Assembly (NCBI RefSeq): GCF_003581425.1
Contig: NZ_QXTG01000003.1
Coordinates: 248,293-312,292, forward strand
Length of the DNA stretch: 64,000 nucleotides
Source: Amnibacterium setariae
GTDB taxonomy: Bacteria > Actinomycetota > Actinomycetes > Actinomycetales > Microbacteriaceae
Direction of reading: 5' to 3'
The notes below the pieces were generated by a model. The model ran no database searches, had not been told where the DNA came from, and worked only from the letters and a program-made list of their open reading frames with translations. The translations under genes and the position numbers were made by a program. How positions within the stretch are numbered: the first letter of the stretch is position 1; the number at the start of each line of letters is the position of its first letter. Below are positions 1-64,000 of this stretch, piece by piece.

Positions 1-719
1 GCGCCGACCACCTCACCTGGGACGCCCGGGTCGAGGGCGCGGTGACGACCTGGGAGCAGGTGGAGCCCGGCGTGGTCACGCCCGTCTCCCGTGGACGCCT
101 CCGCCTCGACCCCGCGACCACGGCCGGCGGCCGCCCGCTGACGCCCGGGGTGTGGGAGCTGTCCGGCATCGTGCACTGGTCGGACACCGCGCGCAGTCAG
201 GGCATCCGCGTCCGGGTGAAGCCGATGCCGGCCCTGCCCGGGGGCGTCGTCGCCACGGCGTACACGAACAAGGTCGGCACGCTCGCGATCGACCTGAACG
301 GGAAGGCGCGCTCCGTGATCGCCGAGGGCGGCGTCCGCGGCGGCCGCGTGCCCGGCGGCGTCCGTGGCTTCGTCCTGCCGCTGCCGCGCGTGCAGGCGTG
401 GCAGGACGCCCGCATCCCCGTCGGCGTGCGCTTCGCGCCGAAGGAGGGGCCCTCCACCGTCGTGGCCGGCGTGCTCGTCGCCGACGGCGCCGGGGCGCGG
501 CTCGAGGCCGGCGGCGAGGTCTCGCCCGGCCGCTACCGCCTCGCGTTCCTCCCGCCCGACGGCGTCGACCGGATCACCCGCTGGTCCGCCCGCGTCACCC
601 GCGGCGGCGCGCTCGTGCTCCACGACACGCACCTCCGCCCGCGCCGCGCGACGCTGGCCTGGCTGCGCTTCCAGGGCGGCCGCGGCTACCGGTACCTCCG
701 ACGCCGGCTCGGTCGCTGA
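1..719 (+). CDS. Glycosyltransferase-associated protein, C-terminal part (5' end outside window)
   Basis: The reading frame is open from the first codon of the window (frame starting at base 3), so this is the end of a longer gene; the GTG at 42 is not a convincing start. The visible 239 residues contain no catalytic motif. Their last ~150 residues match the C-terminal domain of the next gene: both carry the pattern AYTNK/AYKSK, G-LA-DL, a LPLPRV stretch and GARLE. The neighbour has a family-2 glycosyltransferase domain in front of this region, so the missing part here is probably also a glycosyltransferase (inference). The stop lies 2 bases before the next ATG, so the two are co-transcribed. 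The shared module looks like an accessory beta-sandwich, perhaps for acceptor binding. I do not recognise a named family for it. Confidence 0.6.
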   Translation, partial: ADHLTWDARVEGAVTTWEQVEPGVVTPVSRGRLRLDPATTAGGRPLTPGVWELSGIVHWSDTARSQGIRVRVKPMPALPGGVVATAYTNKVGTLAIDLNGKARSVIAEGGVRGGRVPGGVRGFVLPLPRVQAWQDARIPVGVRFAPKEGPSTVVAGVLVADGAGARLEAGGEVSPGRYRLAFLPPDGVDRITRWSARVTRGGALVLHDTHLRPRRATLAWLRFQGGRGYRYLRRRLGR

Positions 720-721
720 CC

Positions 722-2638
722 ATGGGCGGCCCGAAGGTCTCGGTCGTCATCGCCGCGTACGCGCCCGGCGAGGGCTTCGACCGCGTCGTCGCCTCCCTCG
801 ACGCGCAGACGCTGCCGCAGGACGTGTTCGAGGTGATCGTCGTCGACGACGGCTCGCCCGACGACACCGCCGACCGCCTCCGCGCCGTCGCCGCGACCCG
901 GCCGAACTGGCGGATCGAGCGGATCGAGAACTCGGGCTGGCCGAGCCGCCCCCGCAACGTCGGCACGGCGCTCGCGACCGGCGAGCACGTGCTCTTCATG
1001 GACCACGACGACTCGCTCTACCCGGACGCCCTCCGGCGGCTGGTCGACTACGCGGCCGAGACGCGCGCCGACGTCGTCAGCCCGAAGGAGTCGAAGACCA
1101 CCGACCCCTGGTGGAACATCCAGACCCTTCAGCGCGGGAACGTCGCCGACATCACGCGCGACGGCGGGATCGCGCAGCTGCTGCCGATGGTGCCGCACAA
1201 GCTCTACCGGCGCGCCTTCCTCGCCGAGCACGGCATCGCGTTCCCGGAGGGACGTCGGCGGCTCTGGGAGGACGTCTACGTCAACGTCGCCGCCTGGCGG
1301 CACGCGGAGCGTGTCGCCGTGCTCGCCGACACCCCCGTCTACCGCTGGCACGCGAGCCGGACGAACAACTCGAAGAGCTACGGCCCGCTCACCACCGAGT
1401 ACTGGGACCGCCTCGACGACCTGCTCGCGTTCATCACGGAGACGCTCGCGGCCGACCCGGAGGCGCTCCGGAGCGCCCTGCTGCACCAGTACCAGGGCCG
1501 CGTGCTCGGTCGCCTCGGCAAGCACCTCCGCGACCCCGAGGCGGATCCGGAGGCGGTCGCCGCAGCGATCGATCGCGCGACCGCGGCCCAGCAGCGCTTC
1601 TTCTCGGAGGCGCACGACGCCGCGCTCGCCGGCTTCGACCGGGCGCGCGCCGTGCTGCTGCGGACCGGACGCGCGGACCTGCTGCGCGCGCTCGCCGAGG
1701 TCGACGCAGACACCGCGCCCGTCGTCACCGCGACCGGCGCGCAGTGGCGGGACGGCGCCCTGCACCTCGACGTGCGCGTCGACTGGGTCACGCGGGACGG
1801 CGCGCCGGCGGCGTTCGAGCGGGTGGGGGAGCGCGTGCTCCGCGCGCTGCCTGTCGAGCTCCGCGCCGTGCTGCCCGAGGGCGTCGTCGACGTGACGGAC
1901 ACGATCGACGACCTGCGCGTCGGGATCGGGGTCCGCGACCGCGACGAGGCCGTCACCTGGCTGCTGCCGGGTGAGCACCGCGCGGCGTGGGAAGCGCAGG
2001 ACGACGGCCGACCCGTTCCCGTGCTGCACGGCACCGCCGTGCTCGACCCCGCGCTCGCGGCCGCCGGCCGACCGCTCGCAGACCGCGTGCACGACCTCGT
2101 CGCCGGCGTCGAGTGGGACGCCGCCGACTACTGGGCACGCTCGGTCCGCTACGAGGGCCCGGCCGTGCCCGCGGTGGTGCGGGGGAGGCCCGGAGTCGCC
2201 TACAAATCGAAGAAGGGCGCCCTCGCGCTCGACCTCTCGAGCGGCCTGCGCAACGTCCTCGCGGACGGCGGCGCCCCGGCCGGTCGCATCGCGGGTACCA
2301 CTGCGGGCCTGACCCTGCCGCTGCCGCGCGTCGCGGTGACCGGCGAGGCGTCCCTCACCGCGGCCGTACGGCTGACCGCCGCCGAGGGCGGCGCGGTCGT
2401 CGAGCTGCCCGGCGTCCTCATCACCGACGCCTCGGGCGCCCGGCTCGAGGTCGGCACGCGCGAGCGGGTTCCGAACGGCGCCTACGAGCTCGCCTACCGG
2501 ATCGGCGACCGCCCGTTCTTCGGCAAGCGCCCGGTCCAGGTGGCGAAGGGCGTCGTCACGATCGTCCCGAAGGGGGGCTCGGCGCCGCCGCCCCCGCAGG
2601 GCCTGCTGGGGTCGCTCCGGCGGCGGATCGGGCGCTGA
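722..2638 (+). CDS. Family 2 glycosyltransferase with C-terminal accessory domain
   Basis: A 638-residue protein. Residues 1 to ~230 form a GT-A fold: VSVVIAAYAPGEGFD at the start, VIVVDDGSPDDT for nucleotide-sugar binding, FMDHDDSLYPDA as the metal-binding DxD-type motif, and RRLWEDVYVNV as the likely catalytic-base region. It would transfer a sugar from an activated donor to a growing surface glycan on the cytoplasmic side of the membrane. Residues ~300-638 are a non-catalytic region whose end repeats the domain of the preceding gene. The frame is open far upstream inside the previous gene, but ATG 722 gives the GT2 core directly and sits 2 bases after the previous stop. Donor and acceptor cannot be read from the sequence. 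Converges on the Doc-like gene with a 7-base gap. Confidence 0.85.
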   Translation: MGGPKVSVVIAAYAPGEGFDRVVASLDAQTLPQDVFEVIVVDDGSPDDTADRLRAVAATRPNWRIERIENSGWPSRPRNVGTALATGEHVLFMDHDDSLYPDALRRLVDYAAETRADVVSPKESKTTDPWWNIQTLQRGNVADITRDGGIAQLLPMVPHKLYRRAFLAEHGIAFPEGRRRLWEDVYVNVAAWRHAERVAVLADTPVYRWHASRTNNSKSYGPLTTEYWDRLDDLLAFITETLAADPEALRSALLHQYQGRVLGRLGKHLRDPEADPEAVAAAIDRATAAQQRFFSEAHDAALAGFDRARAVLLRTGRADLLRALAEVDADTAPVVTATGAQWRDGALHLDVRVDWVTRDGAPAAFERVGERVLRALPVELRAVLPEGVVDVTDTIDDLRVGIGVRDRDEAVTWLLPGEHRAAWEAQDDGRPVPVLHGTAVLDPALAAAGRPLADRVHDLVAGVEWDAADYWARSVRYEGPAVPAVVRGRPGVAYKSKKGALALDLSSGLRNVLADGGAPAGRIAGTTAGLTLPLPRVAVTGEASLTAAVRLTAAEGGAVVELPGVLITDASGARLEVGTRERVPNGAYELAYRIGDRPFFGKRPVQVAKGVVTIVPKGGSAPPPPQGLLGSLRRRIGR

Positions 2639-2645
2639 CTCGCCG

Positions 2646-3065
2646 TCAGGACTGCGCTTGCGCCATCCGCGTGTGGAGCCGATGAGCCAGCTCGTTCGTC
2701 GCGAGGTAGCCCTGCTGCACCTCGCGGAGCAGGGAGAAGATCTCGTTCTCGCTGAACTGCACGGTCTTGCCGTTCAGCTCGAGGAAGACGTTCGTGGCCA
2801 GCCAGGCGAGGCGCTTGTTGCCGTCGAAGAGCGCGTTGCTGCGCGCGAGGCTCTCCATGAACGCGGCCGCCTTCATCGCGAGCGGCGTGTAGACGTCCAT
2901 CCCGCGGTACTTGAGCGCCGGGCGGTCGACCGCCCCGATGAGCAGCCCGAGGTCGCGGACCGCCTCCCGCAGCGGCGCCTCGCTGAACATCTCGACGATC
3001 TGCACGACGTCGTCGATCGACAGGTACTCCGTCTGCGCGACGCGGGACGCGTACGGATCGGACAC
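2646..3065 (-). CDS. Doc/Fic-family protein, toxin-like, catalytic His replaced by Asn
   Basis: A 139-residue protein of the death-on-curing (Doc) branch of the Fic fold. Doc enzymes inactivate translation factor EF-Tu by phosphorylation, using a conserved HxFx(D/N)xNKR loop. Here the loop reads SNALFDGNKRLAWLAT, so the anion-binding and nucleotide-binding part (DGNKR) is intact, but the residue aligned with the catalytic His is Asn (codon aac on the minus strand). Relatives in Actinobacteria usually read NHAL-DGNKR. The following ATNVFLELNG helix is typical. It may be inactive, or act as a binding protein only. Its likely antitoxin is the ribbon-helix-helix protein at 3590-3796, but a plus-strand gene lies between them, so they cannot form the usual overlapping toxin-antitoxin operon. 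Confidence 0.8.
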   Translation of the reverse strand: MSDPYASRVAQTEYLSIDDVVQIVEMFSEAPLREAVRDLGLLIGAVDRPALKYRGMDVYTPLAMKAAAFMESLARSNALFDGNKRLAWLATNVFLELNGKTVQFSENEIFSLLREVQQGYLATNELAHRLHTRMAQAQS

Positions 3066-3158
3066 ACGACTCCAGACGGACCGGCGGGGGACAGGAGCGC
3101 GCCCCGAGGAGCGCGAGCCACCAGGTTAGCGACCGGCGGGCTCGGGCAGGATCGGGGC

Positions 3159-3584
3159 ATGGACGCGGCGGGGGAGTGGCAGCGGCTGTGCGCGCTGCTC
3201 GACGACGACGAGGCGGTCCGGGAGGCCGTCGAGGACGCGCTCGAGGCGGGGGAGGACCCCTGGGAGGCGCTGCTCGACGGGCTCGACGAGGCGGGCGCGC
3301 TCGCCTACCTGCGGGCCGACGACACCGGGATGGAGCTGTCCGACGCCCTCGCGCAGCTACCGCGGGTGTTCGACGCGCAGCCCGACCTCGACGAGGTGAC
3401 CGACACCGACGACCTGGCAGCCGCCACCACCGCTGCCGACCGGATCCTCGCGGCGGAGGACCTGCGCGTCGTGCGGCTCGTGGAGGAGGACGACGCCTGG
3501 CCGGTCGCCGTCGTGCCCACCGAGTCGGTGGTCGAGATCATCGGACTCGCGGCTGCCGTCGGCCACGAGATCGTCCCCGGCTAG
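3159..3584 (+). CDS. Small acidic protein, resembling DUF6630
   Basis: A 141-residue acidic protein (start ATG 3159). It has two parts: an alpha-helical N-terminal half with LCALLDDDEAVREAVEDAL and DEAGALAYLRADDTGMELSD, and a C-terminal half with VVRLVEEDDAWPVAVVP followed by a beta/alpha end. There is no signal peptide or membrane segment. The pattern 'LD..DEAG.L.YL...D.G.EL..AL..L' recalls the DUF6630 family of unknown function; that assignment is from memory and not certain. It reads opposite to both flanking toxin-antitoxin-like genes and interrupts them. Its role is unknown. Confidence 0.55.
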   Translation: MDAAGEWQRLCALLDDDEAVREAVEDALEAGEDPWEALLDGLDEAGALAYLRADDTGMELSDALAQLPRVFDAQPDLDEVTDTDDLAAATTAADRILAAEDLRVVRLVEEDDAWPVAVVPTESVVEIIGLAAAVGHEIVPG

Positions 3585-3589
3585 CGGGA

Positions 3590-3796
3590 TCAGGCCTCGG
3601 CGAGGCGCTCGAGGAGGCCGCTGTGCTGCGCGAGCAGGCGCTTCGTCGTGCGCTCGACGAACTCGGTGTGGTTCCGCTTGGGAGCGACGAGCTCGATCGC
3701 TTGAGCGGCCGCCTGGTTCTTGCTCATGCGGAACTGACGCGCCAGCCGGGCGAGCGTCTCGTCCTCGGCGGGGCTGAGGCGGAGCGTCATGGCCAT
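3590..3796 (-). CDS. Ribbon-helix-helix protein, probable antitoxin of the Doc-like protein
   Basis: A 68-residue protein beginning MAMTLRLSPAEDETLARLAR. The short N-terminal beta strand (TLRL) followed by two helices (EDETLARLARQF and SKNQAAAQAIELV) is the ribbon-helix-helix DNA-binding pattern of small antitoxins that partner Doc toxins in Actinobacteria. The C-terminal ~25 residues (EFVERTTKRLLAQHSGLLERL) are helical and could be the toxin-neutralising tail. Family members bind DNA as dimers and repress their own promoter. The expected partner, at 2646-3065 on the same strand, is separated by ~520 bases that carry an opposite-strand gene, which is abnormal for such pairs. Confidence 0.7.
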   Translation of the reverse strand: MAMTLRLSPAEDETLARLARQFRMSKNQAAAQAIELVAPKRNHTEFVERTTKRLLAQHSGLLERLAEA

Positions 3797-3895
3797 GCCT
3801 TCAACCTACGGTTGAGGTCGAAGTTTCGCGGAAGGCGCGGTCGCGTGTCGTGAAGCCCTGCTTCTGCTCCGGCGATCAGCCCAAATCGGGAGGGG

Positions 3896-3944
3896 GGCGA
3901 GCCGGCACGGGGTACAAGTCCGGACCGTCGGGGTACGGCTCGCC
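3896..3944. promoter_or_regulatory. Inverted repeat with internal direct repeats upstream of the propeller gene
   Basis: Arms GGCGAGCCG (3896-3904) and CGGCTCGCC (3936-3944) are perfect complements around a 31-base spacer. Inside the spacer GGGGTAC occurs at 3909-3915 and again at 3930-3936. The element lies ~90 bases before the secreted propeller gene start at 4037, in a 240-base non-coding gap. It could be an operator or a leader structure; function is inferred from position only. Confidence 0.35.
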
Positions 3945-4036
3945 TTCCCCCGAGCGAGGTCTGCGGCTACTGTGACCTCACCCGAACGCGACTTACCCGA
4001 GCCGCTGTCCCGCTCCACCCAAGCGAGGTCCTCCCC

Positions 4037-6097
4037 ATGGGGTTCACCCGTCCCTTGTTCTCCCGCGCGCTCGCGCTTCCGCTCGCCGGCGTTCTCGTGG
4101 TCGGTGCACTGACCGCCTTCAGCGCCCCGAGGGCTGTGGCGGACACGAAGGCTCCGACGCCCGTCTCCTCCGAGGCGCTGCCGACCGTCCAAGTGGATGG
4201 CGTGGTCTGGACACAGACTGTCATCGGTCACACGGTCTACGCGGGCGGATCGTTCGCACAGACCCAGGTGGCGGGCGCACGCCCGAGCTGGCCGAAGACG
4301 CCCCGCTCGAACCTGCTCGCCTACGACGTGGACACCGGCGAGCTGATCCCCGGATTCGCGCCCGTGGTGAACGGCCAGGTCCTCGGGCTCGCCGCTTCTC
4401 CGGACGGCAGCCGGCTCTACGCAGTCGGCGACTTCACCAGCGTGAACGGCGCCTCGCGCAGCCGGATCGTCGCACTCGACCCCGCGACCGGAGCCGTCAT
4501 CCCCTCCTTCGCGCCGGTGCTGAACACTACAGCGATCGCCGTCGCCGCGAAGGGCTCTCGGGTCTACGTCGGTGGTGGCTTCACCTCCGTGTCCGGTGCG
4601 ACGAGAAGTCGCGCTGCCGCATTCGATCTCAATGGCAACGTCCTGCCGTGGGCTCCCCAGCCCGCGGGGGGCGTCGTACGAGCGATCGTCGTGTCCCCGG
4701 ACAGCAGCAAGGCGGTCATCGGCGGCAGCTTCACGAGCACCAACGGCCAGACCGCTCCGGGACGCGGAATGGCGGCCGTAGACACGGGTGCTGGCCGTTC
4801 GCTGCCCTGGGCGGCGGGCAAGGTGATCCACAACGGTGGCGTGGTGAACGGTCCGACGTGGACCGACACGGGAGACGCTAGCTCCGCGATCTACAGCCTC
4901 TCCACGCTCGGGAACATCGTCTACGCGACCGGGCAGGCCACCTCGACGTCGTGGCAGGACGCGAATCTCGAGGGGATGGTCGCCATGCGTTGGACGGACG
5001 GATCCATCCAATGGCTCGAGGACTGCCATGGCGACACGTACTCGAGCGTGCCCTTCGACGACGCCGTCTACGTCGCGAGCCACTCGCACAACTGCTCGAC
5101 GCTCGGCAGCTTCGGCGAGATGACCTCTGACGCTCATCGCGCCATTGGCTTCAGCCAGTCGGCGACCCAGACGCTGCAGCACAACACCCAGCAGGGCCCC
5201 GGCAGCTACCAGGACTTCTTCGGCATGCCGGCGCCGAGCCTCGTGGACTTTTATCCGACCTTCCTCGTCGGTACCTACACCGGCGCTTACCAGGCCGCCT
5301 GGAGCGTGACGCAGGGCGCCGGCTACCTCCTCTACGGCGGTGAGTTTCAGCAGGTGAACGGGGCGAGGCAGACGGGCCTGGTCCGGTTCAAGGGATACCC
5401 CGACACCTCGACCGGCGTCGTGGAAGTGCCGACGCCGACGCCGACGCCGACAGCAACGGCGACGCCGACGCCCGGGACCTCGACCCCGCCGGCCGCGGGA
5501 TCGCGACCCAAGCGGGTCGGCACTCCTGACGCGATCGCTCTCGGACCCTCGAAGGTCGCCGTTCGTTGGAGCGCCCCCAAGGGCGCGACCGCGGACAAGG
5601 TCTCCGGCTACGTCGTCACCGCGTACAAGGGCTCCAAGTCGGTCAAGCGCGTCTCGGTCGGCAGGACGGCTCGACTCGCGACGCTGAGCGGCTTGAGCCG
5701 CTCGACGACCTATCGCATCGGCGTCGCAGCGAAGAACGGGAACGGCGCTGGCACGACCTCCTCGCTCGACACCGTCAAGACTCGAGCGAGCGGCCCGAAC
5801 GTCTCCCCGACGAAGAAGCCGAGCAAGGTCACGAAGCCGGCCTCATCGGCGAAGACGACGAGCATCCGCGTCAGGTGGAAGGGCGCTGGGGCGTCGGGTG
5901 CTCTTCCCGTGTCGAAGTATCAGGTCCGGGTCGTGCTGCGAGGGAAGACCGTGAAGGTCGTCCAGGTCGACGACCGGCTGCGCGCGAAGCTCATGGCGAA
6001 CCTCAAGCGGCACACGAGCTACTCCGTATCGGTCCGTGCCGGGAACTGGGCCGGGTGGGGATCGTGGTCGACCTCCAGGAGCTCGCGGACCCGCTGA
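4037..6097 (+). CDS. Secreted beta-propeller protein with two C-terminal Fn3 domains
   Basis: A 686-residue exported protein. Residues 1-35 are a signal peptide (basic start, hydrophobic LALPLAGVLVVGALTAF, cleavage near VADTKA). Residues ~50-455 carry repeated blades of the type VYAGGSF / LYAVGDF / VYVGGGF followed by 'T..V.G' and 'AFD..TG', the delta-60 (DUF5122-type) propeller pattern. A Pro/Thr linker (PTPTPTPTATATPTP) follows, then two fibronectin type III domains to the end. No catalytic motif is visible, so it is probably an adhesin or matrix protein. ATG 4037 is preceded by GAGGT at a good distance. The same propeller type recurs in the 52235-55618 protein at the other end of the locus. 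A strong convergent terminator hairpin follows. Confidence 0.8.
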   Translation: MGFTRPLFSRALALPLAGVLVVGALTAFSAPRAVADTKAPTPVSSEALPTVQVDGVVWTQTVIGHTVYAGGSFAQTQVAGARPSWPKTPRSNLLAYDVDTGELIPGFAPVVNGQVLGLAASPDGSRLYAVGDFTSVNGASRSRIVALDPATGAVIPSFAPVLNTTAIAVAAKGSRVYVGGGFTSVSGATRSRAAAFDLNGNVLPWAPQPAGGVVRAIVVSPDSSKAVIGGSFTSTNGQTAPGRGMAAVDTGAGRSLPWAAGKVIHNGGVVNGPTWTDTGDASSAIYSLSTLGNIVYATGQATSTSWQDANLEGMVAMRWTDGSIQWLEDCHGDTYSSVPFDDAVYVASHSHNCSTLGSFGEMTSDAHRAIGFSQSATQTLQHNTQQGPGSYQDFFGMPAPSLVDFYPTFLVGTYTGAYQAAWSVTQGAGYLLYGGEFQQVNGARQTGLVRFKGYPDTSTGVVEVPTPTPTPTATATPTPGTSTPPAAGSRPKRVGTPDAIALGPSKVAVRWSAPKGATADKVSGYVVTAYKGSKSVKRVSVGRTARLATLSGLSRSTTYRIGVAAKNGNGAGTTSSLDTVKTRASGPNVSPTKKPSKVTKPASSAKTTSIRVRWKGAGASGALPVSKYQVRVVLRGKTVKVVQVDDRLRAKLMANLKRHTSYSVSVRAGNWAGWGSWSTSRSSRTR
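5428..5451 (+). repeat. Hexamer tandem repeat (GCCGAC)4 encoding the Pro-Thr linker
   Basis: Four perfect GCCGAC units lie in frame in the linker of the secreted propeller gene. Changes in copy number would add or remove two residues (Pro-Thr) without a frameshift, so they would tune linker length only. Confidence 0.7.
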
Positions 6098-6108
6098 GTC
6101 CACGCGGG

Positions 6109-6138
6109 AGCGGCTGGTCGGCGAACCGACCAGCCGCT
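6109..6138. terminator. Bidirectional terminator-like hairpin
   Basis: A perfect 13-base-pair stem, AGCGGCTGGTCGG (6109-6121) and CCGACCAGCCGCT (6126-6138), closed by a CGAA tetraloop. It sits between two convergent genes (stops at 6097 and 6152-6154), where it can end transcripts from both sides. There is no long T run, as is usual for actinobacterial terminators. Confidence 0.75.
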
Positions 6139-6151
6139 TCTGCGCTCGCGC

Positions 6152-7696
6152 CTAGCCGACCGCGCCGCGCGGCGGGTGCTTCGGGTCGATGCGCTTCCCG
6201 AAGAAGTCCCGGGTGACGCCGGCGGGGATCGCGACGCCGTGCTGCGCCTTCTTCCCCTTCTTCAGCCGGTAGCCGTCCAAGGTGCCGACCCCGATGCCGC
6301 CGCTGCCCGGCTTCCTGAGGTGCGGATCCTTGCGGCTCGTCCGCTTGTCGTGCGGCCGGCCCTGACCGTGCACGCCGATGATCGTGTTCGCGGCCGTCGT
6401 GACCTTCGACGTGTTCCACTGCCACCACCCGCCGTGATAGGTCGAGTAGTTGTAGTAGACGTTGTTCTTGAACGAGACGGTTCCGCCCTCAGGGCCCTTG
6501 TCCACGTTGAACGCGCGGATCACCTTCGTCTGCTTGAGGTTCTTTTTCGCGTAGATCGTGTTGTTGTAGATCGAGGTGACATCGGCGGGGACGTTGCCGA
6601 TGAAGTTGAACGCGCCCTTGTCGTTGTTCTCGAAGATGTTGAACCGCACGGTCACCGACCGCGAGCCGCAGAAGAGGATTCCGCCGCCCGTGTTGTCGTG
6701 CGCGTAGTTGTACTCGAACACGATGTCGTGCGTGTCCTGGTCGCTGTCGAAGGCCTCGCCGTCGCCGCCCAGCCAGTGCGTGCCGTAGACCTCGTTGTGG
6801 TCGATCCGGATGTGCGAGCTGCGCGCCGGCCAGATGCCCGCGTTGGCAGTTAGCGGATTGATCGGATCGCAGAGCGGGCAGGGCCACTCGTCCGCGGCGT
6901 GCGCGACCACGTTGTGGTCGATCCGAGAGTGCTGGGCTCCGAAGACGACGATGCCGTCCCCTCGCGCCCAGCTGACTCGGTTCCCGGTGACGCGAACCCC
7001 CTGGTTGAAGGTGGTCGGGAACTCCCAGTTCATGACGGCGATGCCGGACCTGCCGACGCGGTCGACCCGGTTGTCGCGAATGACGAGCCCGGGGAAGGAG
7101 TCGCCGATCACGCCGCCTGAGGAGACGGTGATCCCGCCCCATTCCCTGGAGCTGCCCGCCTTCTCGTTGGGCGCGCTCGCGACGTCCTGGACGTCGAGCC
7201 GCTGGATGACCACGCCGCGGATCTCGCCGCCGTCCTGGTTCCAGACCGACACCCCGGACCGGTACACCTGCGTGGAGCGCCCGCCGCGCGTGTTCGTGAT
7301 CCGCAGGTCCTGGATCGTCCAGTACGGCTGGTTCCGCAGCTGCACGGCTCCCGTGTAGTTCGGCGTCCCGCCGCCCGCGACGGTCGGCTTCGCCTTCTTC
7401 GGCCCATAGGCGCCGAGGGTGATCGGCGCTCCCGCGGTGCCGCTGCCGGCGGGGTGCAGCCGCCCGTGGCAGGTCGTGCCTCTGCGGAGGGAGATCGTGT
7501 CGCCCGGCGAGAAGTCGCCGTGATCGTTGACCTGCGCGAGGCGGTTCCAGGGATGCGCGACGCTGCCGGTGCCCGCCGTCTTCGCGGAGCAGTCGACGTA
7601 GTACTTCGTCGGTGCGGCCTCGGCCGCGGTCGGTATGAGCACGGCGCCGATGAGGGCGACCGACGTGGCGGCGATCAGGGCATGGCGGAGCGTCAT
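6152..7696 (-). CDS. Secreted right-handed parallel beta-helix protein (copy 1)
   Basis: A 514-residue exported protein. The N-terminus MTLRHALIAATSVALIGAVL and the AEA-AP site form a signal peptide. The mature part starts YYVDCSAKTAGTGS and GTISLRRG-like blocks typical of pectate-lyase-fold proteins, then many short strands such as WTIQDLRITNT, GVVIQRLDVQDV, LVIRDNRVDRVG, SRIDHNVVAHA and VTVRFNIFENNDKGAFNF, which are the repeating rungs of a right-handed beta-helix. Cysteine pair CPLCDP is conserved in the paralogue (CPGCMK). The end reads DFFGKRIDPKHPPRGAVG. Such folds bind or cleave polysaccharides; no lyase triad could be assigned. The paralogue lies 28 bases upstream on the same strand. 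Confidence 0.8.
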   Translation of the reverse strand: MTLRHALIAATSVALIGAVLIPTAAEAAPTKYYVDCSAKTAGTGSVAHPWNRLAQVNDHGDFSPGDTISLRRGTTCHGRLHPAGSGTAGAPITLGAYGPKKAKPTVAGGGTPNYTGAVQLRNQPYWTIQDLRITNTRGGRSTQVYRSGVSVWNQDGGEIRGVVIQRLDVQDVASAPNEKAGSSREWGGITVSSGGVIGDSFPGLVIRDNRVDRVGRSGIAVMNWEFPTTFNQGVRVTGNRVSWARGDGIVVFGAQHSRIDHNVVAHAADEWPCPLCDPINPLTANAGIWPARSSHIRIDHNEVYGTHWLGGDGEAFDSDQDTHDIVFEYNYAHDNTGGGILFCGSRSVTVRFNIFENNDKGAFNFIGNVPADVTSIYNNTIYAKKNLKQTKVIRAFNVDKGPEGGTVSFKNNVYYNYSTYHGGWWQWNTSKVTTAANTIIGVHGQGRPHDKRTSRKDPHLRKPGSGGIGVGTLDGYRLKKGKKAQHGVAIPAGVTRDFFGKRIDPKHPPRGAVG

Positions 7697-7724
7697 GAGG
7701 GACTCGATCCGTTGACCGGCGGCG

Positions 7725-9272
7725 TCAGCCGGCGGCGCCGCGCGTCGGCCTCTTCGGGTCGACCTTCTTGCCGAAGAAGTCGACCTTCACGGACGACGGG
7801 ACCGCGACGCCCTTCGGCATCTTGGACGCGTTCTTCGGCTTATAGCCGCCGAGGGTCGAGAAGGCCGTCCCGCCGACACCCGGGTGCTTCAGCTTCGGGT
7901 CGGTTCGGCTCGTTCCGGTCCCCTTCGGCTCGCCGCGTCCGCGGACGCCCAGGATGGTGTTCGAGCGGAACGAGACCTTGGCGGGGAAGGTCCAGTTCGC
8001 ATTGCCGTAGTTGTAGATCAAATTGTTGAAGAACGCGATGCCGCTGCCGTGCAGGCCGTTGAAGGTCCTGACGTTGCCCGCCTTCGCGGACTTGGCTGCG
8101 TAGAACGTGTTGTTGTACACGCTCGAGTCCTTCGCCGGCACGGAACCGATGAACGCGATCGCGGACTTCTTGTTGTTCTCGAAGATGTTGAACCGCACGC
8201 TTGACGCCTTGGAGCCGCAGAAGAGCACGCCGCCGCCGTCGTTGTCGTGGATCCAGTTGTACTGGACCGTGATGCGCTCGGCCATGATGTCGAGGTCGAT
8301 GCCCTCGCCGTCGCCATGGCCGACGTGCGTCCCGTAGACGTTGTTCTTCTCGATGACCGAGTCGCTGCTCCACGTCGGCCAAATGCCCGCGTTCGCGCCC
8401 ATGCCGCGGACCTTCATGCACCCGGGGCAGGGCCACATGTTGGAACTGTTCTTGACGGTGTTGTGGTCGATCGAGGCGTTCCGAGCGCCACGCATGATGA
8501 TGCCGTCGCCGCGCGACTTCGACACGGTGTTACCTGCGATGCGCAGGCCGAGGTCGAGGCCGTTCGGGTACTCGCGGTTCGAGGTGACGATCCCGGTCCG
8601 CCCGACGCCGCTCACGACGTTGTTCAGGATGCGGAGGCCCGTGTAGCCGTCGCCGCCCCCACGGCGCACCGTGTGCACCGAGATGCCGCCCCAGTCCCGG
8701 GCGTCGTGCTTGTTCTGGTACAGCAGCTTGCTCGTCACGTTGTCGACGGTCAGTCGCTGGAGCGTCACTCCGGCGAGGTAGCCGCCGTTGTCGTTGAGCA
8801 GGAGCACCCCGGAGCGGAACACCGATGCGGTCGAGGCCTTGGTCCGGTTGGTTACATGCAGGTCCTGCACCGTCCAGTACGCCTGGTTCTTCAGCGTGAG
8901 CGTCGCGGTCTCCATGCCGGTGCCGCCACCCGCGATGGTCGGCTTCGCGCCAGAGCCGTACGAGCCGAGGGTGATCGGCGCCCCGGCAGCCCCCGACCCC
9001 TTGGGGGTCAACTTCCCCTTGCAGGTGGTGCCCTTCTTGAACCGGATCACGTCGCCTGCGGTGAAGCGGACGTGGGTGTTGACGGCCGAGAGCGAGGCCC
9101 ACGGCGACTGCTGCGTGCCGAGTCCGTTCTTCTTCTCGGCGCAGTTCACGAAATATGTTGTCGCGGCCGCTGCGGCGACGGAGTCGGTCGGCGCGGCGGT
9201 GGCCGGCGCGGCCGAGCCGCCGATTAGGGCGGCCGCGACGGCGGCGATCAGGGCGGTCGTGCGGAGGCGGAT
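7725..9272 (-). CDS. Secreted right-handed parallel beta-helix protein (copy 2), apparent ATC start
   Basis: Paralogue of the 6152-7696 protein with the same rung pattern, cysteine pair (CPGCMK) and C-terminal DFFGKKVDPKRPTRGAAG. The first standard start in frame is GTG 9149, but this removes the signal peptide: upstream codons encode RLRTTALIAAVAAALIGG, then an ATA-AP cleavage site, in frame and without a stop. No ATG, GTG or TTG exists between the upstream stop (9374-9372) and 9149. Three ATC codons lie at 9278-9270, right behind a GGGAG ribosome site. Starting at the ATC 9272-9270 gives 515 residues against 514 in the paralogue, and RLR-TTALIAA aligns with its MTLRHALIAA. I therefore choose ATC 9272. 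A sequencing error or a start-codon mutation are alternatives. Confidence 0.7.
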   Translation of the reverse strand: MRLRTTALIAAVAAALIGGSAAPATAAPTDSVAAAAATTYFVNCAEKKNGLGTQQSPWASLSAVNTHVRFTAGDVIRFKKGTTCKGKLTPKGSGAAGAPITLGSYGSGAKPTIAGGGTGMETATLTLKNQAYWTVQDLHVTNRTKASTASVFRSGVLLLNDNGGYLAGVTLQRLTVDNVTSKLLYQNKHDARDWGGISVHTVRRGGGDGYTGLRILNNVVSGVGRTGIVTSNREYPNGLDLGLRIAGNTVSKSRGDGIIMRGARNASIDHNTVKNSSNMWPCPGCMKVRGMGANAGIWPTWSSDSVIEKNNVYGTHVGHGDGEGIDLDIMAERITVQYNWIHDNDGGGVLFCGSKASSVRFNIFENNKKSAIAFIGSVPAKDSSVYNNTFYAAKSAKAGNVRTFNGLHGSGIAFFNNLIYNYGNANWTFPAKVSFRSNTILGVRGRGEPKGTGTSRTDPKLKHPGVGGTAFSTLGGYKPKNASKMPKGVAVPSSVKVDFFGKKVDPKRPTRGAAG

Positions 9273-9465
9273 GATGATGTCTCCCGAGATCGGTCTGGCC
9301 GGGTGGGCGCGCAGCAGCCTGCTGGACGCGCGGCGGAAGCCGGGTCGGACGCGCCGCGCACCCTGGATCGTTCATCCTCGGCCCCCGATCCAGTCCGCGC
9401 ACAACCCCGTTCGGGGTGGCGGCTGGACGCGCGAGTCGCCTCGGGGACAACACGAGCCGACGCGC

Positions 9466-10859
9466 TCAGGCGAGGTAGGCGGCCAGTCCTGACGTCCAGT
9501 CGTCTAGCCGGAACCCGGTTGCGGCGACCTTCGAGAGATCCAGAGTCGATCGCTTCGGCCGAGGAGCGGTGTCCGGTCGGTCGGCGAAGTACGCGTCCGT
9601 CGTCACGCCGCGCACGCGATCTGGATCGGCGCCGACCAGGGCGAACACCGCCCGAGCGACGTCCGCCCACGAGCCCTCATCGCCGGCCGATGACAGGTTG
9701 TACGTCCCGGCGGTCGCATCGACCCGGAGCAGGTGCGCGATGGCGGAGGCGATGTCCTCCGCGAACGTCAGCCGACCCAGCTGGTCGTCGACCACGGAGG
9801 GGTCGATCGCGCGAGCCGCGAGCGAGGCCATCGTCCGGACGAAGTTGTTCCCGTCGCCGATGACCCAGCTCGTCCGCAGGATGTAGTGGCGCGGCACGGC
9901 CGAGACGATCGCGTCCCCCGCGGCCTTCGTCTGCCCGTAAACCCCGAGCGGTGAGAACGGCTCGTCCTCCACGTGCACCTCGGCCGTGCCGTCGAAGACG
10001 TAGTCGCTGGAGACGTGGATCAAGGTGATGCCATTCGCGGTCGCGACCTTCGCCATCTCGGCGACCGCGCTCACGTTGACCGCCCATGCGGAGCGGCGTC
10101 CCTCAGGCGTCTCCGCCTGGTCGACGGCGGTGTACGCCGCGGCGTTGATGATGACGCCGTAGTCCTTCCAGTGCTTCGACGCCCACGCGGCGGGGTCGGT
10201 CAGGTCGAAGTCGGCCCGCGTCGTGAACTCGGCGTCGGGGAACACCGAACGGAGGGCCCGTCCGAGCTGCCCGTGCCCGCCGAGCACGAGGGTCTTCCTC
10301 GGCTTCATCGGCACGACGTCGGCGAGCCGCGGGTGCGCCTGGTCCTTCGCCGAGATCTCGACCGAGTCGAGCGGGATCGGCCAGTCGATCGCGGCCGTCT
10401 CGTCGCGGAGGTTCAGGAACGTGTACTCGGCGTCGGGGGACCAGTGGTCGTTGACGAGGTACGCGTAGGCGGTGTCCGGCTCGAGCGTCTGGTAGCTGTT
10501 GCCCACGCCGCGGGGCACGAGGATCGCGCGGGACGGGTCGAGCTCGGCGGTGAAGACCGCGCCGAAGGTCGGGCCCTCCCGGAGGTCGACCCAGGCGCCG
10601 AAGATCCGGCCGGTCGCGACGGAGACGTACTTGTCCCACGGCTCGGCGTGGATGCCGCGCGTGGTCCCGACGGCGTCGTTGAAGGAGATGTTGTTCTGCA
10701 CCGGGCCGAGGTCGGGCAGGCCGAGCGCGAGCAGCTTCTCGCGCTGCCAGTTCTCCTTGAACCAGCCCCGGTTGTCGCCGGGGACTGGGAGGTCGACGAG
10801 AAGGAGCCCCGGGATCGAGGTCTCCGTGACGGACAGCTCCTTGCCGTGCTCCAGCGGCA

Positions 10860-10860
<1 letters not shown>
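9466..10860 (-). CDS. rmlCD: Bifunctional dTDP-4-dehydrorhamnose 3,5-epimerase / reductase (RmlC-RmlD fusion)
   Basis: A 464-residue protein. Residues 1 to ~185 are RmlC-like: cupin motif TRGIHAEPWDKYVSV with the catalytic-type His, and VPRGVGNSYQTLEPDTAYAY. Residues ~188-464 are RmlD: LVLGGHGQLGRALRSVFP binds NAD(P)H, YVFDGT and YGQTKAAGDAIV carry the Tyr-x3-Lys pair, and RTSWVIGDGNNFVRTM follows. It converts dTDP-4-keto-6-deoxyglucose to dTDP-L-rhamnose in two steps in the cytoplasm. Separate rmlC and rmlD genes are the more common arrangement; the fusion is familiar in some actinobacteria. ATG 10860 overlaps the rmlB stop by one base (TGATG), so it is the last gene of rmlA-rmlB-rmlCD. Confidence 0.92.
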
Positions 10861-15004
<4,144 letters not shown>

Positions 15005-15143
15005 ATCGTCGCCACGTCAGTGAGCTGTCGATCCAAGGCGAACTTCGCTTGAGGGGCACGAGAGCACGTCCGTCCGGAGCCCGTCCCGTGTTCTCGGGTC
15101 GAGCGCCGGCAGGAGCCGCAGGGCGCACCTAATATCGACTGTC

Positions 15144-15650
15144 GTGGCTTTGGCGACGCGCGCTGGCGCGTTCCGCGTGCGGTTCGTCGCGACGCTCACC
15201 GTCCTCTACGTGCTCGTCGTCCTTCTGGTCACGCTTTGGCCGACCACCGTCGATCAGGGGCTCGACCCCTATATCGAGCGCCTGCTGCAGAAGCTCTGGT
15301 CGAAGGGTGTCCCGGCGTTCGTCGACTACGGGTTCATCGAGTTCAGCGCCAACGTCGTGTTCTTCGTCCCATTCGGGTTCCTGCTTGGACTGCTCTTCCC
15401 GTACCGGTTCTGGTGGCTCGCGATTGCGGGGGGAGCGCTCCTGTCGGTCGCCGTCGAGACGGCGCAGGGGCTCTTCCTGCCCGGGCGGGTCTCGAGCGCC
15501 CAGGACGTGGTCGCGAACACCACGGGAGCGGTCATCGGTTGTTTGGTCGCCGTCGCCGTCCGGATGCTGATCCTGCACCGGGACGTCCTGGTGATCCGCG
15601 ATGTTGCAGAAGGTCGGCGTGCCTCGAACGGGTTACCCGTTCACAAATAG
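15144..15650 (+). CDS. VanZ-like membrane protein
   Basis: A 168-residue protein with about four membrane segments: FVATLTVLYVLVVLLVTLWP, NVVFFVPFGFLLGLLFP, WWLAIAGGALLSVAVETAQ and VVANTTGAVIGCLVAVAV. The pattern 'N...F.PFGFLLG' and 'SV..E..Q.......S..DV..NT.GA..G' is the VanZ-like signature. VanZ confers low-level teicoplanin resistance in enterococci, but most homologues in polysaccharide loci have no proven role. It lies between the acyltransferase and the sugar-1-phosphate transferase on the same strand. GTG 15144 is chosen as start. Confidence 0.8.
   Translation: MALATRAGAFRVRFVATLTVLYVLVVLLVTLWPTTVDQGLDPYIERLLQKLWSKGVPAFVDYGFIEFSANVVFFVPFGFLLGLLFPYRFWWLAIAGGALLSVAVETAQGLFLPGRVSSAQDVVANTTGAVIGCLVAVAVRMLILHRDVLVIRDVAEGRRASNGLPVHK
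15626..15642 (+). terminator. Short hairpin at the end of the VanZ-like gene
   Basis: A seven-base-pair perfect stem GAACGGG / CCCGTTC with a TTA loop overlaps the last codons of the VanZ-like gene (stop at 15650). It may attenuate read-through toward the next gene. There is no T run, so it is only a weak candidate. Confidence 0.3.
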
Positions 15651-15689
15651 AACCTATGTCGGTCCGATCAGTCCGACAGAGGGGGCCAG

Positions 15690-17225
15690 GTGGCTGTGAC
15701 CACTGAGCGACCACGATTCGCCGCGGAGCGCACGCGTGCGCGAGTGCCTCGGCGGGTGCGGGACGAGCAACCGATCGGCCTGCCGATCCGCCGGACCAAC
15801 CCGACCTGGGAGAAGGCGTTCCAGCGCCGGCTCGTCGTCTCCGACGCCGTGCTGCTGGCGGCCACCCTGCTGGGGACGCAGAGCGTCTGGCTCGGGATCG
15901 ATGCGACGCCGGAGTACGTCTCGACAACGCTGCCGCTCAGCGTCCCCTACTCGGCGCTGACCGTCGCGCTGTTTGTCCTCTGGATGCTCTTCCTCAAGGT
16001 GTTCGGCACGCGCAGCCCGAGGGTCATCGGCTCGGGCTTCGCCGAGTACAGCCGGGTCGGGGGCGCGAGCTTCCGGCTGTTCGGCCTCGTCGCGATCGTC
16101 GCGCTGCTGCTCCAGTTCGCGCCGGCGCGCGGGTTCATCCTGACCGCCTTCCCCGTCGGGGTCCTGCTGCTCATCGTCTCCCGCTGGGCGTGGCGGCAGT
16201 GGCTCCGTCGCCAGCGTCGCCTCGGCCGGTACCTCATCCGGGTGCTGCTGGTCGGCGCACCGAGCTCGGTGGAGCACCTCCACGAAGAGTTCACGCGACG
16301 GAAGTACCTCGGCTTCGAGATCGTCGGCGCCTGCCTCCCGCAGCGCGCGATGCGGGACTCGACGGAGATCCCCGTCGACCGGCTCGGATCGTTCGAGGAC
16401 GTCGGGAGCGTCGCGCGCCGCGAGCGAGTGCACGCGGTCGCACTGGCCGGGTCGGAGGAGCTGCCGCCGGAGGCGGTGCGGCGGATCGGGTGGCGGCTCG
16501 AGTCCACCGGTGTCGACCTCATGGTCGCGCCGGCGATCACCGAGGTGGCCGGTACGCGCATCCACACCCGTCCGGTCGGCGGGCTGCCGCTGATGTACGT
16601 GGACTCCCCGTCGTACGACGGCGGCAAGAAGATCGCCAAGTCGGTGCTCGACTTCGGGCTTGCCTGGATCGCGATCATCCTGACGTCGCCGCTCATGATC
16701 GGGACCGCCATCGGTGTGAAGCTGACGTCCCCCGGTCCCGTGCTCTTCCGGCAGCAACGGATCGGCCTGAACGGCAAGGCGTTCGAGGTCCTCAAGTTCC
16801 GGTCGATGCGGATTGGTGCGGACGCCGAGCTCGCGGACCTGCTTCGGGAGCAGGGAACCGCCGACAAGCCGCTCTTCAAGGTCGAGAACGATCCTCGGAT
16901 CACGCGGTTCGGTGCATTCATCCGCAAGTACTCCCTCGACGAGCTCCCACAGTTCTTCAACGTCGTCAAGGGGGAGATGAGCATCGTCGGTCCGCGTCCG
17001 CAGCGGGCCGAGGAGGTCGCCCTCTACGACAACGCGGCCGGGCGGCGACTGCTGGTGAAGCCGGGGATCACCGGGCTGTGGCAGGTGAGCGGTCGCAGCG
17101 ACCTCTCGTGGGAGGACACGGTCCGGCTCGACCTCTATTACGCGGAGAACTGGTCGCTGCTCGACGACTTCGTGATCCTGCTGTGGACGGTCAAGACGGT
17201 GCTGCAGTCGCAGGGCGCGCGCTGA
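15690..17225 (+). CDS. Polyprenyl-phosphate sugar-1-phosphate transferase (WbaP/ExoY type), initiating enzyme
   Basis: A 511-residue membrane protein. Residues ~50-170 hold four to five membrane segments (e.g. LVVSDAVLLAATLLGTQSVW, ALTVALFVLWMLFL). Residues ~180-300 form a CoA-binding/Rossmann-like domain (VLLVGAPSSVEHLHEEF). The C-terminal ~190 residues are the catalytic domain: KSVLDFGLAWIAIILTSPLM, LFRQQRIGLNGKAFEVLKFR, RKYSLDELPQFFNVVKGEMS, IVGPRPQRAEE and KPGITGLWQVSGRSDL. It transfers a sugar-1-phosphate to undecaprenyl phosphate and so starts repeat-unit assembly; the sugar (often Glc or Gal) cannot be told. GTG 15690 follows GAGGGGG. It is the only such enzyme in the window. Confidence 0.93.
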   Translation: MAVTTERPRFAAERTRARVPRRVRDEQPIGLPIRRTNPTWEKAFQRRLVVSDAVLLAATLLGTQSVWLGIDATPEYVSTTLPLSVPYSALTVALFVLWMLFLKVFGTRSPRVIGSGFAEYSRVGGASFRLFGLVAIVALLLQFAPARGFILTAFPVGVLLLIVSRWAWRQWLRRQRRLGRYLIRVLLVGAPSSVEHLHEEFTRRKYLGFEIVGACLPQRAMRDSTEIPVDRLGSFEDVGSVARRERVHAVALAGSEELPPEAVRRIGWRLESTGVDLMVAPAITEVAGTRIHTRPVGGLPLMYVDSPSYDGGKKIAKSVLDFGLAWIAIILTSPLMIGTAIGVKLTSPGPVLFRQQRIGLNGKAFEVLKFRSMRIGADAELADLLREQGTADKPLFKVENDPRITRFGAFIRKYSLDELPQFFNVVKGEMSIVGPRPQRAEEVALYDNAAGRRLLVKPGITGLWQVSGRSDLSWEDTVRLDLYYAENWSLLDDFVILLWTVKTVLQSQGAR

Positions 17226-17412
17226 CGGTCCCGGATAGTCCTCGGAATTCGTCGACACGTCAGACTCCGCTCGACGGCGCGAGGGCGAGGCACGGATGCG
17301 CCGGCATGGACCGCCCGCCGACGAGCCCATGACGCGCAGCACGCGCGGCCTGCGCCGAGGGTCGGATCCGACGCCCTGTCGTCCGGCGCGCCGCGGATAT
17401 GGTTCACCCCGG

Positions 17413-17439
17413 TCCGGGGGACACGTACCGTCCCCCGGA
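17413..17439 (+). promoter_or_regulatory. Stable leader hairpin before the polymerase gene
   Basis: Perfect ten-base-pair stem TCCGGGGGAC (17413-17422) and GTCCCCCGGA (17430-17439) with a seven-base loop. It lies 29 bases before the polymerase start at 17469 and ~190 bases after the previous stop. A -10-like TATGGT is at 17398-17403, so the hairpin could sit at the very 5' end of a transcript (inference). A terminator for the upstream gene is the alternative. Confidence 0.4.
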
Positions 17440-17468
17440 GTGTTCTCGTACTCGCCGAAGGATCACGC

Positions 17469-19016
17469 ATGACGAAGCTGGCTGAACCGCGGACCTCGGG
17501 TCCGCGCGACGCTGACGGCCGTGCGGTGACGAGATGGATCCGCGCGGAACTGCTCACGTGGCCGGCCGTCGAAAAGCGCGACGGAGGGTGGAGGCGGGCA
17601 GTGGCGCGCGCGGCGGTCGTCGCGGTCGCTCTCGGTCTGATGACCGAGTCGTGGGATCGATTTCTGAACGTCGAGGCTCTCGGTTACAACCTCAAGCTTC
17701 CGTCGCTCCTGTTCAGCATCGCCGCGATCGCTCTCGTCGTCGCGGTACGGCACCCGATTCGTCTCGTCCTGCAGAGGGCCTTCCAGCGCTACACCGTCGT
17801 GCTGACGGCGGCGATCGTCCTCTACCTCGCTGTCCGAGGCGTCTTCACCACGTCCCCGCTTGCCGCCTCGGCGCAGTTGGCGGCTGTGCTGTCGGGCGCG
17901 GTCCTGCCGTTCGTAGCGCTCCTGCTCGTCCTTCGCACCAGGCGTGATCTGCTCTGGGCCATCTCATGGCTCAGTCTCGGAGCAGCAGTCGCTGCCGCGT
18001 TCGGTGTGTACCAGCTGATCGCGTTCTACGCGGGCCTGCCGCAAGGCATCGAGTACAGCGGGGTAAGCATCGGGACCGGGCTCGGCCGGATCAGCTCGTT
18101 CAGCTACGAGCCAGCGTACTTCTCCTACTTCGTCATTCTGGTCCTCGGCGCGGTCGTCGCACGACGGAGGATGCTCGGGGGAGAGGTGAGTTGGCCGACG
18201 CTCGGCGTCTTCGGAGCGGTGCTCTACCTCATCAATGTCCGAGCCGCTCCGCTCATGGTGGTCGCCGTCGGCGGGCTGCTGTTGCTCGCATTCTCGTCGT
18301 ACCGAAGGCTCATCGCGCGCGGCGCGATCGTCCTCGTCTGCGCCACCGTCGTGGCGCTCGCGGTCCCAGTGCTGATCGCGCAGATCAGCACTGCGGGGGG
18401 CCAGACCTCGAACGCGTCGATCCCGACGGATCGATTTCGCTCCCCGGCGACCGAGACGACGCAGCCGTCGGAGACCAGCACGTCGCCGGCCGCGGCCACG
18501 CCCGCGCCCGCGCCGAGCGAGTCGGCCGCGCCCGAGACCGGCGTCGGCGAGCCGCTTCAGGCATTCGACCCAAACGAGCAGAGTTCCAACTCGCCGCGTC
18601 TCGAGCTCTACAAGGCGGTGCTGGCGACGGTGGGTCGATCGCCCGTCTTCGGTGTCGGCCCGGGCAACCTCGGACCCGTGCTCCAGCGCGACGCACCCGG
18701 CGCGATCGCGAACCAGGGGGCGCAGGTCGTCGCGAACAACATCTGGCTGCAGGCGCTCGCTGACGGAGGGATCCCGCTCCTGCTGATGGAGATGGCGGTC
18801 ATCGGGGGGGTCGCCGTTGCCGGCGTGCGCCGCCGGCGCTTCTTCACGTACCCGTTGGTCGCGGCGTGGCTCTCCGTGCTGCTCGTCGGAGGGATGCTGA
18901 CCTCGTACTTCTTCGACATCAAGGTCTGGGTGGCGCTCGGGCTGCTCGTGGCCGGTGTCCGCGTGGTGGACCTGGAGCGGCAGGCCGGCACGACGCCGCG
19001 ACAGCCTTTGATGTGA
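17469..19016 (+). CDS. O-antigen ligase / polymerase family membrane protein (Wzy-like), set A
   Basis: A 515-residue protein with about ten to twelve membrane segments and the O-antigen ligase pattern near the C-terminus: SPRLELYKAVLATVGRSPVF followed by GVGPGN, then ANNIWLQALADGGIPLLLME. Family members polymerise or ligate lipid-linked glycans at the outer face of the membrane. An unusual stretch between ~residues 315 and 360 (TETTQPSETSTSPAAATPA and more) is low-complexity Thr/Ser/Pro/Ala and falls in the large outer loop just before the ligase motif. It follows the initiating transferase and precedes two glycosyltransferases on the same strand. Polymerase is the more likely role in a Gram-positive EPS locus. 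Confidence 0.8.
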   Translation: MTKLAEPRTSGPRDADGRAVTRWIRAELLTWPAVEKRDGGWRRAVARAAVVAVALGLMTESWDRFLNVEALGYNLKLPSLLFSIAAIALVVAVRHPIRLVLQRAFQRYTVVLTAAIVLYLAVRGVFTTSPLAASAQLAAVLSGAVLPFVALLLVLRTRRDLLWAISWLSLGAAVAAAFGVYQLIAFYAGLPQGIEYSGVSIGTGLGRISSFSYEPAYFSYFVILVLGAVVARRRMLGGEVSWPTLGVFGAVLYLINVRAAPLMVVAVGGLLLLAFSSYRRLIARGAIVLVCATVVALAVPVLIAQISTAGGQTSNASIPTDRFRSPATETTQPSETSTSPAAATPAPAPSESAAPETGVGEPLQAFDPNEQSSNSPRLELYKAVLATVGRSPVFGVGPGNLGPVLQRDAPGAIANQGAQVVANNIWLQALADGGIPLLLMEMAVIGGVAVAGVRRRRFFTYPLVAAWLSVLLVGGMLTSYFFDIKVWVALGLLVAGVRVVDLERQAGTTPRQPLM

Positions 19017-19125
19017 GAGTCTCGACACGCCGGACGAGTGTGGCGCGGCCGGGCTGCTTCCAGCTGCTCAGACGGGGTCCGACGGTCGACGCGGCCGATC
19101 TCGCGGGGAACGGAGGTGAGTGGCC

Positions 19126-20187
19126 ATGGCCGTGTACGTGAACGGGCGGTTCCTCACCGAGGAGCCCACAGGAGTGCAGCGCTTCGCCGAACAGCTCGTC
19201 GTCGGACTCGGAGAGCTGCGCGACGACGTCGTCGTGTTGACGCCGCCCGGTGCTCGTACGCTGCGGAGGGCGAACATCCGAGTCGAGGCTTTCGGTTCCG
19301 GCAATGCCTTTAAGTGGGAGCAGTGTGACCTTCCTGCACGGCTGCGAAGAGCCGGAAGCCCGCTGCTCGTCAACCTCGGCAATCGAGCGCCGCTCGTGTA
19401 CCGGCACCAGATCTCGACGCTGCATGATCTCCTCCCGATGCGTTTCGGCGACAACTTCTCTCTTCGGTTCCGGCTGCAGTTCCGAGTGATCGCAGCCGTC
19501 GGGGTCGTGCGGCGCAGTCATCGCGTGCTGACGGTCAGCGATGCCGCCGCCGCGGAGATCCGTGCGTTCTACGGGCTTCCGGAGTCGAGGACAGCGGTCG
19601 TCCACAACGCGGTGGATCATCGATCCGACCCGCGCACCGGACCGGGGTCCTCCGCGATCGCCGGCGCGACGCCCTACGTCCTCGCTTTCGGGCGTGCAGG
19701 CCGGCACCGCAACGCTGGAGTGACCATCGAGGCCGTCGGTCGCCTTCTTGAGCGCACGACGTTGCGGCTGGTGCTCGTGGGGTCCCCTGATCCGATCCTG
19801 ATGCGGGAAGCAGCGCGCCTCGGAGACAGGTGCGTATTCACAGGACGGGTATCCGACGCGGACCTGGAGGCGTTGTACCGCGGCGCGAGCTGCTTCGTCG
19901 CGCCGTCGCTCTACGAAGGTTTCGACATACCTCCCCTGGAGGCGCAGCGGGCAGGTGCTCCGGTGATCGCTTCGCAGATCGACGTCCACCGCGAAGTGCT
20001 CCGAGACGCCGCGCTCTACTTCGATCCCAGCGATCCGGATGACCTGACGCAGCAGATCGAGCGAGTGCTCGCTCACCCGGAGCTGCGATCGCGGCTCATC
20101 GCACTGGGTCGAGAGAACTCGGCGAGGTTCGACTGGGGCAGGTCAGCGGCGGAACTGAACCGCGTGATCGTCGAGACAGACGCGTGA
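19126..20187 (+). CDS. Family 4 glycosyltransferase
   Basis: A 353-residue GT-B enzyme. The N-terminal domain starts AVYVNGRFLTEEPTGVQRFA, the 'GVxR' pattern of GT4 mannosyl/rhamnosyltransferases, and STLHDLLPMRFG follows. The C-terminal donor domain carries YVLAFGRAGRHRN, VFTGRVSDADLEALYRGA and the E-x7-E-type block SLYEGFDIPPLEAQRAGAPV. It adds a sugar to the repeat unit in the cytoplasm. ATG 19126 is chosen over GTG 19120 because GGAGG at 19112-19116 is at the better spacing. It follows the polymerase after ~110 bases and precedes another GT4. Confidence 0.88.
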   Translation: MAVYVNGRFLTEEPTGVQRFAEQLVVGLGELRDDVVVLTPPGARTLRRANIRVEAFGSGNAFKWEQCDLPARLRRAGSPLLVNLGNRAPLVYRHQISTLHDLLPMRFGDNFSLRFRLQFRVIAAVGVVRRSHRVLTVSDAAAAEIRAFYGLPESRTAVVHNAVDHRSDPRTGPGSSAIAGATPYVLAFGRAGRHRNAGVTIEAVGRLLERTTLRLVLVGSPDPILMREAARLGDRCVFTGRVSDADLEALYRGASCFVAPSLYEGFDIPPLEAQRAGAPVIASQIDVHREVLRDAALYFDPSDPDDLTQQIERVLAHPELRSRLIALGRENSARFDWGRSAAELNRVIVETDA

Positions 20188-20310
20188 CGGAGCGGAAGCG
20201 TCGTCGCGTGCCGCCCGCGACAGGAGCGCGGTCCCGCGATCGGCAGTTCGTCGGGTCGGAACCATTCGCGTTCCTCTTCCCCGACTCGAGCTCACTGAGG
20301 AGGACCCGAC

Positions 20311-21543
20311 GTGGTCGACGTTGACGACCAGGCCGCCGTGCTGTTCTACGCGCCGACGTTCGACGCTCTGGGCGGAGGCGAGGTCTGGCTCAACCGGATC
20401 GCGAACGGCATGGCCCAGGAGGGGCGGATCATCCGGGTGATCGGGAAGGCGCCCCCTCACGCGCCTGTTCGGCACAGCTGGAACCCTGAGATCCGGACCG
20501 AGTACCTCGAGCCGACCGCGCCGCACATGGACCTGCCCACATCCCGACGCCGCCCTGTCACCGCTCGCACGATGCGGATCGCGAGGACCGCCGGAGACTG
20601 GGCGCTCCGCGGATGGCGTCCGCCGTCAGCCTTCCTCAGCGACGTCTCGCCGACTGCCCTCGATCGGTTGAGCGGTCTGATCGCCGAGTTCGCGCAGGAG
20701 CTCGGTGGCCGGCGAGCGGTGATCGTCTGCACCGACGTCTACACCGGCTCGCACGTCGCAGAGCTGAAGCGGCGGGGTCGCGTCGACCTGCCCTACTTCG
20801 TGATGCACCACAACAGCTTCGCTTCGCTCAGCCGCGGCACGAGAGGGGCGTACAGGCGGGCGGCGAGCGCCGCGGAGTCCTTCATCGCCCTGACGGACGA
20901 GGACGCTCGTGCGTTCCGTCACGACGGGTTCGAGCGAGTCGCCACGGTCCACAATCCCGGGCCGCGGATCAGTGGGGCGAACCACGCGGGCCCTCGCGAG
21001 CGCAGCGTCTCCTGGCTGGCACGGATGACGGACGTGAAGCGAGGCGACCTCGCACTGCGCGCCTGGGCGCGTGTCGTCGGCGACTTCGCCGACTGGCGAC
21101 TCGTGCTCTACGGCGACGGGCCGGAGCGGCAGCGTCTCGAACAGCTGGCCCGGCGGTTGCGGGTGCAGTCATCGGTGGTGTTCGCGGGCGTCACCGACGA
21201 CCCCATCAGCGCGTGGTCGACGACCTCGATCGGCCTGCTCACCTCGAACTTCGAGGGGTGGCCGCTGGTCATCGCTGAGGCGGCGAGCGTGGAAGTTCCG
21301 ACAATCGCCACCGACAGCTCGCCGGGCGTGCGCGAGCAGATCCGCGACGGCGAGGATGGCCTCCTCGTCCGTGTAGGGGACGAGCGAGCGCTCGCGGAAG
21401 CACTGCGCACGCTGATGCGGGACTCGAGGATGCGCCATGAGCTGGGCGCCGCAGCGCGCCGGCATGCGCTCGAGTACGACTTGTCGAGGGTTCTGGACGA
21501 GTGGCGAGCAGTCGTCGATCAGGCGGGCGAGAGCGGGCACTGA
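20311..21543 (+). CDS. Family 4 glycosyltransferase
   Basis: A 410-residue GT-B enzyme. It starts AVLFYAPTFDALGGGEVWLN, a Gly-rich acceptor-side loop. The donor domain contains VSWLARMTDVKRGDLALRAW, LVLYGDGPERQRLEQLAR and NFEGWPLVIAEAASVEVPTI. It would extend the lipid-linked repeat unit. It is the last plus-strand gene of this part; the next two genes are on the opposite strand and converge on it. Donor sugar unknown. Confidence 0.85.
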   Translation: MVDVDDQAAVLFYAPTFDALGGGEVWLNRIANGMAQEGRIIRVIGKAPPHAPVRHSWNPEIRTEYLEPTAPHMDLPTSRRRPVTARTMRIARTAGDWALRGWRPPSAFLSDVSPTALDRLSGLIAEFAQELGGRRAVIVCTDVYTGSHVAELKRRGRVDLPYFVMHHNSFASLSRGTRGAYRRAASAAESFIALTDEDARAFRHDGFERVATVHNPGPRISGANHAGPRERSVSWLARMTDVKRGDLALRAWARVVGDFADWRLVLYGDGPERQRLEQLARRLRVQSSVVFAGVTDDPISAWSTTSIGLLTSNFEGWPLVIAEAASVEVPTIATDSSPGVREQIRDGEDGLLVRVGDERALAEALRTLMRDSRMRHELGAAARRHALEYDLSRVLDEWRAVVDQAGESGH

Positions 21544-21634
21544 CGGCGCGCCGTCAGTCCTTCCGCCCGACCGGCCACGCGCAGGTCGGGCGACGCGCCG
21601 AGACGCTCGTGCAGACGAGCGGGCCGAGCTCTGC

Positions 21635-22996
21635 TCAGCTCACGCGAGAGGCGGTGTCCCTCTTCCCGGGGGACGCGGGTGCGAGTGGCTCCACGGGCCG
21701 GCGAGAGCCAGGCGTGGCGGCTGCCCTCATGGCCGACTGCTCGAGGGAATGCATCGCCCTGCGGAGCGCCGCGCACTGGACGACCAGCACCACCGTCTCG
21801 GCGACGGCGACCGACCACGCCACGCCCGCCGCGGCGGCGAACGCGTTGAACGCGAGCATCAGCGCCACACCTGCGATCGCGCCCGCCGTCGTGCTCACGG
21901 CGACGGCTCGTTCACGGCCCAGGCCGACGAGGCAGACGAGACCCGTGATCTGGCTCGCCGCGATGGCACCCACCGCGATGGCGATCGCCGCGCTGACGTC
22001 GAACGAGACGAAGATCTGCCCATCAGTGACGAGGGACGACACCGCGGGGAGGAGTGACGCGAGCCCGAGCGTCATCACCAGTGCGGTCGCCGCCGCGAGA
22101 CGCAGCGCGATCCGGAGGCGTTTCAGCTGCTGCACCACGTCGCTGTCGCGGCGTGGGACCCACCCCTGCAGGAACTGCGTGAGCGGGGTGATGCCGGTGA
22201 TGGCGATTCGGAGGATTCGGAACGCGAACAGGACCTCATCCCGCCGAGCACCGCCGACCGCTCCGACGAAGACGATTGGGATGTTGGTGTATGCCGATCC
22301 GGCGATCGCGGAGAGCACGCCCGAGGATTGGTAGCGGAGCGTGGTCGCCAATCTGGAGACCGATGTCCTGTCCGGTCTCCCGAACCGCTTGCGCACGACC
22401 GAGGCGGAGCAGACGACGAGGACGACGCCGCCGACCAGCTGGATGGCGAGGTAGAGCGTGACCGAGTGGGTCAGGCCCGCCACGGCGAGTCCGACAAGAT
22501 TTGCTGCGATCCGTGGCGCGACGTCGAACAGGAACATGAGTCGAGCGCTTCCGACCCCGATGAAGAGCCAGCTCGCGCCGAGCGACGGAAGCAGGTAGGC
22601 GACGCTGCCGAGGATCGCGTCAACCGGGCTCAGTCTGCTGCTGACGATGGCGGTGAGTGCGACGACCGGAGCGGCAGCCACGACCAGGACAGCACGGATC
22701 ACGAGCGAGTCGCGGAACTCCTCGGGAAGGTTTGTTCGGTCCATCGCCGCGACCCTCGCGGGTCCGGTGACGCCCCAACCGAACAGGACGAGGACCGCGC
22801 CGATCCCCGCCGTGGACTGGATGACGAGCAGGTCGGCCCAGGCCGCCGATCCGAGGAAGAGGATGAGCGCGGGGACCGAGACCAAGGAGGTCAGGAGCAG
22901 CGCGACGGTGATCCCCGTGAACCCGCCGAGCGCACGCGCGTGCTTCAATCGCGGCCTGTGCGGCGGGCGCGGTCGTGCAGGCATGCTCATGCTCAT
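21635..22996 (-). CDS. Polysaccharide flippase-like membrane protein (Wzx/MOP superfamily), set A
   Basis: A 453-residue protein with about twelve to fourteen membrane segments, beginning after a basic tail (PRLKHARALGGFTGITVALL). Topology and length fit the oligosaccharide flippases that move lipid-linked repeat units across the membrane. Sequence identity with the other two flippases of the locus is not obvious by eye. The C-terminal tail (SRRPVEPLAPASPGKRD) is polar and disordered. It is on the opposite strand from its neighbours on the left and forms a two-gene cassette with the GT2 gene 53 bases upstream. Confidence 0.75.
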   Translation of the reverse strand: MSMSMPARPRPPHRPRLKHARALGGFTGITVALLLTSLVSVPALILFLGSAAWADLLVIQSTAGIGAVLVLFGWGVTGPARVAAMDRTNLPEEFRDSLVIRAVLVVAAAPVVALTAIVSSRLSPVDAILGSVAYLLPSLGASWLFIGVGSARLMFLFDVAPRIAANLVGLAVAGLTHSVTLYLAIQLVGGVVLVVCSASVVRKRFGRPDRTSVSRLATTLRYQSSGVLSAIAGSAYTNIPIVFVGAVGGARRDEVLFAFRILRIAITGITPLTQFLQGWVPRRDSDVVQQLKRLRIALRLAAATALVMTLGLASLLPAVSSLVTDGQIFVSFDVSAAIAIAVGAIAASQITGLVCLVGLGRERAVAVSTTAGAIAGVALMLAFNAFAAAAGVAWSVAVAETVVLVVQCAALRRAMHSLEQSAMRAAATPGSRRPVEPLAPASPGKRDTASRVS

Positions 22997-23049
22997 TCAT
23001 CTCGTCTCGTGGGCGGGGGACTGCGGGGCGACGGACCGCGTCGGTTTGG

Positions 23050-24048
23050 TCAGGGCTGGGCGACGAGGTCGTGATCGACGCGGCTGCGCTGCTGGTCGAG
23101 CCAGCCCCGGGCGTGCTCATTCTCGGCGAGCAGCGATCCCGGTCGCCGCGGCGCCGGTCGGCGGAGCACGCCCTCCGTCACTGCTCGCGCCGTCGTTCGG
23201 AGGAGTGAGAAGGACAGGCCTTGCGATCGGAACTCCGATCGGATCGCTCGAAGCGAAGTCGCGAGGGCTTGCGTGCGAGCGATGCGACCGATGGGTCGGA
23301 GCCCCCATCGGTAGAGCCAGAGCTGGTTGCGCACCTGATAGAAGTACTTCCAACCCAGGGAACCGCCATGGGCCAGCGACTGCATCTCGGGGCTGAGGTG
23401 CACGATTCGGCTGTCGGTGCAGCAGATGGCGCCGTGCTCACTCGCAAGCCTTGACGTGTACTCGACATCGTCGCACCAGATGAAGAACTCGGTGTACGGC
23501 AGTGCAGCCCGGCGAGCGACGCTCAGATTCAGCAGCAGACCGAGAAACGCCGCGCTCGACACGGCGACGTTGCCCTGCAGAGCAGCGGGAAGCTGCTGTT
23601 TGAACGAGCTGCTCGGTGTCGGTGCCCCTGCCACGCCATCATGCCTGCCGGACTCGTCGATCGGGACAGAGGCGAAGAATGCCTTGGTCGGGTCCTCACG
23701 TGCTGCGCGAAGGATGGTAGCCACCGCGTCCGGTTCCGGGATCGCGTCGTCGTCCATGAGATAGGCGTAGTCGTACCCCAGCGCGATGGCGATCTCGACG
23801 CCCCAGGCGAAGCCGCCGGCCCCGCCCAGGTTCTCGCCCGGGTTGAAGACCATCGCACCGCTCGCGGCGGCGACGGCCGCGGTGTCGTCGGACGAAGCGT
23901 TGTCGACGACGAGTACATCGACTCGCCCCGCAGACTGCGACTGGAGTGAAGCGAGGACTCGAGCCAGCAGGTCCGCGCGGTTGTAGGCGACGACGACCGC
24001 GAGTGCGGTCGAGCCGCGGCTCTGCCGGCCGTGCATGTCGTTCGACAT
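23050..24048 (-). CDS. Family 2 glycosyltransferase, galactofuranosyl/rhamnosyltransferase type
   Basis: A 332-residue GT-A enzyme. LAVVVAYNRADLLARVLASL and VLVVDNASSDDTA form the nucleotide site; NLGGAGGFAWGVEIA and YLMDDDAIPEPDAV are close to the GlfT1-type pattern (Gly-rich loop plus Asp triad) found in galactofuranosyltransferases and related rhamnosyltransferases; IWCDDVEYTSRLA gives the catalytic-base region. ATG 24048 follows GGA at the right distance; the frame is open further upstream but without homology. It pairs with the flippase downstream. Confidence 0.82.
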   Translation of the reverse strand: MSNDMHGRQSRGSTALAVVVAYNRADLLARVLASLQSQSAGRVDVLVVDNASSDDTAAVAAASGAMVFNPGENLGGAGGFAWGVEIAIALGYDYAYLMDDDAIPEPDAVATILRAAREDPTKAFFASVPIDESGRHDGVAGAPTPSSSFKQQLPAALQGNVAVSSAAFLGLLLNLSVARRAALPYTEFFIWCDDVEYTSRLASEHGAICCTDSRIVHLSPEMQSLAHGGSLGWKYFYQVRNQLWLYRWGLRPIGRIARTQALATSLRAIRSEFRSQGLSFSLLRTTARAVTEGVLRRPAPRRPGSLLAENEHARGWLDQQRSRVDHDLVAQP

Positions 24049-24469
24049 GGAGGTCCTTTCCAGTGATTCAGGTTGTCTCGTCCGAGCGGTCGTTCGACGG
24101 GTCGACGGCACGGGACGGTCGCGTTCGCCCTCCCGGGTCGCAGGCGCGCCAGGCGCTCCCGAGCCGCTCTCGGGACCTAGGGCAGGACCGAGTGGGTGCG
24201 GTCGACCGGTCAGTCCGGCTGACGCTCCGCGATCGTTTCGGGCGATTGTGACGGAGCCCCCCGGTCGGGGGGTGCACGACACGACACGCGACGCAGAATC
24301 CATCCGAGTCGAGGCATGGCTGGGCAACCGAGATCCCCACGGCGCTGCTCGTCGAGCGGCCCGACCTGTGGCGACCCACTGGTGCAACAAGAGGGCCGCT
24401 CGGTCCTCGGATGTCTGCGGATCGGAGCGACACGGCCCCAGACCGAGGGACGGCGGTGATCGCGTGCTT
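24049..24469. other. Non-coding gap between divergent glycosyltransferase genes
   Basis: 421 bases with no gene I can support. It must contain promoters for both divergent units. The clearest structure is a hairpin, CCCCCC (24257-24262), loop GGTC, GGGGGG (24267-24272), near the middle. No convincing -35/-10 pair was found. The downstream GT4 frame is open through this gap, but the encoded residues have no recognisable fold. Confidence 0.5.
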
Positions 24470-25624
24470 ATGGTGCTTCGCGCACCACGAGCCTCGGAGG
24501 TCATCATCGTCGGTCTTCTCGTCCATGAGTGGATCGAGCCGCACGGCGGCTCGGAGCGCGTCCTCGAGGTCATCGCGGAGACCTTCCCGACCAGCGACAT
24601 CGTCGTGCCCTGGAACAACGCGCCCTGGCGGACCATCACCCCGAGGGTGCGGGAGTCGTGGCTCGCCCGCAGCCCCATCAGGAACAGGAAGGCGGCCGCG
24701 GCGGTCGCGCTGCCGGCGGTCTGGCGCGGCGTCGTCGGCTCCCGCAAGGACTACGACTGGGTCCTGGCGAGCACGCACCTCTTCTCCCACCACGTGAAGG
24801 TGGAGGGTCTGCTCGGCCGCCCGCGCAAGTTCGTCTACGTCCACTCGCCCGCGCGCTACATCTGGAACCCCGAGCTCGACGCGCGCGGCGACGGAACGCT
24901 GGCCCGTGCGATCGGCGCCGCGCTGAAGCCGATCGACCGGCGCCGCGCACAGGAGGCGCACGCGATCGCCGCGAACAGCGAGTTCGTCCGGGCCCGGGTC
25001 GAGGCCGCCTGGCGTCGCGACGCCGTGGTCATCAACCCGCCGGTGGACGTCGACCGGATCATGGAGGGTGCGCCCTGGGCGGATCGCGTCGAGGCGGCGG
25101 AGCGCGAGGTGCTCGACTCCCTCCCGGACGTCTTCGTGCTGGGCGCCTCCCGGTTCGTCTCCTACAAGCGCCTCGACCTCGTGATCCGCGCCGGGGAGGC
25201 GGCGGGCCTTCCGGTCGTGCTCGCCGGCGAGGGTCCGCTGCGCCCGGAGCTCGAGGAGCTGGCCGCTCAGGCGGGCGTGCCGGTGCACTTCGTCGAGCGG
25301 CCGAGCTCGCCGCTGCTGTACGCGCTCTACGAGGCCGCGGCGGTGTTCGTGTTTCCGGCGGTCGAGGACTTCGGCATGATGCCTGTCGAGGCGATGGCCG
25401 CGGGCGCGCCCGTCGTCGCGAACGGTCTGGGCGGCGCTCGGGAGAGCGTCACCCCCGGCGTAAGCGGCGTCCTCGTCGACGGCTTCGCGGCAGGCGAGCT
25501 GCGCGAGGCGGTCGACGCGGCGATGTCCCTCGACCGCGCGTCGATCCCGGACACCGTCCGCCGCTTCTCGGTGCCGAGGTTCCAGGAGCGGATCGACCGG
25601 TGGGTCGGCGAGGGCGTCCGCTGA
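24470..25624 (+). CDS. Family 4 glycosyltransferase
   Basis: A 384-residue GT-B enzyme. It begins VIIVGLLVHEWIEPHGGSER, the acceptor-side loop typical of GT4 mannosyltransferases, with KFVYVHSPARYIWNPELD, INPPVDVDRI, FVLGASRFVSYKRLDLVIRA and FPAVEDFGMMPVEAMAAGAP as donor-domain motifs. The start is uncertain: GTG 24464, ATG 24470 and GTG 24473 are in frame. The stop overlaps the next ATG by one base (TGATG), so both glycosyltransferases are made together. A mannosyltransferase is plausible because manA lies in the same locus (inference). Confidence 0.87.
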   Translation: MVLRAPRASEVIIVGLLVHEWIEPHGGSERVLEVIAETFPTSDIVVPWNNAPWRTITPRVRESWLARSPIRNRKAAAAVALPAVWRGVVGSRKDYDWVLASTHLFSHHVKVEGLLGRPRKFVYVHSPARYIWNPELDARGDGTLARAIGAALKPIDRRRAQEAHAIAANSEFVRARVEAAWRRDAVVINPPVDVDRIMEGAPWADRVEAAEREVLDSLPDVFVLGASRFVSYKRLDLVIRAGEAAGLPVVLAGEGPLRPELEELAAQAGVPVHFVERPSSPLLYALYEAAAVFVFPAVEDFGMMPVEAMAAGAPVVANGLGGARESVTPGVSGVLVDGFAAGELREAVDAAMSLDRASIPDTVRRFSVPRFQERIDRWVGEGVR

Positions 25625-26592
25625 TGATCGTCGTCGACGGGCGGTGGACCGGCCGCCACGGCATCGCCCGCTTCGCGGGAGAGGTCGTCGCCCGGCTGCC
25701 CTGGGCGGCGGAGGTCCGCGCGGACGTTCCCCCGACATCGCCTCGCGACGTCCTGTCGACCTGGCGGCTCCGCCTGGGCCGCCAGGACGTCGTCTACAGC
25801 CCGGGCTTCAACGCGGGCCTCACCCGAGCACGGCAGATCCTCACGCTCCACGACCTCATCCACCTCGATGAGCCCGCGGAGCGGTCGAAGGCGAAGGAGG
25901 CGTACTACGAGGCCGTCGTGCGGCCGGCCGTACGCCGGGCGGGCATCGTCCTGACCGTCTCCGAGACGTCGAAGGCGCGGATCGAGACCTGGCTGGGCCC
26001 GTCGTCCCGGGTCGAGGTGGTCGAAGTCGGAAACGGTTGCGCACCGGCGTTCCTCGGCGGCTCGACCCCGCCGCCGGGCCGAGGACGGTTTCTGTACGTC
26101 GGCAACCTCAAGCCGCACAAGAACGTCGAGGTCCTGTTCCGGTCCCTCGCGCTCCGCACCGCGAACCGGCTGACCCTGGTCACCGCCGACGTGCACCGCG
26201 CGGAGGCACTGGCGCAGCGGCACGGTGTCGTTGACCGGGTGGAGGTGCGGAGCGGGCTCACCGACGCCGAGCTCGCCGAGGTCTACCGTCGGCACGACGC
26301 CGTCCTGATGCCGTCCCTGCTCGAGGGCTTCGGTCTGCCTGCGCTCGAGGCGGTCGCGAGCGGACGGCGGGTGGGCTATAGCTCGGGGTGCGCGAGCGTC
26401 GCCGAGATCGTGGGCGGCGAGGGCGTTGCGGTCGGGAGCGCGGGCGACGCTGAGGAGTGGGCGCAGGCGATGGACCGGCTGCTGGAGGCGGGGCCCTCGT
26501 CGGTCGCCGCCGATCCGGCCTGGCGAGACCGCTACGACTGGGGCTCCGTGTCCCGCCGGGTCGAGCGGGCTGTCACGAGCGTGACCGCCTGA
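25624..26592 (+). CDS. Family 4 glycosyltransferase
   Basis: A 322-residue, rather short GT-B enzyme: MIVVDGRWTGRHGIARFAGE at the start (the 'GIxR' acceptor loop), LTLHDLIHLDEPAERSK, VLTVSETSKARIETW, FLYVGNLKPHKNVEVLFRSL, and MPSLLEGFGLPALEAVASGR. It closely follows the WbaZ/mannosyltransferase pattern. Translationally coupled to the preceding gene by TGATG. It is the last glycosyltransferase of this block before the DUF4012 gene. Confidence 0.88.
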   Translation: MIVVDGRWTGRHGIARFAGEVVARLPWAAEVRADVPPTSPRDVLSTWRLRLGRQDVVYSPGFNAGLTRARQILTLHDLIHLDEPAERSKAKEAYYEAVVRPAVRRAGIVLTVSETSKARIETWLGPSSRVEVVEVGNGCAPAFLGGSTPPPGRGRFLYVGNLKPHKNVEVLFRSLALRTANRLTLVTADVHRAEALAQRHGVVDRVEVRSGLTDAELAEVYRRHDAVLMPSLLEGFGLPALEAVASGRRVGYSSGCASVAEIVGGEGVAVGSAGDAEEWAQAMDRLLEAGPSSVAADPAWRDRYDWGSVSRRVERAVTSVTA

Positions 26593-26645
26593 TGCCGGAG
26601 TCGGGGACTTCGGCGCGCCCGGCCCAAGCGGCGACGCCCCTCGAA

Positions 26646-26651
26646 TAGGGT
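26646..26651 (+). promoter_or_regulatory. Candidate -10 box (TAGGGT) of the DUF4012 gene
   Basis: TAGGGT fits the actinobacterial TANNNT pattern and lies 45 bases before the start at 26696. No good -35 is visible. The same hexamer occurs at similar places on the minus strand before 31486 and 43099. Confidence 0.3.
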
Positions 26652-26695
26652 TCACGGACCCGACGACCGGCCCTCCCGAAAGGACCTCGTTCGAC

Positions 26696-28582
26696 GTGCC
26701 GAAGGCCCAGAACCGCAAGAAGCAGCGCACCCGCGCTCAGCAGATCCGTCGCCGCATCACAATCGGCGGCGTGGTCGCGCTGGTCCTCGGCGTCGTCGCC
26801 GTGGTGCTGCTCACGGTCTACGTCGGGAACCGCGCGCTGATCGCCAAGGACCAGCTGGAGGCGGCGCAGGGACGGCTGACCGCCTTCAAGTCGGCGCTCG
26901 GGCAGCCGAACGCGCCCAGCACGGCGGCGCTCTACGCGCAGCTGCAGGCGAACACGTCGAAGGCCGCACAGCAGGTGGACGATCCGGTGTGGTCGCTCTA
27001 CGAGAAGGTGCCCGTGGTCGGACCGAACCTCAAGGCCTTCCGGCAGACCGCGGACCTGGTGGACGACCTCGTGCACGACGGCGTCGGGCCGCTCGCGAAG
27101 GCGGCGGACGGGATCAGCGTCGAGAGCCTGAAGCCGAAGGACGGCGGGATCGACATCCAACCCCTGAAGAAGCTGACGCCGGCGATCGCGGACATCGACG
27201 ACGCGATCACCGCGGCCGACCGGAGCGCGTCCGCGATCGACACGAAGGACGTCCTGCCGCAGCTGAAGCAGCCGATCGGGCAGGTCCAGTCGATGCTGCA
27301 GGAGGCGGCGCCGGTGACGCACGAGCTGCGCAAGGTCATGCCGGTGCTCTATCCGGCGCTCGGAGGTGAGGGCGCCCGCCACTATCTGCTCATCTTCCAG
27401 AACAACGCCGAGGAGCGCGCGAGCGGCGGGAACCCGGCGTCCATGGCGATGCTCGTGGTCAAGAACGGCAAGATCTCGCTCGGCAAGCAGGGCGACTCGG
27501 GCAACTTCCCCCGCCCGTACACGGTCCCGCCGTACACCCCGACCGGCAAGGGCAACGGCGACTGGCCGAAGATCTACACGGACTACGCGTCGACCTACGT
27601 GACGAACATCACCATGACGCCCGACTTCCCCTCGACGGCGAAGATGGCGCGCGCGATGTGGCGCGATCAGCTCGGCGGCAAGGTCGACGGCGTGATCTCC
27701 TTCGACCCGGTCGCGCTCTCATACCTCCTGCGCGCGACCGGACCGGTCCGGCTCGTCGACGGCACGGTCGTCGACGCGAACAACGCCGTGCCGTTCCTGC
27801 TCTACGACGTCTACGCGAAGAACCCGAACCCCGACGTCCAGGACGCGATCTTCGCCTCCGCCGCGCAGGCCGTGTTCGGCGCCGTCACGAACGGGCAGGG
27901 CGACCCGAAGTCCTACCTCGCGCAGCTGCAGCCGATGATGGCGGAGCAGCGGCTCAAGATGTGGAGCGTCCGCTCCGACGAGCAGAAGCTGCTCATGGAC
28001 TCGCCCCTCGGGAACATGCTGCCCGAGGACAACACCGAGAAGACCGTGCTCGGCGTCTACAACAACGACGATGCGACGTCGAAGATGAGCTACTTCATGG
28101 ACGAGCAGATCGCGGTCACGACCGACACGTGCCAGGCGACGCCGAAGTACACGGTGTCGGCGAAGGTCATCAACACCCTGCCTGTCGCGCAAATTTCTTC
28201 TCTGCCGGAGTACGTGAAGGCGCACCAGCCGCGGATCGTGGCGGGCGGCGACCGCCAGTGGGTCCAGGTGTACGGCCCGGTCGGCGCGAAGCTGAAGGCC
28301 GTGTACATCGACGGCAAGAAGGTCGTCTGGGGGAACGCGTTCAGCTACAAGTTCAACACCGTTTACGACGCCACCGGCCAGCTCGACCACCGGCCTGCGG
28401 TGAAGGGGACGATGTACGACCGGCCGGTCGGCGTCGTCAGCCTGAACATGGGGCCGGCGAGCTCGATGACCGTGAAGGCCGTCTTCGAGGGCGGCACGGA
28501 GAACAGCAAGACGGTCGAGGTGAGCCACACCCCGAAGGTCCGGCCGGTACCGGTCGAGATCACTGCCGCGAAGTGCGGGTGA
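26696..28582 (+). CDS. DUF4012 membrane-anchored extracellular protein
   Basis: A 628-residue protein. Residues 1-22 are very basic (KAQNRKKQRTRAQQIRRRI), followed by one membrane segment (GGVVALVLGVVAVVLLTVYV), so the rest is outside the cell. Residues ~40-200 are helical. The conserved block GARHYLLIFQNNAEERASGG and later DGVISFDPVALSYLLRATGP match the DUF4012 family, which is common beside actinobacterial EPS genes but has no proven activity. GTG 26696 is preceded by AAAGGA. It follows the glycosyltransferase pair by 103 bases. Confidence 0.82.
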   Translation: MPKAQNRKKQRTRAQQIRRRITIGGVVALVLGVVAVVLLTVYVGNRALIAKDQLEAAQGRLTAFKSALGQPNAPSTAALYAQLQANTSKAAQQVDDPVWSLYEKVPVVGPNLKAFRQTADLVDDLVHDGVGPLAKAADGISVESLKPKDGGIDIQPLKKLTPAIADIDDAITAADRSASAIDTKDVLPQLKQPIGQVQSMLQEAAPVTHELRKVMPVLYPALGGEGARHYLLIFQNNAEERASGGNPASMAMLVVKNGKISLGKQGDSGNFPRPYTVPPYTPTGKGNGDWPKIYTDYASTYVTNITMTPDFPSTAKMARAMWRDQLGGKVDGVISFDPVALSYLLRATGPVRLVDGTVVDANNAVPFLLYDVYAKNPNPDVQDAIFASAAQAVFGAVTNGQGDPKSYLAQLQPMMAEQRLKMWSVRSDEQKLLMDSPLGNMLPEDNTEKTVLGVYNNDDATSKMSYFMDEQIAVTTDTCQATPKYTVSAKVINTLPVAQISSLPEYVKAHQPRIVAGGDRQWVQVYGPVGAKLKAVYIDGKKVVWGNAFSYKFNTVYDATGQLDHRPAVKGTMYDRPVGVVSLNMGPASSMTVKAVFEGGTENSKTVEVSHTPKVRPVPVEITAAKCG

Positions 28583-28588
28583 GCGTCC

Positions 28589-29041
28589 TCAGCCGTTGAC
28601 GCGCTCGGGCTCCCCGTTCAACGCGGCGAGCGCTCGGCGGAGCACCGTCGACGACGTCGACATCGTGTAGGGGAAGTAGACGACCTCGACGCCGACGGCG
28701 GCGAACTCGCGCTCGAGCCGGCGGCCCTTCTCGGTCCCGCGCCAGTCGTCGCCCTTGAAGAAGTGGGTGAAGCGGACCTCGCGCCAGGTGTCGAGCTTGT
28801 CCGGCACCACTTCGGCGTGCACGCGGTCGACGTAGGAGATGTGGCTGACGATCTCCATGCGCTCGGCGAGCGGGATGACGGGCGTGATGCCCTTCGTCAG
28901 CCGCAGCATCTCGTCTGACACGACGCCGGCGATCAGCAGGTCGCACTCGCTCTTCGCGTGGCGCAGCAGGTTGAGGTGGCCGATGTGGAAGAGGTCGAAC
29001 GCACCGGCGGCGTAGCCGATGCGAAGGTCCGCAGTGCTCAT
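28589..29041 (-). CDS. TagD-like cytidylyltransferase (copy 1)
   Basis: A 150-residue nucleotidyltransferase. GAFDLFHIGHLNLLRHAK holds the HxGH motif that binds CTP; FKGDDWRGTEKG matches the GDDW block of glycerol-3-phosphate cytidylyltransferase TagD; MSTSSTVLRRAL matches the C-terminal ISTT-like motif. It should make a CDP-alcohol, most likely CDP-glycerol or a related polyol, in the cytoplasm. It is 94% identical (141 of 150 residues) to the copy at 46008-46460. Its ATG overlaps the stop of the GT4 gene by four bases. It is last in a minus-strand operon. The substrate could be another polyol phosphate. Confidence 0.82.
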   Translation of the reverse strand: MSTADLRIGYAAGAFDLFHIGHLNLLRHAKSECDLLIAGVVSDEMLRLTKGITPVIPLAERMEIVSHISYVDRVHAEVVPDKLDTWREVRFTHFFKGDDWRGTEKGRRLEREFAAVGVEVVYFPYTMSTSSTVLRRALAALNGEPERVNG

Positions 29042-30255
29042 GCGTCCTCTTGGATTAGAACGACGTGGGCGGGCCCCGGTGCGGGTACCGCATCGGTCGG
29101 GGCGGAGACGCGGTCGATCTCGTCGACGACCGCGCGCCGGTACCGCGTGGTCGCGTACCGCTCGGCGGCGATCGGCGCCATGGCCGCCGCCGTGCGCGCG
29201 AAGGCGGGCCAGGACACCGCGATCCGGCGCAGGGCGTCCGCGAGGGCGCGGTCGTCGTCCGGACGGACCGCGACCGCGGAGGCGAAGCCGTCAATGGCCT
29301 CGCCGAGCCCGCCGATGCCGCTCACCACCACCGGGCGACCGGCCAGCACCGCCTCGACGGCGATGTTGCCGAAGGGCTCGTCGAGCCGGGAGGGGACCAC
29401 GACGACGTCCGCCGCTGCGATCGAGTCCCACACCGCGGGTTGGAACCCGTGGAAGACGACGCGGTCCTCGAGGCCGAGCTCGGCGACCTGGGCGCGGAGC
29501 CGCCGCTCGTACCACTCGTACCCCGGAAACACGGCGCCGACGATCTCGAGCGACGCGGGCACGCCCGTCGCGACCAGGTCGTGGAGCGCCGCGACCGCGA
29601 CGTCGACGCCTTTCCGCGGTGAGATTCGTCCTACGTAGACGACCCGCAGTCCGCCGTCGAGCTCGCGGCGCGGAGGGACGACCTCGGGCGGCCCGGCGAC
29701 GCCGTTGTAGACGACGGTGGAGCGCGACGCGAGCCGCGGCAGCACCTCGATCAGCCCGTCTCGGCTGAAGGCACTGTTGATGACGAGCCGGTCGGCGAGC
29801 GCGAGCGGCAGCGCGAGGGCGATCCGCAGGACATGCGGCGCCTGGCGTTCGCTCTCGTGCACGTGCACGACCACCGGGATCCGGCGGCGTCGCGCGACGG
29901 CGGTCCAGAGCGGCACCGTGAGCGTCGAGGCGTAGAGCACCTCCGGCCTGATGCGGCGCAGAGCGCGGTCGATGCGCACTGCGGCGACGACGGACCCGAG
30001 GAGGAAGCGGGGGAGGTGCAAGGGGTGCAGGGCGCGCTTGCGCACGGCCGGCGCGTTCAGCACGAGGACCCGTGCGCCGAGCCGGTGCGCCGCGGGGACG
30101 AGCGGGCCGTCTCCGGGCACGGCGAGCACGACCTCCCGCCCTGCTTCGACGAGGCCGGCCAGGGTCTCCAGCATGACGCGGTCCGAGCCGTACAGCTCCG
30201 CGCCGGGATGCGCGATGAGGACCGTGCCCGAGCCCTGCCGCGGCAGGTCACGCAC
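29038..30255 (-). CDS. Family 4 glycosyltransferase
   Basis: A 405-residue GT-B enzyme. TVLIAHPGAELYGSDRVMLE is the acceptor-side loop, VVHVHESERQAPHVLRIALA follows, then LRVVYVGRISPRKGVDVAVA and PSRLDEPFGNIAVEAVLAGR in the donor domain. GTG 30255 overlaps the upstream gene by eight bases, and the stop overlaps the TagD-like gene by four, so three minus-strand genes are tightly coupled. Donor unknown. Confidence 0.87.
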   Translation of the reverse strand: MRDLPRQGSGTVLIAHPGAELYGSDRVMLETLAGLVEAGREVVLAVPGDGPLVPAAHRLGARVLVLNAPAVRKRALHPLHLPRFLLGSVVAAVRIDRALRRIRPEVLYASTLTVPLWTAVARRRRIPVVVHVHESERQAPHVLRIALALPLALADRLVINSAFSRDGLIEVLPRLASRSTVVYNGVAGPPEVVPPRRELDGGLRVVYVGRISPRKGVDVAVAALHDLVATGVPASLEIVGAVFPGYEWYERRLRAQVAELGLEDRVVFHGFQPAVWDSIAAADVVVVPSRLDEPFGNIAVEAVLAGRPVVVSGIGGLGEAIDGFASAVAVRPDDDRALADALRRIAVSWPAFARTAAAMAPIAAERYATTRYRRAVVDEIDRVSAPTDAVPAPGPAHVVLIQEDA

Positions 30256-31486
30256 GCCGTACCTCGACGCTCAGCGGCTGCTCGACCGACCATGCGGAAT
30301 CGGCGCGACGACCGTTGCTGATGCCCCGCGTGCTGTAGCCGCGGGCCAGCTTTGCCGCGAGCCCGGCGTACGCCTCGGTGACGGCGTCCCAGTTGTAGCG
30401 CTTCCGCGCGCGCTCCTGCATGAGCTCACCGATGTCGCGGAACCGGAACGGGTAGCGCTCGACGTCCTCGACGTGACGCGCGAGCTCGCCCGGGCTGGAG
30501 AAGTACGACCCGGCCGACCCGGCGACCTCGCGGTTGAAGACCACGTCCCACCCGACGATCGCGGTCCCCGCACCCATGGCGCGCAGGAGCGAGGGGTTCG
30601 TGCCGCCGACGGAGTGCCCGTGCAGGTAGCTCGCCGCGTGCGCGTAGAGCTGGTCGAGCACGCGCTGGTCCCAGACGCCGCCGAGCAGACGGATGCGGTC
30701 GTCCCGGTGGGCGACCGCGCCGATGGCGTCGGTGTAGCGGGCGGAGTACGGGGCGGAGCCGACAACGACGAGCGGCAGCTTCGCGTCGGAGCGGTGGAAG
30801 CCCTCCACGATCACGTCGACGTGGTTCTCCGGCTCGAAGCGGGCGACGACGAGGTGGAAGCGACCGGGGACGAGCCCGAGCGCCTCGACCGCATCGGTCG
30901 GCGTGTTCCGGAGGACGCGGGTCCCGTAGCTGATGAGCTCGGTCGGGACGTGGAACTCGTCGTCGTAGTAGTCCGCGATGCCCTGCGCGTCGGCGATGAG
31001 TGCGTCCGCCTCGCGGACTGCGAGCTGCTCTGCCATCCGGTAGTAGCGCCGGCCCCACTTGCCCCACTTGTCGCGCTTCCACTCGAGGCCGTCCACGTGG
31101 AGGGCGACGGCCGTGCCGCGGGCGCGGATCATCGGGACGAAGGGCGCGTTCGCGGCGTTGAACACGAACGCGACGTCGTGGCGCCGGGAGGCGGTGAAGT
31201 GGGCGGCCGACAGGGCCGTGTGGCTGAGGGTCTCGAGGCTCTTGGACCGCAGGGCGGGCAGATTCACCAGCCGCATGCCGAGATGCTCCTTCGGCACGTC
31301 CTTGCCGCAGGTCCGGCCGTACACGGTGATCGCGTGGCCCTGCTCGACCAGTCGTTGCCCAATCTCCTCGACGGCGGTCTCGAAGCCGCCGTAGTTGGCG
31401 GGCACGCCGCGCGTGCCGAGCATGGCGATGCGCAGCGGGGCGACGTCCTGACGATGCCGGGGCGGGGCCGACTGAAGCGAGGTCAT
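30248..31486 (-). CDS. DUF1972-type family 4 glycosyltransferase
   Basis: A 412-residue GT-B enzyme. IAMLGTRGVPANYGGFETAV is the hallmark of the DUF1972 N-terminal domain found in rhamnosyltransferases and related enzymes, followed by HVDGLEWKRDKWGKWGRRYY. The donor domain has FHLVVARFEPENHVDVIVEG and GGTNPSLLRAMGAG; the usual second Glu of the E-x7-E motif is not obvious. ATG 31486 follows GAGGA; the frame is open ~46 codons further upstream without support. A role in adding rhamnose is suggested by the rml operon, not shown. Confidence 0.85.
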   Translation of the reverse strand: MTSLQSAPPRHRQDVAPLRIAMLGTRGVPANYGGFETAVEEIGQRLVEQGHAITVYGRTCGKDVPKEHLGMRLVNLPALRSKSLETLSHTALSAAHFTASRRHDVAFVFNAANAPFVPMIRARGTAVALHVDGLEWKRDKWGKWGRRYYRMAEQLAVREADALIADAQGIADYYDDEFHVPTELISYGTRVLRNTPTDAVEALGLVPGRFHLVVARFEPENHVDVIVEGFHRSDAKLPLVVVGSAPYSARYTDAIGAVAHRDDRIRLLGGVWDQRVLDQLYAHAASYLHGHSVGGTNPSLLRAMGAGTAIVGWDVVFNREVAGSAGSYFSSPGELARHVEDVERYPFRFRDIGELMQERARKRYNWDAVTEAYAGLAAKLARGYSTRGISNGRRADSAWSVEQPLSVEVRRA

Positions 31487-31636
31487 GTGGGGGTCCTCGG
31501 ATTCGGGTACGAGGTCCACGCCTGACGCCATGGGCGGTGGCGAGGTGATCGGGTAGGGGAGCATGGCCGTCGACGCCCGCGGACGCCGAGACCCGTCGTG
31601 GACGCCGATGGGTGTCGGGTTCACGAACTGAACACG

Positions 31637-31642
31637 ACCCTA
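31637..31642 (-). promoter_or_regulatory. Candidate -10 box (TAGGGT) for the minus-strand GT4-GT4-tagD unit
   Basis: On the minus strand TAGGGT lies 151 bases before the ATG at 31486, in the gap after the polymerase gene. It equals the hexamer seen before 26696 and 43099. No -35 was recognised. Confidence 0.25.
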
Positions 31643-31684
31643 GGGGTAGGGCCGAGGATCCTGATGTCCCCCGTTCGGGGTCGC

Positions 31685-32980
31685 TCAGCCCGCACTCAGG
31701 GTTCTGGGGCGCTCCTCGACGAGGACGTCGGCCCGGTGGCGGGGGAGCGGCAGGGCGACGGACAGCGCTACGAGCAGCGCCCAGTTCCCCTCGATCAGCA
31801 GCCGGCTCTCCGCGATCGCCTGCGTGAGCAGGGCGGCGAGCAGCAGCAGCGGCAGCACGGCGAGCGGGCGCGCGGTGAGCGCGAGGCGCAGGGCCCGGTA
31901 GACGGCGGATCCGATCACGGCGACCAGTGCGAAGAGCCCGGGGATCCCGAGCTGCATCTGGACGTCGAGGTAGGCGTTGTGCGCCTGCAGGTACTGCACG
32001 CCGTCCCGCACGACGAGGCCGTTGAACGGGTGCACCCAGGGCGCCCAGTAGCTGATCCAGCCCCAGCCGAGGATCGGCTCGTCCTTGACGAGGCCGCCGA
32101 CGAGGCGCCAGATCTCGAGGCGTCCGGTGAAGTCGTCGCCCTTGCCGAGCAGCCGGAGGAAGGGCTCCGAGATCCGGGAGGAGCCGACGCCGACCAGGGC
32201 GACGAACAGCACCGAGGCACCGAGCAGCGCCGCCCGACCCCCTGGCCCGAACCGTCGGAGGCCGGCGATCACGAGCGCGGCGACCACGACGACGCCCCCC
32301 GCGATGATCACCGTCGCGGACCGGCTCAGCACGAGCACGAGGGCGTCGAGCAGGAGGGCGGGCACGAGCAGGCGCACGGCGAGCAGGCGCGCCTGCGCCA
32401 GCGACGCGGTGACGACCGCGGCCAGCAGCGCCTGGAAGCAGAGGAGGTTCGCGTTCGCGGTGAAGCCCTGGATCCGGCCGCCCTGGAAGATGAGGCCGTT
32501 GCTCCAGTAGTAGGCGCCTGGGACGTTCGCGCTGTAGTTCGTCCAGAGCGGCAGGATCTGGCCGCCGGGGGAGAGGGCCACCCCGATCTCGAACAGGACC
32601 GAGATCCCGAGGGTCGCCTGCAGCACGATCGCGAACAGCACGGCCAGCCGGACCGGCGGACGCGCCAGGCAGATCGCGACGCCGACGGTGGCGGTCGCGA
32701 TCTGGATCAGGCAGCCGACGATCGTGAGGGCCGGGTAGTCGGACCACGACGTGGACACGAGGCAGAGCGCGATGAAGGCGGCGATCGGGACCGCCCGCCA
32801 GGAGACCAGCAGCGTCCTGGCCCGGCGCCGCTCCTGCCGCAGCAGCACGACCGCGCCGGCGAGGAGCAGCAGGGAGACGGCGCCGAAGCCCCACCAGCTG
32901 AGGAGGTCGCGCATCCCGTCGCCGTTCCAGAGCGAGAAGAGCGCGACCAGCACGTAGCCGTCCCGCACCCGCCGCCGCAC
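31685..32980 (-). CDS. O-antigen ligase / polymerase family membrane protein, set B1
   Basis: A 431-residue protein with about ten to twelve membrane segments. The family signature is near the C-terminal third: FTGRLEIWRLVGGLVKDEPI then LGWGWISYW, and YLQAHNAYLDVQMQLGIPGL with the conserved His-Asn. It would polymerise or ligate lipid-linked glycan outside the membrane. It starts at the edge of a 117-base divergent gap shared with manA. It could be the first gene of the minus-strand unit continuing to 28589, although ~200 bases separate it from the next gene. Confidence 0.83.
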   Translation of the reverse strand: MRRRVRDGYVLVALFSLWNGDGMRDLLSWWGFGAVSLLLLAGAVVLLRQERRRARTLLVSWRAVPIAAFIALCLVSTSWSDYPALTIVGCLIQIATATVGVAICLARPPVRLAVLFAIVLQATLGISVLFEIGVALSPGGQILPLWTNYSANVPGAYYWSNGLIFQGGRIQGFTANANLLCFQALLAAVVTASLAQARLLAVRLLVPALLLDALVLVLSRSATVIIAGGVVVVAALVIAGLRRFGPGGRAALLGASVLFVALVGVGSSRISEPFLRLLGKGDDFTGRLEIWRLVGGLVKDEPILGWGWISYWAPWVHPFNGLVVRDGVQYLQAHNAYLDVQMQLGIPGLFALVAVIGSAVYRALRLALTARPLAVLPLLLLAALLTQAIAESRLLIEGNWALLVALSVALPLPRHRADVLVEERPRTLSAG

Positions 32981-33097
32981 GCTCCGACCCTACGAGGTGG
33001 GGCCGACCGGTCGGCCGCGAGGGCCGGAAGGAGTCGCGACCGTGACCCATCCGGGACGTTCGGGCACCTCTGCAGGGCACCGCGGTAGGAATGGCGC

Positions 33098-34423
33098 ATG
33101 TTCGTCGGGATCACCAACACGCCACGCGACTACGCCTGGGGCTCGCGCACCGCGATCGCCGAGGTGCTCGGCCGCGAGGCGTCCGGCGGTCCCGAGGCCG
33201 AGCAGTGGCTCGGCGCGCACCCGGGCTGGCCGAGCACCGTCACCGACGCCACCCCGGCGCTCGCCGGGCAGAAGCTCGACGCCGTGCTGGCCGAGCACCC
33301 CGAGCTGCTCGGCGGCCGGCCGCGGCTGCCGTTCCTCATGAAGGTGCTCGCTGCGGACTCGCCGCTCTCGCTGCAGGTGCATCCCGACCCCGAGCAGGCG
33401 CGAGCCGGGTTCGCCCGCGAGCAGGAGGCGGGGGTCCCGCTGGACGCCGAGGAGCGGAACTACAAGGACGACTCGGCGAAGCCCGAGCTGATCCTCGCGC
33501 TCTCGCCGGTGTTCGAGGCGCTCGCCGGCTTCCAGCACGTCAGCCTCGCCCGGATGCTGTTCGCCGAGCTCATCGTTGGGGCGTCGGGCGAGGACCGCGC
33601 GGTGCTCTCCGCGTTCGCCGAGGAGCTGACCGCCGGGCACCCCCAGGAGACCGCCTCGCTCGGCAGCAGCGCGGACGTCACTCAGGAGGGGATGCCCGTC
33701 ACCGGCGACACCGTCCCGCACCACTCCGGCGAGGGCAACGCGCTCGCCGCCGTCGTCGAACGGCTGCTGCGTCGCGGCGACGACGTCGATCGGCTCGTCG
33801 CGGCCGTCACCCGCTCCGCGCCGAACGTCGGCGCGAACTCGAGCTTCTCGCGCGAGTTCGAGACGGTCGCGGCCCTCGCGGAGGCGTATCCCGGCGATCC
33901 CGGCATCGTGATCAGCCTCCTGATGAACCGCGTCTCGCTGCGGCAGGGCCAGGCGCTCGCGCTGACCGCCGGCACGCTGCACGCCTACCTGTCCGGCGTC
34001 GGCATCGAGGTGATGACCGCGAGCGACAACGTGCTGCGCGGCGGTCTGACCCCGAAGCACGTCGACGTCGACGAGCTGCTGCGCGTCGTCCGCTTCGAGG
34101 CGGAGCCGGTGCCGCTGGTGCTGCCCGAGACGCCCGTCGAAGGGGAGACCCTCTGGCGGCCGCAGGGCGACGACTTCGTGCTGGCGCAGATCGGCGTCGG
34201 GGAGGCCGCCGCGGTGCACGGCTACACGCTGACTGGCCCGGAGAGCGTGACGGTCCCGCTCACCGGGCCGGCCGTGGTGCTGCTCCTGACCGGCGGGGTC
34301 GCGGTCTCCGGGACGAAGGACGCGGTCTCGCTCGCGCGCGGCGAGGCCGTCTTCGCGTCCCCGGACGAGGGGGCCCTGACGATCTCCGGCTCGGGGATCG
34401 CCTTCATGGCGACCACGCCCTGA
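33098..34423 (+). CDS. manA: Mannose-6-phosphate isomerase, class I
   Basis: A 441-residue cupin enzyme. TPRDYAWGSRTAIAEVLGRE is the N-terminal family block; LPFLMKVLAADSPLSLQVHP supplies zinc ligands (Gln-x-His); GTLHAYLSGVGIEVMTASDN and VLRGGLTPKHVD carry the remaining ligands and active-site residues. It interconverts fructose-6-phosphate and mannose-6-phosphate, feeding GDP-mannose for glycan synthesis. ATG 33098 follows GGTAGGA with seven bases between. A strong terminator overlaps its stop, so it is probably monocistronic. The later steps (phosphomannomutase, ManC) are not in the window. Confidence 0.94.
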   Translation: MFVGITNTPRDYAWGSRTAIAEVLGREASGGPEAEQWLGAHPGWPSTVTDATPALAGQKLDAVLAEHPELLGGRPRLPFLMKVLAADSPLSLQVHPDPEQARAGFAREQEAGVPLDAEERNYKDDSAKPELILALSPVFEALAGFQHVSLARMLFAELIVGASGEDRAVLSAFAEELTAGHPQETASLGSSADVTQEGMPVTGDTVPHHSGEGNALAAVVERLLRRGDDVDRLVAAVTRSAPNVGANSSFSREFETVAALAEAYPGDPGIVISLLMNRVSLRQGQALALTAGTLHAYLSGVGIEVMTASDNVLRGGLTPKHVDVDELLRVVRFEAEPVPLVLPETPVEGETLWRPQGDDFVLAQIGVGEAAAVHGYTLTGPESVTVPLTGPAVVLLLTGGVAVSGTKDAVSLARGEAVFASPDEGALTISGSGIAFMATTP

Positions 34424-34449
34424 GGCCCCCGAAGTAGGGGGCCTCAGGG
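34418..34449 (+). terminator. Terminator hairpin overlapping the manA stop
   Basis: A perfect 13-base-pair stem, CCCTGAGGCCCCC (34418-34430) and GGGGGCCTCAGGG (34437-34449), with a GAAGTA loop. The manA TGA is inside the left arm. It separates manA from the following operon. Confidence 0.75.
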
Positions 34450-34463
34450 GGGCCCCCCGGTCG

Positions 34464-34495
34464 TACGATCGGGCCACCGCGTCACCCAGCGCGGT
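34464..34495 (+). promoter_or_regulatory. Candidate promoter and 5' hairpin with TCACCCAG loop
   Basis: TACGAT (34464-34469) is a good -10 hexamer. Seven bases later begins a hairpin ACCGCG (34476-34481), loop TCACCCAG (34482-34489), CGCGGT (34490-34495). The gene start is at 34518. The same loop on a different stem occurs at 36121-36140 before wzc. No good -35 is seen. Confidence 0.4.
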
Positions 34496-34517
34496 TCGAC
34501 CCCATTTGGACTCCTCC

Positions 34518-35306
34518 ATGCTCACCGAGCCCGCGGTGGACGTGCGGCGACCCGTCGCACCCGTCCCCGAGACCTATCGCCAGACCGTCGCCCGGCTGCA
34601 GGCCGCGCAGAAGCCGGTCGGCCGCGGCGCGCCTGCGTACTCCGTGCACGTCAACCGCCGGCTCGGCCGGTTCATCGCCGCGGCCGCGTTCCGCTTCGGA
34701 CTGACGCCGAACCAGGTCACCGCGCTGAGCGCGGCGCTCACCTTCGCCGCGATCCTGCTCCTCGCCCTCGTCCCGCCGACCTTCTGGCTCGGGCTCGCGG
34801 TCACCGTGCTGCTCGCCGCCGGCTACGCATTCGACAGCGCGGACGGGCAGGTCGCGCGGCTCCGCGGCGGCGGCTCCGCCGCAGGCGAATGGCTCGACCA
34901 CGTGATCGACGCGGTGAAGACCTCGGCGCTGCACGGGGCGGTGCTCCTGCTCGCCTACCGGTTCCTGGTGCCGGCCGACCAGCGCGCCTGGCTGCTCGTC
35001 CCGATCGGCTTCATGATCGTCGCGGCCGTGTCGTTCGCGGTGTTCCTCCTCAACGACCTCCTCCGCGCGGCCCGCGCCCGCACGACGACCGCGACGGCGA
35101 TCCGGACCGGCAGCACGCCCCTCCGCTCGCTGCTCGGGCTGCCGACGGACTACGGCCTGCTGATCTACGTCTTCCTCCTGCTCGGCGCCCCCGGCGCCTT
35201 CGTCATCGCCTACACGCTCCTCCTCGCGGCCCACACGGGCTACCTGGTCCTGGCCCTGCCGAAGTGGTTCCGGGACATGAAGGCGATCGAGCCGGCGGCC
35301 TCCTGA
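34518..35306 (+). CDS. CDP-alcohol phosphotransferase family membrane protein (copy 1)
   Basis: A 262-residue integral membrane enzyme. The full family motif D-x2-DG-x2-AR-x8-G-x3-D-x3-D is present as DSADGQVAR followed by GEWLDHVID. About five to six membrane segments surround it, preceded by a ~60-residue soluble part ending in FGLTPNQVTALSA. The family transfers a phosphoalcohol from a CDP-alcohol (or accepts an alcohol onto CDP-diacylglycerol). No phospholipid-synthesis neighbours exist; a TagD-like enzyme does, so I infer transfer of a polyol phosphate to a glycan or lipid-linked acceptor. A divergent paralogue lies at 51465-52238. ATG 34518 is preferred to TTG 34506. Confidence 0.85.
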   Translation: MLTEPAVDVRRPVAPVPETYRQTVARLQAAQKPVGRGAPAYSVHVNRRLGRFIAAAAFRFGLTPNQVTALSAALTFAAILLLALVPPTFWLGLAVTVLLAAGYAFDSADGQVARLRGGGSAAGEWLDHVIDAVKTSALHGAVLLLAYRFLVPADQRAWLLVPIGFMIVAAVSFAVFLLNDLLRAARARTTTATAIRTGSTPLRSLLGLPTDYGLLIYVFLLLGAPGAFVIAYTLLLAAHTGYLVLALPKWFRDMKAIEPAAS

Positions 35307-35367
35307 CCTCTCGCCGCCCGCAGCACCCCGTCCCGCTTCTCCCGCCCGACCGTTCGAGGACCCGCCC

Positions 35368-36045
35368 ATGTCCGGACTTCCCACCGCCCGCCGCTCCCGC
35401 TGGACCGCCGCCGCCATCGTCGGCGCGCTCGTCGCCGTCCTGGTCGTCGTCACCGTCGTCGGGCTGCTGACCGCCGGCAGGGTCGCGCCCGCCTCGTCGC
35501 GGACCAGCTCGGCCGCCGCTGCCGCCCCGAGCAGCGTTCCAACGACCTCGCCGACGCCCGGATCCACGCCGACGCCCACGCCGACCTCCACGCCGGCGCC
35601 GAGCCGGACTGCGGCTGCGGTCGCACCGCGGCCGCAGCCCACCCGCACGGCCGCCATCACGGCTTCCGCGCCCGTGCCGATCAAGAAGGCGCTCTCCGCG
35701 GAGGTCGTGAAGACGGAGGCGGTCCAGGGGACCGCCGAGGGACCCGGTGAGATCGCGGGCCCCTCCGTGCGCTTCACGATCCGTCTCAGCAACAGCACGG
35801 GGCGCGCGGTCGACCTGTCCAGCACCGTGGTGAACGCCTACTCGGGGGCCGATGGCGCACCGGCCGTCCAGCTGCGCTCGCCCGGCGGCAGGGCGTTCCC
35901 GACCCGCGTCGCGAACGGCTCGAGCGCGACGGGCGTCTTCGTGTTCAACATCCCGTCGGACGAGCGGTCGAAGGTCGAGGTCACCGTGGACACCGCGGTC
36001 GGCAACCCCGTCATCGCATTCCGAGGCGCCGTCCCGCGCCCCTGA
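35368..36045 (+). CDS. Membrane-anchored protein with Pro/Thr linker and Ig-like C-terminus
   Basis: A 225-residue protein. Residues ~12-36 form one membrane segment (AAAIVGALVAVLVVVTVVGL). Residues ~40-105 are low-complexity Ser/Thr/Pro/Ala (TSPTPGSTPTPTPTSTPAPS). The last ~110 residues look like an extracellular beta-sandwich of the DUF4352-like type: VRFTIRLSNSTGRAVDLSST, a final GVFVFNIPSDERSKVEVTVD. No enzyme motif is seen. It sits between the CDP-alcohol phosphotransferase and wzc, so it may help the export machinery or be a surface protein. Function unknown. Confidence 0.65.
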   Translation: MSGLPTARRSRWTAAAIVGALVAVLVVVTVVGLLTAGRVAPASSRTSSAAAAAPSSVPTTSPTPGSTPTPTPTSTPAPSRTAAAVAPRPQPTRTAAITASAPVPIKKALSAEVVKTEAVQGTAEGPGEIAGPSVRFTIRLSNSTGRAVDLSSTVVNAYSGADGAPAVQLRSPGGRAFPTRVANGSSATGVFVFNIPSDERSKVEVTVDTAVGNPVIAFRGAVPRP

Positions 36046-36120
36046 GCGGGCGCCCTGCCTGCTCGCGTCCCCCGCACGGGGTGTTCCATCCGGTCCACCT
36101 CCGGTGCGACACTGCAGCGT

Positions 36121-36140
36121 CCGTCGTCACCCAGCGACGG
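36121..36140 (+). promoter_or_regulatory. 5' hairpin with TCACCCAG loop before wzc
   Basis: Stem CCGTCG (36121-36126) and CGACGG (36135-36140) with loop TCACCCAG (36127-36134), 48 bases before the wzc start. A promoter-like TTCCAT-18-GACACT (36084-36089, 36108-36113) would start transcription next to it. The loop is identical to that at 34482-34489 while the stem sequence differs but still pairs. Confidence 0.4.
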
Positions 36141-36188
36141 GAGCGTCCACCCACCGCTCGGCGTACCCGCGCCAAGAAAGGTTCGCCC

Positions 36189-37571
36189 GTGAACCTCCGA
36201 GACCACCTCCACGTGCTGCGTCGAGGCCTTCCGCTCGTCATCGCCCTCCCGGTCCTGACGACCGTCGCGGCCGGCGTCGTGAGCGCCGCGCAGGCGCCCG
36301 TCTACCAGGCGACGACGAGCCTCACCGTGTCCGCCGCGACGGCGACGAGCGGGACGGACCTGAACCAGGGCGGCACCTACGTCCAGCAGATCGTCAAGAC
36401 CCTCTCCGACGTGGTCACGAAGCCGATCGTGCTCGACCGCGTGCGCCAGTCGCTCGACCTGCCGCAGTCGGAGTCGCAGCTCGCCGCCTCGATCGTCGCG
36501 ACCGCACCGCTGAACACGACGATCATCGAGATCACGGCCGCGGACTCCTCGCCGCAGCGCGCGGCCGCGATCGCGCAGGAGGCGAGCGACCAGCTCGTCG
36601 ACCTGTCGGCGACGCTCGTCCCCTCCGACGCGGCCGGCAAGGCGACCGTCAAGGTCATCCCGATCCAGCGCGCCGTCGTGCCCTCGTCCCCGGTCAGCCC
36701 GACCGTGTCGAGGAACCTCGCCCTCGCGCTCGTCGCCGGCCTGGCGCTCGGGCTGGGGCTCGCGTACCTGTGGTCCGCCATCGACACGCGGATCCGGTCG
36801 GCGCGCGACGTCGGGGCGATCACCGGCACACCGGTGGTCGGCGAGATCCTCGCGGACCCCAGGGCCGCCGCCCACCCCCTGGTCGTCCAGACGTCGCCGG
36901 GCAGCATCCAGGCCGAGGCGTTCCGCGGCCTCCGGACGAACCTGCAGTTCATCGACTTCGAGAGCGGCACGCAGAGCTTCGTGGTGACCTCGTCGCACCC
37001 CGGCGAGGGGAAGACCACGACCACGGCCAACCTGGCGCTCGCCGCGGCGGACGCCGGTCTCGAGGTCGTCCTGGTCGACGGCGACCTGCGGAAGCCGCGC
37101 GTGCACGCCCTCTTCGGCATCGAAGGCGGCCTCGGCCTCGTCGACGCGGTCATCGGTCGCGCGCCCCTCGACGACGTCCTCCAGCCGTGGAGCGACCGCC
37201 TGCACGTGCTGCCCGCCGGGATGATCCCGCCGAACCCCGCCGAGCTGCTGCAGTCGCGCGCGATGAGCGCGCTGCTCGACGAGCTCCGGGAGCGCTACGA
37301 CCTCGTCGTCATCGACAGCCCGCCCCTGCTGCCCGTCTCGGACGCCGCGGTGCTCGCCCGCCGCACCGGCGGGGCGATCGTCGTCGCCGCCGCCAGGCGG
37401 ACGCGGCGGCAGCACCTCGAGCGCGCGCTGCAGGCCCTCGACCAGGCGGGAGCCGGTGTGCTCGGCGTCGTCGTGACCATGCTCCCCACGAAGGGTCCGG
37501 ATTCCGCGAGCAGGAGCGTGTACGGGTACGGCGAGACGCCGGGCTCGTCCGCGGTGCTCGGCAAGGCATGA
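36189..37571 (+). CDS. Wzc-type polysaccharide co-polymerase and tyrosine kinase
   Basis: A 460-residue membrane protein. Residues 1-205 are the Wzz-like chain-length domain with two membrane segments (LPLVIALPVLTTVAAGVVSA and NLALALVAGLALGLGLAYLW). The cytoplasmic BY-kinase domain has Walker A SHPGEGKTTTTANLALAAAD, Walker A' VVLVDGDLRKPR and Walker B YDLVVIDSPP. The C-terminus ends SVYGYGE, with two tyrosines that could be autophosphorylated. It controls polymer length and export. GTG 36189 is chosen, since AAGAAAGG precedes it; the frame is open earlier. It overlaps the polymerase gene by four bases. The phosphatase at 45344 is the probable counter-enzyme. Confidence 0.92.
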   Translation: MNLRDHLHVLRRGLPLVIALPVLTTVAAGVVSAAQAPVYQATTSLTVSAATATSGTDLNQGGTYVQQIVKTLSDVVTKPIVLDRVRQSLDLPQSESQLAASIVATAPLNTTIIEITAADSSPQRAAAIAQEASDQLVDLSATLVPSDAAGKATVKVIPIQRAVVPSSPVSPTVSRNLALALVAGLALGLGLAYLWSAIDTRIRSARDVGAITGTPVVGEILADPRAAAHPLVVQTSPGSIQAEAFRGLRTNLQFIDFESGTQSFVVTSSHPGEGKTTTTANLALAAADAGLEVVLVDGDLRKPRVHALFGIEGGLGLVDAVIGRAPLDDVLQPWSDRLHVLPAGMIPPNPAELLQSRAMSALLDELRERYDLVVIDSPPLLPVSDAAVLARRTGGAIVVAAARRTRRQHLERALQALDQAGAGVLGVVVTMLPTKGPDSASRSVYGYGETPGSSAVLGKA

Positions 37572-38872
37572 CCGCCCCGGCGATCGTCGCGCCGGTCGCC
37601 GGCCGGGCGGAGCCCCGCGTCCTCGTCGCGCTCCAGGACGCGGCGCTCGCCGCGTTCGTCATCGCGTGCTTCTGCCCCTTCCTGATCGAGCGCGTGACGT
37701 CGCCCGCGATCTTCGCCGCCCTCGTGCTGTGGGTGTTCGTGCTCGTCGAGCTCGCGCGTCGCAGGGCCGCGCAGGCGGCGCTCGGCGTCTGGATCGGGTT
37801 GCCCGTCGTCCTGCTCGTCGTCGCCTACGCCCTCAACACGCTGCCCGAGGTGCAGCGCGCGGCGCTCGGCGCGCTGCCCGGGGCCTTCGGGCAGTTCGGT
37901 GTCGAGCTGCCCGTGGCCGCCGTGGCCGGCGCCCTCCTCGTGCGGAGCGGGCGGGCCCGCTGGGCGGCGACCTCCGTCCGCGCCACGGCGGTGCTGTGTG
38001 CGCTCGGGGCGGTCCTCGAGCGCCGCACCGGCCGGCAGCTCTTCCTCGGCAACGTCGTCAACACCAACTTCGGGTACACGCAGCAGGTCCAGGGCGCGGC
38101 CCTGACCGACAGCGGCGCGCTCCGCGGCATCGTCGCCGCGGATCACCCGCTGGTGCTCGCGCTGCTGCTCGCGACGACCGTCGCGATCGTGCTCGTCGGC
38201 CCGCTCCGCCCGGTGAAGCTGATCGAGGTCGGTCTGCTCCTCGCCGGCATCTGGGCCACCGACAGCAGCGGTCCGCTCGCCGTCGCGGTGCTCGCCGTGG
38301 CGGTCCGGCTCGTCGTCGCGCTCGCGGACCGCGCGGCGATCCCGGTCGTGCCGTCCAGGCGGCTGGTGCGGATCGTGGCAGTGGTGGCCGTCTCGGCGTT
38401 CCTGCTCGCGGCGACCTTCCTCTGGCATCCGGTGATCGACCCGTCCGTGCTCGACCAGAGCACGCTGTACCGCTTCGCGCTCTTCTCCTTCATCCCGGTC
38501 GCGATCGCCGCCCGCCCGCTCGGCTTCGGTCTGATCGGGCCGCCACGGGGCACATTCGTCGTCGAGAGTCCGGGGCACCCGCTCGACATCGCGGCGACGG
38601 TGGACTCGGAGCTCGTGCTGATGGTCCTGCGCTTCGGCCTGGTGGGCCTGCTCGTGTTCCTCGCGATCGCTTGGATCGGGATCCGCGGCGTCCTCGACCG
38701 GCGGGCGCTCCGCCGAGGCGGCGGTGCGCTCGCGGTGATGACGGCCTGCGGAGCGATCGTCGCGATCGAGGTCTGGCCGACGGTCTCCGCGGCCTGGGTG
38801 CTGCTGATGGGCTTCACCCTCGCGCTGCTCGTGGAGAGCCGGCGCGCGCGGGATCGCGAGCCGAGGCCGTGA
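37568..38872 (+). CDS. O-antigen ligase / polymerase-like membrane protein, set B2
   Basis: A 434-residue protein with about ten to twelve membrane segments. The family motif region is modified: LYRFALFSFIPVAIAARPLG then FGLIGPPRGTF and IAATVDSELVLMVLRFGLVG, where the usual His of the ligase motif is not evident. Gene order (wzc, this gene, flippase) supports a Wzy-type polymerase. ATG 37568 overlaps the wzc stop (ATGA), and its own stop overlaps the flippase start (GTGA). Confidence 0.75.
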   Translation: MTAPAIVAPVAGRAEPRVLVALQDAALAAFVIACFCPFLIERVTSPAIFAALVLWVFVLVELARRRAAQAALGVWIGLPVVLLVVAYALNTLPEVQRAALGALPGAFGQFGVELPVAAVAGALLVRSGRARWAATSVRATAVLCALGAVLERRTGRQLFLGNVVNTNFGYTQQVQGAALTDSGALRGIVAADHPLVLALLLATTVAIVLVGPLRPVKLIEVGLLLAGIWATDSSGPLAVAVLAVAVRLVVALADRAAIPVVPSRRLVRIVAVVAVSAFLLAATFLWHPVIDPSVLDQSTLYRFALFSFIPVAIAARPLGFGLIGPPRGTFVVESPGHPLDIAATVDSELVLMVLRFGLVGLLVFLAIAWIGIRGVLDRRALRRGGGALAVMTACGAIVAIEVWPTVSAAWVLLMGFTLALLVESRRARDREPRP

Positions 38873-40362
38873 CCGACCGGCTCGCAGGGCGCGCATCGCG
38901 AGGCGCCGCCGTCACCCTCGGCGCGCAGGGGCTCCGCGTCCTCGTCCAGACGGCAAGCGTCGTCGTGCTCGCACGGCTGCTCGCGCCGACCGACTACGGC
39001 CTCATCGCCGAGGTCCTCGTCGTCATCGGTCTGGGCGAGATCTTCCGGGACTTCGGGCTGACCAGTGCGGCGGTCCAGGCGAAGACCCTGAGCGCGGGGG
39101 AGCGCAGCAACCTGTTCTGGCTCAACGCCGTCATCGGCGTCGTGCTGGCGGCGGTCACCGTGCTCGCGGCGCCCGGCGTCGCCGCGTTCTACGGGGACGA
39201 CCGCCTCGTCGCGCTGACCGCGGTGCTCTCCGTGGTGTTCCTCTTCAACGGGGTCGGGACCCAGCTCAGGGCCGATCTGAACCGCCGGCTCGCGTTCGGT
39301 CGGCTGTCCGCGGCCGAGATCGTCGGCCAGGCGGCCGGCCTCGCCGGCGGCGTGGCGATCGCGCTGCTCGGAGGCGGGTACTGGGCGCTCGCCGGTCAGC
39401 AGATCCTGCAGGCCGTCGTCACCCTCGTCCTGCTGTGGTGGTTCGACCGCTTCCGGCCCGAGCGCTACCGCCGCGACGTGCCGATGCGGCGATTCCTCGG
39501 GTTCGGCGCGGACGTCGTGGGCGCGCAGCTGCTCGGCTACGCCGGGAAGAACACGGACACCGTGGTGATCGGCGCGACGCTCGGAGTCGGCCCGCTCGGC
39601 GTCTACAACCGTGCGTTCCAGCTGCTCGCGCTGCCGCTGACCCAGATCAACGCACCCGCGACCCGGGTCGCGCTCCCGGTGCTGTCGAGCCTGCAGGACC
39701 AGCCCGAGCGCTTCCGGCGGTACCTGCTCGCGGGGCAGTCGGTCATGCTGCACCTGGTGCTCGCGGTCTTCTCGTGGTCGACCGCGCTCGCGACGCCGCT
39801 GCTGCTGCTCCTGCTCGGTCCGCGCTGGTCCGACTCCGTGCCCCTCTTCCAGATCCTCGCGGTCTCCGGCGTCTTCACGACCGCGGGCTACAGCACCTAC
39901 TGGGTGTTCATGGCCAAGGGGCTCACCCGGTCCTTCCTCTTCTGGCAGATCGTCACGAGGCCCGTGGTGATCGGTGTCGTGCTGCTCGGCGCGCTCGGCG
40001 GGCTCACCGGCGTCGCCATCGCCTACTCGTCCGTGTCGGTCCTGACGTGGGTGCTCGGACTCGTCTGGATCGCGCGCGTCTCAGACGCTCCGGCACGCGC
40101 GATGCTCGTCGGCGGGATCCTCGCGACGACCGGCTACCTGATCCCGGCGGCTGCGGCGTGGGCGGTCGGGACTGCGATCGGCCCCGGCATCCTCGGTCTC
40201 GTCGGCGGCACGGTCGCGTGGGTCGCCGCCCTGGCCGCCGTCCTGGCCGTCTGGCCGGCCTTCCGCAGGGACGCGCTCGTGGTCCTCCGGGTCGGCGCCG
40301 CGATGCGCGGCGCCCGCGGCCGGTCCGAGCGGGCCCCCGTGCAGCAGGCGGTCCCGCGATGA
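38869..40362 (+). CDS. Lipopolysaccharide/EPS flippase (WzxC-like), set B
   Basis: A 497-residue protein with about fourteen membrane segments, starting with an amphipathic helix (RASRGAAVTLGAQGLRVLVQ). ARLLAPTDYGLIAEVLVVIG, DFGLTSAAVQAKTLSAGERS and LGYAGKNTDTVVIGATLGVG are typical blocks of the WzxC/polysaccharide-export branch of the MOP superfamily. It moves lipid-linked repeats to the outer face. GTG 38869 overlaps the polymerase stop and its stop overlaps the next ATG (ATGA), so four genes from wzc on are translationally coupled. Confidence 0.88.
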   Translation: MTDRLAGRASRGAAVTLGAQGLRVLVQTASVVVLARLLAPTDYGLIAEVLVVIGLGEIFRDFGLTSAAVQAKTLSAGERSNLFWLNAVIGVVLAAVTVLAAPGVAAFYGDDRLVALTAVLSVVFLFNGVGTQLRADLNRRLAFGRLSAAEIVGQAAGLAGGVAIALLGGGYWALAGQQILQAVVTLVLLWWFDRFRPERYRRDVPMRRFLGFGADVVGAQLLGYAGKNTDTVVIGATLGVGPLGVYNRAFQLLALPLTQINAPATRVALPVLSSLQDQPERFRRYLLAGQSVMLHLVLAVFSWSTALATPLLLLLLGPRWSDSVPLFQILAVSGVFTTAGYSTYWVFMAKGLTRSFLFWQIVTRPVVIGVVLLGALGGLTGVAIAYSSVSVLTWVLGLVWIARVSDAPARAMLVGGILATTGYLIPAAAAWAVGTAIGPGILGLVGGTVAWVAALAAVLAVWPAFRRDALVVLRVGAAMRGARGRSERAPVQQAVPR

Positions 40363-41267
40363 GGATCACGGTCGTCGTCGTCAACTACGGCGCCTCCGAT
40401 CTCCTCGAGGAGACCCTGGCGCCGCTCGTCCGATCCGACCCGAGCCTTCGAGCGGTCGTGGTCGACAACCGCTCGACGGAGCGGGAGCGGCTCCGGCTCT
40501 CGGCCCTCGCGGCCGAGGAGGGGTGGGCGACCGTGCTGCCGGACGCGAACCTCGGCTTCGGGGCCGGCATGAACCTCGGCGTCGCGGCCGCGTTCGAGGA
40601 CGGCGCGGAGGCCGTCCTGCTCCTCAACCCGGACGCCGCCATCGATCGGCGCGCCGTCCGGCTGCTCGGCGAGACCGTCCGAGCGGACCCCATGGCGCTC
40701 GCCGCCCCCCGCATCGAGCGCCCGGACGGGTCGCTCTGGTCGGTGGGGCACCTCCTCGACCTGCGGGACGGCACGATGCGGTCCGCGCGGCGCGGGGCAC
40801 CCGGTGCCGACGCGCAGCAGTGGCTGACGGGTGCCTGCCTGCTGATGCACCGCCGTCTCTGGGACGCGGCCGGCGGGTTCGCGGACGACTACTTCCTCTA
40901 CTGGGAGGACGTGGACCTGTCCGCGCGCGTCCTCGCCGCGGGCGGGCGGCTCGTCGTCGTGGACGACGCGGTCGCGGTGCACGCCGAGGGCGGGACCCAG
41001 GGGAACGGGATCCGGACCGCGGGAACCGCGAAGTCGCCCACGTACTACTACTGGAACGTGCGGAACCGGCAGGTCTTCGCCGCGTTGCACCTCGACGAGC
41101 AGGGACGGCGGCGCTGGCGGCGCGAGGACCGTCGGGTGCTGCTCGAGGTGGTGCTGCAGGGCGGCCGTCGACAGCTGCTGACCGCGCCGCACCGCAGCCT
41201 GCTGCCGGCGCTCCGCGGCCTCCGGGACGGCCGACGCGTCGCCCGGACGCTGCGCAGGACCGCCTGA
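40359..41267 (+). CDS. Family 2 glycosyltransferase, rhamnosyltransferase type
   Basis: A 302-residue GT-A enzyme. RITVVVVNYGASDLLEETLA, VVVDNRSTERERLR, NLGFGAGMNLGVAAA and LLLNPDAAIDRRAV form the nucleotide and metal sites (DxD as NPDA), and FADDYFLYWEDVDLSARVLA is the conserved C-terminal block. This is the WbbL-like pattern often assigned to rhamnosyl transfer, which fits the rml operon (inference). It ends the plus-strand operon; a minus-strand gene begins 2 bases after its stop. Confidence 0.87.
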   Translation: MRITVVVVNYGASDLLEETLAPLVRSDPSLRAVVVDNRSTERERLRLSALAAEEGWATVLPDANLGFGAGMNLGVAAAFEDGAEAVLLLNPDAAIDRRAVRLLGETVRADPMALAAPRIERPDGSLWSVGHLLDLRDGTMRSARRGAPGADAQQWLTGACLLMHRRLWDAAGGFADDYFLYWEDVDLSARVLAAGGRLVVVDDAVAVHAEGGTQGNGIRTAGTAKSPTYYYWNVRNRQVFAALHLDEQGRRRWRREDRRVLLEVVLQGGRRQLLTAPHRSLLPALRGLRDGRRVARTLRRTA

Positions 41268-41269
41268 CG

Positions 41270-43099
41270 TCAGCTGTTCCCCACCCAGTGCACGACGTCG
41301 GCGGTCCGGTCGACGCCGCCGATGATCACCTTGACGCTCGCGCGCGAGAAGTGGTTCGCCGTCCCGCGGTAGGTCTTCGGCACCTGGATGTTGATCCTGC
41401 GGCCCGAGTACGTGTTGCCGAAGGTCGGATCCGTGATGACGAGCGTGCCGCCTCCCTGGTCGCTGGCCAGGTAGACGTCCTGGTTGTTGCCCGCGAAGAC
41501 CGGCCGGTTCACGACGATCCGACCGGTCGTCCGCTCGAAGTTGAGGCCGGTGACGTTGTTCGTGACGCTGACGTCGTCGAGCGTCACGCCGCTCGTCTGC
41601 CAGAAGGCCGTCCCGTTCGCACGCATGTCGTGGAACCTGCCGGACCGCACGGTCACGTTCGTGGAGCTGTTGGTCGCGAAGCCTGAGGCACCGACGCGCC
41701 CGGCGCCGTCCACCTCGATGTTCGAGTAGACCGAGCCGTTCGTCCGCCAGTCGTTGATCCCGAACGTCTCGCCCGGAGGGATGTCGTCGTTCCCGGGGAT
41801 TCCGACCACCCGCAGGTCGTCCACACGGGCGTTCGTCGCCTGTCCGATGCGCACGCCGTTGTAGAGATGGCCCTGTGCCGTGCCTCGCAGCGTGAACCCG
41901 GAGAGGACGGGCGACGCGCCCGTGACCGACATCAGGTAGAGCTGGTTCGTCGTCCAGTCCGCGTGCGGCACGGCTCCGGCCTTGGAGGAGGTGCCGCCGC
42001 TCATCGCGATCGTCGTCCGCGCCGATCCCGCGCCGCGGAGGCCGCCGGAGGCGCCGAGGTCGACCCCGACGAGAGAGGCGGCGAAGTCGGCGAAGTCGAA
42101 CGTGCCGGCGTCGAGCGCGGTGGTGCGACCTGCTGGGCGGCCGGCGAGGATCGTGCGGAGCGCTCGAACGGCGCCGACGGGGCTCCAGGTCGGGCGCGGG
42201 GGTGTCGAGGGGGAGGAGGCCTCGGCCACCGAGGACTGCGCCGGCGCAGGGAGGGAGGGGGCCGGCGCCGCCGAACGGCGGGTTGGTCGCTTCGTGGACA
42301 ACCCGGCGGTCGGCGACGCCGATGCGGTCGCCGACGTCGAAGCGGACGCCCCGCTCGAGGTGGCGGCGCTCGCGCTCCGTGTGCCGCCCCTCGAGCCGGC
42401 CGGTGCGTCCTGGGTGTGCGCCGGTCCGGCTGCGGATGCCGGACGGGCGGACCGTACCGGGAGCGGGAGAGCGGCGGCCGGGATCTCCGAGACCTCGGGC
42501 GCGGTCGTTCCCGCGATCTCGTCCGCGCGCGCCGGTAGCACAAAGGCTCCGGTCGTGACCGCTCCGAGCACGGCGACGGCCGCGGCGGCGACGGCGTTCC
42601 CGTGCCGCCGTGAACGTCCGGTCGGGACCGGGGCCGGAGCCGGGGCGGTCCCCGAAGCGGTCCGCAGGTCGAGGGTCGTCGCTCGCAGCGGCGCGGTCGT
42701 GACCGGCACCGGTCCCGTCGCCCGCGGTGCGGGAACGGGACGGAAGGAAGCGTCGGGGACCGCAGGGCGCACGATCAAGGGCTGGTCCCGGGGCGGCTGC
42801 CTGGGCGTTCGCACCGCTGCCGCCGCAGCGGGCGACGGCGCGGACACGTCGAGGCGCCGCGGTCGAGGCGCGACTCGTGCCTGCTCGCGGGAGCCGGTTG
42901 ACGGGGCGGGGGGAACGGGCAGCGGGACGTCGAAGAGCCGCGGGTCAGTGACGCAGGCGGAGGGGTCGAACGGACGGGGCCGACCGGTGTCCGCCCCCGC
43001 GCGGTGCCTGCCGACGGGGTGCACGTCGAGCGCCGTTCCGCTCATCGGTCGACCGCTGTGGTCGGCAGCAGGCGGACGTGGTGCGCGTGGCGTGGACAT
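41270..43099 (-). CDS. Membrane-anchored right-handed beta-helix protein with long disordered N-terminus
   Basis: A 609-residue protein. Residues 1 to ~170 are Pro/Ala/Arg-rich with no fold visible. One hydrophobic segment (AVAAAAVAVLGAVTTGAFVL) with an ARA-DE site follows, so it is either a very late signal or a membrane anchor. Residues ~200-310 are low-complexity Ser/Ala/Pro. Residues ~330-609 carry beta-helix rungs (GLRGAGSARTTIAMSG, SVYSNIEVDGAG, VTVRSGRFHDMR, GVTLDDVSVTNN, GRIVVNRPVFAG), the pectate-lyase-like fold. I see no closer start that would remove the first 165 residues. It may bind the EPS at the cell surface. Confidence 0.7.
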   Translation of the reverse strand: MSTPRAPRPPAADHSGRPMSGTALDVHPVGRHRAGADTGRPRPFDPSACVTDPRLFDVPLPVPPAPSTGSREQARVAPRPRRLDVSAPSPAAAAAVRTPRQPPRDQPLIVRPAVPDASFRPVPAPRATGPVPVTTAPLRATTLDLRTASGTAPAPAPVPTGRSRRHGNAVAAAAVAVLGAVTTGAFVLPARADEIAGTTAPEVSEIPAAALPLPVRSARPASAAGPAHTQDAPAGSRGGTRSASAATSSGASASTSATASASPTAGLSTKRPTRRSAAPAPSLPAPAQSSVAEASSPSTPPRPTWSPVGAVRALRTILAGRPAGRTTALDAGTFDFADFAASLVGVDLGASGGLRGAGSARTTIAMSGGTSSKAGAVPHADWTTNQLYLMSVTGASPVLSGFTLRGTAQGHLYNGVRIGQATNARVDDLRVVGIPGNDDIPPGETFGINDWRTNGSVYSNIEVDGAGRVGASGFATNSSTNVTVRSGRFHDMRANGTAFWQTSGVTLDDVSVTNNVTGLNFERTTGRIVVNRPVFAGNNQDVYLASDQGGGTLVITDPTFGNTYSGRRINIQVPKTYRGTANHFSRASVKVIIGGVDRTADVVHWVGNS

Positions 43100-43116
43100 G
43101 CAGCTCGTCTCGGCGG

Positions 43117-43151
43117 GGCTCTGTCAGAGCCGGTGGACGGCACGGACCCTA
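43117..43151 (-). promoter_or_regulatory. Candidate -10 and leader hairpin of the anchored beta-helix gene
   Basis: On the minus strand TAGGGT (43151-43146) is followed after ~15 bases by the hairpin GGCTCT-GAC-AGAGCC (43131-43117), 18 bases before the ATG at 43099. No -35 was recognised. Confidence 0.3.
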
Positions 43152-43295
43152 ACCCGCGACCTTCGTTCGGCACGAGCGCCGGCGACAGGGCTTCCGAGCA
43201 GAGGAACGTCGCTGAGCGATCCACGTCTGCACCGCGTGTCGACGCCGCCGGACGGCCGCGGCACGATAGCCCGACTGCGCGATCCGCAGTCCGCC

Positions 43296-43301
43296 TAGAC
43301 T
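43296..43301 (+). promoter_or_regulatory. Candidate -10 box (TAGACT)
   Basis: TAGACT fits the TANNNT consensus and lies 24 bases before the glycosyltransferase start at 43325, giving a leader of about 17 bases that still contains the ribosome site GGAGGG. The -35 is weak. Confidence 0.35.
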
Positions 43302-43324
43302 TGCGGGCTGCGAACGGAGGGCGG

Positions 43325-44359
43325 ATGGGCGAGTCCGGCGATGCGCGGCCGATCGTCGTGCAGGAGTCGTTCCCGGTGCCGCGGGCGACCACGAACCCGT
43401 ACATCGCGATGCTGCGGGACGCGCTCGACGCCGACGACCGGCTGGTGCTCCAGACCTTCTCCTGGCGCGCGGCGCTCCTGAGCCGGTACGACGTCTTCCA
43501 CGCCCATTGGCCGGAGATCCTCGTCACGGGGCGCGACCGGCTGCGCTCGGTCGCTCGGCAGGTCCTCTTCGCCGCACTCCTGCTGCGGCTGCGGCTGCGG
43601 CGCACGCCGGTGGTGCGCACGGTCCACAACCTCGAGGTCCCCTCCGGGCTCGGCGCCGTGCAGCGCGCGCTGCTCCGCAGGTTCGACCGGGGCGTTCGCG
43701 TCCGCATCGCTCTGAACGAGGAGACCCGGCTGGATCCGGAGCGCTCCGTCACGGTCCTGCACGGCCACTACCGGGACTGGTTCTCGCGGTACCCGCGGCC
43801 CGAGGCGATCGCGGGGCGGTACGGCTACTTCGGTCTCATCCGCCGCTACAAGAACGTCGAGGGTCTCGTCCGCGCCTTCCGACCGCTGCCCGACGACCGC
43901 ACGCTCGAGGTGGCCGGCGCGCCGTCGACACCGGAGCTCCAGCGCGCGATCACGGACGCGGCCGACGGCGATCCACGAATTCTGCTGCGGTTCGAGTACC
44001 TCAGCGACGCGGAGCTGGTCGAGTCGTGCGGCCGAGCGGAGCTGGTCGTGCTCCCGTACCTGCACATGCACAATTCGGGCGGTGCGCTCGCCGCGCTCTC
44101 CCTCGACCGGCCGGTCCTCGTGCCGCGGAACCCCGCGAACGACCGGCTGGCGGTCGAGGCGGGAGAGGCGTGGGTGCAGCGCTACGACGGCCCGCTGACA
44201 GCCGAGGCGTTGTCGGCGGCCCTGTCAGCAGTGCGCGCGATCGCGCCGGGCGACCGGCCCGACCTCGGGGCGCGGTCCTGGGGAGCGGCGGCGGACGGCC
44301 ACGTGCGGGCGTTCCGTCTCGCGCTGTCCTCCGCTCAGTCCCGGCGGTACTCGCGGTAG
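43325..44359 (+). CDS. Glycosyltransferase, GT-B fold
   Basis: A 344-residue protein. VVQESFPVPRATTNPYIAML at the start and YDVFHAHWPEILVTGRDRLR plus VVRTVHNLEVPSGL form the acceptor domain. YGYFGLIRRYKNVEGLVRAF opens the donor domain, and VVLPYLHMHNSGGALAALSL with 'NSGG' replaces the usual E-x7-E region, as in several actinobacterial EPS mannosyl/glucosyltransferases (GumK-like). ATG 43325 follows GGAGGG. The last 25 bases overlap the convergent GT2 gene. Sugar specificity unknown. Confidence 0.78.
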   Translation: MGESGDARPIVVQESFPVPRATTNPYIAMLRDALDADDRLVLQTFSWRAALLSRYDVFHAHWPEILVTGRDRLRSVARQVLFAALLLRLRLRRTPVVRTVHNLEVPSGLGAVQRALLRRFDRGVRVRIALNEETRLDPERSVTVLHGHYRDWFSRYPRPEAIAGRYGYFGLIRRYKNVEGLVRAFRPLPDDRTLEVAGAPSTPELQRAITDAADGDPRILLRFEYLSDAELVESCGRAELVVLPYLHMHNSGGALAALSLDRPVLVPRNPANDRLAVEAGEAWVQRYDGPLTAEALSAALSAVRAIAPGDRPDLGARSWGAAADGHVRAFRLALSSAQSRRYSR

Positions 44360-45273
44360 CGGACGTTCCACGCGCCGAGCAGCATCCCGAGCCCGCGGGC
44401 GGCGGTCCGCAGCCCGCGCGCCCGATGGTACGGCTGACGGGTCAGCAGCCCGACAGTGCTCTGCCCGGCCCCGCCGACGAGGCGCACGAGGCCCCGTCCG
44501 TGCAGCACGGTGCGCGTCGACAACCGCTGCGCACGACTCGGTGCGAGCGCGACCGCGGTGAGGCTCCAGCTGTTGCCGCTCGAGAGCGCGCGCTGCAGCA
44601 CCCACCTCGGAGTGATCCGCGACGGCGGGACGATGTCGCGCACGACGGCTTCGTCGCACCACACCATGCGCCCCCCGCGCGTTGCGAGCGCGCGAGTGAA
44701 GAGCGTGTCCTCCCCACCGGTCGCGGCGGTCGTCGGATCGAAGCGGAGACGGATCCGACGTACGACCGCGAGGTCGAGCAGCAGGTTGTTGGTGGCGGCG
44801 ACGTCGACCGTGCTGCCTGTGAGATGTCGGCGCCGATCGAAGAAGCGCCCGGCGGCGACGAACGGTCCGGGGGTGACGAGGAAGTGCGAGACGACTGGAC
44901 CGACGACAGCGGCGGCGCGGGTCGACGACCATGTGCGGAGGAGCGCCGAGAGCCATCCCGGGTCGGGGCGCTCGTCGTCGTCGATGAACACCAGGACGTC
45001 ATCATCTCGAGCCTCGTCGAGAGCCCGGTTCCGCGCCGCTGCGATGCCCGGCTCGGGTTCGTGCACGTACTGGACGGGGCCGCCGACGGCCGACACCGCT
45101 TCGCGGGCGCCTGCGCCGGGGTCGTTGTCGACCACGAGGACCCGGGCCCTCGATACGACCTCGTCGACCTCGCGGAGCTGCTCGACCACTGCCGGCAGCA
45201 CGGCTGCGATGTCATCGGGCCGCCGGTAGGTGAGGATCGCGACGACGACGGAGACGGGGCTCGGATCGACCAC
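44335..45273 (-). CDS. Family 2 glycosyltransferase
   Basis: A 312-residue GT-A enzyme. VSVVVAILTYRRPDDIAAVL, VLVVDNDPGAGARE, EPGIAAARNRALDEARDDDV and LVFIDDDERPDPGWLSALL define the nucleotide and metal sites; TGGEDTLFTRALATRGG gives the ED motif of the catalytic base. It is similar to chain-extending GT2 enzymes of surface glycans. It is alone on the minus strand, convergent with the upstream gene (25-base overlap) and divergent from the phosphatase with a 70-base gap. Confidence 0.85.
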   Translation of the reverse strand: MVDPSPVSVVVAILTYRRPDDIAAVLPAVVEQLREVDEVVSRARVLVVDNDPGAGAREAVSAVGGPVQYVHEPEPGIAAARNRALDEARDDDVLVFIDDDERPDPGWLSALLRTWSSTRAAAVVGPVVSHFLVTPGPFVAAGRFFDRRRHLTGSTVDVAATNNLLLDLAVVRRIRLRFDPTTAATGGEDTLFTRALATRGGRMVWCDEAVVRDIVPPSRITPRWVLQRALSSGNSWSLTAVALAPSRAQRLSTRTVLHGRGLVRLVGGAGQSTVGLLTRQPYHRARGLRTAARGLGMLLGAWNVRYREYRRD

Positions 45274-45343
45274 TCGGCCTCCCTCCGCGGACCCCGTCGA
45301 TCCTGCCAGGCTACGACGGTGCGCATGTCAGGATCGTGCGGTG

Positions 45344-45991
45344 ATGCGCGACGGCGGACCCGACATCGGCTCGATTCTGATGGTCTGCACCGCGAACATC
45401 TGCCGGAGCCCCCTTGCGGCGATGCATCTCCAGGAGACCTTGACCTCCGGGCCGCTCGAGGGTGCCGCCATCGCGAGTGCGGGCGTGCGAGGACTGACGG
45501 GCGCGCCGATGTGCGACGTCGCGCGAGGCGGGCTGGACGACGCCTCCCACGCCGATGCTCATCGGGCGCGGGAGCTCGACGGAGCGCTGATCGTCGCGGC
45601 TGACCTCGTCATCACGATGGAGCGGGAGCAGCGCGGAGCGGTCGCCCGGTTGGCGCCCGGTCAGCAGGGCAAGGTCTTCACGATCCGCGAAGCGGCCGCG
45701 ATGGTGGAGGCCGTCGCGGAGGCCGGACCGCTCCCAGGAACAGTCGCGGAACTCGCCGAGCGGATGCGCGCCCTCCGCGGCATCGTCCGGCCTCCGGTAC
45801 CCGCACCGGTTCAGCGCCGCGGCCTCGGGCGGCTCCTCGCGCGGAAGCCGTCCGAGGCGGCCGATGACGGGCTGTCGGTGGAGGACGGCCACAACATCGA
45901 CGCTGCAGCGCACGCGGCCACGGTCGAGGACGTCCGGCGGCTCTCCGGCCGTATCGGCACGCTCTTGGCGGGGCAGGCCGCGACCCGCTGA
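45344..45991 (+). CDS. Low-molecular-weight protein tyrosine phosphatase-like protein
   Basis: A 215-residue protein. ILMVCTANICRSPLAAMHLQ contains the C-x5-R-S phosphate loop. ADLVITMEREQRGAVARL is the standard second block. The general-acid loop, normally DP near the C-terminus, reads SVEDGHNIDAAA, so the Asp is followed by Gly. An extra ~30-residue segment with PPVPAPVQRRGLGRLLARK precedes it, making the protein longer than the ~150-residue norm. In EPS loci these enzymes dephosphorylate Wzc-type kinases, and wzc is at 36189. ATG 45344 is chosen; GTG 45341 is adjacent in frame. Confidence 0.82.
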   Translation: MRDGGPDIGSILMVCTANICRSPLAAMHLQETLTSGPLEGAAIASAGVRGLTGAPMCDVARGGLDDASHADAHRARELDGALIVAADLVITMEREQRGAVARLAPGQQGKVFTIREAAAMVEAVAEAGPLPGTVAELAERMRALRGIVRPPVPAPVQRRGLGRLLARKPSEAADDGLSVEDGHNIDAAAHAATVEDVRRLSGRIGTLLAGQAATR

Positions 45992-46007
45992 GGTCGACGC
46001 GTGCTCC

Positions 46008-46460
46008 TCAGCCGTTGATGCGTTCGGGTTCGCCGTTCAGCGCGGCGAGCGCCCGGCGCAGCACGGTCGACGACGTCGACATCGTGTACGGGAAGTAGAC
46101 GACCTCGACGCCGACGGCGGCGAACTCGCGCTCGAGCCGGAGGCCCTTCTCGGTGCCGCGCCAGTCGTCGCCTTTGAAGAAGTGGGTGAATCCGACCTCT
46201 CGCCAGGTGTCGAGCTTGTCCGGGACGACCTCGGCATGGACGCGGTCGACGTAGGAGATGTGGCTGACGATCTCCATCCGCTCCGCGAGCGGGATGACGG
46301 GCGTGATGCCCTTCGTCAGCTGCAGCATCTCGTCGGAGACGACGCCGGCGATCAGCAGGTCGCACTCGCTCTTCGCGTGGCGGAGCAGGTTGAGGTGCCC
46401 GATGTGGAACAGGTCGAACGCACCGGCCGCGTAGCCGATGCGGACAAGGGACTCGTTCAT
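46008..46460 (-). CDS. TagD-like cytidylyltransferase (copy 2)
   Basis: A 150-residue enzyme with the same motifs as copy 1: HIGH in GAFDLFHIGHLNLLRHAK, GDDW in FKGDDWRGTEKG, and MSTSSTVLRRAL. Nine residues differ from copy 1, five of them in the first seven positions. Base changes between the copies are mostly at third codon positions. It should make CDP-glycerol or another CDP-polyol. It is the last gene of the large minus-strand operon, which also encodes a CDP-alcohol phosphotransferase; a 103-base gap separates it from the Alg13-like gene. Confidence 0.82.
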   Translation of the reverse strand: MNESLVRIGYAAGAFDLFHIGHLNLLRHAKSECDLLIAGVVSDEMLQLTKGITPVIPLAERMEIVSHISYVDRVHAEVVPDKLDTWREVGFTHFFKGDDWRGTEKGLRLEREFAAVGVEVVYFPYTMSTSSTVLRRALAALNGEPERING

Positions 46461-46563
46461 GTGATCCTCAGCAGGTGGGTTCGGAAGAAGGTCGGCTTCG
46501 CAAGCGGACCCGACGGCGGGACGGGCTCGAGGCTGCGGTCGCAGCGGATGGGCGAGGGTCGGA

Positions 46564-47247
46564 TCACGCGAGGGAGGAGTGCTTCTCGGAGATCGATGAC
46601 GGGCCCGTGGCCGGCGAGACCTCCACGAGCGCCGGAAGCTCGACGGCACTCGATGTCGTGAGGGACCGTCCAGTCCGACGTCGCTGGCCGCTGGACCGGC
46701 TGAGAGGACGCAGCCGCGACCAGCGGATGAATCCCGCCGGCCGACTCATGACGTCGTCGACGACCGCTGCGAGCGCCAGTGCCGTCTCCGCGGCAGCCGA
46801 GGAGCGGGGCTCGCGACGGAAGTGCTGCGGGTCCTCGAGGGCTGCGGTGGCCGCGGCACGGAACGCGACCTCGTCCTCCGCGAGCACGGCCTCGCCGCGT
46901 CCGGCGATGAACCGTCCGAAGCGGATCTGGTGCTCGTCCACGTGCTCGCCCAGGTCCGGGCGCCGTGGCACGACGATGGGGATCCGCCCGACCGAGGCGA
47001 CGTCGAGAATGGTGCCCGGGCCGACCTGGGTGATCACGACGTCCGCGTCCCGGTACCGGTTCAGCATCTCCTCCCTCGACACCATGACGACATGCGTCCC
47101 GAATCGCGGGGGGCGTGAAGTGCCGCGCTGCACGAACAGGTCCACATCGGAGCCCATCGACACGGCCCAGTCTTCGACCCAGCTCACCAGCCGGTCGAAG
47201 CGGTGATGGTCCGTTCCCAGGGAGACGACGACGGAGACGGCGCTCAC
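46564..47247 (-). CDS. Alg13/PssE-like glycosyltransferase catalytic subunit
   Basis: A 227-residue protein. SVVVSLGTDHHRFDRLVSWV at the start and DADVVITQVGPGTILDVASV followed by RIPIVVPRRPDLGEHVDEHQ are the donor-binding half of the MurG-like GT-B fold (Alg13). It needs the Alg14-like partner encoded just upstream, whose stop it overlaps (GTGA, start GTG 47247). Together such pairs add the second sugar to a lipid-linked repeat. The C-terminal ~60 residues (IRWSRLRPLSRSSGQRRRTG) are basic and polar and not part of the family. Confidence 0.85.
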   Translation of the reverse strand: MSAVSVVVSLGTDHHRFDRLVSWVEDWAVSMGSDVDLFVQRGTSRPPRFGTHVVMVSREEMLNRYRDADVVITQVGPGTILDVASVGRIPIVVPRRPDLGEHVDEHQIRFGRFIAGRGEAVLAEDEVAFRAAATAALEDPQHFRREPRSSAAAETALALAAVVDDVMSRPAGFIRWSRLRPLSRSSGQRRRTGRSLTTSSAVELPALVEVSPATGPSSISEKHSSLA

Positions 47248-47693
47248 AGCGCGGGTCCGATCACGATCGACTCCGGGTAGACCGTCTCCCGCTGAGGCCA
47301 CTGCTCGCACATCGCGTCCGAGAAGGGGTAGGAGAGCCGCCCGTTCAAGGTCGGGCTGTCGATCCGGTCGAAGACCTCGATGTACACCGTGCGGATTCGG
47401 AGGAAGCGGGCGACCACGAAGAACGGCAGGCTCACTCCTGCCCCCGTGGTCACGACGACGTCCGGTCGAAGCCTACGAAGCGTGCGGACGGCCAGACCGA
47501 GATTGCGGACCGCGTTGCGCGCGTTCCGCGTGACGGGGTGGTGCGCCCAGACGACTCGTTCATCGGCCAGGGCCGAGACCGCGTCCTCCTTGTCGAACGT
47601 CACCCAGGTGCGTTCGTGCTGCTGCCACCACGCGCGCAGCGACAGCAGCTGCGCGAGGTGGCCTCCGGTTGAAGCGATGAGAAGAAGGTTCAT
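47244..47693 (-). CDS. Alg14/PssD-like glycosyltransferase membrane subunit
   Basis: A 149-residue protein. NLLLIASTGGHLAQLLSLRA has the GGH motif of Alg14; RPDVVVTTGAGVSLPFFVVA and YIEVFDRIDSPTLNGRL are the other family blocks. It recruits the Alg13-like subunit to the membrane and binds the lipid acceptor. Three bases separate it from the flippase gene before it, and it overlaps the Alg13-like gene after it. Confidence 0.88.
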   Translation of the reverse strand: MNLLLIASTGGHLAQLLSLRAWWQQHERTWVTFDKEDAVSALADERVVWAHHPVTRNARNAVRNLGLAVRTLRRLRPDVVVTTGAGVSLPFFVVARFLRIRTVYIEVFDRIDSPTLNGRLSYPFSDAMCEQWPQRETVYPESIVIGPAL

Positions 47694-47696
47694 CAG

Positions 47697-49274
47697 TCAC
47701 CTTTCGAGGGCGACCGCGCCGTCGGGTACGGCGGGGGAGGGGGTTGGGGTTGGGGAGGGAGCTGGTAGAGGGTCGCTGGAACCGCCCCGAAGGGCGAGCG
47801 CTCCGAGACCGAGGGGGCCGCGAAGCAGGAGAACGGTGATCGCATAGATCACGAGGAGCACGATCGACGCGATGAGGAAGGTCGCGAGGGTGCGTCCGAA
47901 GAGTGCCGCCGCGACGGAGCCGCCGCCTGCGATGACGACGACGGCGAGAGCGGCCGGCAGCGCGATGAGGCGGGCCGAGCTGCGGATACGCATCTTGACG
48001 GCGACCTGCGTGGCCGCGAGCACCGTGTCGACGGCGATGGAGGCCGCTTGGCCGATCGCGGCCCCCAGGAGTCCGAGCCGGGGCACCAGGAGCGCGGTCA
48101 CGACCAGGAGCACCGTGAGCTGGACGACGCGGTTGCCGAGCTGCCACGAGCTCCGGCCGCCCATGAGGAGGATGCTCTGCACCATGCCGGCGGTCGTTGC
48201 GAGCATCATCGCGAGGGCGATGATGGCGAGCGGCAGGGCGCCGGCCGCGAACGCGGGGCCGAAGATCGACAGGATCGCAGGGGCGAACACGGCGAGCAGC
48301 AGGTAGAACGGCCAGGCGACCAGCACCAGCGCCCGGGTCACCTCGAGGAAGAGTCGAGCGGCCTCGTCGCTGTCACCGACTGCGAGCGCGCGGCTGATCC
48401 GCGGGCCGACGACGATCCGAGCGGCCTGATCGATCATGGTCCCGGCGTTGACGCAGCGGTTCACGATGGCGTAGATGCCGCCGACGACCGGGCCGCCGAC
48501 GGCGAGCACCACGAGCATCCCCGACCAGTCGAGCGCTCGCTCGATGAGCGTCGAAGCGCCTCGGGGAAGCGCGAAGCCCCAGAACAGACGTGCGGTGCCG
48601 CTGTGGCTTCCAGACGGCGTGCTGGAGGACGGGGCGGAGACGGAACGCAGCTGACCGGCGAGGACGAGTGCGGCGATCGCCACGAGCGGTGCGAGGACAG
48701 CCGCCCAGCCCGCGGCGATCCACTGCACCCCCGCGCCGGCGATCGTGCCGATCGCCACCACGGCGAGCCGCGAGAGGGGTAGCGCGAGGTTCTGCAACGC
48801 GGTGTAGGGCAGCGTGGATCCGATGCCGCGGGTTCCTCCGAGTACGACGGTCAGCAGCGCTCCGGCGCCGAGGAACGGCGACATGACGCGCACGAGCTCT
48901 GTCGCGTAGTCGGGATCGGAGGGGGTGATCCATGCGCCGATCGGAGCGGCGCAGCTGAAGACCGCGAGCGATACGAGGAGGCTGACGCCGATCACCGGCA
49001 GCAGGGCCGACCGGACGGTGCTGCGCAGTCGGTCCTGCTCGTGGAGCGCGATGTGCCGGGAGAGGGTCCGCACGAGTGCGGTGTCCGCGCCGAGCTGAAG
49101 CCCGTTCGACACGATCGCGAAGAGTGCGACCGCTTGGAAGAAGAGACCGGTGCCTGCCGGTCCGAGCCCGCGGCCGACGACCTGCGCGAGCGCGAGGGTC
49201 GCCAGCGCACCGATGGCGATGCCGGCGAAGGTGACCGTACCCGAGCGGAGCGCACCGCCTCGTCTCGCGTTCAC
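47697..49274 (-). CDS. Polysaccharide flippase (MOP superfamily), set C
   Basis: A 525-residue protein with about fourteen membrane segments. The N-terminal block SGTVTFAGIAIGALATLALA and GRGLGPAGTGLFFQAVALFA are typical of actinobacterial lipid-linked oligosaccharide flippases. The last ~35 residues are a Pro/Thr/Ser tail (LPAPSPTPTPSPAVPDG). GTG 49274 overlaps the polymerase stop (GTGA). It would export the unit made by the neighbouring glycosyltransferases. Confidence 0.85.
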   Translation of the reverse strand: MNARRGGALRSGTVTFAGIAIGALATLALAQVVGRGLGPAGTGLFFQAVALFAIVSNGLQLGADTALVRTLSRHIALHEQDRLRSTVRSALLPVIGVSLLVSLAVFSCAAPIGAWITPSDPDYATELVRVMSPFLGAGALLTVVLGGTRGIGSTLPYTALQNLALPLSRLAVVAIGTIAGAGVQWIAAGWAAVLAPLVAIAALVLAGQLRSVSAPSSSTPSGSHSGTARLFWGFALPRGASTLIERALDWSGMLVVLAVGGPVVGGIYAIVNRCVNAGTMIDQAARIVVGPRISRALAVGDSDEAARLFLEVTRALVLVAWPFYLLLAVFAPAILSIFGPAFAAGALPLAIIALAMMLATTAGMVQSILLMGGRSSWQLGNRVVQLTVLLVVTALLVPRLGLLGAAIGQAASIAVDTVLAATQVAVKMRIRSSARLIALPAALAVVVIAGGGSVAAALFGRTLATFLIASIVLLVIYAITVLLLRGPLGLGALALRGGSSDPLPAPSPTPTPSPAVPDGAVALER

Positions 49275-50551
49275 CGCAGCTCCTCGCCGTCACTGCGGGC
49301 TCGCAGGAGGACCGCCGCGACCAGCACGAGCACGAGCAGCTGCACCGTTCCGAGCCCGTAGAACCACATCAGCGGGATGGCCATGACGATGACGGCGTGG
49401 AGCAGCAGCGCCGGCGTCGTCGGGGCCGCGGCCGTCCGCAGTGCGACGCCCAGGAGGAACAGCACGAAGAGCGCGAGCCCCACGAAGCCGTACGAGTACA
49501 TGAGCGTCCAGGCGTGGCCCTGGGTGCCGAGCGCGTACCCGATCGTGGCGTCGTCCTGCGGGCTCGCCCATCCGAGGAAGGGCGAATCGAGAGTGGCGCG
49601 GAAGGTCGCCGAGTAGAGGTCCGATCGGGTTCCGGTGCTGTCGCTGACCTCCTGCCTCTCGAGGATGTTTTGAACGGCCCCGCTGAGCACGAGGTAGGCG
49701 CCCGCGACGGCGGCCGCGAGCGAGGCGCCGACGACGGCTGCGATGCGCCCGCGGAGCGCGAGACGCAGTACCACGTACACGACCGCGATGCCGAGGCCGA
49801 GGAACATCCCGCGGTTGCTCGTCTGCACGGCCGGGTAGACCGAGACGACGAGCAGGGCGCTCAGCACCAGGCGGACCCGACGACTCGGGCCGGTGGTGAG
49901 GAACGCCACGACCACCGGCGTCAGCAGGGCGTAGGCCGCACCCCAGCTGTTGGCGTAGGGGAAGGGAGCAGCGGGACGGTTGAACGGCTGCTCCGCGCCC
50001 CACGGCTGCTGCACTTCCGCGAGGGGCGGCAGCAGCAGCTGGTGGACGAGGTCGTTCTGCAGCAGACCGTTCGGGACGATCAACGAGACGGGTGTCGTCA
50101 GGCGCGCGTCGGGGAGCGCGATCGCGACGAGTCCGAGCAGGACGACGGACGACCAGAGGACCACGACCGCGTTCATGACGAGGCGTGCATCGATGCGCTC
50201 ACGCGCATTCACGTAGTAGACGGCGGCGGTGGCGGCTGAGGCCAAGTCGCCTAGGCGCTGAACGTATCCCACTCCCTGCGAGAGGGAGTGGAGTCCGATC
50301 CCGCAGATGACGACCCAGGGCAGGAGGACCAGCAGGGGCAGGAGCCCGGGCACGAGCCGCGCGCGACCGCGGACGAGCAGCAGGGCGATCATGACCGCCG
50401 CGAAGCCGATGGACGCGAAGGCGGTCGCTCCCAGCGCCCACTCCAGCGGGTACGTTACCACCATGGCAGTCAGCGGCCAAGCGGGCAGGGCCCTGACTCG
50501 CTGATGAAGCCGGACACCCGGGGTGCCTGCTGGAAGGGTCGAGATGGTCAC
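49271..50551 (-). CDS. O-antigen ligase / polymerase family membrane protein, set C
   Basis: A 426-residue protein with about ten to twelve membrane segments. Family signature: RSDLYSATFRATLDSPFLGW followed by a variant loop with ALGTQGHAWTLMYSYGFVGL, holding the conserved His. GTG 50551 is chosen because it overlaps the preceding stop by four bases; the frame is open further upstream into the GT2 gene. It is coupled to the flippase. Polymerisation of the repeat at the outer face is the likely job. Confidence 0.82.
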   Translation of the reverse strand: MTISTLPAGTPGVRLHQRVRALPAWPLTAMVVTYPLEWALGATAFASIGFAAVMIALLLVRGRARLVPGLLPLLVLLPWVVICGIGLHSLSQGVGYVQRLGDLASAATAAVYYVNARERIDARLVMNAVVVLWSSVVLLGLVAIALPDARLTTPVSLIVPNGLLQNDLVHQLLLPPLAEVQQPWGAEQPFNRPAAPFPYANSWGAAYALLTPVVVAFLTTGPSRRVRLVLSALLVVSVYPAVQTSNRGMFLGLGIAVVYVVLRLALRGRIAAVVGASLAAAVAGAYLVLSGAVQNILERQEVSDSTGTRSDLYSATFRATLDSPFLGWASPQDDATIGYALGTQGHAWTLMYSYGFVGLALFVLFLLGVALRTAAAPTTPALLLHAVIVMAIPLMWFYGLGTVQLLVLVLVAAVLLRARSDGEELR

Positions 50552-51468
50552 AGTCCGCGTCCGCTCCGGTTCACCAGGTCCACGAGGAGGCCGGCGGGCG
50601 CGAGCCGCAGGGAGATGACCAGCGCCGCATAAGCGCGGAGCTGGCGGTGATCGTTGCGCAGCGCCTGAACCGCCCACGATCGGGCGTCGGCACGCCTGCC
50701 GAGCGCCGCGTGCGCGAACGCCACCTGTCCCTCGATGCGGGCGGCTCCACGAGGAGCGGCGGCGAACTCGGGGAACTTCCGAAGCAGGTAGGTGAGGCCG
50801 GCGGCGATGCCCTCCCAGCGGCCGTTGAAGAACGACGTGCGCTTCCAGTTGACGACCACGAGGGGCTCGACGACGCATGCGACGTGCCCCACCCGGGTCG
50901 CGCGGAGCAGCAGGTCGTAGTCCTCGCCGTACGAAGAAGGAAGCACTTCGTCGACCAGACCGATCGGACCGGTCAGGTCCGCGCGCCGCAGCAGGAACGA
51001 GGACGGGTGGATCTCCGTCAGGCGCGAGTCGAGGAAGTCGGCGAACGTGGCGCGCGGCGGCGGAAGACGGACGTGCGACCCGCCCGCCGATTCGATGCGG
51101 ATGCCCGTCGCCACGACTGCCGCCGTCGGGTCCTCACGCCAGGCCTCGACCTGCGCGGAGAGCTTGCCGTTCAGCCACTCGTCATCGTCGTCGCAGAACG
51201 CGATCAGTTCCGCGGTCGCGGCCAGGATGCCCGTGTTCCGGCCGCCTGCGAGCCCGGCTGTCCGAGTGTTGACCGACGTGCGCAGGGAGCGGTTCTCGGG
51301 CACGTCGACGTCGGTGAGGGGGTCGACCTCGACGCCGTCGAAAACCACGTGCACGTGGACATCGCCCTGGTAGTCCTGCGCGAGGATCGATCTGACCGCA
51401 GCGCGCAGGAGCTGAGGACGCCCCCTCGTGGCGACGACGACGCCGATGGTGGGAAGAGCGGTGTTCAT
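50548..51468 (-). CDS. Family 2 glycosyltransferase
   Basis: A 306-residue GT-A enzyme: TIGVVVATRGRPQLLRAAVR, VHVVFDGVEV, GLAGGRNTGILAATAELIAF and CDDDDEWLNGKLSAQVEAW supply the nucleotide and metal sites, and PSSYGEDYDLLLRATRVGH the catalytic ED. The C-terminal ~70 residues are helical. ATG 51468 overlaps the CDP-alcohol phosphotransferase stop (ATGA), and its own stop overlaps the polymerase start. Confidence 0.87.
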   Translation of the reverse strand: MNTALPTIGVVVATRGRPQLLRAAVRSILAQDYQGDVHVHVVFDGVEVDPLTDVDVPENRSLRTSVNTRTAGLAGGRNTGILAATAELIAFCDDDDEWLNGKLSAQVEAWREDPTAAVVATGIRIESAGGSHVRLPPPRATFADFLDSRLTEIHPSSFLLRRADLTGPIGLVDEVLPSSYGEDYDLLLRATRVGHVACVVEPLVVVNWKRTSFFNGRWEGIAAGLTYLLRKFPEFAAAPRGAARIEGQVAFAHAALGRRADARSWAVQALRNDHRQLRAYAALVISLRLAPAGLLVDLVNRSGRGL

Positions 51469-52238
51469 GCTGCGTTCCCCAGCCGTTCGAGGTGCTGATG
51501 CTTCCGGCGCATAGAGATGAGCGCGTGCCCCGCATTGAGGACCAGCAGTGCGGTGTAGACGACGGCGAAGGCGAGCGGAGCGCCCCAGAGGAGGAAGAGC
51601 CAGCAGAGCAGTCCGGTGTCGGTCGGAAGGTTGACTACCGACTGGAGCACCCCGCCGCGTCCGGCGGGAGCGCGGTGGACTCGCCCGCTCAGCTGCTCCG
51701 CGAGCACCTGGCTCATGAACTGGCCGGCAGCCACGATGCAGAACAGCAGCGCGGCGGCCTGCGCCCACGTCTGCTCCGGGAGCCAATGGTTCAGGCCGAC
51801 GAGCACTGCGAGATGGATCGCCGGCATGCGCATCGCATCAACGACGTGATCGAGCCATTCGCCCGCGCGGCTGCCGCTTCCTGTGAGCCGCGCCAGCTGG
51901 CCGTCGGCCGAGTCGAGGACGTATCCGAGCGCGAGGAGGATCGCCACCGAGACGCCGAGGACGGCACTCGGCGGAAGGGTGATCAGGAGCGCGATGCCGG
52001 CCGCGGACGACGCCGCGCTCGCGGCGGTCACCGCGTTCGGTGTCAGGCCGACTCGGAACGCAGCGGCCGCAGGCACGCGTGCGAGTCGCCGATTCACCCA
52101 GCGCGTGTACGCCGGGAACCCCGCCCCGGGCTTCTGCACCTCGGCGAGCTCTTGGAGCGCGCCACGGAAGGTCCGGCGTTCCCCGGGTCCGGGTCCGGGT
52201 CCGGGCTTGCGCTCGACCGCCAGATCTGCGCTCGTCAT
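51465..52238 (-). CDS. CDP-alcohol phosphotransferase family membrane protein (copy 2)
   Basis: A 257-residue membrane enzyme with the complete family motif DSADGQLAR followed by GEWLDHVVD. Layout and many residues match the protein at 34518-35306 (AEVQKPGAGFPAYTRWVNRR, FRVGLTPNAVT, NLPTDTGLL), but it is clearly more diverged from it than the two TagD-like copies are from each other. The N-terminus has a Gly-Pro run (KPGPGPGPGERR) encoded by a hexamer repeat. Both ends overlap neighbours by four bases (ATGA), including the big secreted protein upstream. I infer a polyol-phosphate transfer using the CDP-polyol made by the TagD-like enzyme of the same operon. Confidence 0.85.
   Translation of the reverse strand: MTSADLAVERKPGPGPGPGERRTFRGALQELAEVQKPGAGFPAYTRWVNRRLARVPAAAAFRVGLTPNAVTAASAASSAAGIALLITLPPSAVLGVSVAILLALGYVLDSADGQLARLTGSGSRAGEWLDHVVDAMRMPAIHLAVLVGLNHWLPEQTWAQAAALLFCIVAAGQFMSQVLAEQLSGRVHRAPAGRGGVLQSVVNLPTDTGLLCWLFLLWGAPLAFAVVYTALLVLNAGHALISMRRKHQHLERLGNAA
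52185..52202 (-). repeat. Hexamer tandem repeat (GGGTCC)3 in the CDP-alcohol phosphotransferase gene
   Basis: Three perfect GGGTCC units (plus-strand reading) encode the Gly-Pro run near the N-terminus of the minus-strand gene. Slippage would be in frame. Confidence 0.6.
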
Positions 52239-55200
52239 CGCACGACAGCCGCGAGGTCGAAGCTCGCGCTGGGGGTCGTCCGGTAGTTCGAGTGCATCTC
52301 GGCGGCGATCACGTTCCGACCCGGACGCAGGAGCGATGCGGGCACGGTGAACGTGACGGGGTTGCTGGTCGCGGTCGAGGTGCTCGGGGCGCTGAGCGCG
52401 TACGTGCCCGCGGTCAGCGTCCCGGTGGGGAGATTCGCCCGGCCGACCTCGACGCCGTTCACGAAGACGGCGACGCCGTCATCCGCCCGCGTGGTGAGCG
52501 TGAGGCCGGTGCTCGGCAGCCCGCCGTCAGGAATCACGAACGCGGACCGGAAGTAGGTCGTCAGAGGACGGCCGGACGCGGGCGCAGGAAGCTGGCTGGC
52601 GATCGCTCCGGTACCCCAGCCGAGTGCGGCGCGCGCAGTCGGCCAGCCGGTGTCGTCGAAGGCGCTCGCCGACCAGCCGGCCGCGACGGCGGTCGAATCG
52701 TGCCAGTACGACCAGGCGCTCTGGTCGGCGAGCACCGTCGTTCCGCTCGCGAGCGGCTGGCCCGGCGTCGGGCTCGAGCCGCCAGCGACCGCCGAGAGGT
52801 CGAAGCTCGAGTTCGGTGTCGTCCTGTAGTTGGCGTGCACCTCGGCGGCGATGACGTTCTCGCCCTGCACGAAGCGGCTCGAGGGCACGGTGAAGGTGAC
52901 CGGCGCGGCCGTCGCGCTCTTGGTGCTCACGGCCGAGCTCGCGTAAGTACCGCTGCCGATCGCTCCGCTCGGCATGTTCGACCGACCGACCTCCACGCCG
53001 TTGACGTAGACCACGACACCGTCGTCGGCCCTCGTCGAGAGCGTGACCGCCCCAAGGGTGTCCGGAGCGTTGATGGTGATCTGCTTCCGGTAGTAGGTCG
53101 TGAGCGGCTTGGACGCAGCCGTGCTGACGGTCGTCGCGATGCTGCTGTCGCCCCAGCCGAGCGGAGCAGAGCCGGAGGCCCAACCGGACGCGTCGTACGC
53201 GGCGGCGGCCCAACCGGCATCGGCGGACGTCGCCCAGCTCCAGCTCGAACCGTCCGCGACGAGCGTGCCGGCGCTGCTCGGCGGCGGCGTGATCGTCGTC
53301 TTGACCGCCGGCGTGCTCGCGGAGAGGTTCAACGACGCGTCAGCGGCGCGTACGAAATAGTTGGGGTCCCCGTCCACCGAAGGCAGATCGATCGAGGTCG
53401 ACGTCGTGGTCGCGACCACTCGGTCGTCCCGCATCACCTGGTAGGTGACGGCGCCCGATGCGTCCGTCGACCCCTTCCAGGAGACGGTGACACCCGTGCT
53501 GCTCGGCACGACGGTCAGTCCGGTCGGCGCCGTCGGCGCGGTCGAGTCGTTCGGTGCGAAGCGCGCGTATCCGCCTGCCCAGACCTTGCCGGTGCTGCCG
53601 GTCCGCACGGCCGTGAAGTCGCCGCCCATCCAGGTCACACCCGTCGAGTCGGTGAAGATCGCCCAGGTGCCTGCGCCCTCGCGCTCGTTGAAGGAAGGGC
53701 TGAACGCCGGGACGTAGGTGCCGGTGGTCGCATTCCACGCGCCGGTCGCCTCGATCTTGGAGGCCTGGGTCCACGCCGTGCCGGGGTCGGTCCAGTTGTG
53801 GGTTTTGGCGTCCGAGTAGTTCGCGAGGTAGCAGTGGCAGCCGGCGTAGACGTTCGTGCCGTCGCTGCCGAAGGCCTGGCCGTCGCCGCCCTCGGACGAG
53901 GTCAGGTTCGTGCTCGCCTCGCTCATGTCGGAGCGGTGATAGCTGAAGACCATGTGCTCGGATCCGCCGATCCACACCCGGTCCCCGACCTCCTGAACGG
54001 CCTGCTGGTAGCTCGCGCTCGCAGAGGTGAAGTCGACCGTCCACGGGATGACCGCACCCGAGGTCGTGTCGAGCGCTGCGGCGCGAAGAGTCGGCGTGCC
54101 CTTGTCGTTCGCGAAGTAGCCGGCGAAGTAGACCCGGTCTCCCTTCGGGGACGCGTCGAGGCTGATGACCGTGCCGTCGAACTCCGTCGTCCAGGATCGG
54201 TCCGGCGTGCCGTCCGTCACCGAGAGTCGGACGGCGCCGCGCGAGTACACCTGCGCCGTGGAAGAGCCTCCGACCGCGTGGGTGAACGAACCGCCGACGT
54301 AGAGCCACTTGCCCTGGACGTCGAGAGCGCGCACGGTGGCCTGACCGCCGCTCGTCGAGAGGGCGTTGATGAGGCGTCCGGTGAAGGCCTGATCGATCGC
54401 ACCCGTGGTCGGGTCGAGCACGACGAGACCGTTCTCGGCGACCCCGTTCACGCTGCTGAAGTCGCCGCCGGCGACGATGCGTCCGTCGGGAAGCGTCGCG
54501 ACCGCCTTCACCTGGTTGTTGAACTTGGGTGTGAAGCCGGGGATGTAGCTGCCGGTGCGCACGTCGAACGCTGCGAGGTAGGACTGGGCGACCCGCCCGG
54601 TGCCCGACGAATCCCGCTGCACCTGAGCGAAGTTGCCGCCGACGTAGACGGCGCCCTTGCTCTCGGTGAAGGCCGAGACCTCGGTGTCCTGGATGCCGGT
54701 GCCTGCTGCGCCGAGGCCGTTGACGCCGTACACGGTCGGGAGCGCGAGGCTGCTTGCGACCGACGGCTGCGTGCGCGCCGCGGTCCCACCCGTCGGGAAG
54801 GCGGTTTCGATGGCGCTGCTCATGAGCTTCGGACGCAGGTAGACCTGGGTGAAGGGCCGGGCGTAGCCCGTGGCACCCTTCCAGATGTAGCTCGTCGCCG
54901 CGGTGCTGCCGGCGACCGTGTTGCCGAAGCCGAAGCCGTTCTGATACCCGACCGACTTGTTCACGGTCGTCTGGACTCGACGGAACGCCTGATCGCTGCC
55001 GAAGCTCTTGGTGGTGCCGCCGGCGCCGGTCGTGCCGTCGAAGCTCCACGTCCCGACGCGCTGGAGGTCGGCGAAGAGCCAGGACCAGTCGTTGCGAGGC
55101 GAGGAGAACGTGAAGCGGACCTCCTGCCAAGCGGAGCCGTCCGCGGCTGAGGCTCGGCGGAGACGGACTCCGTCGGGCAGCGAAGAGACGGGCGCGTCGT

Positions 55201-55618
55201 TCAGCAGAGCGCCGATCGTCCTGGCGCTGAGTTCACGGGCGGCGAAGGCCGAGGTGCCGTCGACGGTGTTCCGCACCTGCGCAGGCGTGCCGTACCCCTC
55301 GCCGGACTGGCTCCAGTCCTCACGCCCGCGACCGATCAGCACCCATCCACCGCCATCGGTGGTCTGGTCGCAGTAGAACTGCTGAGGAGCGGTCAGGGCC
55401 GGCGTGTAGAGCCAGTAGATCCCGCTCGGAGCGTCGGGCGCGTTCTGCTTGACCTCCCAGCAGGAGGCGGCGGCGCGGGCAGTGCTCGACCCGTCGGGAG
55501 CCGGCGCCGCCGCGATCGCGGGCGCGGTCTGGGTGCCGAGGACGAGTGCGCCGGCGAGCGCGATCGCCGGAAGGAAGCGGGTGCTGAGCCGTCGGGCGGC
55601 TGAGGGGGAGGAGGACAT
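52235..55618 (-). CDS. Large secreted protein: fibrinogen-like domain, beta-propeller, Fn3 and two tandem beta-sandwich repeats
   Basis: A 1,127-residue exported protein. Residues 1 to ~37 are a signal peptide (LPAIALAGALVLGTQTAPAI). Residues ~50-265 are fibrinogen-like: GIYWLYTPALTAPQQFYCDQ and TDGGGWVLIGRGREDWS. Residues ~295-680 are delta-60 propeller blades (VYVGGNFAQV, RIVAGGDFSSVNG, LYVGGSFTHA). One Fn3 domain follows (~690-775), then two ~160-residue homologous galactose-binding-like sandwiches, each with TRADDGV-V-VNGVEVGR and NVIAAE-H-NYRTTP. No catalytic site is visible; glycan binding or adhesion is likely. ATG 55618 has GGAG in front; ATG 55654 has no ribosome site. It overlaps the CDP-alcohol phosphotransferase start by four bases. 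Confidence 0.82.
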   Translation of the reverse strand: MSSSPSAARRLSTRFLPAIALAGALVLGTQTAPAIAAAPAPDGSSTARAAASCWEVKQNAPDAPSGIYWLYTPALTAPQQFYCDQTTDGGGWVLIGRGREDWSQSGEGYGTPAQVRNTVDGTSAFAARELSARTIGALLNDAPVSSLPDGVRLRRASAADGSAWQEVRFTFSSPRNDWSWLFADLQRVGTWSFDGTTGAGGTTKSFGSDQAFRRVQTTVNKSVGYQNGFGFGNTVAGSTAATSYIWKGATGYARPFTQVYLRPKLMSSAIETAFPTGGTAARTQPSVASSLALPTVYGVNGLGAAGTGIQDTEVSAFTESKGAVYVGGNFAQVQRDSSGTGRVAQSYLAAFDVRTGSYIPGFTPKFNNQVKAVATLPDGRIVAGGDFSSVNGVAENGLVVLDPTTGAIDQAFTGRLINALSTSGGQATVRALDVQGKWLYVGGSFTHAVGGSSTAQVYSRGAVRLSVTDGTPDRSWTTEFDGTVISLDASPKGDRVYFAGYFANDKGTPTLRAAALDTTSGAVIPWTVDFTSASASYQQAVQEVGDRVWIGGSEHMVFSYHRSDMSEASTNLTSSEGGDGQAFGSDGTNVYAGCHCYLANYSDAKTHNWTDPGTAWTQASKIEATGAWNATTGTYVPAFSPSFNEREGAGTWAIFTDSTGVTWMGGDFTAVRTGSTGKVWAGGYARFAPNDSTAPTAPTGLTVVPSSTGVTVSWKGSTDASGAVTYQVMRDDRVVATTTSTSIDLPSVDGDPNYFVRAADASLNLSASTPAVKTTITPPPSSAGTLVADGSSWSWATSADAGWAAAAYDASGWASGSAPLGWGDSSIATTVSTAASKPLTTYYRKQITINAPDTLGAVTLSTRADDGVVVYVNGVEVGRSNMPSGAIGSGTYASSAVSTKSATAAPVTFTVPSSRFVQGENVIAAEVHANYRTTPNSSFDLSAVAGGSSPTPGQPLASGTTVLADQSAWSYWHDSTAVAAGWSASAFDDTGWPTARAALGWGTGAIASQLPAPASGRPLTTYFRSAFVIPDGGLPSTGLTLTTRADDGVAVFVNGVEVGRANLPTGTLTAGTYALSAPSTSTATSNPVTFTVPASLLRPGRNVIAAEMHSNYRTTPSASFDLAAVVR

Positions 55619-55715
55619 CAACGGGGCTCCGTCGGTCGAGGCGTGGGGACGCATGGGTAGTCGGGGGCTGCGGGGTGCGGGTGTCGTGGGGCTGAGGTCG
55701 GGTTCGGAGTGCTGG

Positions 55716-56327
55716 TCAGCAGCGCGTATCGCTCGGGAAGCCGTGGGCGTCGACGCGCCAGGCGCCGTCCCGGTAGGCCAGGTCGTACAGGTTCAGCGCG
55801 CGCCGCGACGCGTGAGGGTTCGCGAGGACGGTCTTTCCGGCGGAATCCACGGTTCGGACGTCGCGGGAGTCGACGCAGGCCTCTACCGTCGCGGTGGGTA
55901 CGGTCGAATCGAGGTGCGAGCGGAGCACGCGGAGTTCTGCGATCCGAGGCGCGCCACGCACGCTCCACCCGTTCGCCTTGAGCTCGAGCACCTGCGCCTG
56001 CACTTCCTGCAGCGCCTCGCCGGTGACGACCTGCGCGAGCTCGTCCGCGCTCGATCGGGCGGTCAGGGCGCTGACCGAGCGCGAGTAGGTCGACACGATT
56101 GCCGCGGCGGAGTGGTCGTCGATGCGACGTCGAGCCGCCGCCGCAGGCGGCGTGACAGCAGAGAGCGGCTCGACGCTCGTCGCCGTGGCCATGCTCGACG
56201 GTGAGGGCGCGGCCGTCATCGATCGCGTGCTCGGCATGCCCGGGCTGATGAGGTGCGGTACGACGAGCGCGCCAGCGACGACGAGCGTGATCAGCCCGGC
56301 GCTGCCCGCGAGAAGCAGGCGCCTCAT
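55716..56327 (-). CDS. Exported or membrane-anchored protein of unknown function
   Basis: A 203-residue protein. MRRLLLAGSAGLITLVVAGA is a signal/anchor sequence. Residues ~30-65 are Ser/Thr/Pro-rich. The remainder (SAAAIVSTYSRSVSALTARS, EVQAQVLELKANGWSVRGAP, NLYDLAYRDGAWRVDAHGFP) has the helix-then-curved-sheet look of NTF2-like extracytoplasmic proteins, with the last strands reading like 'V.L.....W.V....'. Two cysteines occur late. It is 97 bases before the large secreted protein and may be first gene of the minus-strand operon. Confidence 0.65.
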   Translation of the reverse strand: MRRLLLAGSAGLITLVVAGALVVPHLISPGMPSTRSMTAAPSPSSMATATSVEPLSAVTPPAAAARRRIDDHSAAAIVSTYSRSVSALTARSSADELAQVVTGEALQEVQAQVLELKANGWSVRGAPRIAELRVLRSHLDSTVPTATVEACVDSRDVRTVDSAGKTVLANPHASRRALNLYDLAYRDGAWRVDAHGFPSDTRC

Positions 56328-56732
56328 GAAGAGGGCTCGCGATCGACGAGAGCTGCGTGCGGCCGCGAGACGGCCGAGCGCAGCCGGGGCGTGGAGGGTG
56401 TGCTGTGGTGCGGGGTGTGCATTGGGGTCGCCTGTCGGGTCACAGGGGGGAGGGTGTTGGGTGGCGCAGGCGTCGAGCCTGCGCGAGCACCGTGACGACG
56501 AATCGGCAGGAGATGCTCAGGGTGGTCTCACTGTAGGGCGAGTAGAAGGGTCTGCCCACCCCTTGTTCGGGGCATGCCATGGATCGTGCTGCTCGGCGCA
56601 GATCTCGCGCGGCATGTCGGGAATCCCTGCACCGCAATTCAAGTGTGCGGAAGGCTTCAGCGGGTGATCTTCCGGCGTGTCACACTCCTCCGCGAGCCCG
56701 GCCGGGGCTGGTGAGGGAAGGATCGCGTCGCG
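56328..56732. other. Divergent non-coding region between the minus-strand operon and the GH16 gene
   Basis: 405 bases with no supported gene. It holds the promoter-like pair and leader hairpin listed separately for the minus strand. For the plus-strand GH16 gene only the ribosome site GGGAAGGA (56715-56722) is clear. Confidence 0.5.
56464..56558 (-). promoter_or_regulatory. Candidate promoter and leader hairpin of the large minus-strand operon
   Basis: On the minus strand TGGGCA (56558-56553), 17 bases, TACAGT (56535-56530) resembles a housekeeping promoter. About 40 bases downstream is a perfect eight-base-pair hairpin, arms at 56484-56477 and 56471-56464 (GCGCAGGC / GCCTGCGC) with a five-base loop. 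The first gene starts at 56327, giving a ~195-base leader. Confidence 0.35.
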
Positions 56733-58352
56733 ATGTCAGAGCCGCCTGCGGCCAGCTCGGAAGAGTCGTCGTTCGTCCGAGCGCGGGGACGGCGGTCCGC
56801 ATCGCGCCGAGTGACCTACGTCCCGCCCGCGGCGCGCCGAGGTCGGGCGCTCCGGAGCGGACGGTGGACCACGGTCGCTGTCGCGATCGCGGCCCTCGTG
56901 GTCTCGATGTCCCTCGTTCGGCCGGCATTCGCGGACGTCTCCGATCTCAAGCGCGCCACCGCATCTCGGGCAGTGGTGTCGAGCAGTGGTGCCGAGGTAC
57001 GGCAGGGGCTTCGCGAGGCGCCGTCGAGAACCTCGGCGAAGGTTCAACGTCACCTCCGACCGAAGCGGCATGACGAGCGGATGCATCAGAAGCACGTGGT
57101 CCCGCCCGGGCGTGGATTCTGGTGGGTCTTCTGGGAGTCGTGGTTCGTGCCTCGTCCGGCTGCGCCGCGTCCGACGGCGGGGGCCGGAACCGCGCTGCCG
57201 TCGCCAGTCCCTTCCTCGTCGGCCGCGGAGTCGGGCACCTCTCCGGAGCCGACTGCTTCGTCGACGCCGGACGGGATGGAGATCGCTCCGAGCGCGGCCC
57301 CTTCCCGTGATCCGCAGGCCCCGGCCGACGCGCCTTCAGCGACCGCGTCGTCGCAACCCGTTGTCGTCCCCTCGGAGGCCGCAGCGTCCACGCCTGCTCC
57401 GCTTCCGGCCGAGCCGCTGCCCTCGTCGACCACTTCACCGGCACCGGCTGCTCAGCCCCTGCCGACGCCGTCCCCGGAGCCGACCACCGCTCCCTCGCCG
57501 CCGTTCGTCACTCCTGCACCGGTGACGACCACTCCCGCTCCTCCGCTGATCGTTCCGCAACCGGGAGGAGTGCCGGCCGTTCCTGACGGGCCGGGCGGCA
57601 GTGGTTGGCGACTTGCTTGGAACGACGAGTTCGACGGCACGACGCTTGACGCAGCGCGCTGGAAGGTGCTCGACCGGTCGACGTTCGGCGACGGGAACCA
57701 GCAGCTCGAGTGCCAGATGAAGAGCAACGTGAGCGTCGCCGATGGCCGTCTGACGCTCGTCGCGCAGCAGGAGGTCCGCCCCGTCCAATGCGGTTCGCGG
57801 GACGCGCGGTTCCCAGGAGGCCGGTCCTACACCGGCGCGACGATCGAGACGTCCGGCAGGTCGGCGTTCCAGTACGGCTACGTCGAGATGCGAGCGAAGC
57901 TCCCGGTCGAGCCGGGTACCTCCAAGGGGCTCTGGCCGGCGTTCTGGCTTCGCCCGACCGACGGTGGATTCGGTGAGATCGACGTGCTCGAAGCCATCGG
58001 GACGTCCTCCAGCGCTGCGAAGGACGCAGCACACCTCACCATCCACCACGACTACTCCGGTGGCATCGGCAAGCAGACGAGCACGATCTCCTATCCCTCC
58101 GGATCGCTCTCCAGCGAGTACCACCGGTACGGCGTCGATTGGGAGCCCGGTTCGCTGACCTGGTACATAGACGGACGCGCGGTGTGGACCCGCTCGACGA
58201 CGACGACGCCCTGGCTCGACTCCACCTTCGCGCGGCCGTTCTTCCTCCGCTTGAATCTGGCGGTCGGAGGAACATGGCCGGGATCGCCCGACGCGGCAAC
58301 CGTGTTCCCGAAGCGGTACGACGTCGATTGGGTGCGCGTCTACCAGCGCTGA
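56733..58352 (+). CDS. Secreted or anchored family 16 glycoside hydrolase
   Basis: A 539-residue protein. A basic ~45-residue N-terminus precedes one hydrophobic segment (VAVAIAALVVSMSLVRPAFA) with an AFA-D cleavage site. Residues ~135-285 are a long Pro/Ser/Ala linker. The catalytic domain (~290-539) has WRLAWNDEFDGTTLDAARWK, GYVEMRAKLPVEPGTSKGLW, the GH16 active-site motif GEIDVLEAIG (E-x-D-x2-E, nucleophile and acid/base both present), YHRYGVDWEPGSLTWYIDG and RYDVDWVRVYQR. Family enzymes cut beta-1,3/1,4-glucans or related polymers; here it may trim or release the locus's own polysaccharide (inference). ATG 56733 follows GGGAAGGA. Confidence 0.9.
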   Translation: MSEPPAASSEESSFVRARGRRSASRRVTYVPPAARRGRALRSGRWTTVAVAIAALVVSMSLVRPAFADVSDLKRATASRAVVSSSGAEVRQGLREAPSRTSAKVQRHLRPKRHDERMHQKHVVPPGRGFWWVFWESWFVPRPAAPRPTAGAGTALPSPVPSSSAAESGTSPEPTASSTPDGMEIAPSAAPSRDPQAPADAPSATASSQPVVVPSEAAASTPAPLPAEPLPSSTTSPAPAAQPLPTPSPEPTTAPSPPFVTPAPVTTTPAPPLIVPQPGGVPAVPDGPGGSGWRLAWNDEFDGTTLDAARWKVLDRSTFGDGNQQLECQMKSNVSVADGRLTLVAQQEVRPVQCGSRDARFPGGRSYTGATIETSGRSAFQYGYVEMRAKLPVEPGTSKGLWPAFWLRPTDGGFGEIDVLEAIGTSSSAAKDAAHLTIHHDYSGGIGKQTSTISYPSGSLSSEYHRYGVDWEPGSLTWYIDGRAVWTRSTTTTPWLDSTFARPFFLRLNLAVGGTWPGSPDAATVFPKRYDVDWVRVYQR

Positions 58353-58489
58353 GCAGGACCGACCTGAACGGGGGGATGCGAGGGCGGCCGCGTCCGGAGA
58401 CAATCGACGCACCCGTTTGCTCTGCGACGTCATCCGACCCGGGCGTGACTCGCAGCCCTCACCTGCCTGCCCGGGCACGAGGAGTCGCT

Positions 58490-59770
58490 GTGCCCGCCAA
58501 GACCGACGAGTGGTCGCTCGACGTCGGACAGGTGGTTCGGCGCATCGGCCGCCGTTGGAAGCTCATCGTCGTCGTCTGCCTCGCAACGGCGGCGCTCGCG
58601 TCAGCGGCGGGCGTCGTCGCCCCTCGACACTACGAAGCGACTGCGTCCGTAGCCGTGCTGCCGGTGCGGCTTCCCGGGTCGAATGCTACGCCGACGATCA
58701 ACATCGACACCGAGCGCGCTGTCATGCTGTCCCGAGAGGTGGCCGCGATCGCAGCCGGCCTCCTGCGTGATGGGACTACGGCCGACATGCTCGATCAGTC
58801 GGTGTCGGTCGCTGCGCCGCAAGGATCCGAGGTGCTTCAGGTCACGGTCCTGGCTGGCGACCCTGACGAGGCCGCGAAGCAGGCGAATGCGCTCGCGTCG
58901 GCGTACCAGCAGTTCCGTGCCCAGGGCGCGCTCCAGACCGCCGGTCCGAGCATCGCGGCGCTCGACGAGCAGATCGCGGCCGCGCCGAGGGACAGCCGGT
59001 CGCGCGTGGACCTGCTGTCGCAGCGGACCGCGCTCCAGCACGTCGGAGACGCGACCTCACGTGTCATCGGGAAGGCCGTCGCACCGACCTCTCCCTCCTC
59101 CTTCGGGATCGCAGTGTTCGTCATGGGCGGCCTCGGAGGAGGCCTGCTTCTCGGCGCGGTCGTGGCTCTGCTCTGGGATGTCACCGACCCGCGGGTCCGG
59201 TTCTCCGAGCGGCTGCTCGAGGTCACGAGGGCACGCGTCGTCAGGTTGCAACCGGCAGACGAGCTGGAGACCACGCGATGGATGCTGCGGGCCGCCAGCG
59301 CCGCGCATTCGGGCAGGCCGGCCGTCGCCGTCCTGTTCGGAAAACCGGATCAGGTCGGTCGGATCATCGAGGCGGCTCGTGGTGCGGCTCCGCGGCTCGG
59401 TCGCTCCGTCGAGCAGGTCCAGGTGGAGCAGCTGCCTGACGGTGTTCTCGACCGAGGGTGGCGGTACCAACGAGAGGACGACGTCGACCTCGTCTGCATC
59501 GACGCCAGCGGCGTCCGATCCGAGGCGCAGCGCGCCGTGCTCATCTCGGAAGCCGATGTCGTGTCCGTCGTGGCGGATCGACGAACGCGGACCAGCGAAG
59601 TGCGAGACGTCCTCGCGCTGAGCGATCTCGACGACGGGCACGTCCTCGTGCCGATCTTCATCGAACGAAGCGCGTCGCGAGCAGCGGAGGCGACTGCAGG
59701 CGCGGCAGCCGACCAGTTGCAGTGGAACGACGAGAGCGCCGCGAAGGAGTTCGCTGCGCGCCGGGTCTGA
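58490..59770 (+). CDS. Wzz/Wzc-like chain-length protein with degenerate kinase domain
   Basis: A 426-residue protein. Residues ~1-215 match the Wzz-like part of Wzc: a first membrane segment (LIVVVCLATAALASAAGVVA), coiled middle region, and a second segment (IAVFVMGGLGGGLLLGAVVA). The cytoplasmic half aligns with a BY-kinase fold, but the Walker A loop is replaced (VLFGKPDQVGRIIEAAR), Walker A' is missing, and only a Walker-B-like DDVDLVCIDASG remains. No tyrosine cluster is at the C-terminus. It is probably a kinase-dead co-polymerase. GTG 58490 follows GAGGAG; the frame is open upstream. It follows the GH16 gene by 137 bases. Confidence 0.8.
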   Translation: MPAKTDEWSLDVGQVVRRIGRRWKLIVVVCLATAALASAAGVVAPRHYEATASVAVLPVRLPGSNATPTINIDTERAVMLSREVAAIAAGLLRDGTTADMLDQSVSVAAPQGSEVLQVTVLAGDPDEAAKQANALASAYQQFRAQGALQTAGPSIAALDEQIAAAPRDSRSRVDLLSQRTALQHVGDATSRVIGKAVAPTSPSSFGIAVFVMGGLGGGLLLGAVVALLWDVTDPRVRFSERLLEVTRARVVRLQPADELETTRWMLRAASAAHSGRPAVAVLFGKPDQVGRIIEAARGAAPRLGRSVEQVQVEQLPDGVLDRGWRYQREDDVDLVCIDASGVRSEAQRAVLISEADVVSVVADRRTRTSEVRDVLALSDLDDGHVLVPIFIERSASRAAEATAGAAADQLQWNDESAAKEFAARRV

Positions 59771-60051
59771 TCGCCGAGGACCGCGGCTGTCGTCGAGCGA
59801 TGCTCGCGTACCGACGACGGAATCGTCGCCCGGTCGGTCTTGCAGTCGACCAGCGCCCCGGGGTGCAGGTCGTTCTGCGAAGCAGGCGGATCCGGGATCG
59901 GAAGCGGTGTCGATGAGCCTCGCTTACGCCGGCTGTCCCTAGGTGGAAGCCGTGGAGCTGATTCGCGGCCCTCGTCGGGCCTGCAGGCCGGACTGTCACC
60001 GCGCCTCGATGTGCGAACCGTAGCCCGGACGTCGCGCGGGAGGATGGGCGG

Positions 60052-60981
60052 GTGCCCGTGCATCCGCTCATCGCCGCCCGCTTCCCGCTGATCGCCGACG
60101 TCGCGCCCGGCACGCCGACCGAGCTGCTGCCCGAGGAGGCGCTGCGGTTCGGCGAGCCCTACGGGGAGCACGCCCCGCCGGCGGTGGCGGTGGAGGAGCG
60201 GACGATCGACGGCCCGCATGGACCGATCCGTGTCCGCGTCTACCGGGCCGCCGACCTCGAGCGCGGCGCCCGGTCGCTGCTCTGGGCGCACGGCGGCGGC
60301 TTCGTCTCGGGCGACCTCGACATGCCGGAGGCCCACGTCGTGTCGCTGGAGCTCGCGTCGCGCCTCCGGGGCGTCGTCGTGAGCGTCGAGTACCGGCTCG
60401 CGGGGGAGACGGTGCACCACCCGATCCCCGTCGACGACGTCGAGGCCGCCTGGCGCTGGCTCCTTCGGTCCGCTGCCGAGCTCGGCATCGACCCGGCGCG
60501 GGCCTCGCTCGGCGGCGCGAGCGCGGGGGCGTTCCTCGCGAGCGCGGCGGCCCTGCGCACGACCGGCTCGGCGGAGGCGCCGGCGTCCGTCCTGCTCGCC
60601 TACCCGGCGCTGCACTTCCCGAACCCCGCGGTGGAGGACGCCCTCGCGGCGGAGCTGCGCGAGCTGCCGCCCTCGCTGCGCTTCTTCCCGCAGGTCGTGC
60701 TCGCGATCTTCCAGACCTACCTCGGGCGCATCACGGACATCCCGGCGGCCGAGACGCCGGGCCTCGCCGACCTGACCGGGTTCCCGCCGACGCGCATCGT
60801 GGTGTCCGAGTACGACGACCTGCGCGGCTCGGGCGAGCTCTTCGCCCTGCAGCTCGCCTCCCGCGGCGTGCCGGCGGCGCTCACGGTGGCGGAGGGCATG
60901 CTCCACGGCCACCTGAACATCGCCCCCGTCGCCGAGCTGCCCGAGGTCGCCCGCTCCCTCGACTTCCTCGCCGCCGAGTAG
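60052..60981 (+). CDS. Alpha/beta hydrolase, hormone-sensitive-lipase family esterase
   Basis: A 309-residue soluble enzyme. LLWAHGGGFVSGDLDMPEAH carries the HGGG oxyanion hole, LGGASAGAFLASAAAL the nucleophile Ser (G-A-S-A-G), SEYDDLRGSGELFALQ the acid Asp and MLHGHLN the His, so the catalytic triad is complete. It hydrolyses small carboxyl esters; natural substrate unknown. No signal peptide. A 281-base gap without features precedes it, and palindromic repeats follow, so it probably lies outside the polysaccharide locus. GTG 60052 is chosen. Confidence 0.88.
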   Translation: MPVHPLIAARFPLIADVAPGTPTELLPEEALRFGEPYGEHAPPAVAVEERTIDGPHGPIRVRVYRAADLERGARSLLWAHGGGFVSGDLDMPEAHVVSLELASRLRGVVVSVEYRLAGETVHHPIPVDDVEAAWRWLLRSAAELGIDPARASLGGASAGAFLASAAALRTTGSAEAPASVLLAYPALHFPNPAVEDALAAELRELPPSLRFFPQVVLAIFQTYLGRITDIPAAETPGLADLTGFPPTRIVVSEYDDLRGSGELFALQLASRGVPAALTVAEGMLHGHLNIAPVAELPEVARSLDFLAAE

Positions 60982-61004
60982 CCGCGAACCCGCGCCCACC
61001 CCGT

Positions 61005-61043
61005 TGGTCGAGGTGCGAGCGCAGCGAGCCTCGAGACCACCCC
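61005..61043. repeat. Palindromic repeat unit, copy 1
   Basis: 39 bases, TGGTCGAGGTGCGAGCGCAG onwards to CCTCGAGACCACCCC. The outer parts (TGGT-CGAGG and CCTCGAGACCA) are imperfect complements, so each unit can fold. It is repeated exactly at 61074-61112. Similar units are dispersed in Microbacteriaceae genomes as I recall; a genome search would confirm. Confidence 0.75.
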
Positions 61044-61073
61044 GATCCGCGCGTTCGACGGTTCCGCTCCCGC

Positions 61074-61112
61074 TGGTCGAGGTGCGAGCGCAGCGAGCCT
61101 CGAGACCACCCC
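61074..61112. repeat. Palindromic repeat unit, copy 2
   Basis: Exact 39-base copy of the unit at 61005-61043, in direct orientation with a 69-base period, between the esterase gene and a small membrane protein gene. It may act as a transcript end structure for the esterase gene (inference). Confidence 0.75.
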
Positions 61113-61189
61113 GCCCGGACCCTCGTACTGGGGATGCCCGGGCGAACGCGCCTTCGAAAGGCTGGAGCCCGACCTTGGGGGAGGTTCGG

Positions 61190-61360
61190 ATGGTCCTGAC
61201 GATCGTGCTCGCGGTGCTCGCCGCCTGGGTGCTGGTGTCCGTCCTGCTCGCGCTGGTGATCGGCCGCGCGGTCAAGCTCGCCGACACGGACCGCCGCCGT
61301 CGCATGGCCTACCGCGCCACGTCCGCGCCCGCGCGCACCGCCGCCCGCATCGCCTCCTGA
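61190..61360 (+). CDS. Small single-pass membrane protein
   Basis: A 56-residue protein. Residues 1-27 form one membrane segment (VLTIVLAVLAAWVLVSVLLA), followed by a basic cytoplasmic tail (DRRRRMAYRATSAPARTAAR). ATG 61190 is preceded by GGGGGAGG at the ideal distance, which supports translation. It converges on the LuxR-family gene with a 9-base gap. I do not recognise a family with a known role. Confidence 0.6.
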   Translation: MVLTIVLAVLAAWVLVSVLLALVIGRAVKLADTDRRRRMAYRATSAPARTAARIAS

Positions 61361-61369
61361 TCGACGGGC

Positions 61370-63961
61370 TCAGCCCTCGCCCTCGAGCGCGGCCGTGAGG
61401 TCGGCCCGGCGGTGCACGCCGAGCTTCGCGAAGGCGCGCGCGAGGTGCGTCTGCGCCGTGCGCACGGAGATGCCCAGCCGCTCGGCCACGCCGCGGTCGG
61501 GCAGGCCGCTCGCCGCGAGCGCGACGACCTCCCGCTCCCGCGCCGTGAGCGGCGTCCCCGTCGGGAACCGCGCCGCGTCGAGGCGCACTCCCGACAGCTC
61601 CGCGGTCCACTGCCGGAGCCGCTCGGCGGAGGGCGTCAGCGGCAGCCGCTCCTCCTCGAGCCGGGCGATGGCCGCGCTCGCGGTCTCCACGGCGAGCCAG
61701 CGCAGGCCCGCCGCCCAGTAGCGCCGCCCGACCGCGTCGAGGACGGGGCCCTCGTCGGCCAGCACTGCCGATGCGTGCGCGCGCTGCGCGGCCCGCGCCG
61801 CTCCCGGGAGCGGCTCCGCCCCGAGCAGGGCCTCGGCGCCGGCCCGGTCGTGGTAGCGGACCGCGTCGGCCAGCGCGTCCCACTCCTCGACGAGGGCGCC
61901 GTGGGCGCGGGCGCGCTCCGCCACCTCCCGCGCGATGGCGGCACTGCCCGCCCGGTCCCCGGAGGCGGCGAGCAGCTCGGCCTCCGCGAGCCGGACCCGT
62001 CCCTGCTGAGACGTGCTCGCCGTCAGTCCGGCGGCTCGCGCGACGGTCTCGGACGCCTCGTCGAGGTCGCCGCTCCGCACGAGCGCGATCCCGAGGTCGG
62101 CAGTGATCACCGGGAGGAAGCTGTCCCGCCAGATGCCGGGCAGGCCCTCCGCCTCGCGGAGCAGCTGCACGGCGTGGTCGAGGTCGCCCTGCTGCGTGCG
62201 CAGCACCCCGAGCAGGTGCGCGTAGGGCGTGCGGAGCGCGTCCGTGCCGTCCGCCAGCGATCGCTCGTACCCGCGGACGGCGGGAGCGTCGGCCGTCGCG
62301 AGGTCGAGCTCGACGACGGCGGGCACCCTGGCCGCCACCCACTCGAGCATGACCGGGCCCTCGGGGATCTGCCCGACGGTGCGGAGAGACGCCGCGTGCA
62401 TCGTGCGCGCGACCTCCAGCGCGCCGGCCGCGTCGCCGAGCTCGGTCCGGACGAGCACCTCCTGCATCGCGGCGAACACCGCGGAGAAGCCGACCGGCCC
62501 GCGACGCAGCGGCTCGAGCAGTGGCAGCGCCTCCCGGTACCGCATCGCGAACCAGAGGAGTCCCCCGCGGACGGCGAGGAGCTCGGGCCGCTCGCCGTGG
62601 GTTCGCAGGTGCGCGTCGAGCACCTCGAGCGCCTGGTCGGCGCGGCGGGCGCCGAAGCCGCTGACGTAGGCGAGCACGCGCTGCACGTCGTCCGCGCTGC
62701 GGTGCTCGGCGGGGGTGCCCCCGGAGCCGAGCAGCTGCTCGGCCTCGTCGAGCCGGTTCGTCCGCTTGAGCTGCTCGGCGAGGGCGACCTCCGCGGGGAG
62801 CCCGCCGCCGGCTGCGATCGCGTGGCGCAGGAACCGCTCGGCGAGGTCCGGTGCGGCGAGGGAGGTGAGGGCGCCGAGCTCCAGCGCCTCGGCAGCCTCG
62901 ACCGGTGCGCCGACCTCGAGCCGCCAGGCGCCGTGCGCGATCCGCTCCCGGTCGGCGAGATCGCGGCCGAGCGACTCGACGGCGTCGAGGAGTCGGCGGA
63001 CGGCGGCGCGGCGCTGCCTCGTGGCCACGCCCTCGAGCACCGCTTCGACCTGTGCGGCGGTGCGCAGGCGGGTGGTGCCGGCGCGGTCGTCGTGCACGGT
63101 CCAGCCCGCCCGCTCCGCCGCGTCCGCCACCTCGTCGGCGCAGAGCGCGTCGGCGAGGTCGTCGGCGAGCTCGTCCGCCAGCGCCACGGCGCACAGCCAG
63201 TCCTGCGTCGGGCGGTCCGCCGCCTCGAAGGCCGCTGCCGCCCGGCGCCGCTCGCCGAGCGGTGCCGGCAGCTCGCCGCGGAGCCGCCAGAGGCCGTCGG
63301 CGTGCTCCACCGCGCCGGTCCGCCGTGCCGCGCGGAGCACCTCCTGCGCCGCCGAGGGCGAACCGCCGGAGGCGGCGGCGAGGCTTCCCGCGAGCGCGGC
63401 GTCGACGGGACCGCCGAGGATCCCCGCCGCGAGCGCACCGATCGCGGCGGCGTCGAGGGGGTCGAGCCGGACCGGGACGGCGACTCCGTCGTCGACGAGC
63501 GCACGCACGGCGTCCGGGACGCGTCGGCCGCTCGTCGTCGCGAGGACGAGCGGGACCCCGCCGCGGGCGAGCTCCAGCAGGAAGGCGGCCGAGCCCGGGT
63601 CGAGCAGGGAGGCCTCGTCCACCAGGATCGCCCGCGGCTGGAGCGCGAGCACGGCGGCGCGGACGAGCGCGGCGCGGCCGAGCGCGTCCTCGGCGCCGAC
63701 GCGGAGCAGGGTCGGCCGGTCGAGCAGGCCGAGCAGCACGCCGAACGGCACGCTGGACGCGGATGCCGTCGTGCGGAGCCGGATCGGCTCGATCCCGTGA
63801 TGTTCGAGCCGCAGGCCGACCTCGTGGAGGAGCCGGCTGCGGCCGGTGCCGGGCGGGCCGGTCAGCACGCTGCTGCCGGCGCCGAGGGCGCGCGTGACGA
63901 CGGCGTCGAGGAGGGCGGTCCGCCCGATGAAGGCGGGGTCGCCGGGGGTGCCGGGGTTCAT
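61370..63961 (-). CDS. LuxR-family transcriptional regulator with large ATPase domain (LAL type)
   Basis: An 863-residue regulator. The N-terminal NTPase domain has FIGRTALLDAVVTRALGAG, Walker A LTGPPGTGRSRLLHEVGLRL and Walker B PRAILVDEASLLDPGSAAF. In the Walker A loop the invariant Lys is Arg (GTGRS). The middle ~550 residues are helical, TPR-like sensor repeats. The last ~60 residues are the LuxR helix-turn-helix: LTAREREVVALAASGLPDRG then VAERLGISVRTAQTHLARAF. Family members bind a ligand or partner with the sensor part and activate transcription. Targets are unknown; its position at the window edge gives no clear link to the polysaccharide genes. ATG 63961. Confidence 0.9.
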   Translation of the reverse strand: MNPGTPGDPAFIGRTALLDAVVTRALGAGSSVLTGPPGTGRSRLLHEVGLRLEHHGIEPIRLRTTASASSVPFGVLLGLLDRPTLLRVGAEDALGRAALVRAAVLALQPRAILVDEASLLDPGSAAFLLELARGGVPLVLATTSGRRVPDAVRALVDDGVAVPVRLDPLDAAAIGALAAGILGGPVDAALAGSLAAASGGSPSAAQEVLRAARRTGAVEHADGLWRLRGELPAPLGERRRAAAAFEAADRPTQDWLCAVALADELADDLADALCADEVADAAERAGWTVHDDRAGTTRLRTAAQVEAVLEGVATRQRRAAVRRLLDAVESLGRDLADRERIAHGAWRLEVGAPVEAAEALELGALTSLAAPDLAERFLRHAIAAGGGLPAEVALAEQLKRTNRLDEAEQLLGSGGTPAEHRSADDVQRVLAYVSGFGARRADQALEVLDAHLRTHGERPELLAVRGGLLWFAMRYREALPLLEPLRRGPVGFSAVFAAMQEVLVRTELGDAAGALEVARTMHAASLRTVGQIPEGPVMLEWVAARVPAVVELDLATADAPAVRGYERSLADGTDALRTPYAHLLGVLRTQQGDLDHAVQLLREAEGLPGIWRDSFLPVITADLGIALVRSGDLDEASETVARAAGLTASTSQQGRVRLAEAELLAASGDRAGSAAIAREVAERARAHGALVEEWDALADAVRYHDRAGAEALLGAEPLPGAARAAQRAHASAVLADEGPVLDAVGRRYWAAGLRWLAVETASAAIARLEEERLPLTPSAERLRQWTAELSGVRLDAARFPTGTPLTAREREVVALAASGLPDRGVAERLGISVRTAQTHLARAFAKLGVHRRADLTAALEGEG

Positions 63962-64000
63962 CGGTCTGCTGTCGGTCGGGGGGAGCGGCGCTGCTCGGGC

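What the first reader, a model, noticed from the sequence alone, without database searches (positions are those of the whole stretch)
28589..52238. Two TagD-like / CDP-alcohol phosphotransferase pairs inside an EPS locus, with no TagB/TagF: a possible new polyol-phosphate glycan system
Seen: TagD-like enzymes at 28589 and 46008 (HxGH, GDDW and STS motifs) and CDP-alcohol phosphotransferases at 34518 and 51465 (full D-x2-DG-x2-AR motif). Known: TagD makes CDP-glycerol, and CDP-alcohol phosphotransferases move a phosphoalcohol from CDP-alcohols; in teichoic acid synthesis CDP-glycerol is instead used by TagB/TagF proteins, which I do not see. Inferred: the membrane phosphotransferase uses the CDP-polyol to decorate or build the exported polysaccharide with polyol phosphate. 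No phospholipid gene is nearby. This is the best candidate for an undescribed system here.
Basis: partly seen in the sequence, partly recalled or inferred. Interest (0 to 1): 0.72.

Follow-up and report, generated by a model that had tools for sequence, protein, structure and literature searches.

The report
CDP-alcohol phosphotransferase module in actinobacterial exopolysaccharide loci
Many actinobacteria seem to attach a phosphate-linked small alcohol (probably glycerol) to their exported sugar coat with a membrane enzyme built like the one that makes phosphatidylcholine in animals, in place of the teichoic-acid-type enzymes that other bacteria use.

Summary
In detail: two TagD-like cytidylyltransferases (94% identical) and two CDP-alcohol phosphotransferases (CDPA, 48% identical) in a large exopolysaccharide region; one set forms a tight operon with Wzx, Wzy and glycosyltransferases. 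The CDPAs are not phospholipid synthases; the genome's third PF01066 gene is PgsA. TagD and CDPA behave as one module: both in 45 of 150 family genomes, TagD alone in 2, CDPA alone in 1. Of 80 loci picked by CDPA, 79 could be checked and 76 of these genomes carry TagD, against 9 of 396 in the phylum. TagD does not track strong TagB/TagF hits. All 115 CDPAs examined carry the Glu-x3-His pair of eukaryotic choline phosphotransferases. On plasmids of other phyla, related TagD-like genes mostly sit beside a TagF-like or LicD transferase, so CDPA appears to fill that slot in actinobacteria. Best reading: CDP-glycerol is made and the CDPA moves glycerol-phosphate onto a lipid-linked glycan before export. 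Pairing and context are shown; alcohol, acceptor and product are inferred. New variant of a known kind; no paper among those listed by ten searches describes it.

The parts
28589..29041 (-). TagD-like cytidylyltransferase, copy A; last gene of a minus-strand operon (Wzy, GT4, GT4, TagD)
   Evidence: PF01467 55.3 bits; AlphaFold2 model pLDDT 90.0; Foldseek best hits Fom1 CyTase and glycerol-3-phosphate cytidylyltransferases
46008..46460 (-). TagD-like cytidylyltransferase, copy B; last gene of the locus-B operon
   Evidence: PF01467 56.4 bits; 94% identical to copy A
34518..35306 (+). CDP-alcohol phosphotransferase A (CDPA), E124-x3-H128 type
   Evidence: PF01066 33.3 bits; model pLDDT 90.6; Foldseek hits M. 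tuberculosis PIP synthase, AF2299, IPCT-DIPPS
51465..52238 (-). CDP-alcohol phosphotransferase B (CDPA), same motif; 4-base overlaps with both operon neighbours
   Evidence: PF01066 42.5 bits; spacing computed
29038..30255 (-). GT4 glycosyltransferase
   Evidence: PF00534/PF13692
30248..31564 (-). GT4 glycosyltransferase with DUF1972; a member of its family is the gene just before CDPA, same strand, for 48 of 115 CDPA genes
   Evidence: PF09314; neighbour counts
31685..32968 (-). Wzy/O-antigen-ligase-like polymerase, locus A
   Evidence: PF04932
35368..36045 (+). small protein with one N-terminal hydrophobic segment and a Pro/Thr-rich linker (read by eye); its family directly follows CDPA, same strand, for 27 of 115
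   Evidence: no Pfam family; sequences
36189..37571 (+). Wzz chain-length regulator with BY-kinase-like domain
   Evidence: PF02706 and ParA/AAA_31
37568..38872 (+). possible polymerase (weak PF04932, below cut-off)
   Evidence: 23.4 bits against 31.7
38869..40362 (+). Wzx flippase, locus A
   Evidence: PF13440 243 bits
46564..47247 (-). PssE-like glycosyltransferase subunit
   Evidence: NCBIfam NF041548 54.1 bits, below cut-off 120
47244..47693 (-). PssD-like glycosyltransferase subunit
   Evidence: NCBIfam NF041549 105.3 bits against cut-off 110
47697..49274 (-). probable Wzx flippase, locus B
   Evidence: weak SpoVB-type hit, 32.9 bits against 372.3; not scanned against Pfam
49271..50464 (-). 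Wzy/O-antigen-ligase-like polymerase, locus B
   Evidence: PF04932 33.6 bits against 31.7
50548..51468 (-). GT2 glycosyltransferase, locus B
   Evidence: PF00535
52235..55618 (-). large, probably secreted protein at the head of the locus-B operon
   Evidence: DUF5122 and galactose-binding-type hits, mostly near their cut-offs; 4-base overlap with CDPA
15756..17225 (+). priming phosphoglycosyl transferase of the region (Bac_transf); a member of its family lies two genes before CDPA, same strand, for 34 of 115
   Evidence: PF02397 223 bits

Best explanation
The TagD-like protein and the CDPA are two steps of one dedicated pathway. (1) The soluble TagD-like enzyme joins CTP to a small phosphoalcohol, most likely glycerol-3-phosphate, giving CDP-glycerol and pyrophosphate [inferred]. 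(2) The membrane CDPA binds the CDP group and two metal ions through its four aspartates [from the motif]; its Glu124/His128 pair activates a hydroxyl of an undecaprenyl-linked oligosaccharide built by the priming transferase and the GT4/GT2 enzymes, and the phosphoalcohol is transferred with release of CMP [inferred by analogy with eukaryotic cholinephosphotransferase]. (3) Wzx flips and Wzy polymerises the decorated unit [inferred from gene content]. The CDPA so replaces the TagB/F- or LicD-type transferases that partner related TagD-like enzymes elsewhere. The two window copies would share one donor (TagDs 94% identical) but serve two acceptors (CDPAs 48% identical) [inferred].
For: Co-occurrence: 45 both, 2 TagD only, 1 CDPA only, 102 neither in 150 family genomes, Fisher p 1e-34; phylum sample of 396: 8 both, 1 TagD only, 1 weak CDPA only. 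Of 80 loci found by CDPA alone, 35 have TagD within 10 kb, 12 of them within 250 bp; of the other 45 genomes 44 were held and 41 have it elsewhere. Polysaccharide context: 66 of 70 full-length named loci carry at least two of six polysaccharide gene classes (the profiles were made from these and sister loci). Locus B is one tight operon. Glu/His pair: 115 of 115 CDPAs called, of which 38 of 38 were found without any motif pattern; not in the genome's own PgsA. PMC10182977 calls the pair highly conserved in eukaryotic and absent from most bacterial enzymes (passages). Partner swap: of 12 plasmid records with a TagD-like gene at E 1e-20, 9 were opened: TagF-like next door in 4 (three L. plantarum, one Companilactobacillus), LicD next door in 2 (Parabacteroides, Gemmobacter), CDPA 3.6 kb away in 1 (Actinomyces oris), no known transferase in 2 (Arthrobacter; Prevotella, whose neighbours are a GDPD-like protein and GT2). 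Pfam confirmed five of these transferases. Substrate: no match to inositol-phosphate synthase or choline kinase families, and no EDK motif in the two over-cut-off PEP-mutase-family genes; glycerol-3-phosphate needs no extra gene (general knowledge).
Against: No biochemistry. The TagD-like proteins miss the curated glycerol-3-phosphate and heptose cut-offs by similar margins and lack the Arg of TagD's RTEGIST, so nucleotide and alcohol are open. The CDPA could use a lipid acceptor, as its eukaryotic look-alikes do; Foldseek ranks PIP synthase, AF2299 and DIPPS above cholinephosphotransferase. TagD against any PF04464 hit, weak ones included, gives 45/2/76/27, p 0.0014, so some link with that superfamily is not excluded. 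TagD without CDPA occurs in G129 and G142 (no CDPA in the 20-kb stretches around TagD either); CDPA without TagD in G124, G152 (weak hit) and three of 44 handle genomes. Two of nine opened plasmid contexts, and three of five opened at lower similarity, show no known transferase next door. Co-occurrence was not corrected for relatedness beyond genus tallies (33 of 85 genera for each gene).
Confidence: 0.6

Rival explanations
1. Kennedy-type lipid synthesis: the CDPA moves the phosphoalcohol from the CDP-alcohol onto diacylglycerol or a glycolipid, giving a phospholipid or phosphoglycolipid, perhaps an anchor for the polysaccharide or a secreted protein.
For: The Glu/His pair is that of enzymes whose acceptor is diacylglycerol (PMC10182977, passages). 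A Bacteroidetes route of NTP transferase plus CDPA is proposed for inositol lipids (PMC9246714, passages). Large secreted-type proteins lie in the fetched stretch of 81 of 114 CDPA loci.
Against: Patchy distribution, PgsA present elsewhere, frequent company of Wzx/Wzy/Wzz/glycosyltransferases, and swap with TagF-like/LicD genes on plasmids of other phyla.
Confidence: 0.15
2. Same module, but the alcohol is ethanolamine or choline, i.e. a bacterial phosphoethanolamine/phosphocholine pathway on polysaccharide.
For: Human ethanolamine-phosphate cytidylyltransferase is the top PDB sequence hit (E 2.3e-27 summed over two domains). LicD, known from phosphocholine transfer, is next to TagD-like genes on two plasmids.
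Against: Best single-domain score is to glycerol-3-phosphate cytidylyltransferase (66.4 against 57.9 bits). GDDW is shared with TagD and Fom1, not with the ethanolamine enzyme. No choline/ethanolamine kinase family match. A Trp of cholinephosphotransferase 8ul9 aligns with residue 50, which is Gly or Ala in all 109 CDPAs with a letter there; that this Trp is the choline-cage Trp50 of the Xenopus enzyme is my inference from spacing.
Confidence: 0.1
3. The TagD-like protein makes an ADP-sugar (heptose-type), or CDP-glycerol for another enzyme such as the partial PF04464 protein 12 kb outside the window, and sits near CDPA only because both belong to polysaccharide islands.
For: Heptose adenylyltransferase is the best NCBIfam hit for the window copies (63.8 and 60.6 bits). 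Weak PF04464 proteins are common in these genomes and go with TagD at p 0.0014.
Against: TagD tracks CDPA, not strong PF04464 hits (23/24/54/49, p 0.73). TagD and CDPA stay in one genome over shuffled gene content and over distances up to 60 kb, once 450 kb. The genome has separate HldE-like genes.
Confidence: 0.1
4. The CDPA starts the polysaccharide by putting the phosphoalcohol on undecaprenyl phosphate, as a primer or linkage unit.
For: No priming transferase was found in the locus-B operon.
Against: A phosphate acceptor would not need the Glu/His base (reasoning); a priming transferase lies two genes before CDPA for 34 of 115 and in 43 of 80 named loci.
Confidence: 0.05

Closest known systems
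TagD plus TagB/TagF (wall teichoic acid; TagF-like capsule polymerases)
   Same: A TagD-type cytidylyltransferase feeds a phosphopolyol transferase; related TagD-like genes sit beside PF04464 transferases in Lactiplantibacillus and Companilactobacillus polysaccharide loci
   Different: Transferase here is an integral-membrane PF01066 enzyme; only two partial PF04464 hits in the genome
LicC/LicD and PntC phosphocholine/phosphonate decoration
   Same: CDP activation followed by transfer to a surface glycan; PMC6697681 compares LicC to the Kennedy pathway (passages); LicD beside TagD-like genes in Parabacteroides and Gemmobacter
   Different: LicC/PntC are of the MobA-like fold, the transferase is LicD, and no choline kinase match or PEP-mutase EDK motif was found here
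Eukaryotic CHPT1/CEPT1 (Kennedy pathway)
   Same: CDP-linked small alcohol as donor (by inference), four Asp plus Glu/His in the signature region
   Different: Acceptor there is diacylglycerol; here inferred to be a glycan; low overall similarity (E 2.3e-7)
IPCT/DIPPS and AF2299 (archaeal cytidylyltransferase-CDPA proteins)
   Same: Cytidylyltransferase-type domain coupled to a CDPA; best or near-best matches in the PDB
   Different: No Glu/His pair (GGYVDSILDR, GAWLDGVLDR); DIPPS works on inositol with a soluble product (recalled)
Proposed alternative inositol-lipid cluster of Bacteroidetes (PMC9246714)
   Same: NTP transferase plus CDPA, Kennedy-like logic (passages)
   Different: Lipid product, with inositol-phosphate synthase; unconfirmed by its authors. 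A TagD-like/SDR/CDPA cluster seen here in Parabacteroides lacks Glu/His

Membership tests
Glycerol-3-phosphate cytidylyltransferase (TagD, TIGR01518) | Score above curated equivalog cut-off 165.4 | tested here: not met
   58.5 and 58.7 bits
Glycerol-3-phosphate cytidylyltransferase (TagD, TIGR01518) | Fold and HxGH, GDDW motifs | tested here: met
   Foldseek TMt 0.86-0.89 to 5x3d, 2b7l, 1coz; alignments
Glycerol-3-phosphate cytidylyltransferase (TagD, TIGR01518) | RTEGIST signature (name recalled; letters seen in the 1coz alignment) | tested here: not met
   PYTMSTSST in its place; the Fom1 CyTase also lacks the Arg there
Glycerol-3-phosphate cytidylyltransferase (TagD, TIGR01518) | Makes CDP-glycerol | not testable with these tools
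   needs an assay
CDP-alcohol phosphotransferase superfamily (PF01066) | Score over gathering cut-off and full D1xxD2G1xxAR...G2xxxD3xxxD4 motif | tested here: met
Phospholipid synthases PgsA/PIPS/PssA (NCBIfam equivalogs) | Score above equivalog cut-offs | tested here: not met
   PIPS 48.6 and 45.8 of 170; pgsA 16.9 of 109.1 (51465 only); pssA 20.4 and 19.3 of 107; the genome's real PgsA scores 122.8
Eukaryotic-type CHPT1/CEPT1 | Glu and His at GExxDHxxD | tested here: met
   115 of 115, 38 of 38 found without a motif pattern; PMC10182977
Eukaryotic-type CHPT1/CEPT1 | Choline-binding cage (Trp50, Phe186, Glu43) | tested here: inconclusive
   a Trp of 8ul9 aligns with Gly/Ala; the other two were not placed
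TagB/TagF system | Linked full-length PF04464 transferase | tested here: not met
   only two partial hits in the genome; no correlation with strong PF04464 hits, p 0.73

The most novel reading that the evidence does not exclude
A third class of CDP-alcohol:glycan phosphotransferase, beside TagB/F and LicD: a eukaryote-like (Glu/His) integral-membrane Kennedy-type enzyme recruited by Actinomycetota to decorate lipid-linked exopolysaccharide units with glycerol phosphate (or another phosphoalcohol), partnered by a dedicated TagD-like enzyme and found across several orders of the phylum.
Probability: 0.55. Interest if true: 0.75.

Novelty: new variant of a known kind. Interest (0 to 1): 0.6.

Why it matters
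It would predict that many actinobacterial exopolysaccharides carry an acidic phosphodiester-linked alcohol, extend CDP-alcohol phosphotransferases from lipids to glycans, give an easy genomic marker for such polymers, and explain why the TagD-like enzyme changes its transferase partner between phyla. It also offers bacterial relatives of cholinephosphotransferase chemistry for mechanistic work.

Tried and rejected
Considered and rejected: phosphatidylglycerol or phosphatidylinositol synthase; phosphonate activation (no EDK motif in the two PEP-mutase-family genes over the cut-off; a third hit, E 8.5e-4 and under the cut-off, was not fetched); linked teichoic-acid operon. The IspD-SDR fusion left of the window resembles a CDP-ribitol synthase (recalled resemblance to Bcs1/TarIJ; NCBIfam ribitol-5-phosphate cytidylyltransferase 141.7 against 166) and is taken as a separate cluster.

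Led nowhere: paper searches for this pair (62 and 73 gave background). Only the listed papers were seen, as listings with the start of the abstract: 20 of 392, 10 of 20, 10 of 109, 12 of 1,179, all in the others. Read as found passages only: PMC10156783, PMC11324152, PMC6697681, PMC9246714, PMC12419801; PMC13390465 was searched and held none of the terms; PMC10182977 passages plus section 8. The VIA-align library was not on the machine.

Counting caveats: gene calls in loci come from a simple codon-usage script. The 114 loci and 115 CDPAs come from 121 sources (120 fetched stretches and the window); in 7 (L066, L074, L075, L076, L086, L089, L132) no CDPA was called in that family. The named loci were scanned with patterns from conserved motifs, one of which contains GEWLDH, so the Glu/His count is unbiased only for the 38 others. 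The 80 named loci are the best 80 of at least 510. TagD was judged by different tests (profile E 1e-10 in the stretch; single protein E 1e-20 in the genome). The family and phylum samples include G000 itself. In one search some TagD-like calls are truncated. In one search distances are for 44 of the 45 genomes with both (G000 left out), two of them on different contigs.

Full report
What is there. The window (C3:248293-312292 of a 3.48 Mb genome) is a large exopolysaccharide region. Locus A has a minus-strand operon Wzy - GT4(DUF1972) - GT4 - TagD (31685-32968 down to 28589-29041) and, on the plus strand, a mannose-6-phosphate isomerase (manA), CDPA, a small protein, Wzz, a possible polymerase, Wzx and GT2. 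Locus B is one tight minus-strand operon: secreted-type protein - CDPA - GT2 - Wzy - Wzx - PssD-like - PssE-like - TagD, with four 4-base overlaps and gaps of 83, 3 and 103 bases.

The two TagD-like proteins are 94% identical, and their DNA similarity (93.4% over 438 bases) covers the gene except its first codons and goes no further than 3 bases beyond it, while the two CDPAs are 48% identical. This fits one shared donor and two acceptors (inference).

Not phospholipid enzymes. The genome's only other PF01066 gene passes the pgsA cut-off and lies by FtsK-like and CinA/PncC-like genes. No match to inositol-phosphate synthase. The CDPAs score far below the phospholipid-synthase equivalogs listed.

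One module. Family sample: 47 of 150 genomes have TagD (E 1e-30), 46 of 150 have CDPA (E 1e-15); 45 have both, 2 TagD only (G129, G142), 1 CDPA only (G124). Distances in 44 of the 45: 42 on one contig, 40 of these within 30 kb, 13 within 5 kb, one 60 kb and one 450 kb apart. Phylum sample: 9 of 396 and 9 of 396, 8 shared, two of which are again family members; in four of the six others the two matches lie 8 to 44 bases apart. Other direction: a scan by CDPA profile gave at least 510 relatives; the 80 kept bear actinobacterial titles. 35 of 80 have TagD within 10 kb, and 41 of the 44 remaining genomes held have it elsewhere (one not held): 76 of 79. The three without are two metagenome assemblies and one draft genome (titles).

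Not tied to TagB/F. Against strong PF04464 hits (E 1e-20 or better, 77 of 150) TagD gives 23/24/54/49, p 0.73. Against any PF04464 hit (121 of 150) it gives 45/2/76/27, p 0.0014, a result against a clean separation.

Polysaccharide context. In 80 named loci: GT4-like in 69, GT2 in 44, priming transferase in 43, Wzz in 43, Wzy in 24, Wzx in 19; 66 of 70 full-length loci have at least two classes, 69 at least one; of four control stretches of the own genome, one (the heptose locus) has GT4, three have none. The profiles were built from these and sister loci, so this is description rather than an independent test. Order: DUF1972-GT4 directly before CDPA for 48 of 115, priming transferase two before for 34 of 115.

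Mechanistic clue. All 115 CDPAs called have Glu after the G and His after the third Asp of the motif, 38 of 38 among those found without a motif pattern. In Xenopus CHPT1 these residues (Glu129, His133) are proposed to take part in activating the acceptor hydroxyl and are described as absent from most bacterial enzymes (PMC10182977, passages). The human CEPT1 authors propose His155 or His197 as base (PMC10156783, passage). AF2299, DIPPS, M. tuberculosis PIP synthase and the own PgsA lack the pair (alignments).

Partner swap. Plasmid records: 12 with a TagD-like gene at E 1e-20, of which I opened 9. Next gene: TagF-like in three L. plantarum and one Companilactobacillus, LicD in Parabacteroides and Gemmobacter. 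In Actinomyces oris CDPA lies 3.6 kb away, with priming transferase, DUF1972-GT4, GT4 and flippase. Arthrobacter alpinus shows no known transferase; the Prevotella record has no annotation, and the ORFs beside the gene are a GDPD-like protein and GT2. At lower similarity (24 records at E 1e-10) five more were opened: Bacteroides finegoldii has a TagF-like gene two genes away, Parabacteroides a CDPA without Glu/His two genes away, and Pantoea, E. coli and Entomospira no known transferase next door. So this enzyme group goes with at least three transferase types; the CDPA with Glu/His is the actinobacterial one in what was examined.

Substrate. Fold matches are to the Fom1 CyTase (CMP-hydroxyethylphosphonate) and glycerol-3-phosphate cytidylyltransferases first, then heptose- and choline-type enzymes. 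Family searches found no inositol-phosphate synthase and no choline kinase, and the PEP-mutase-family genes lack the EDK motif (motif from PMC6697681). Glycerol-3-phosphate is the parsimonious alcohol; I put it at about 0.6 within the main reading.

Shown: genes, motifs, co-occurrence, context, partner swap. Inferred: nucleotide, alcohol, acceptor, timing before export. Ten searches of the open library listed no paper that, from its listing, describes the pair; four of them listed only a part of their hits, and subscription papers are mostly not held.

Noticed in passing
28586-29023 and 46005-46442: DNA similarity between the two TagD copies (93.4%) ends at about the gene boundaries, as if only the ORF had been duplicated or converted.
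   Followed up: partly
52235-55618, 4037-6097; families in L039-L159: Large secreted-type proteins (DUF5122, LamG, PKD, beta-helix hits in those scanned) lie in the fetched stretch of 81 of 114 CDPA loci, often close to CDPA; possibly matrix or glycan-binding partners.
   Followed up: partly
35368-36045: Small protein without a Pfam family whose relatives directly follow CDPA for 27 of 115; an Arthrobacter plasmid annotation has a DUF4352 protein near its TagD-like stretch.
   Followed up: no
L005:6277-8067 and L005:15082-16494 (about 12 and 3 kb left of the window): Partial PF04464 protein beside UDP-galactopyranose mutase, and an IspD-SDR fusion resembling a CDP-ribitol synthase.
   Followed up: partly
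L009:6728-8188 and L009:15097-16455: Two HldE-like PfkB-cytidylyltransferase fusions in a heptose-type cluster of an actinobacterium.
   Followed up: no
L097 about 9561-11210; L141 about 9573-11136: CDPA flanked on both sides by TagD-like genes, one of them much diverged.
   Followed up: no
L175:3492-6425: Parabacteroides cluster TagD-like, SDR, CDPA without Glu/His, acyltransferase; looks like a lipid variant.
   Followed up: no
26696-28582 and L005:16591-18459: DUF4012 proteins; relatives of the first lie beside TagD in two same-genus genomes, next or next but one.
   Followed up: no
L170:4959-5990: GDPD-like protein directly before a TagD-like gene in Prevotella, a weak hint at glycerophosphate.
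   Followed up: no
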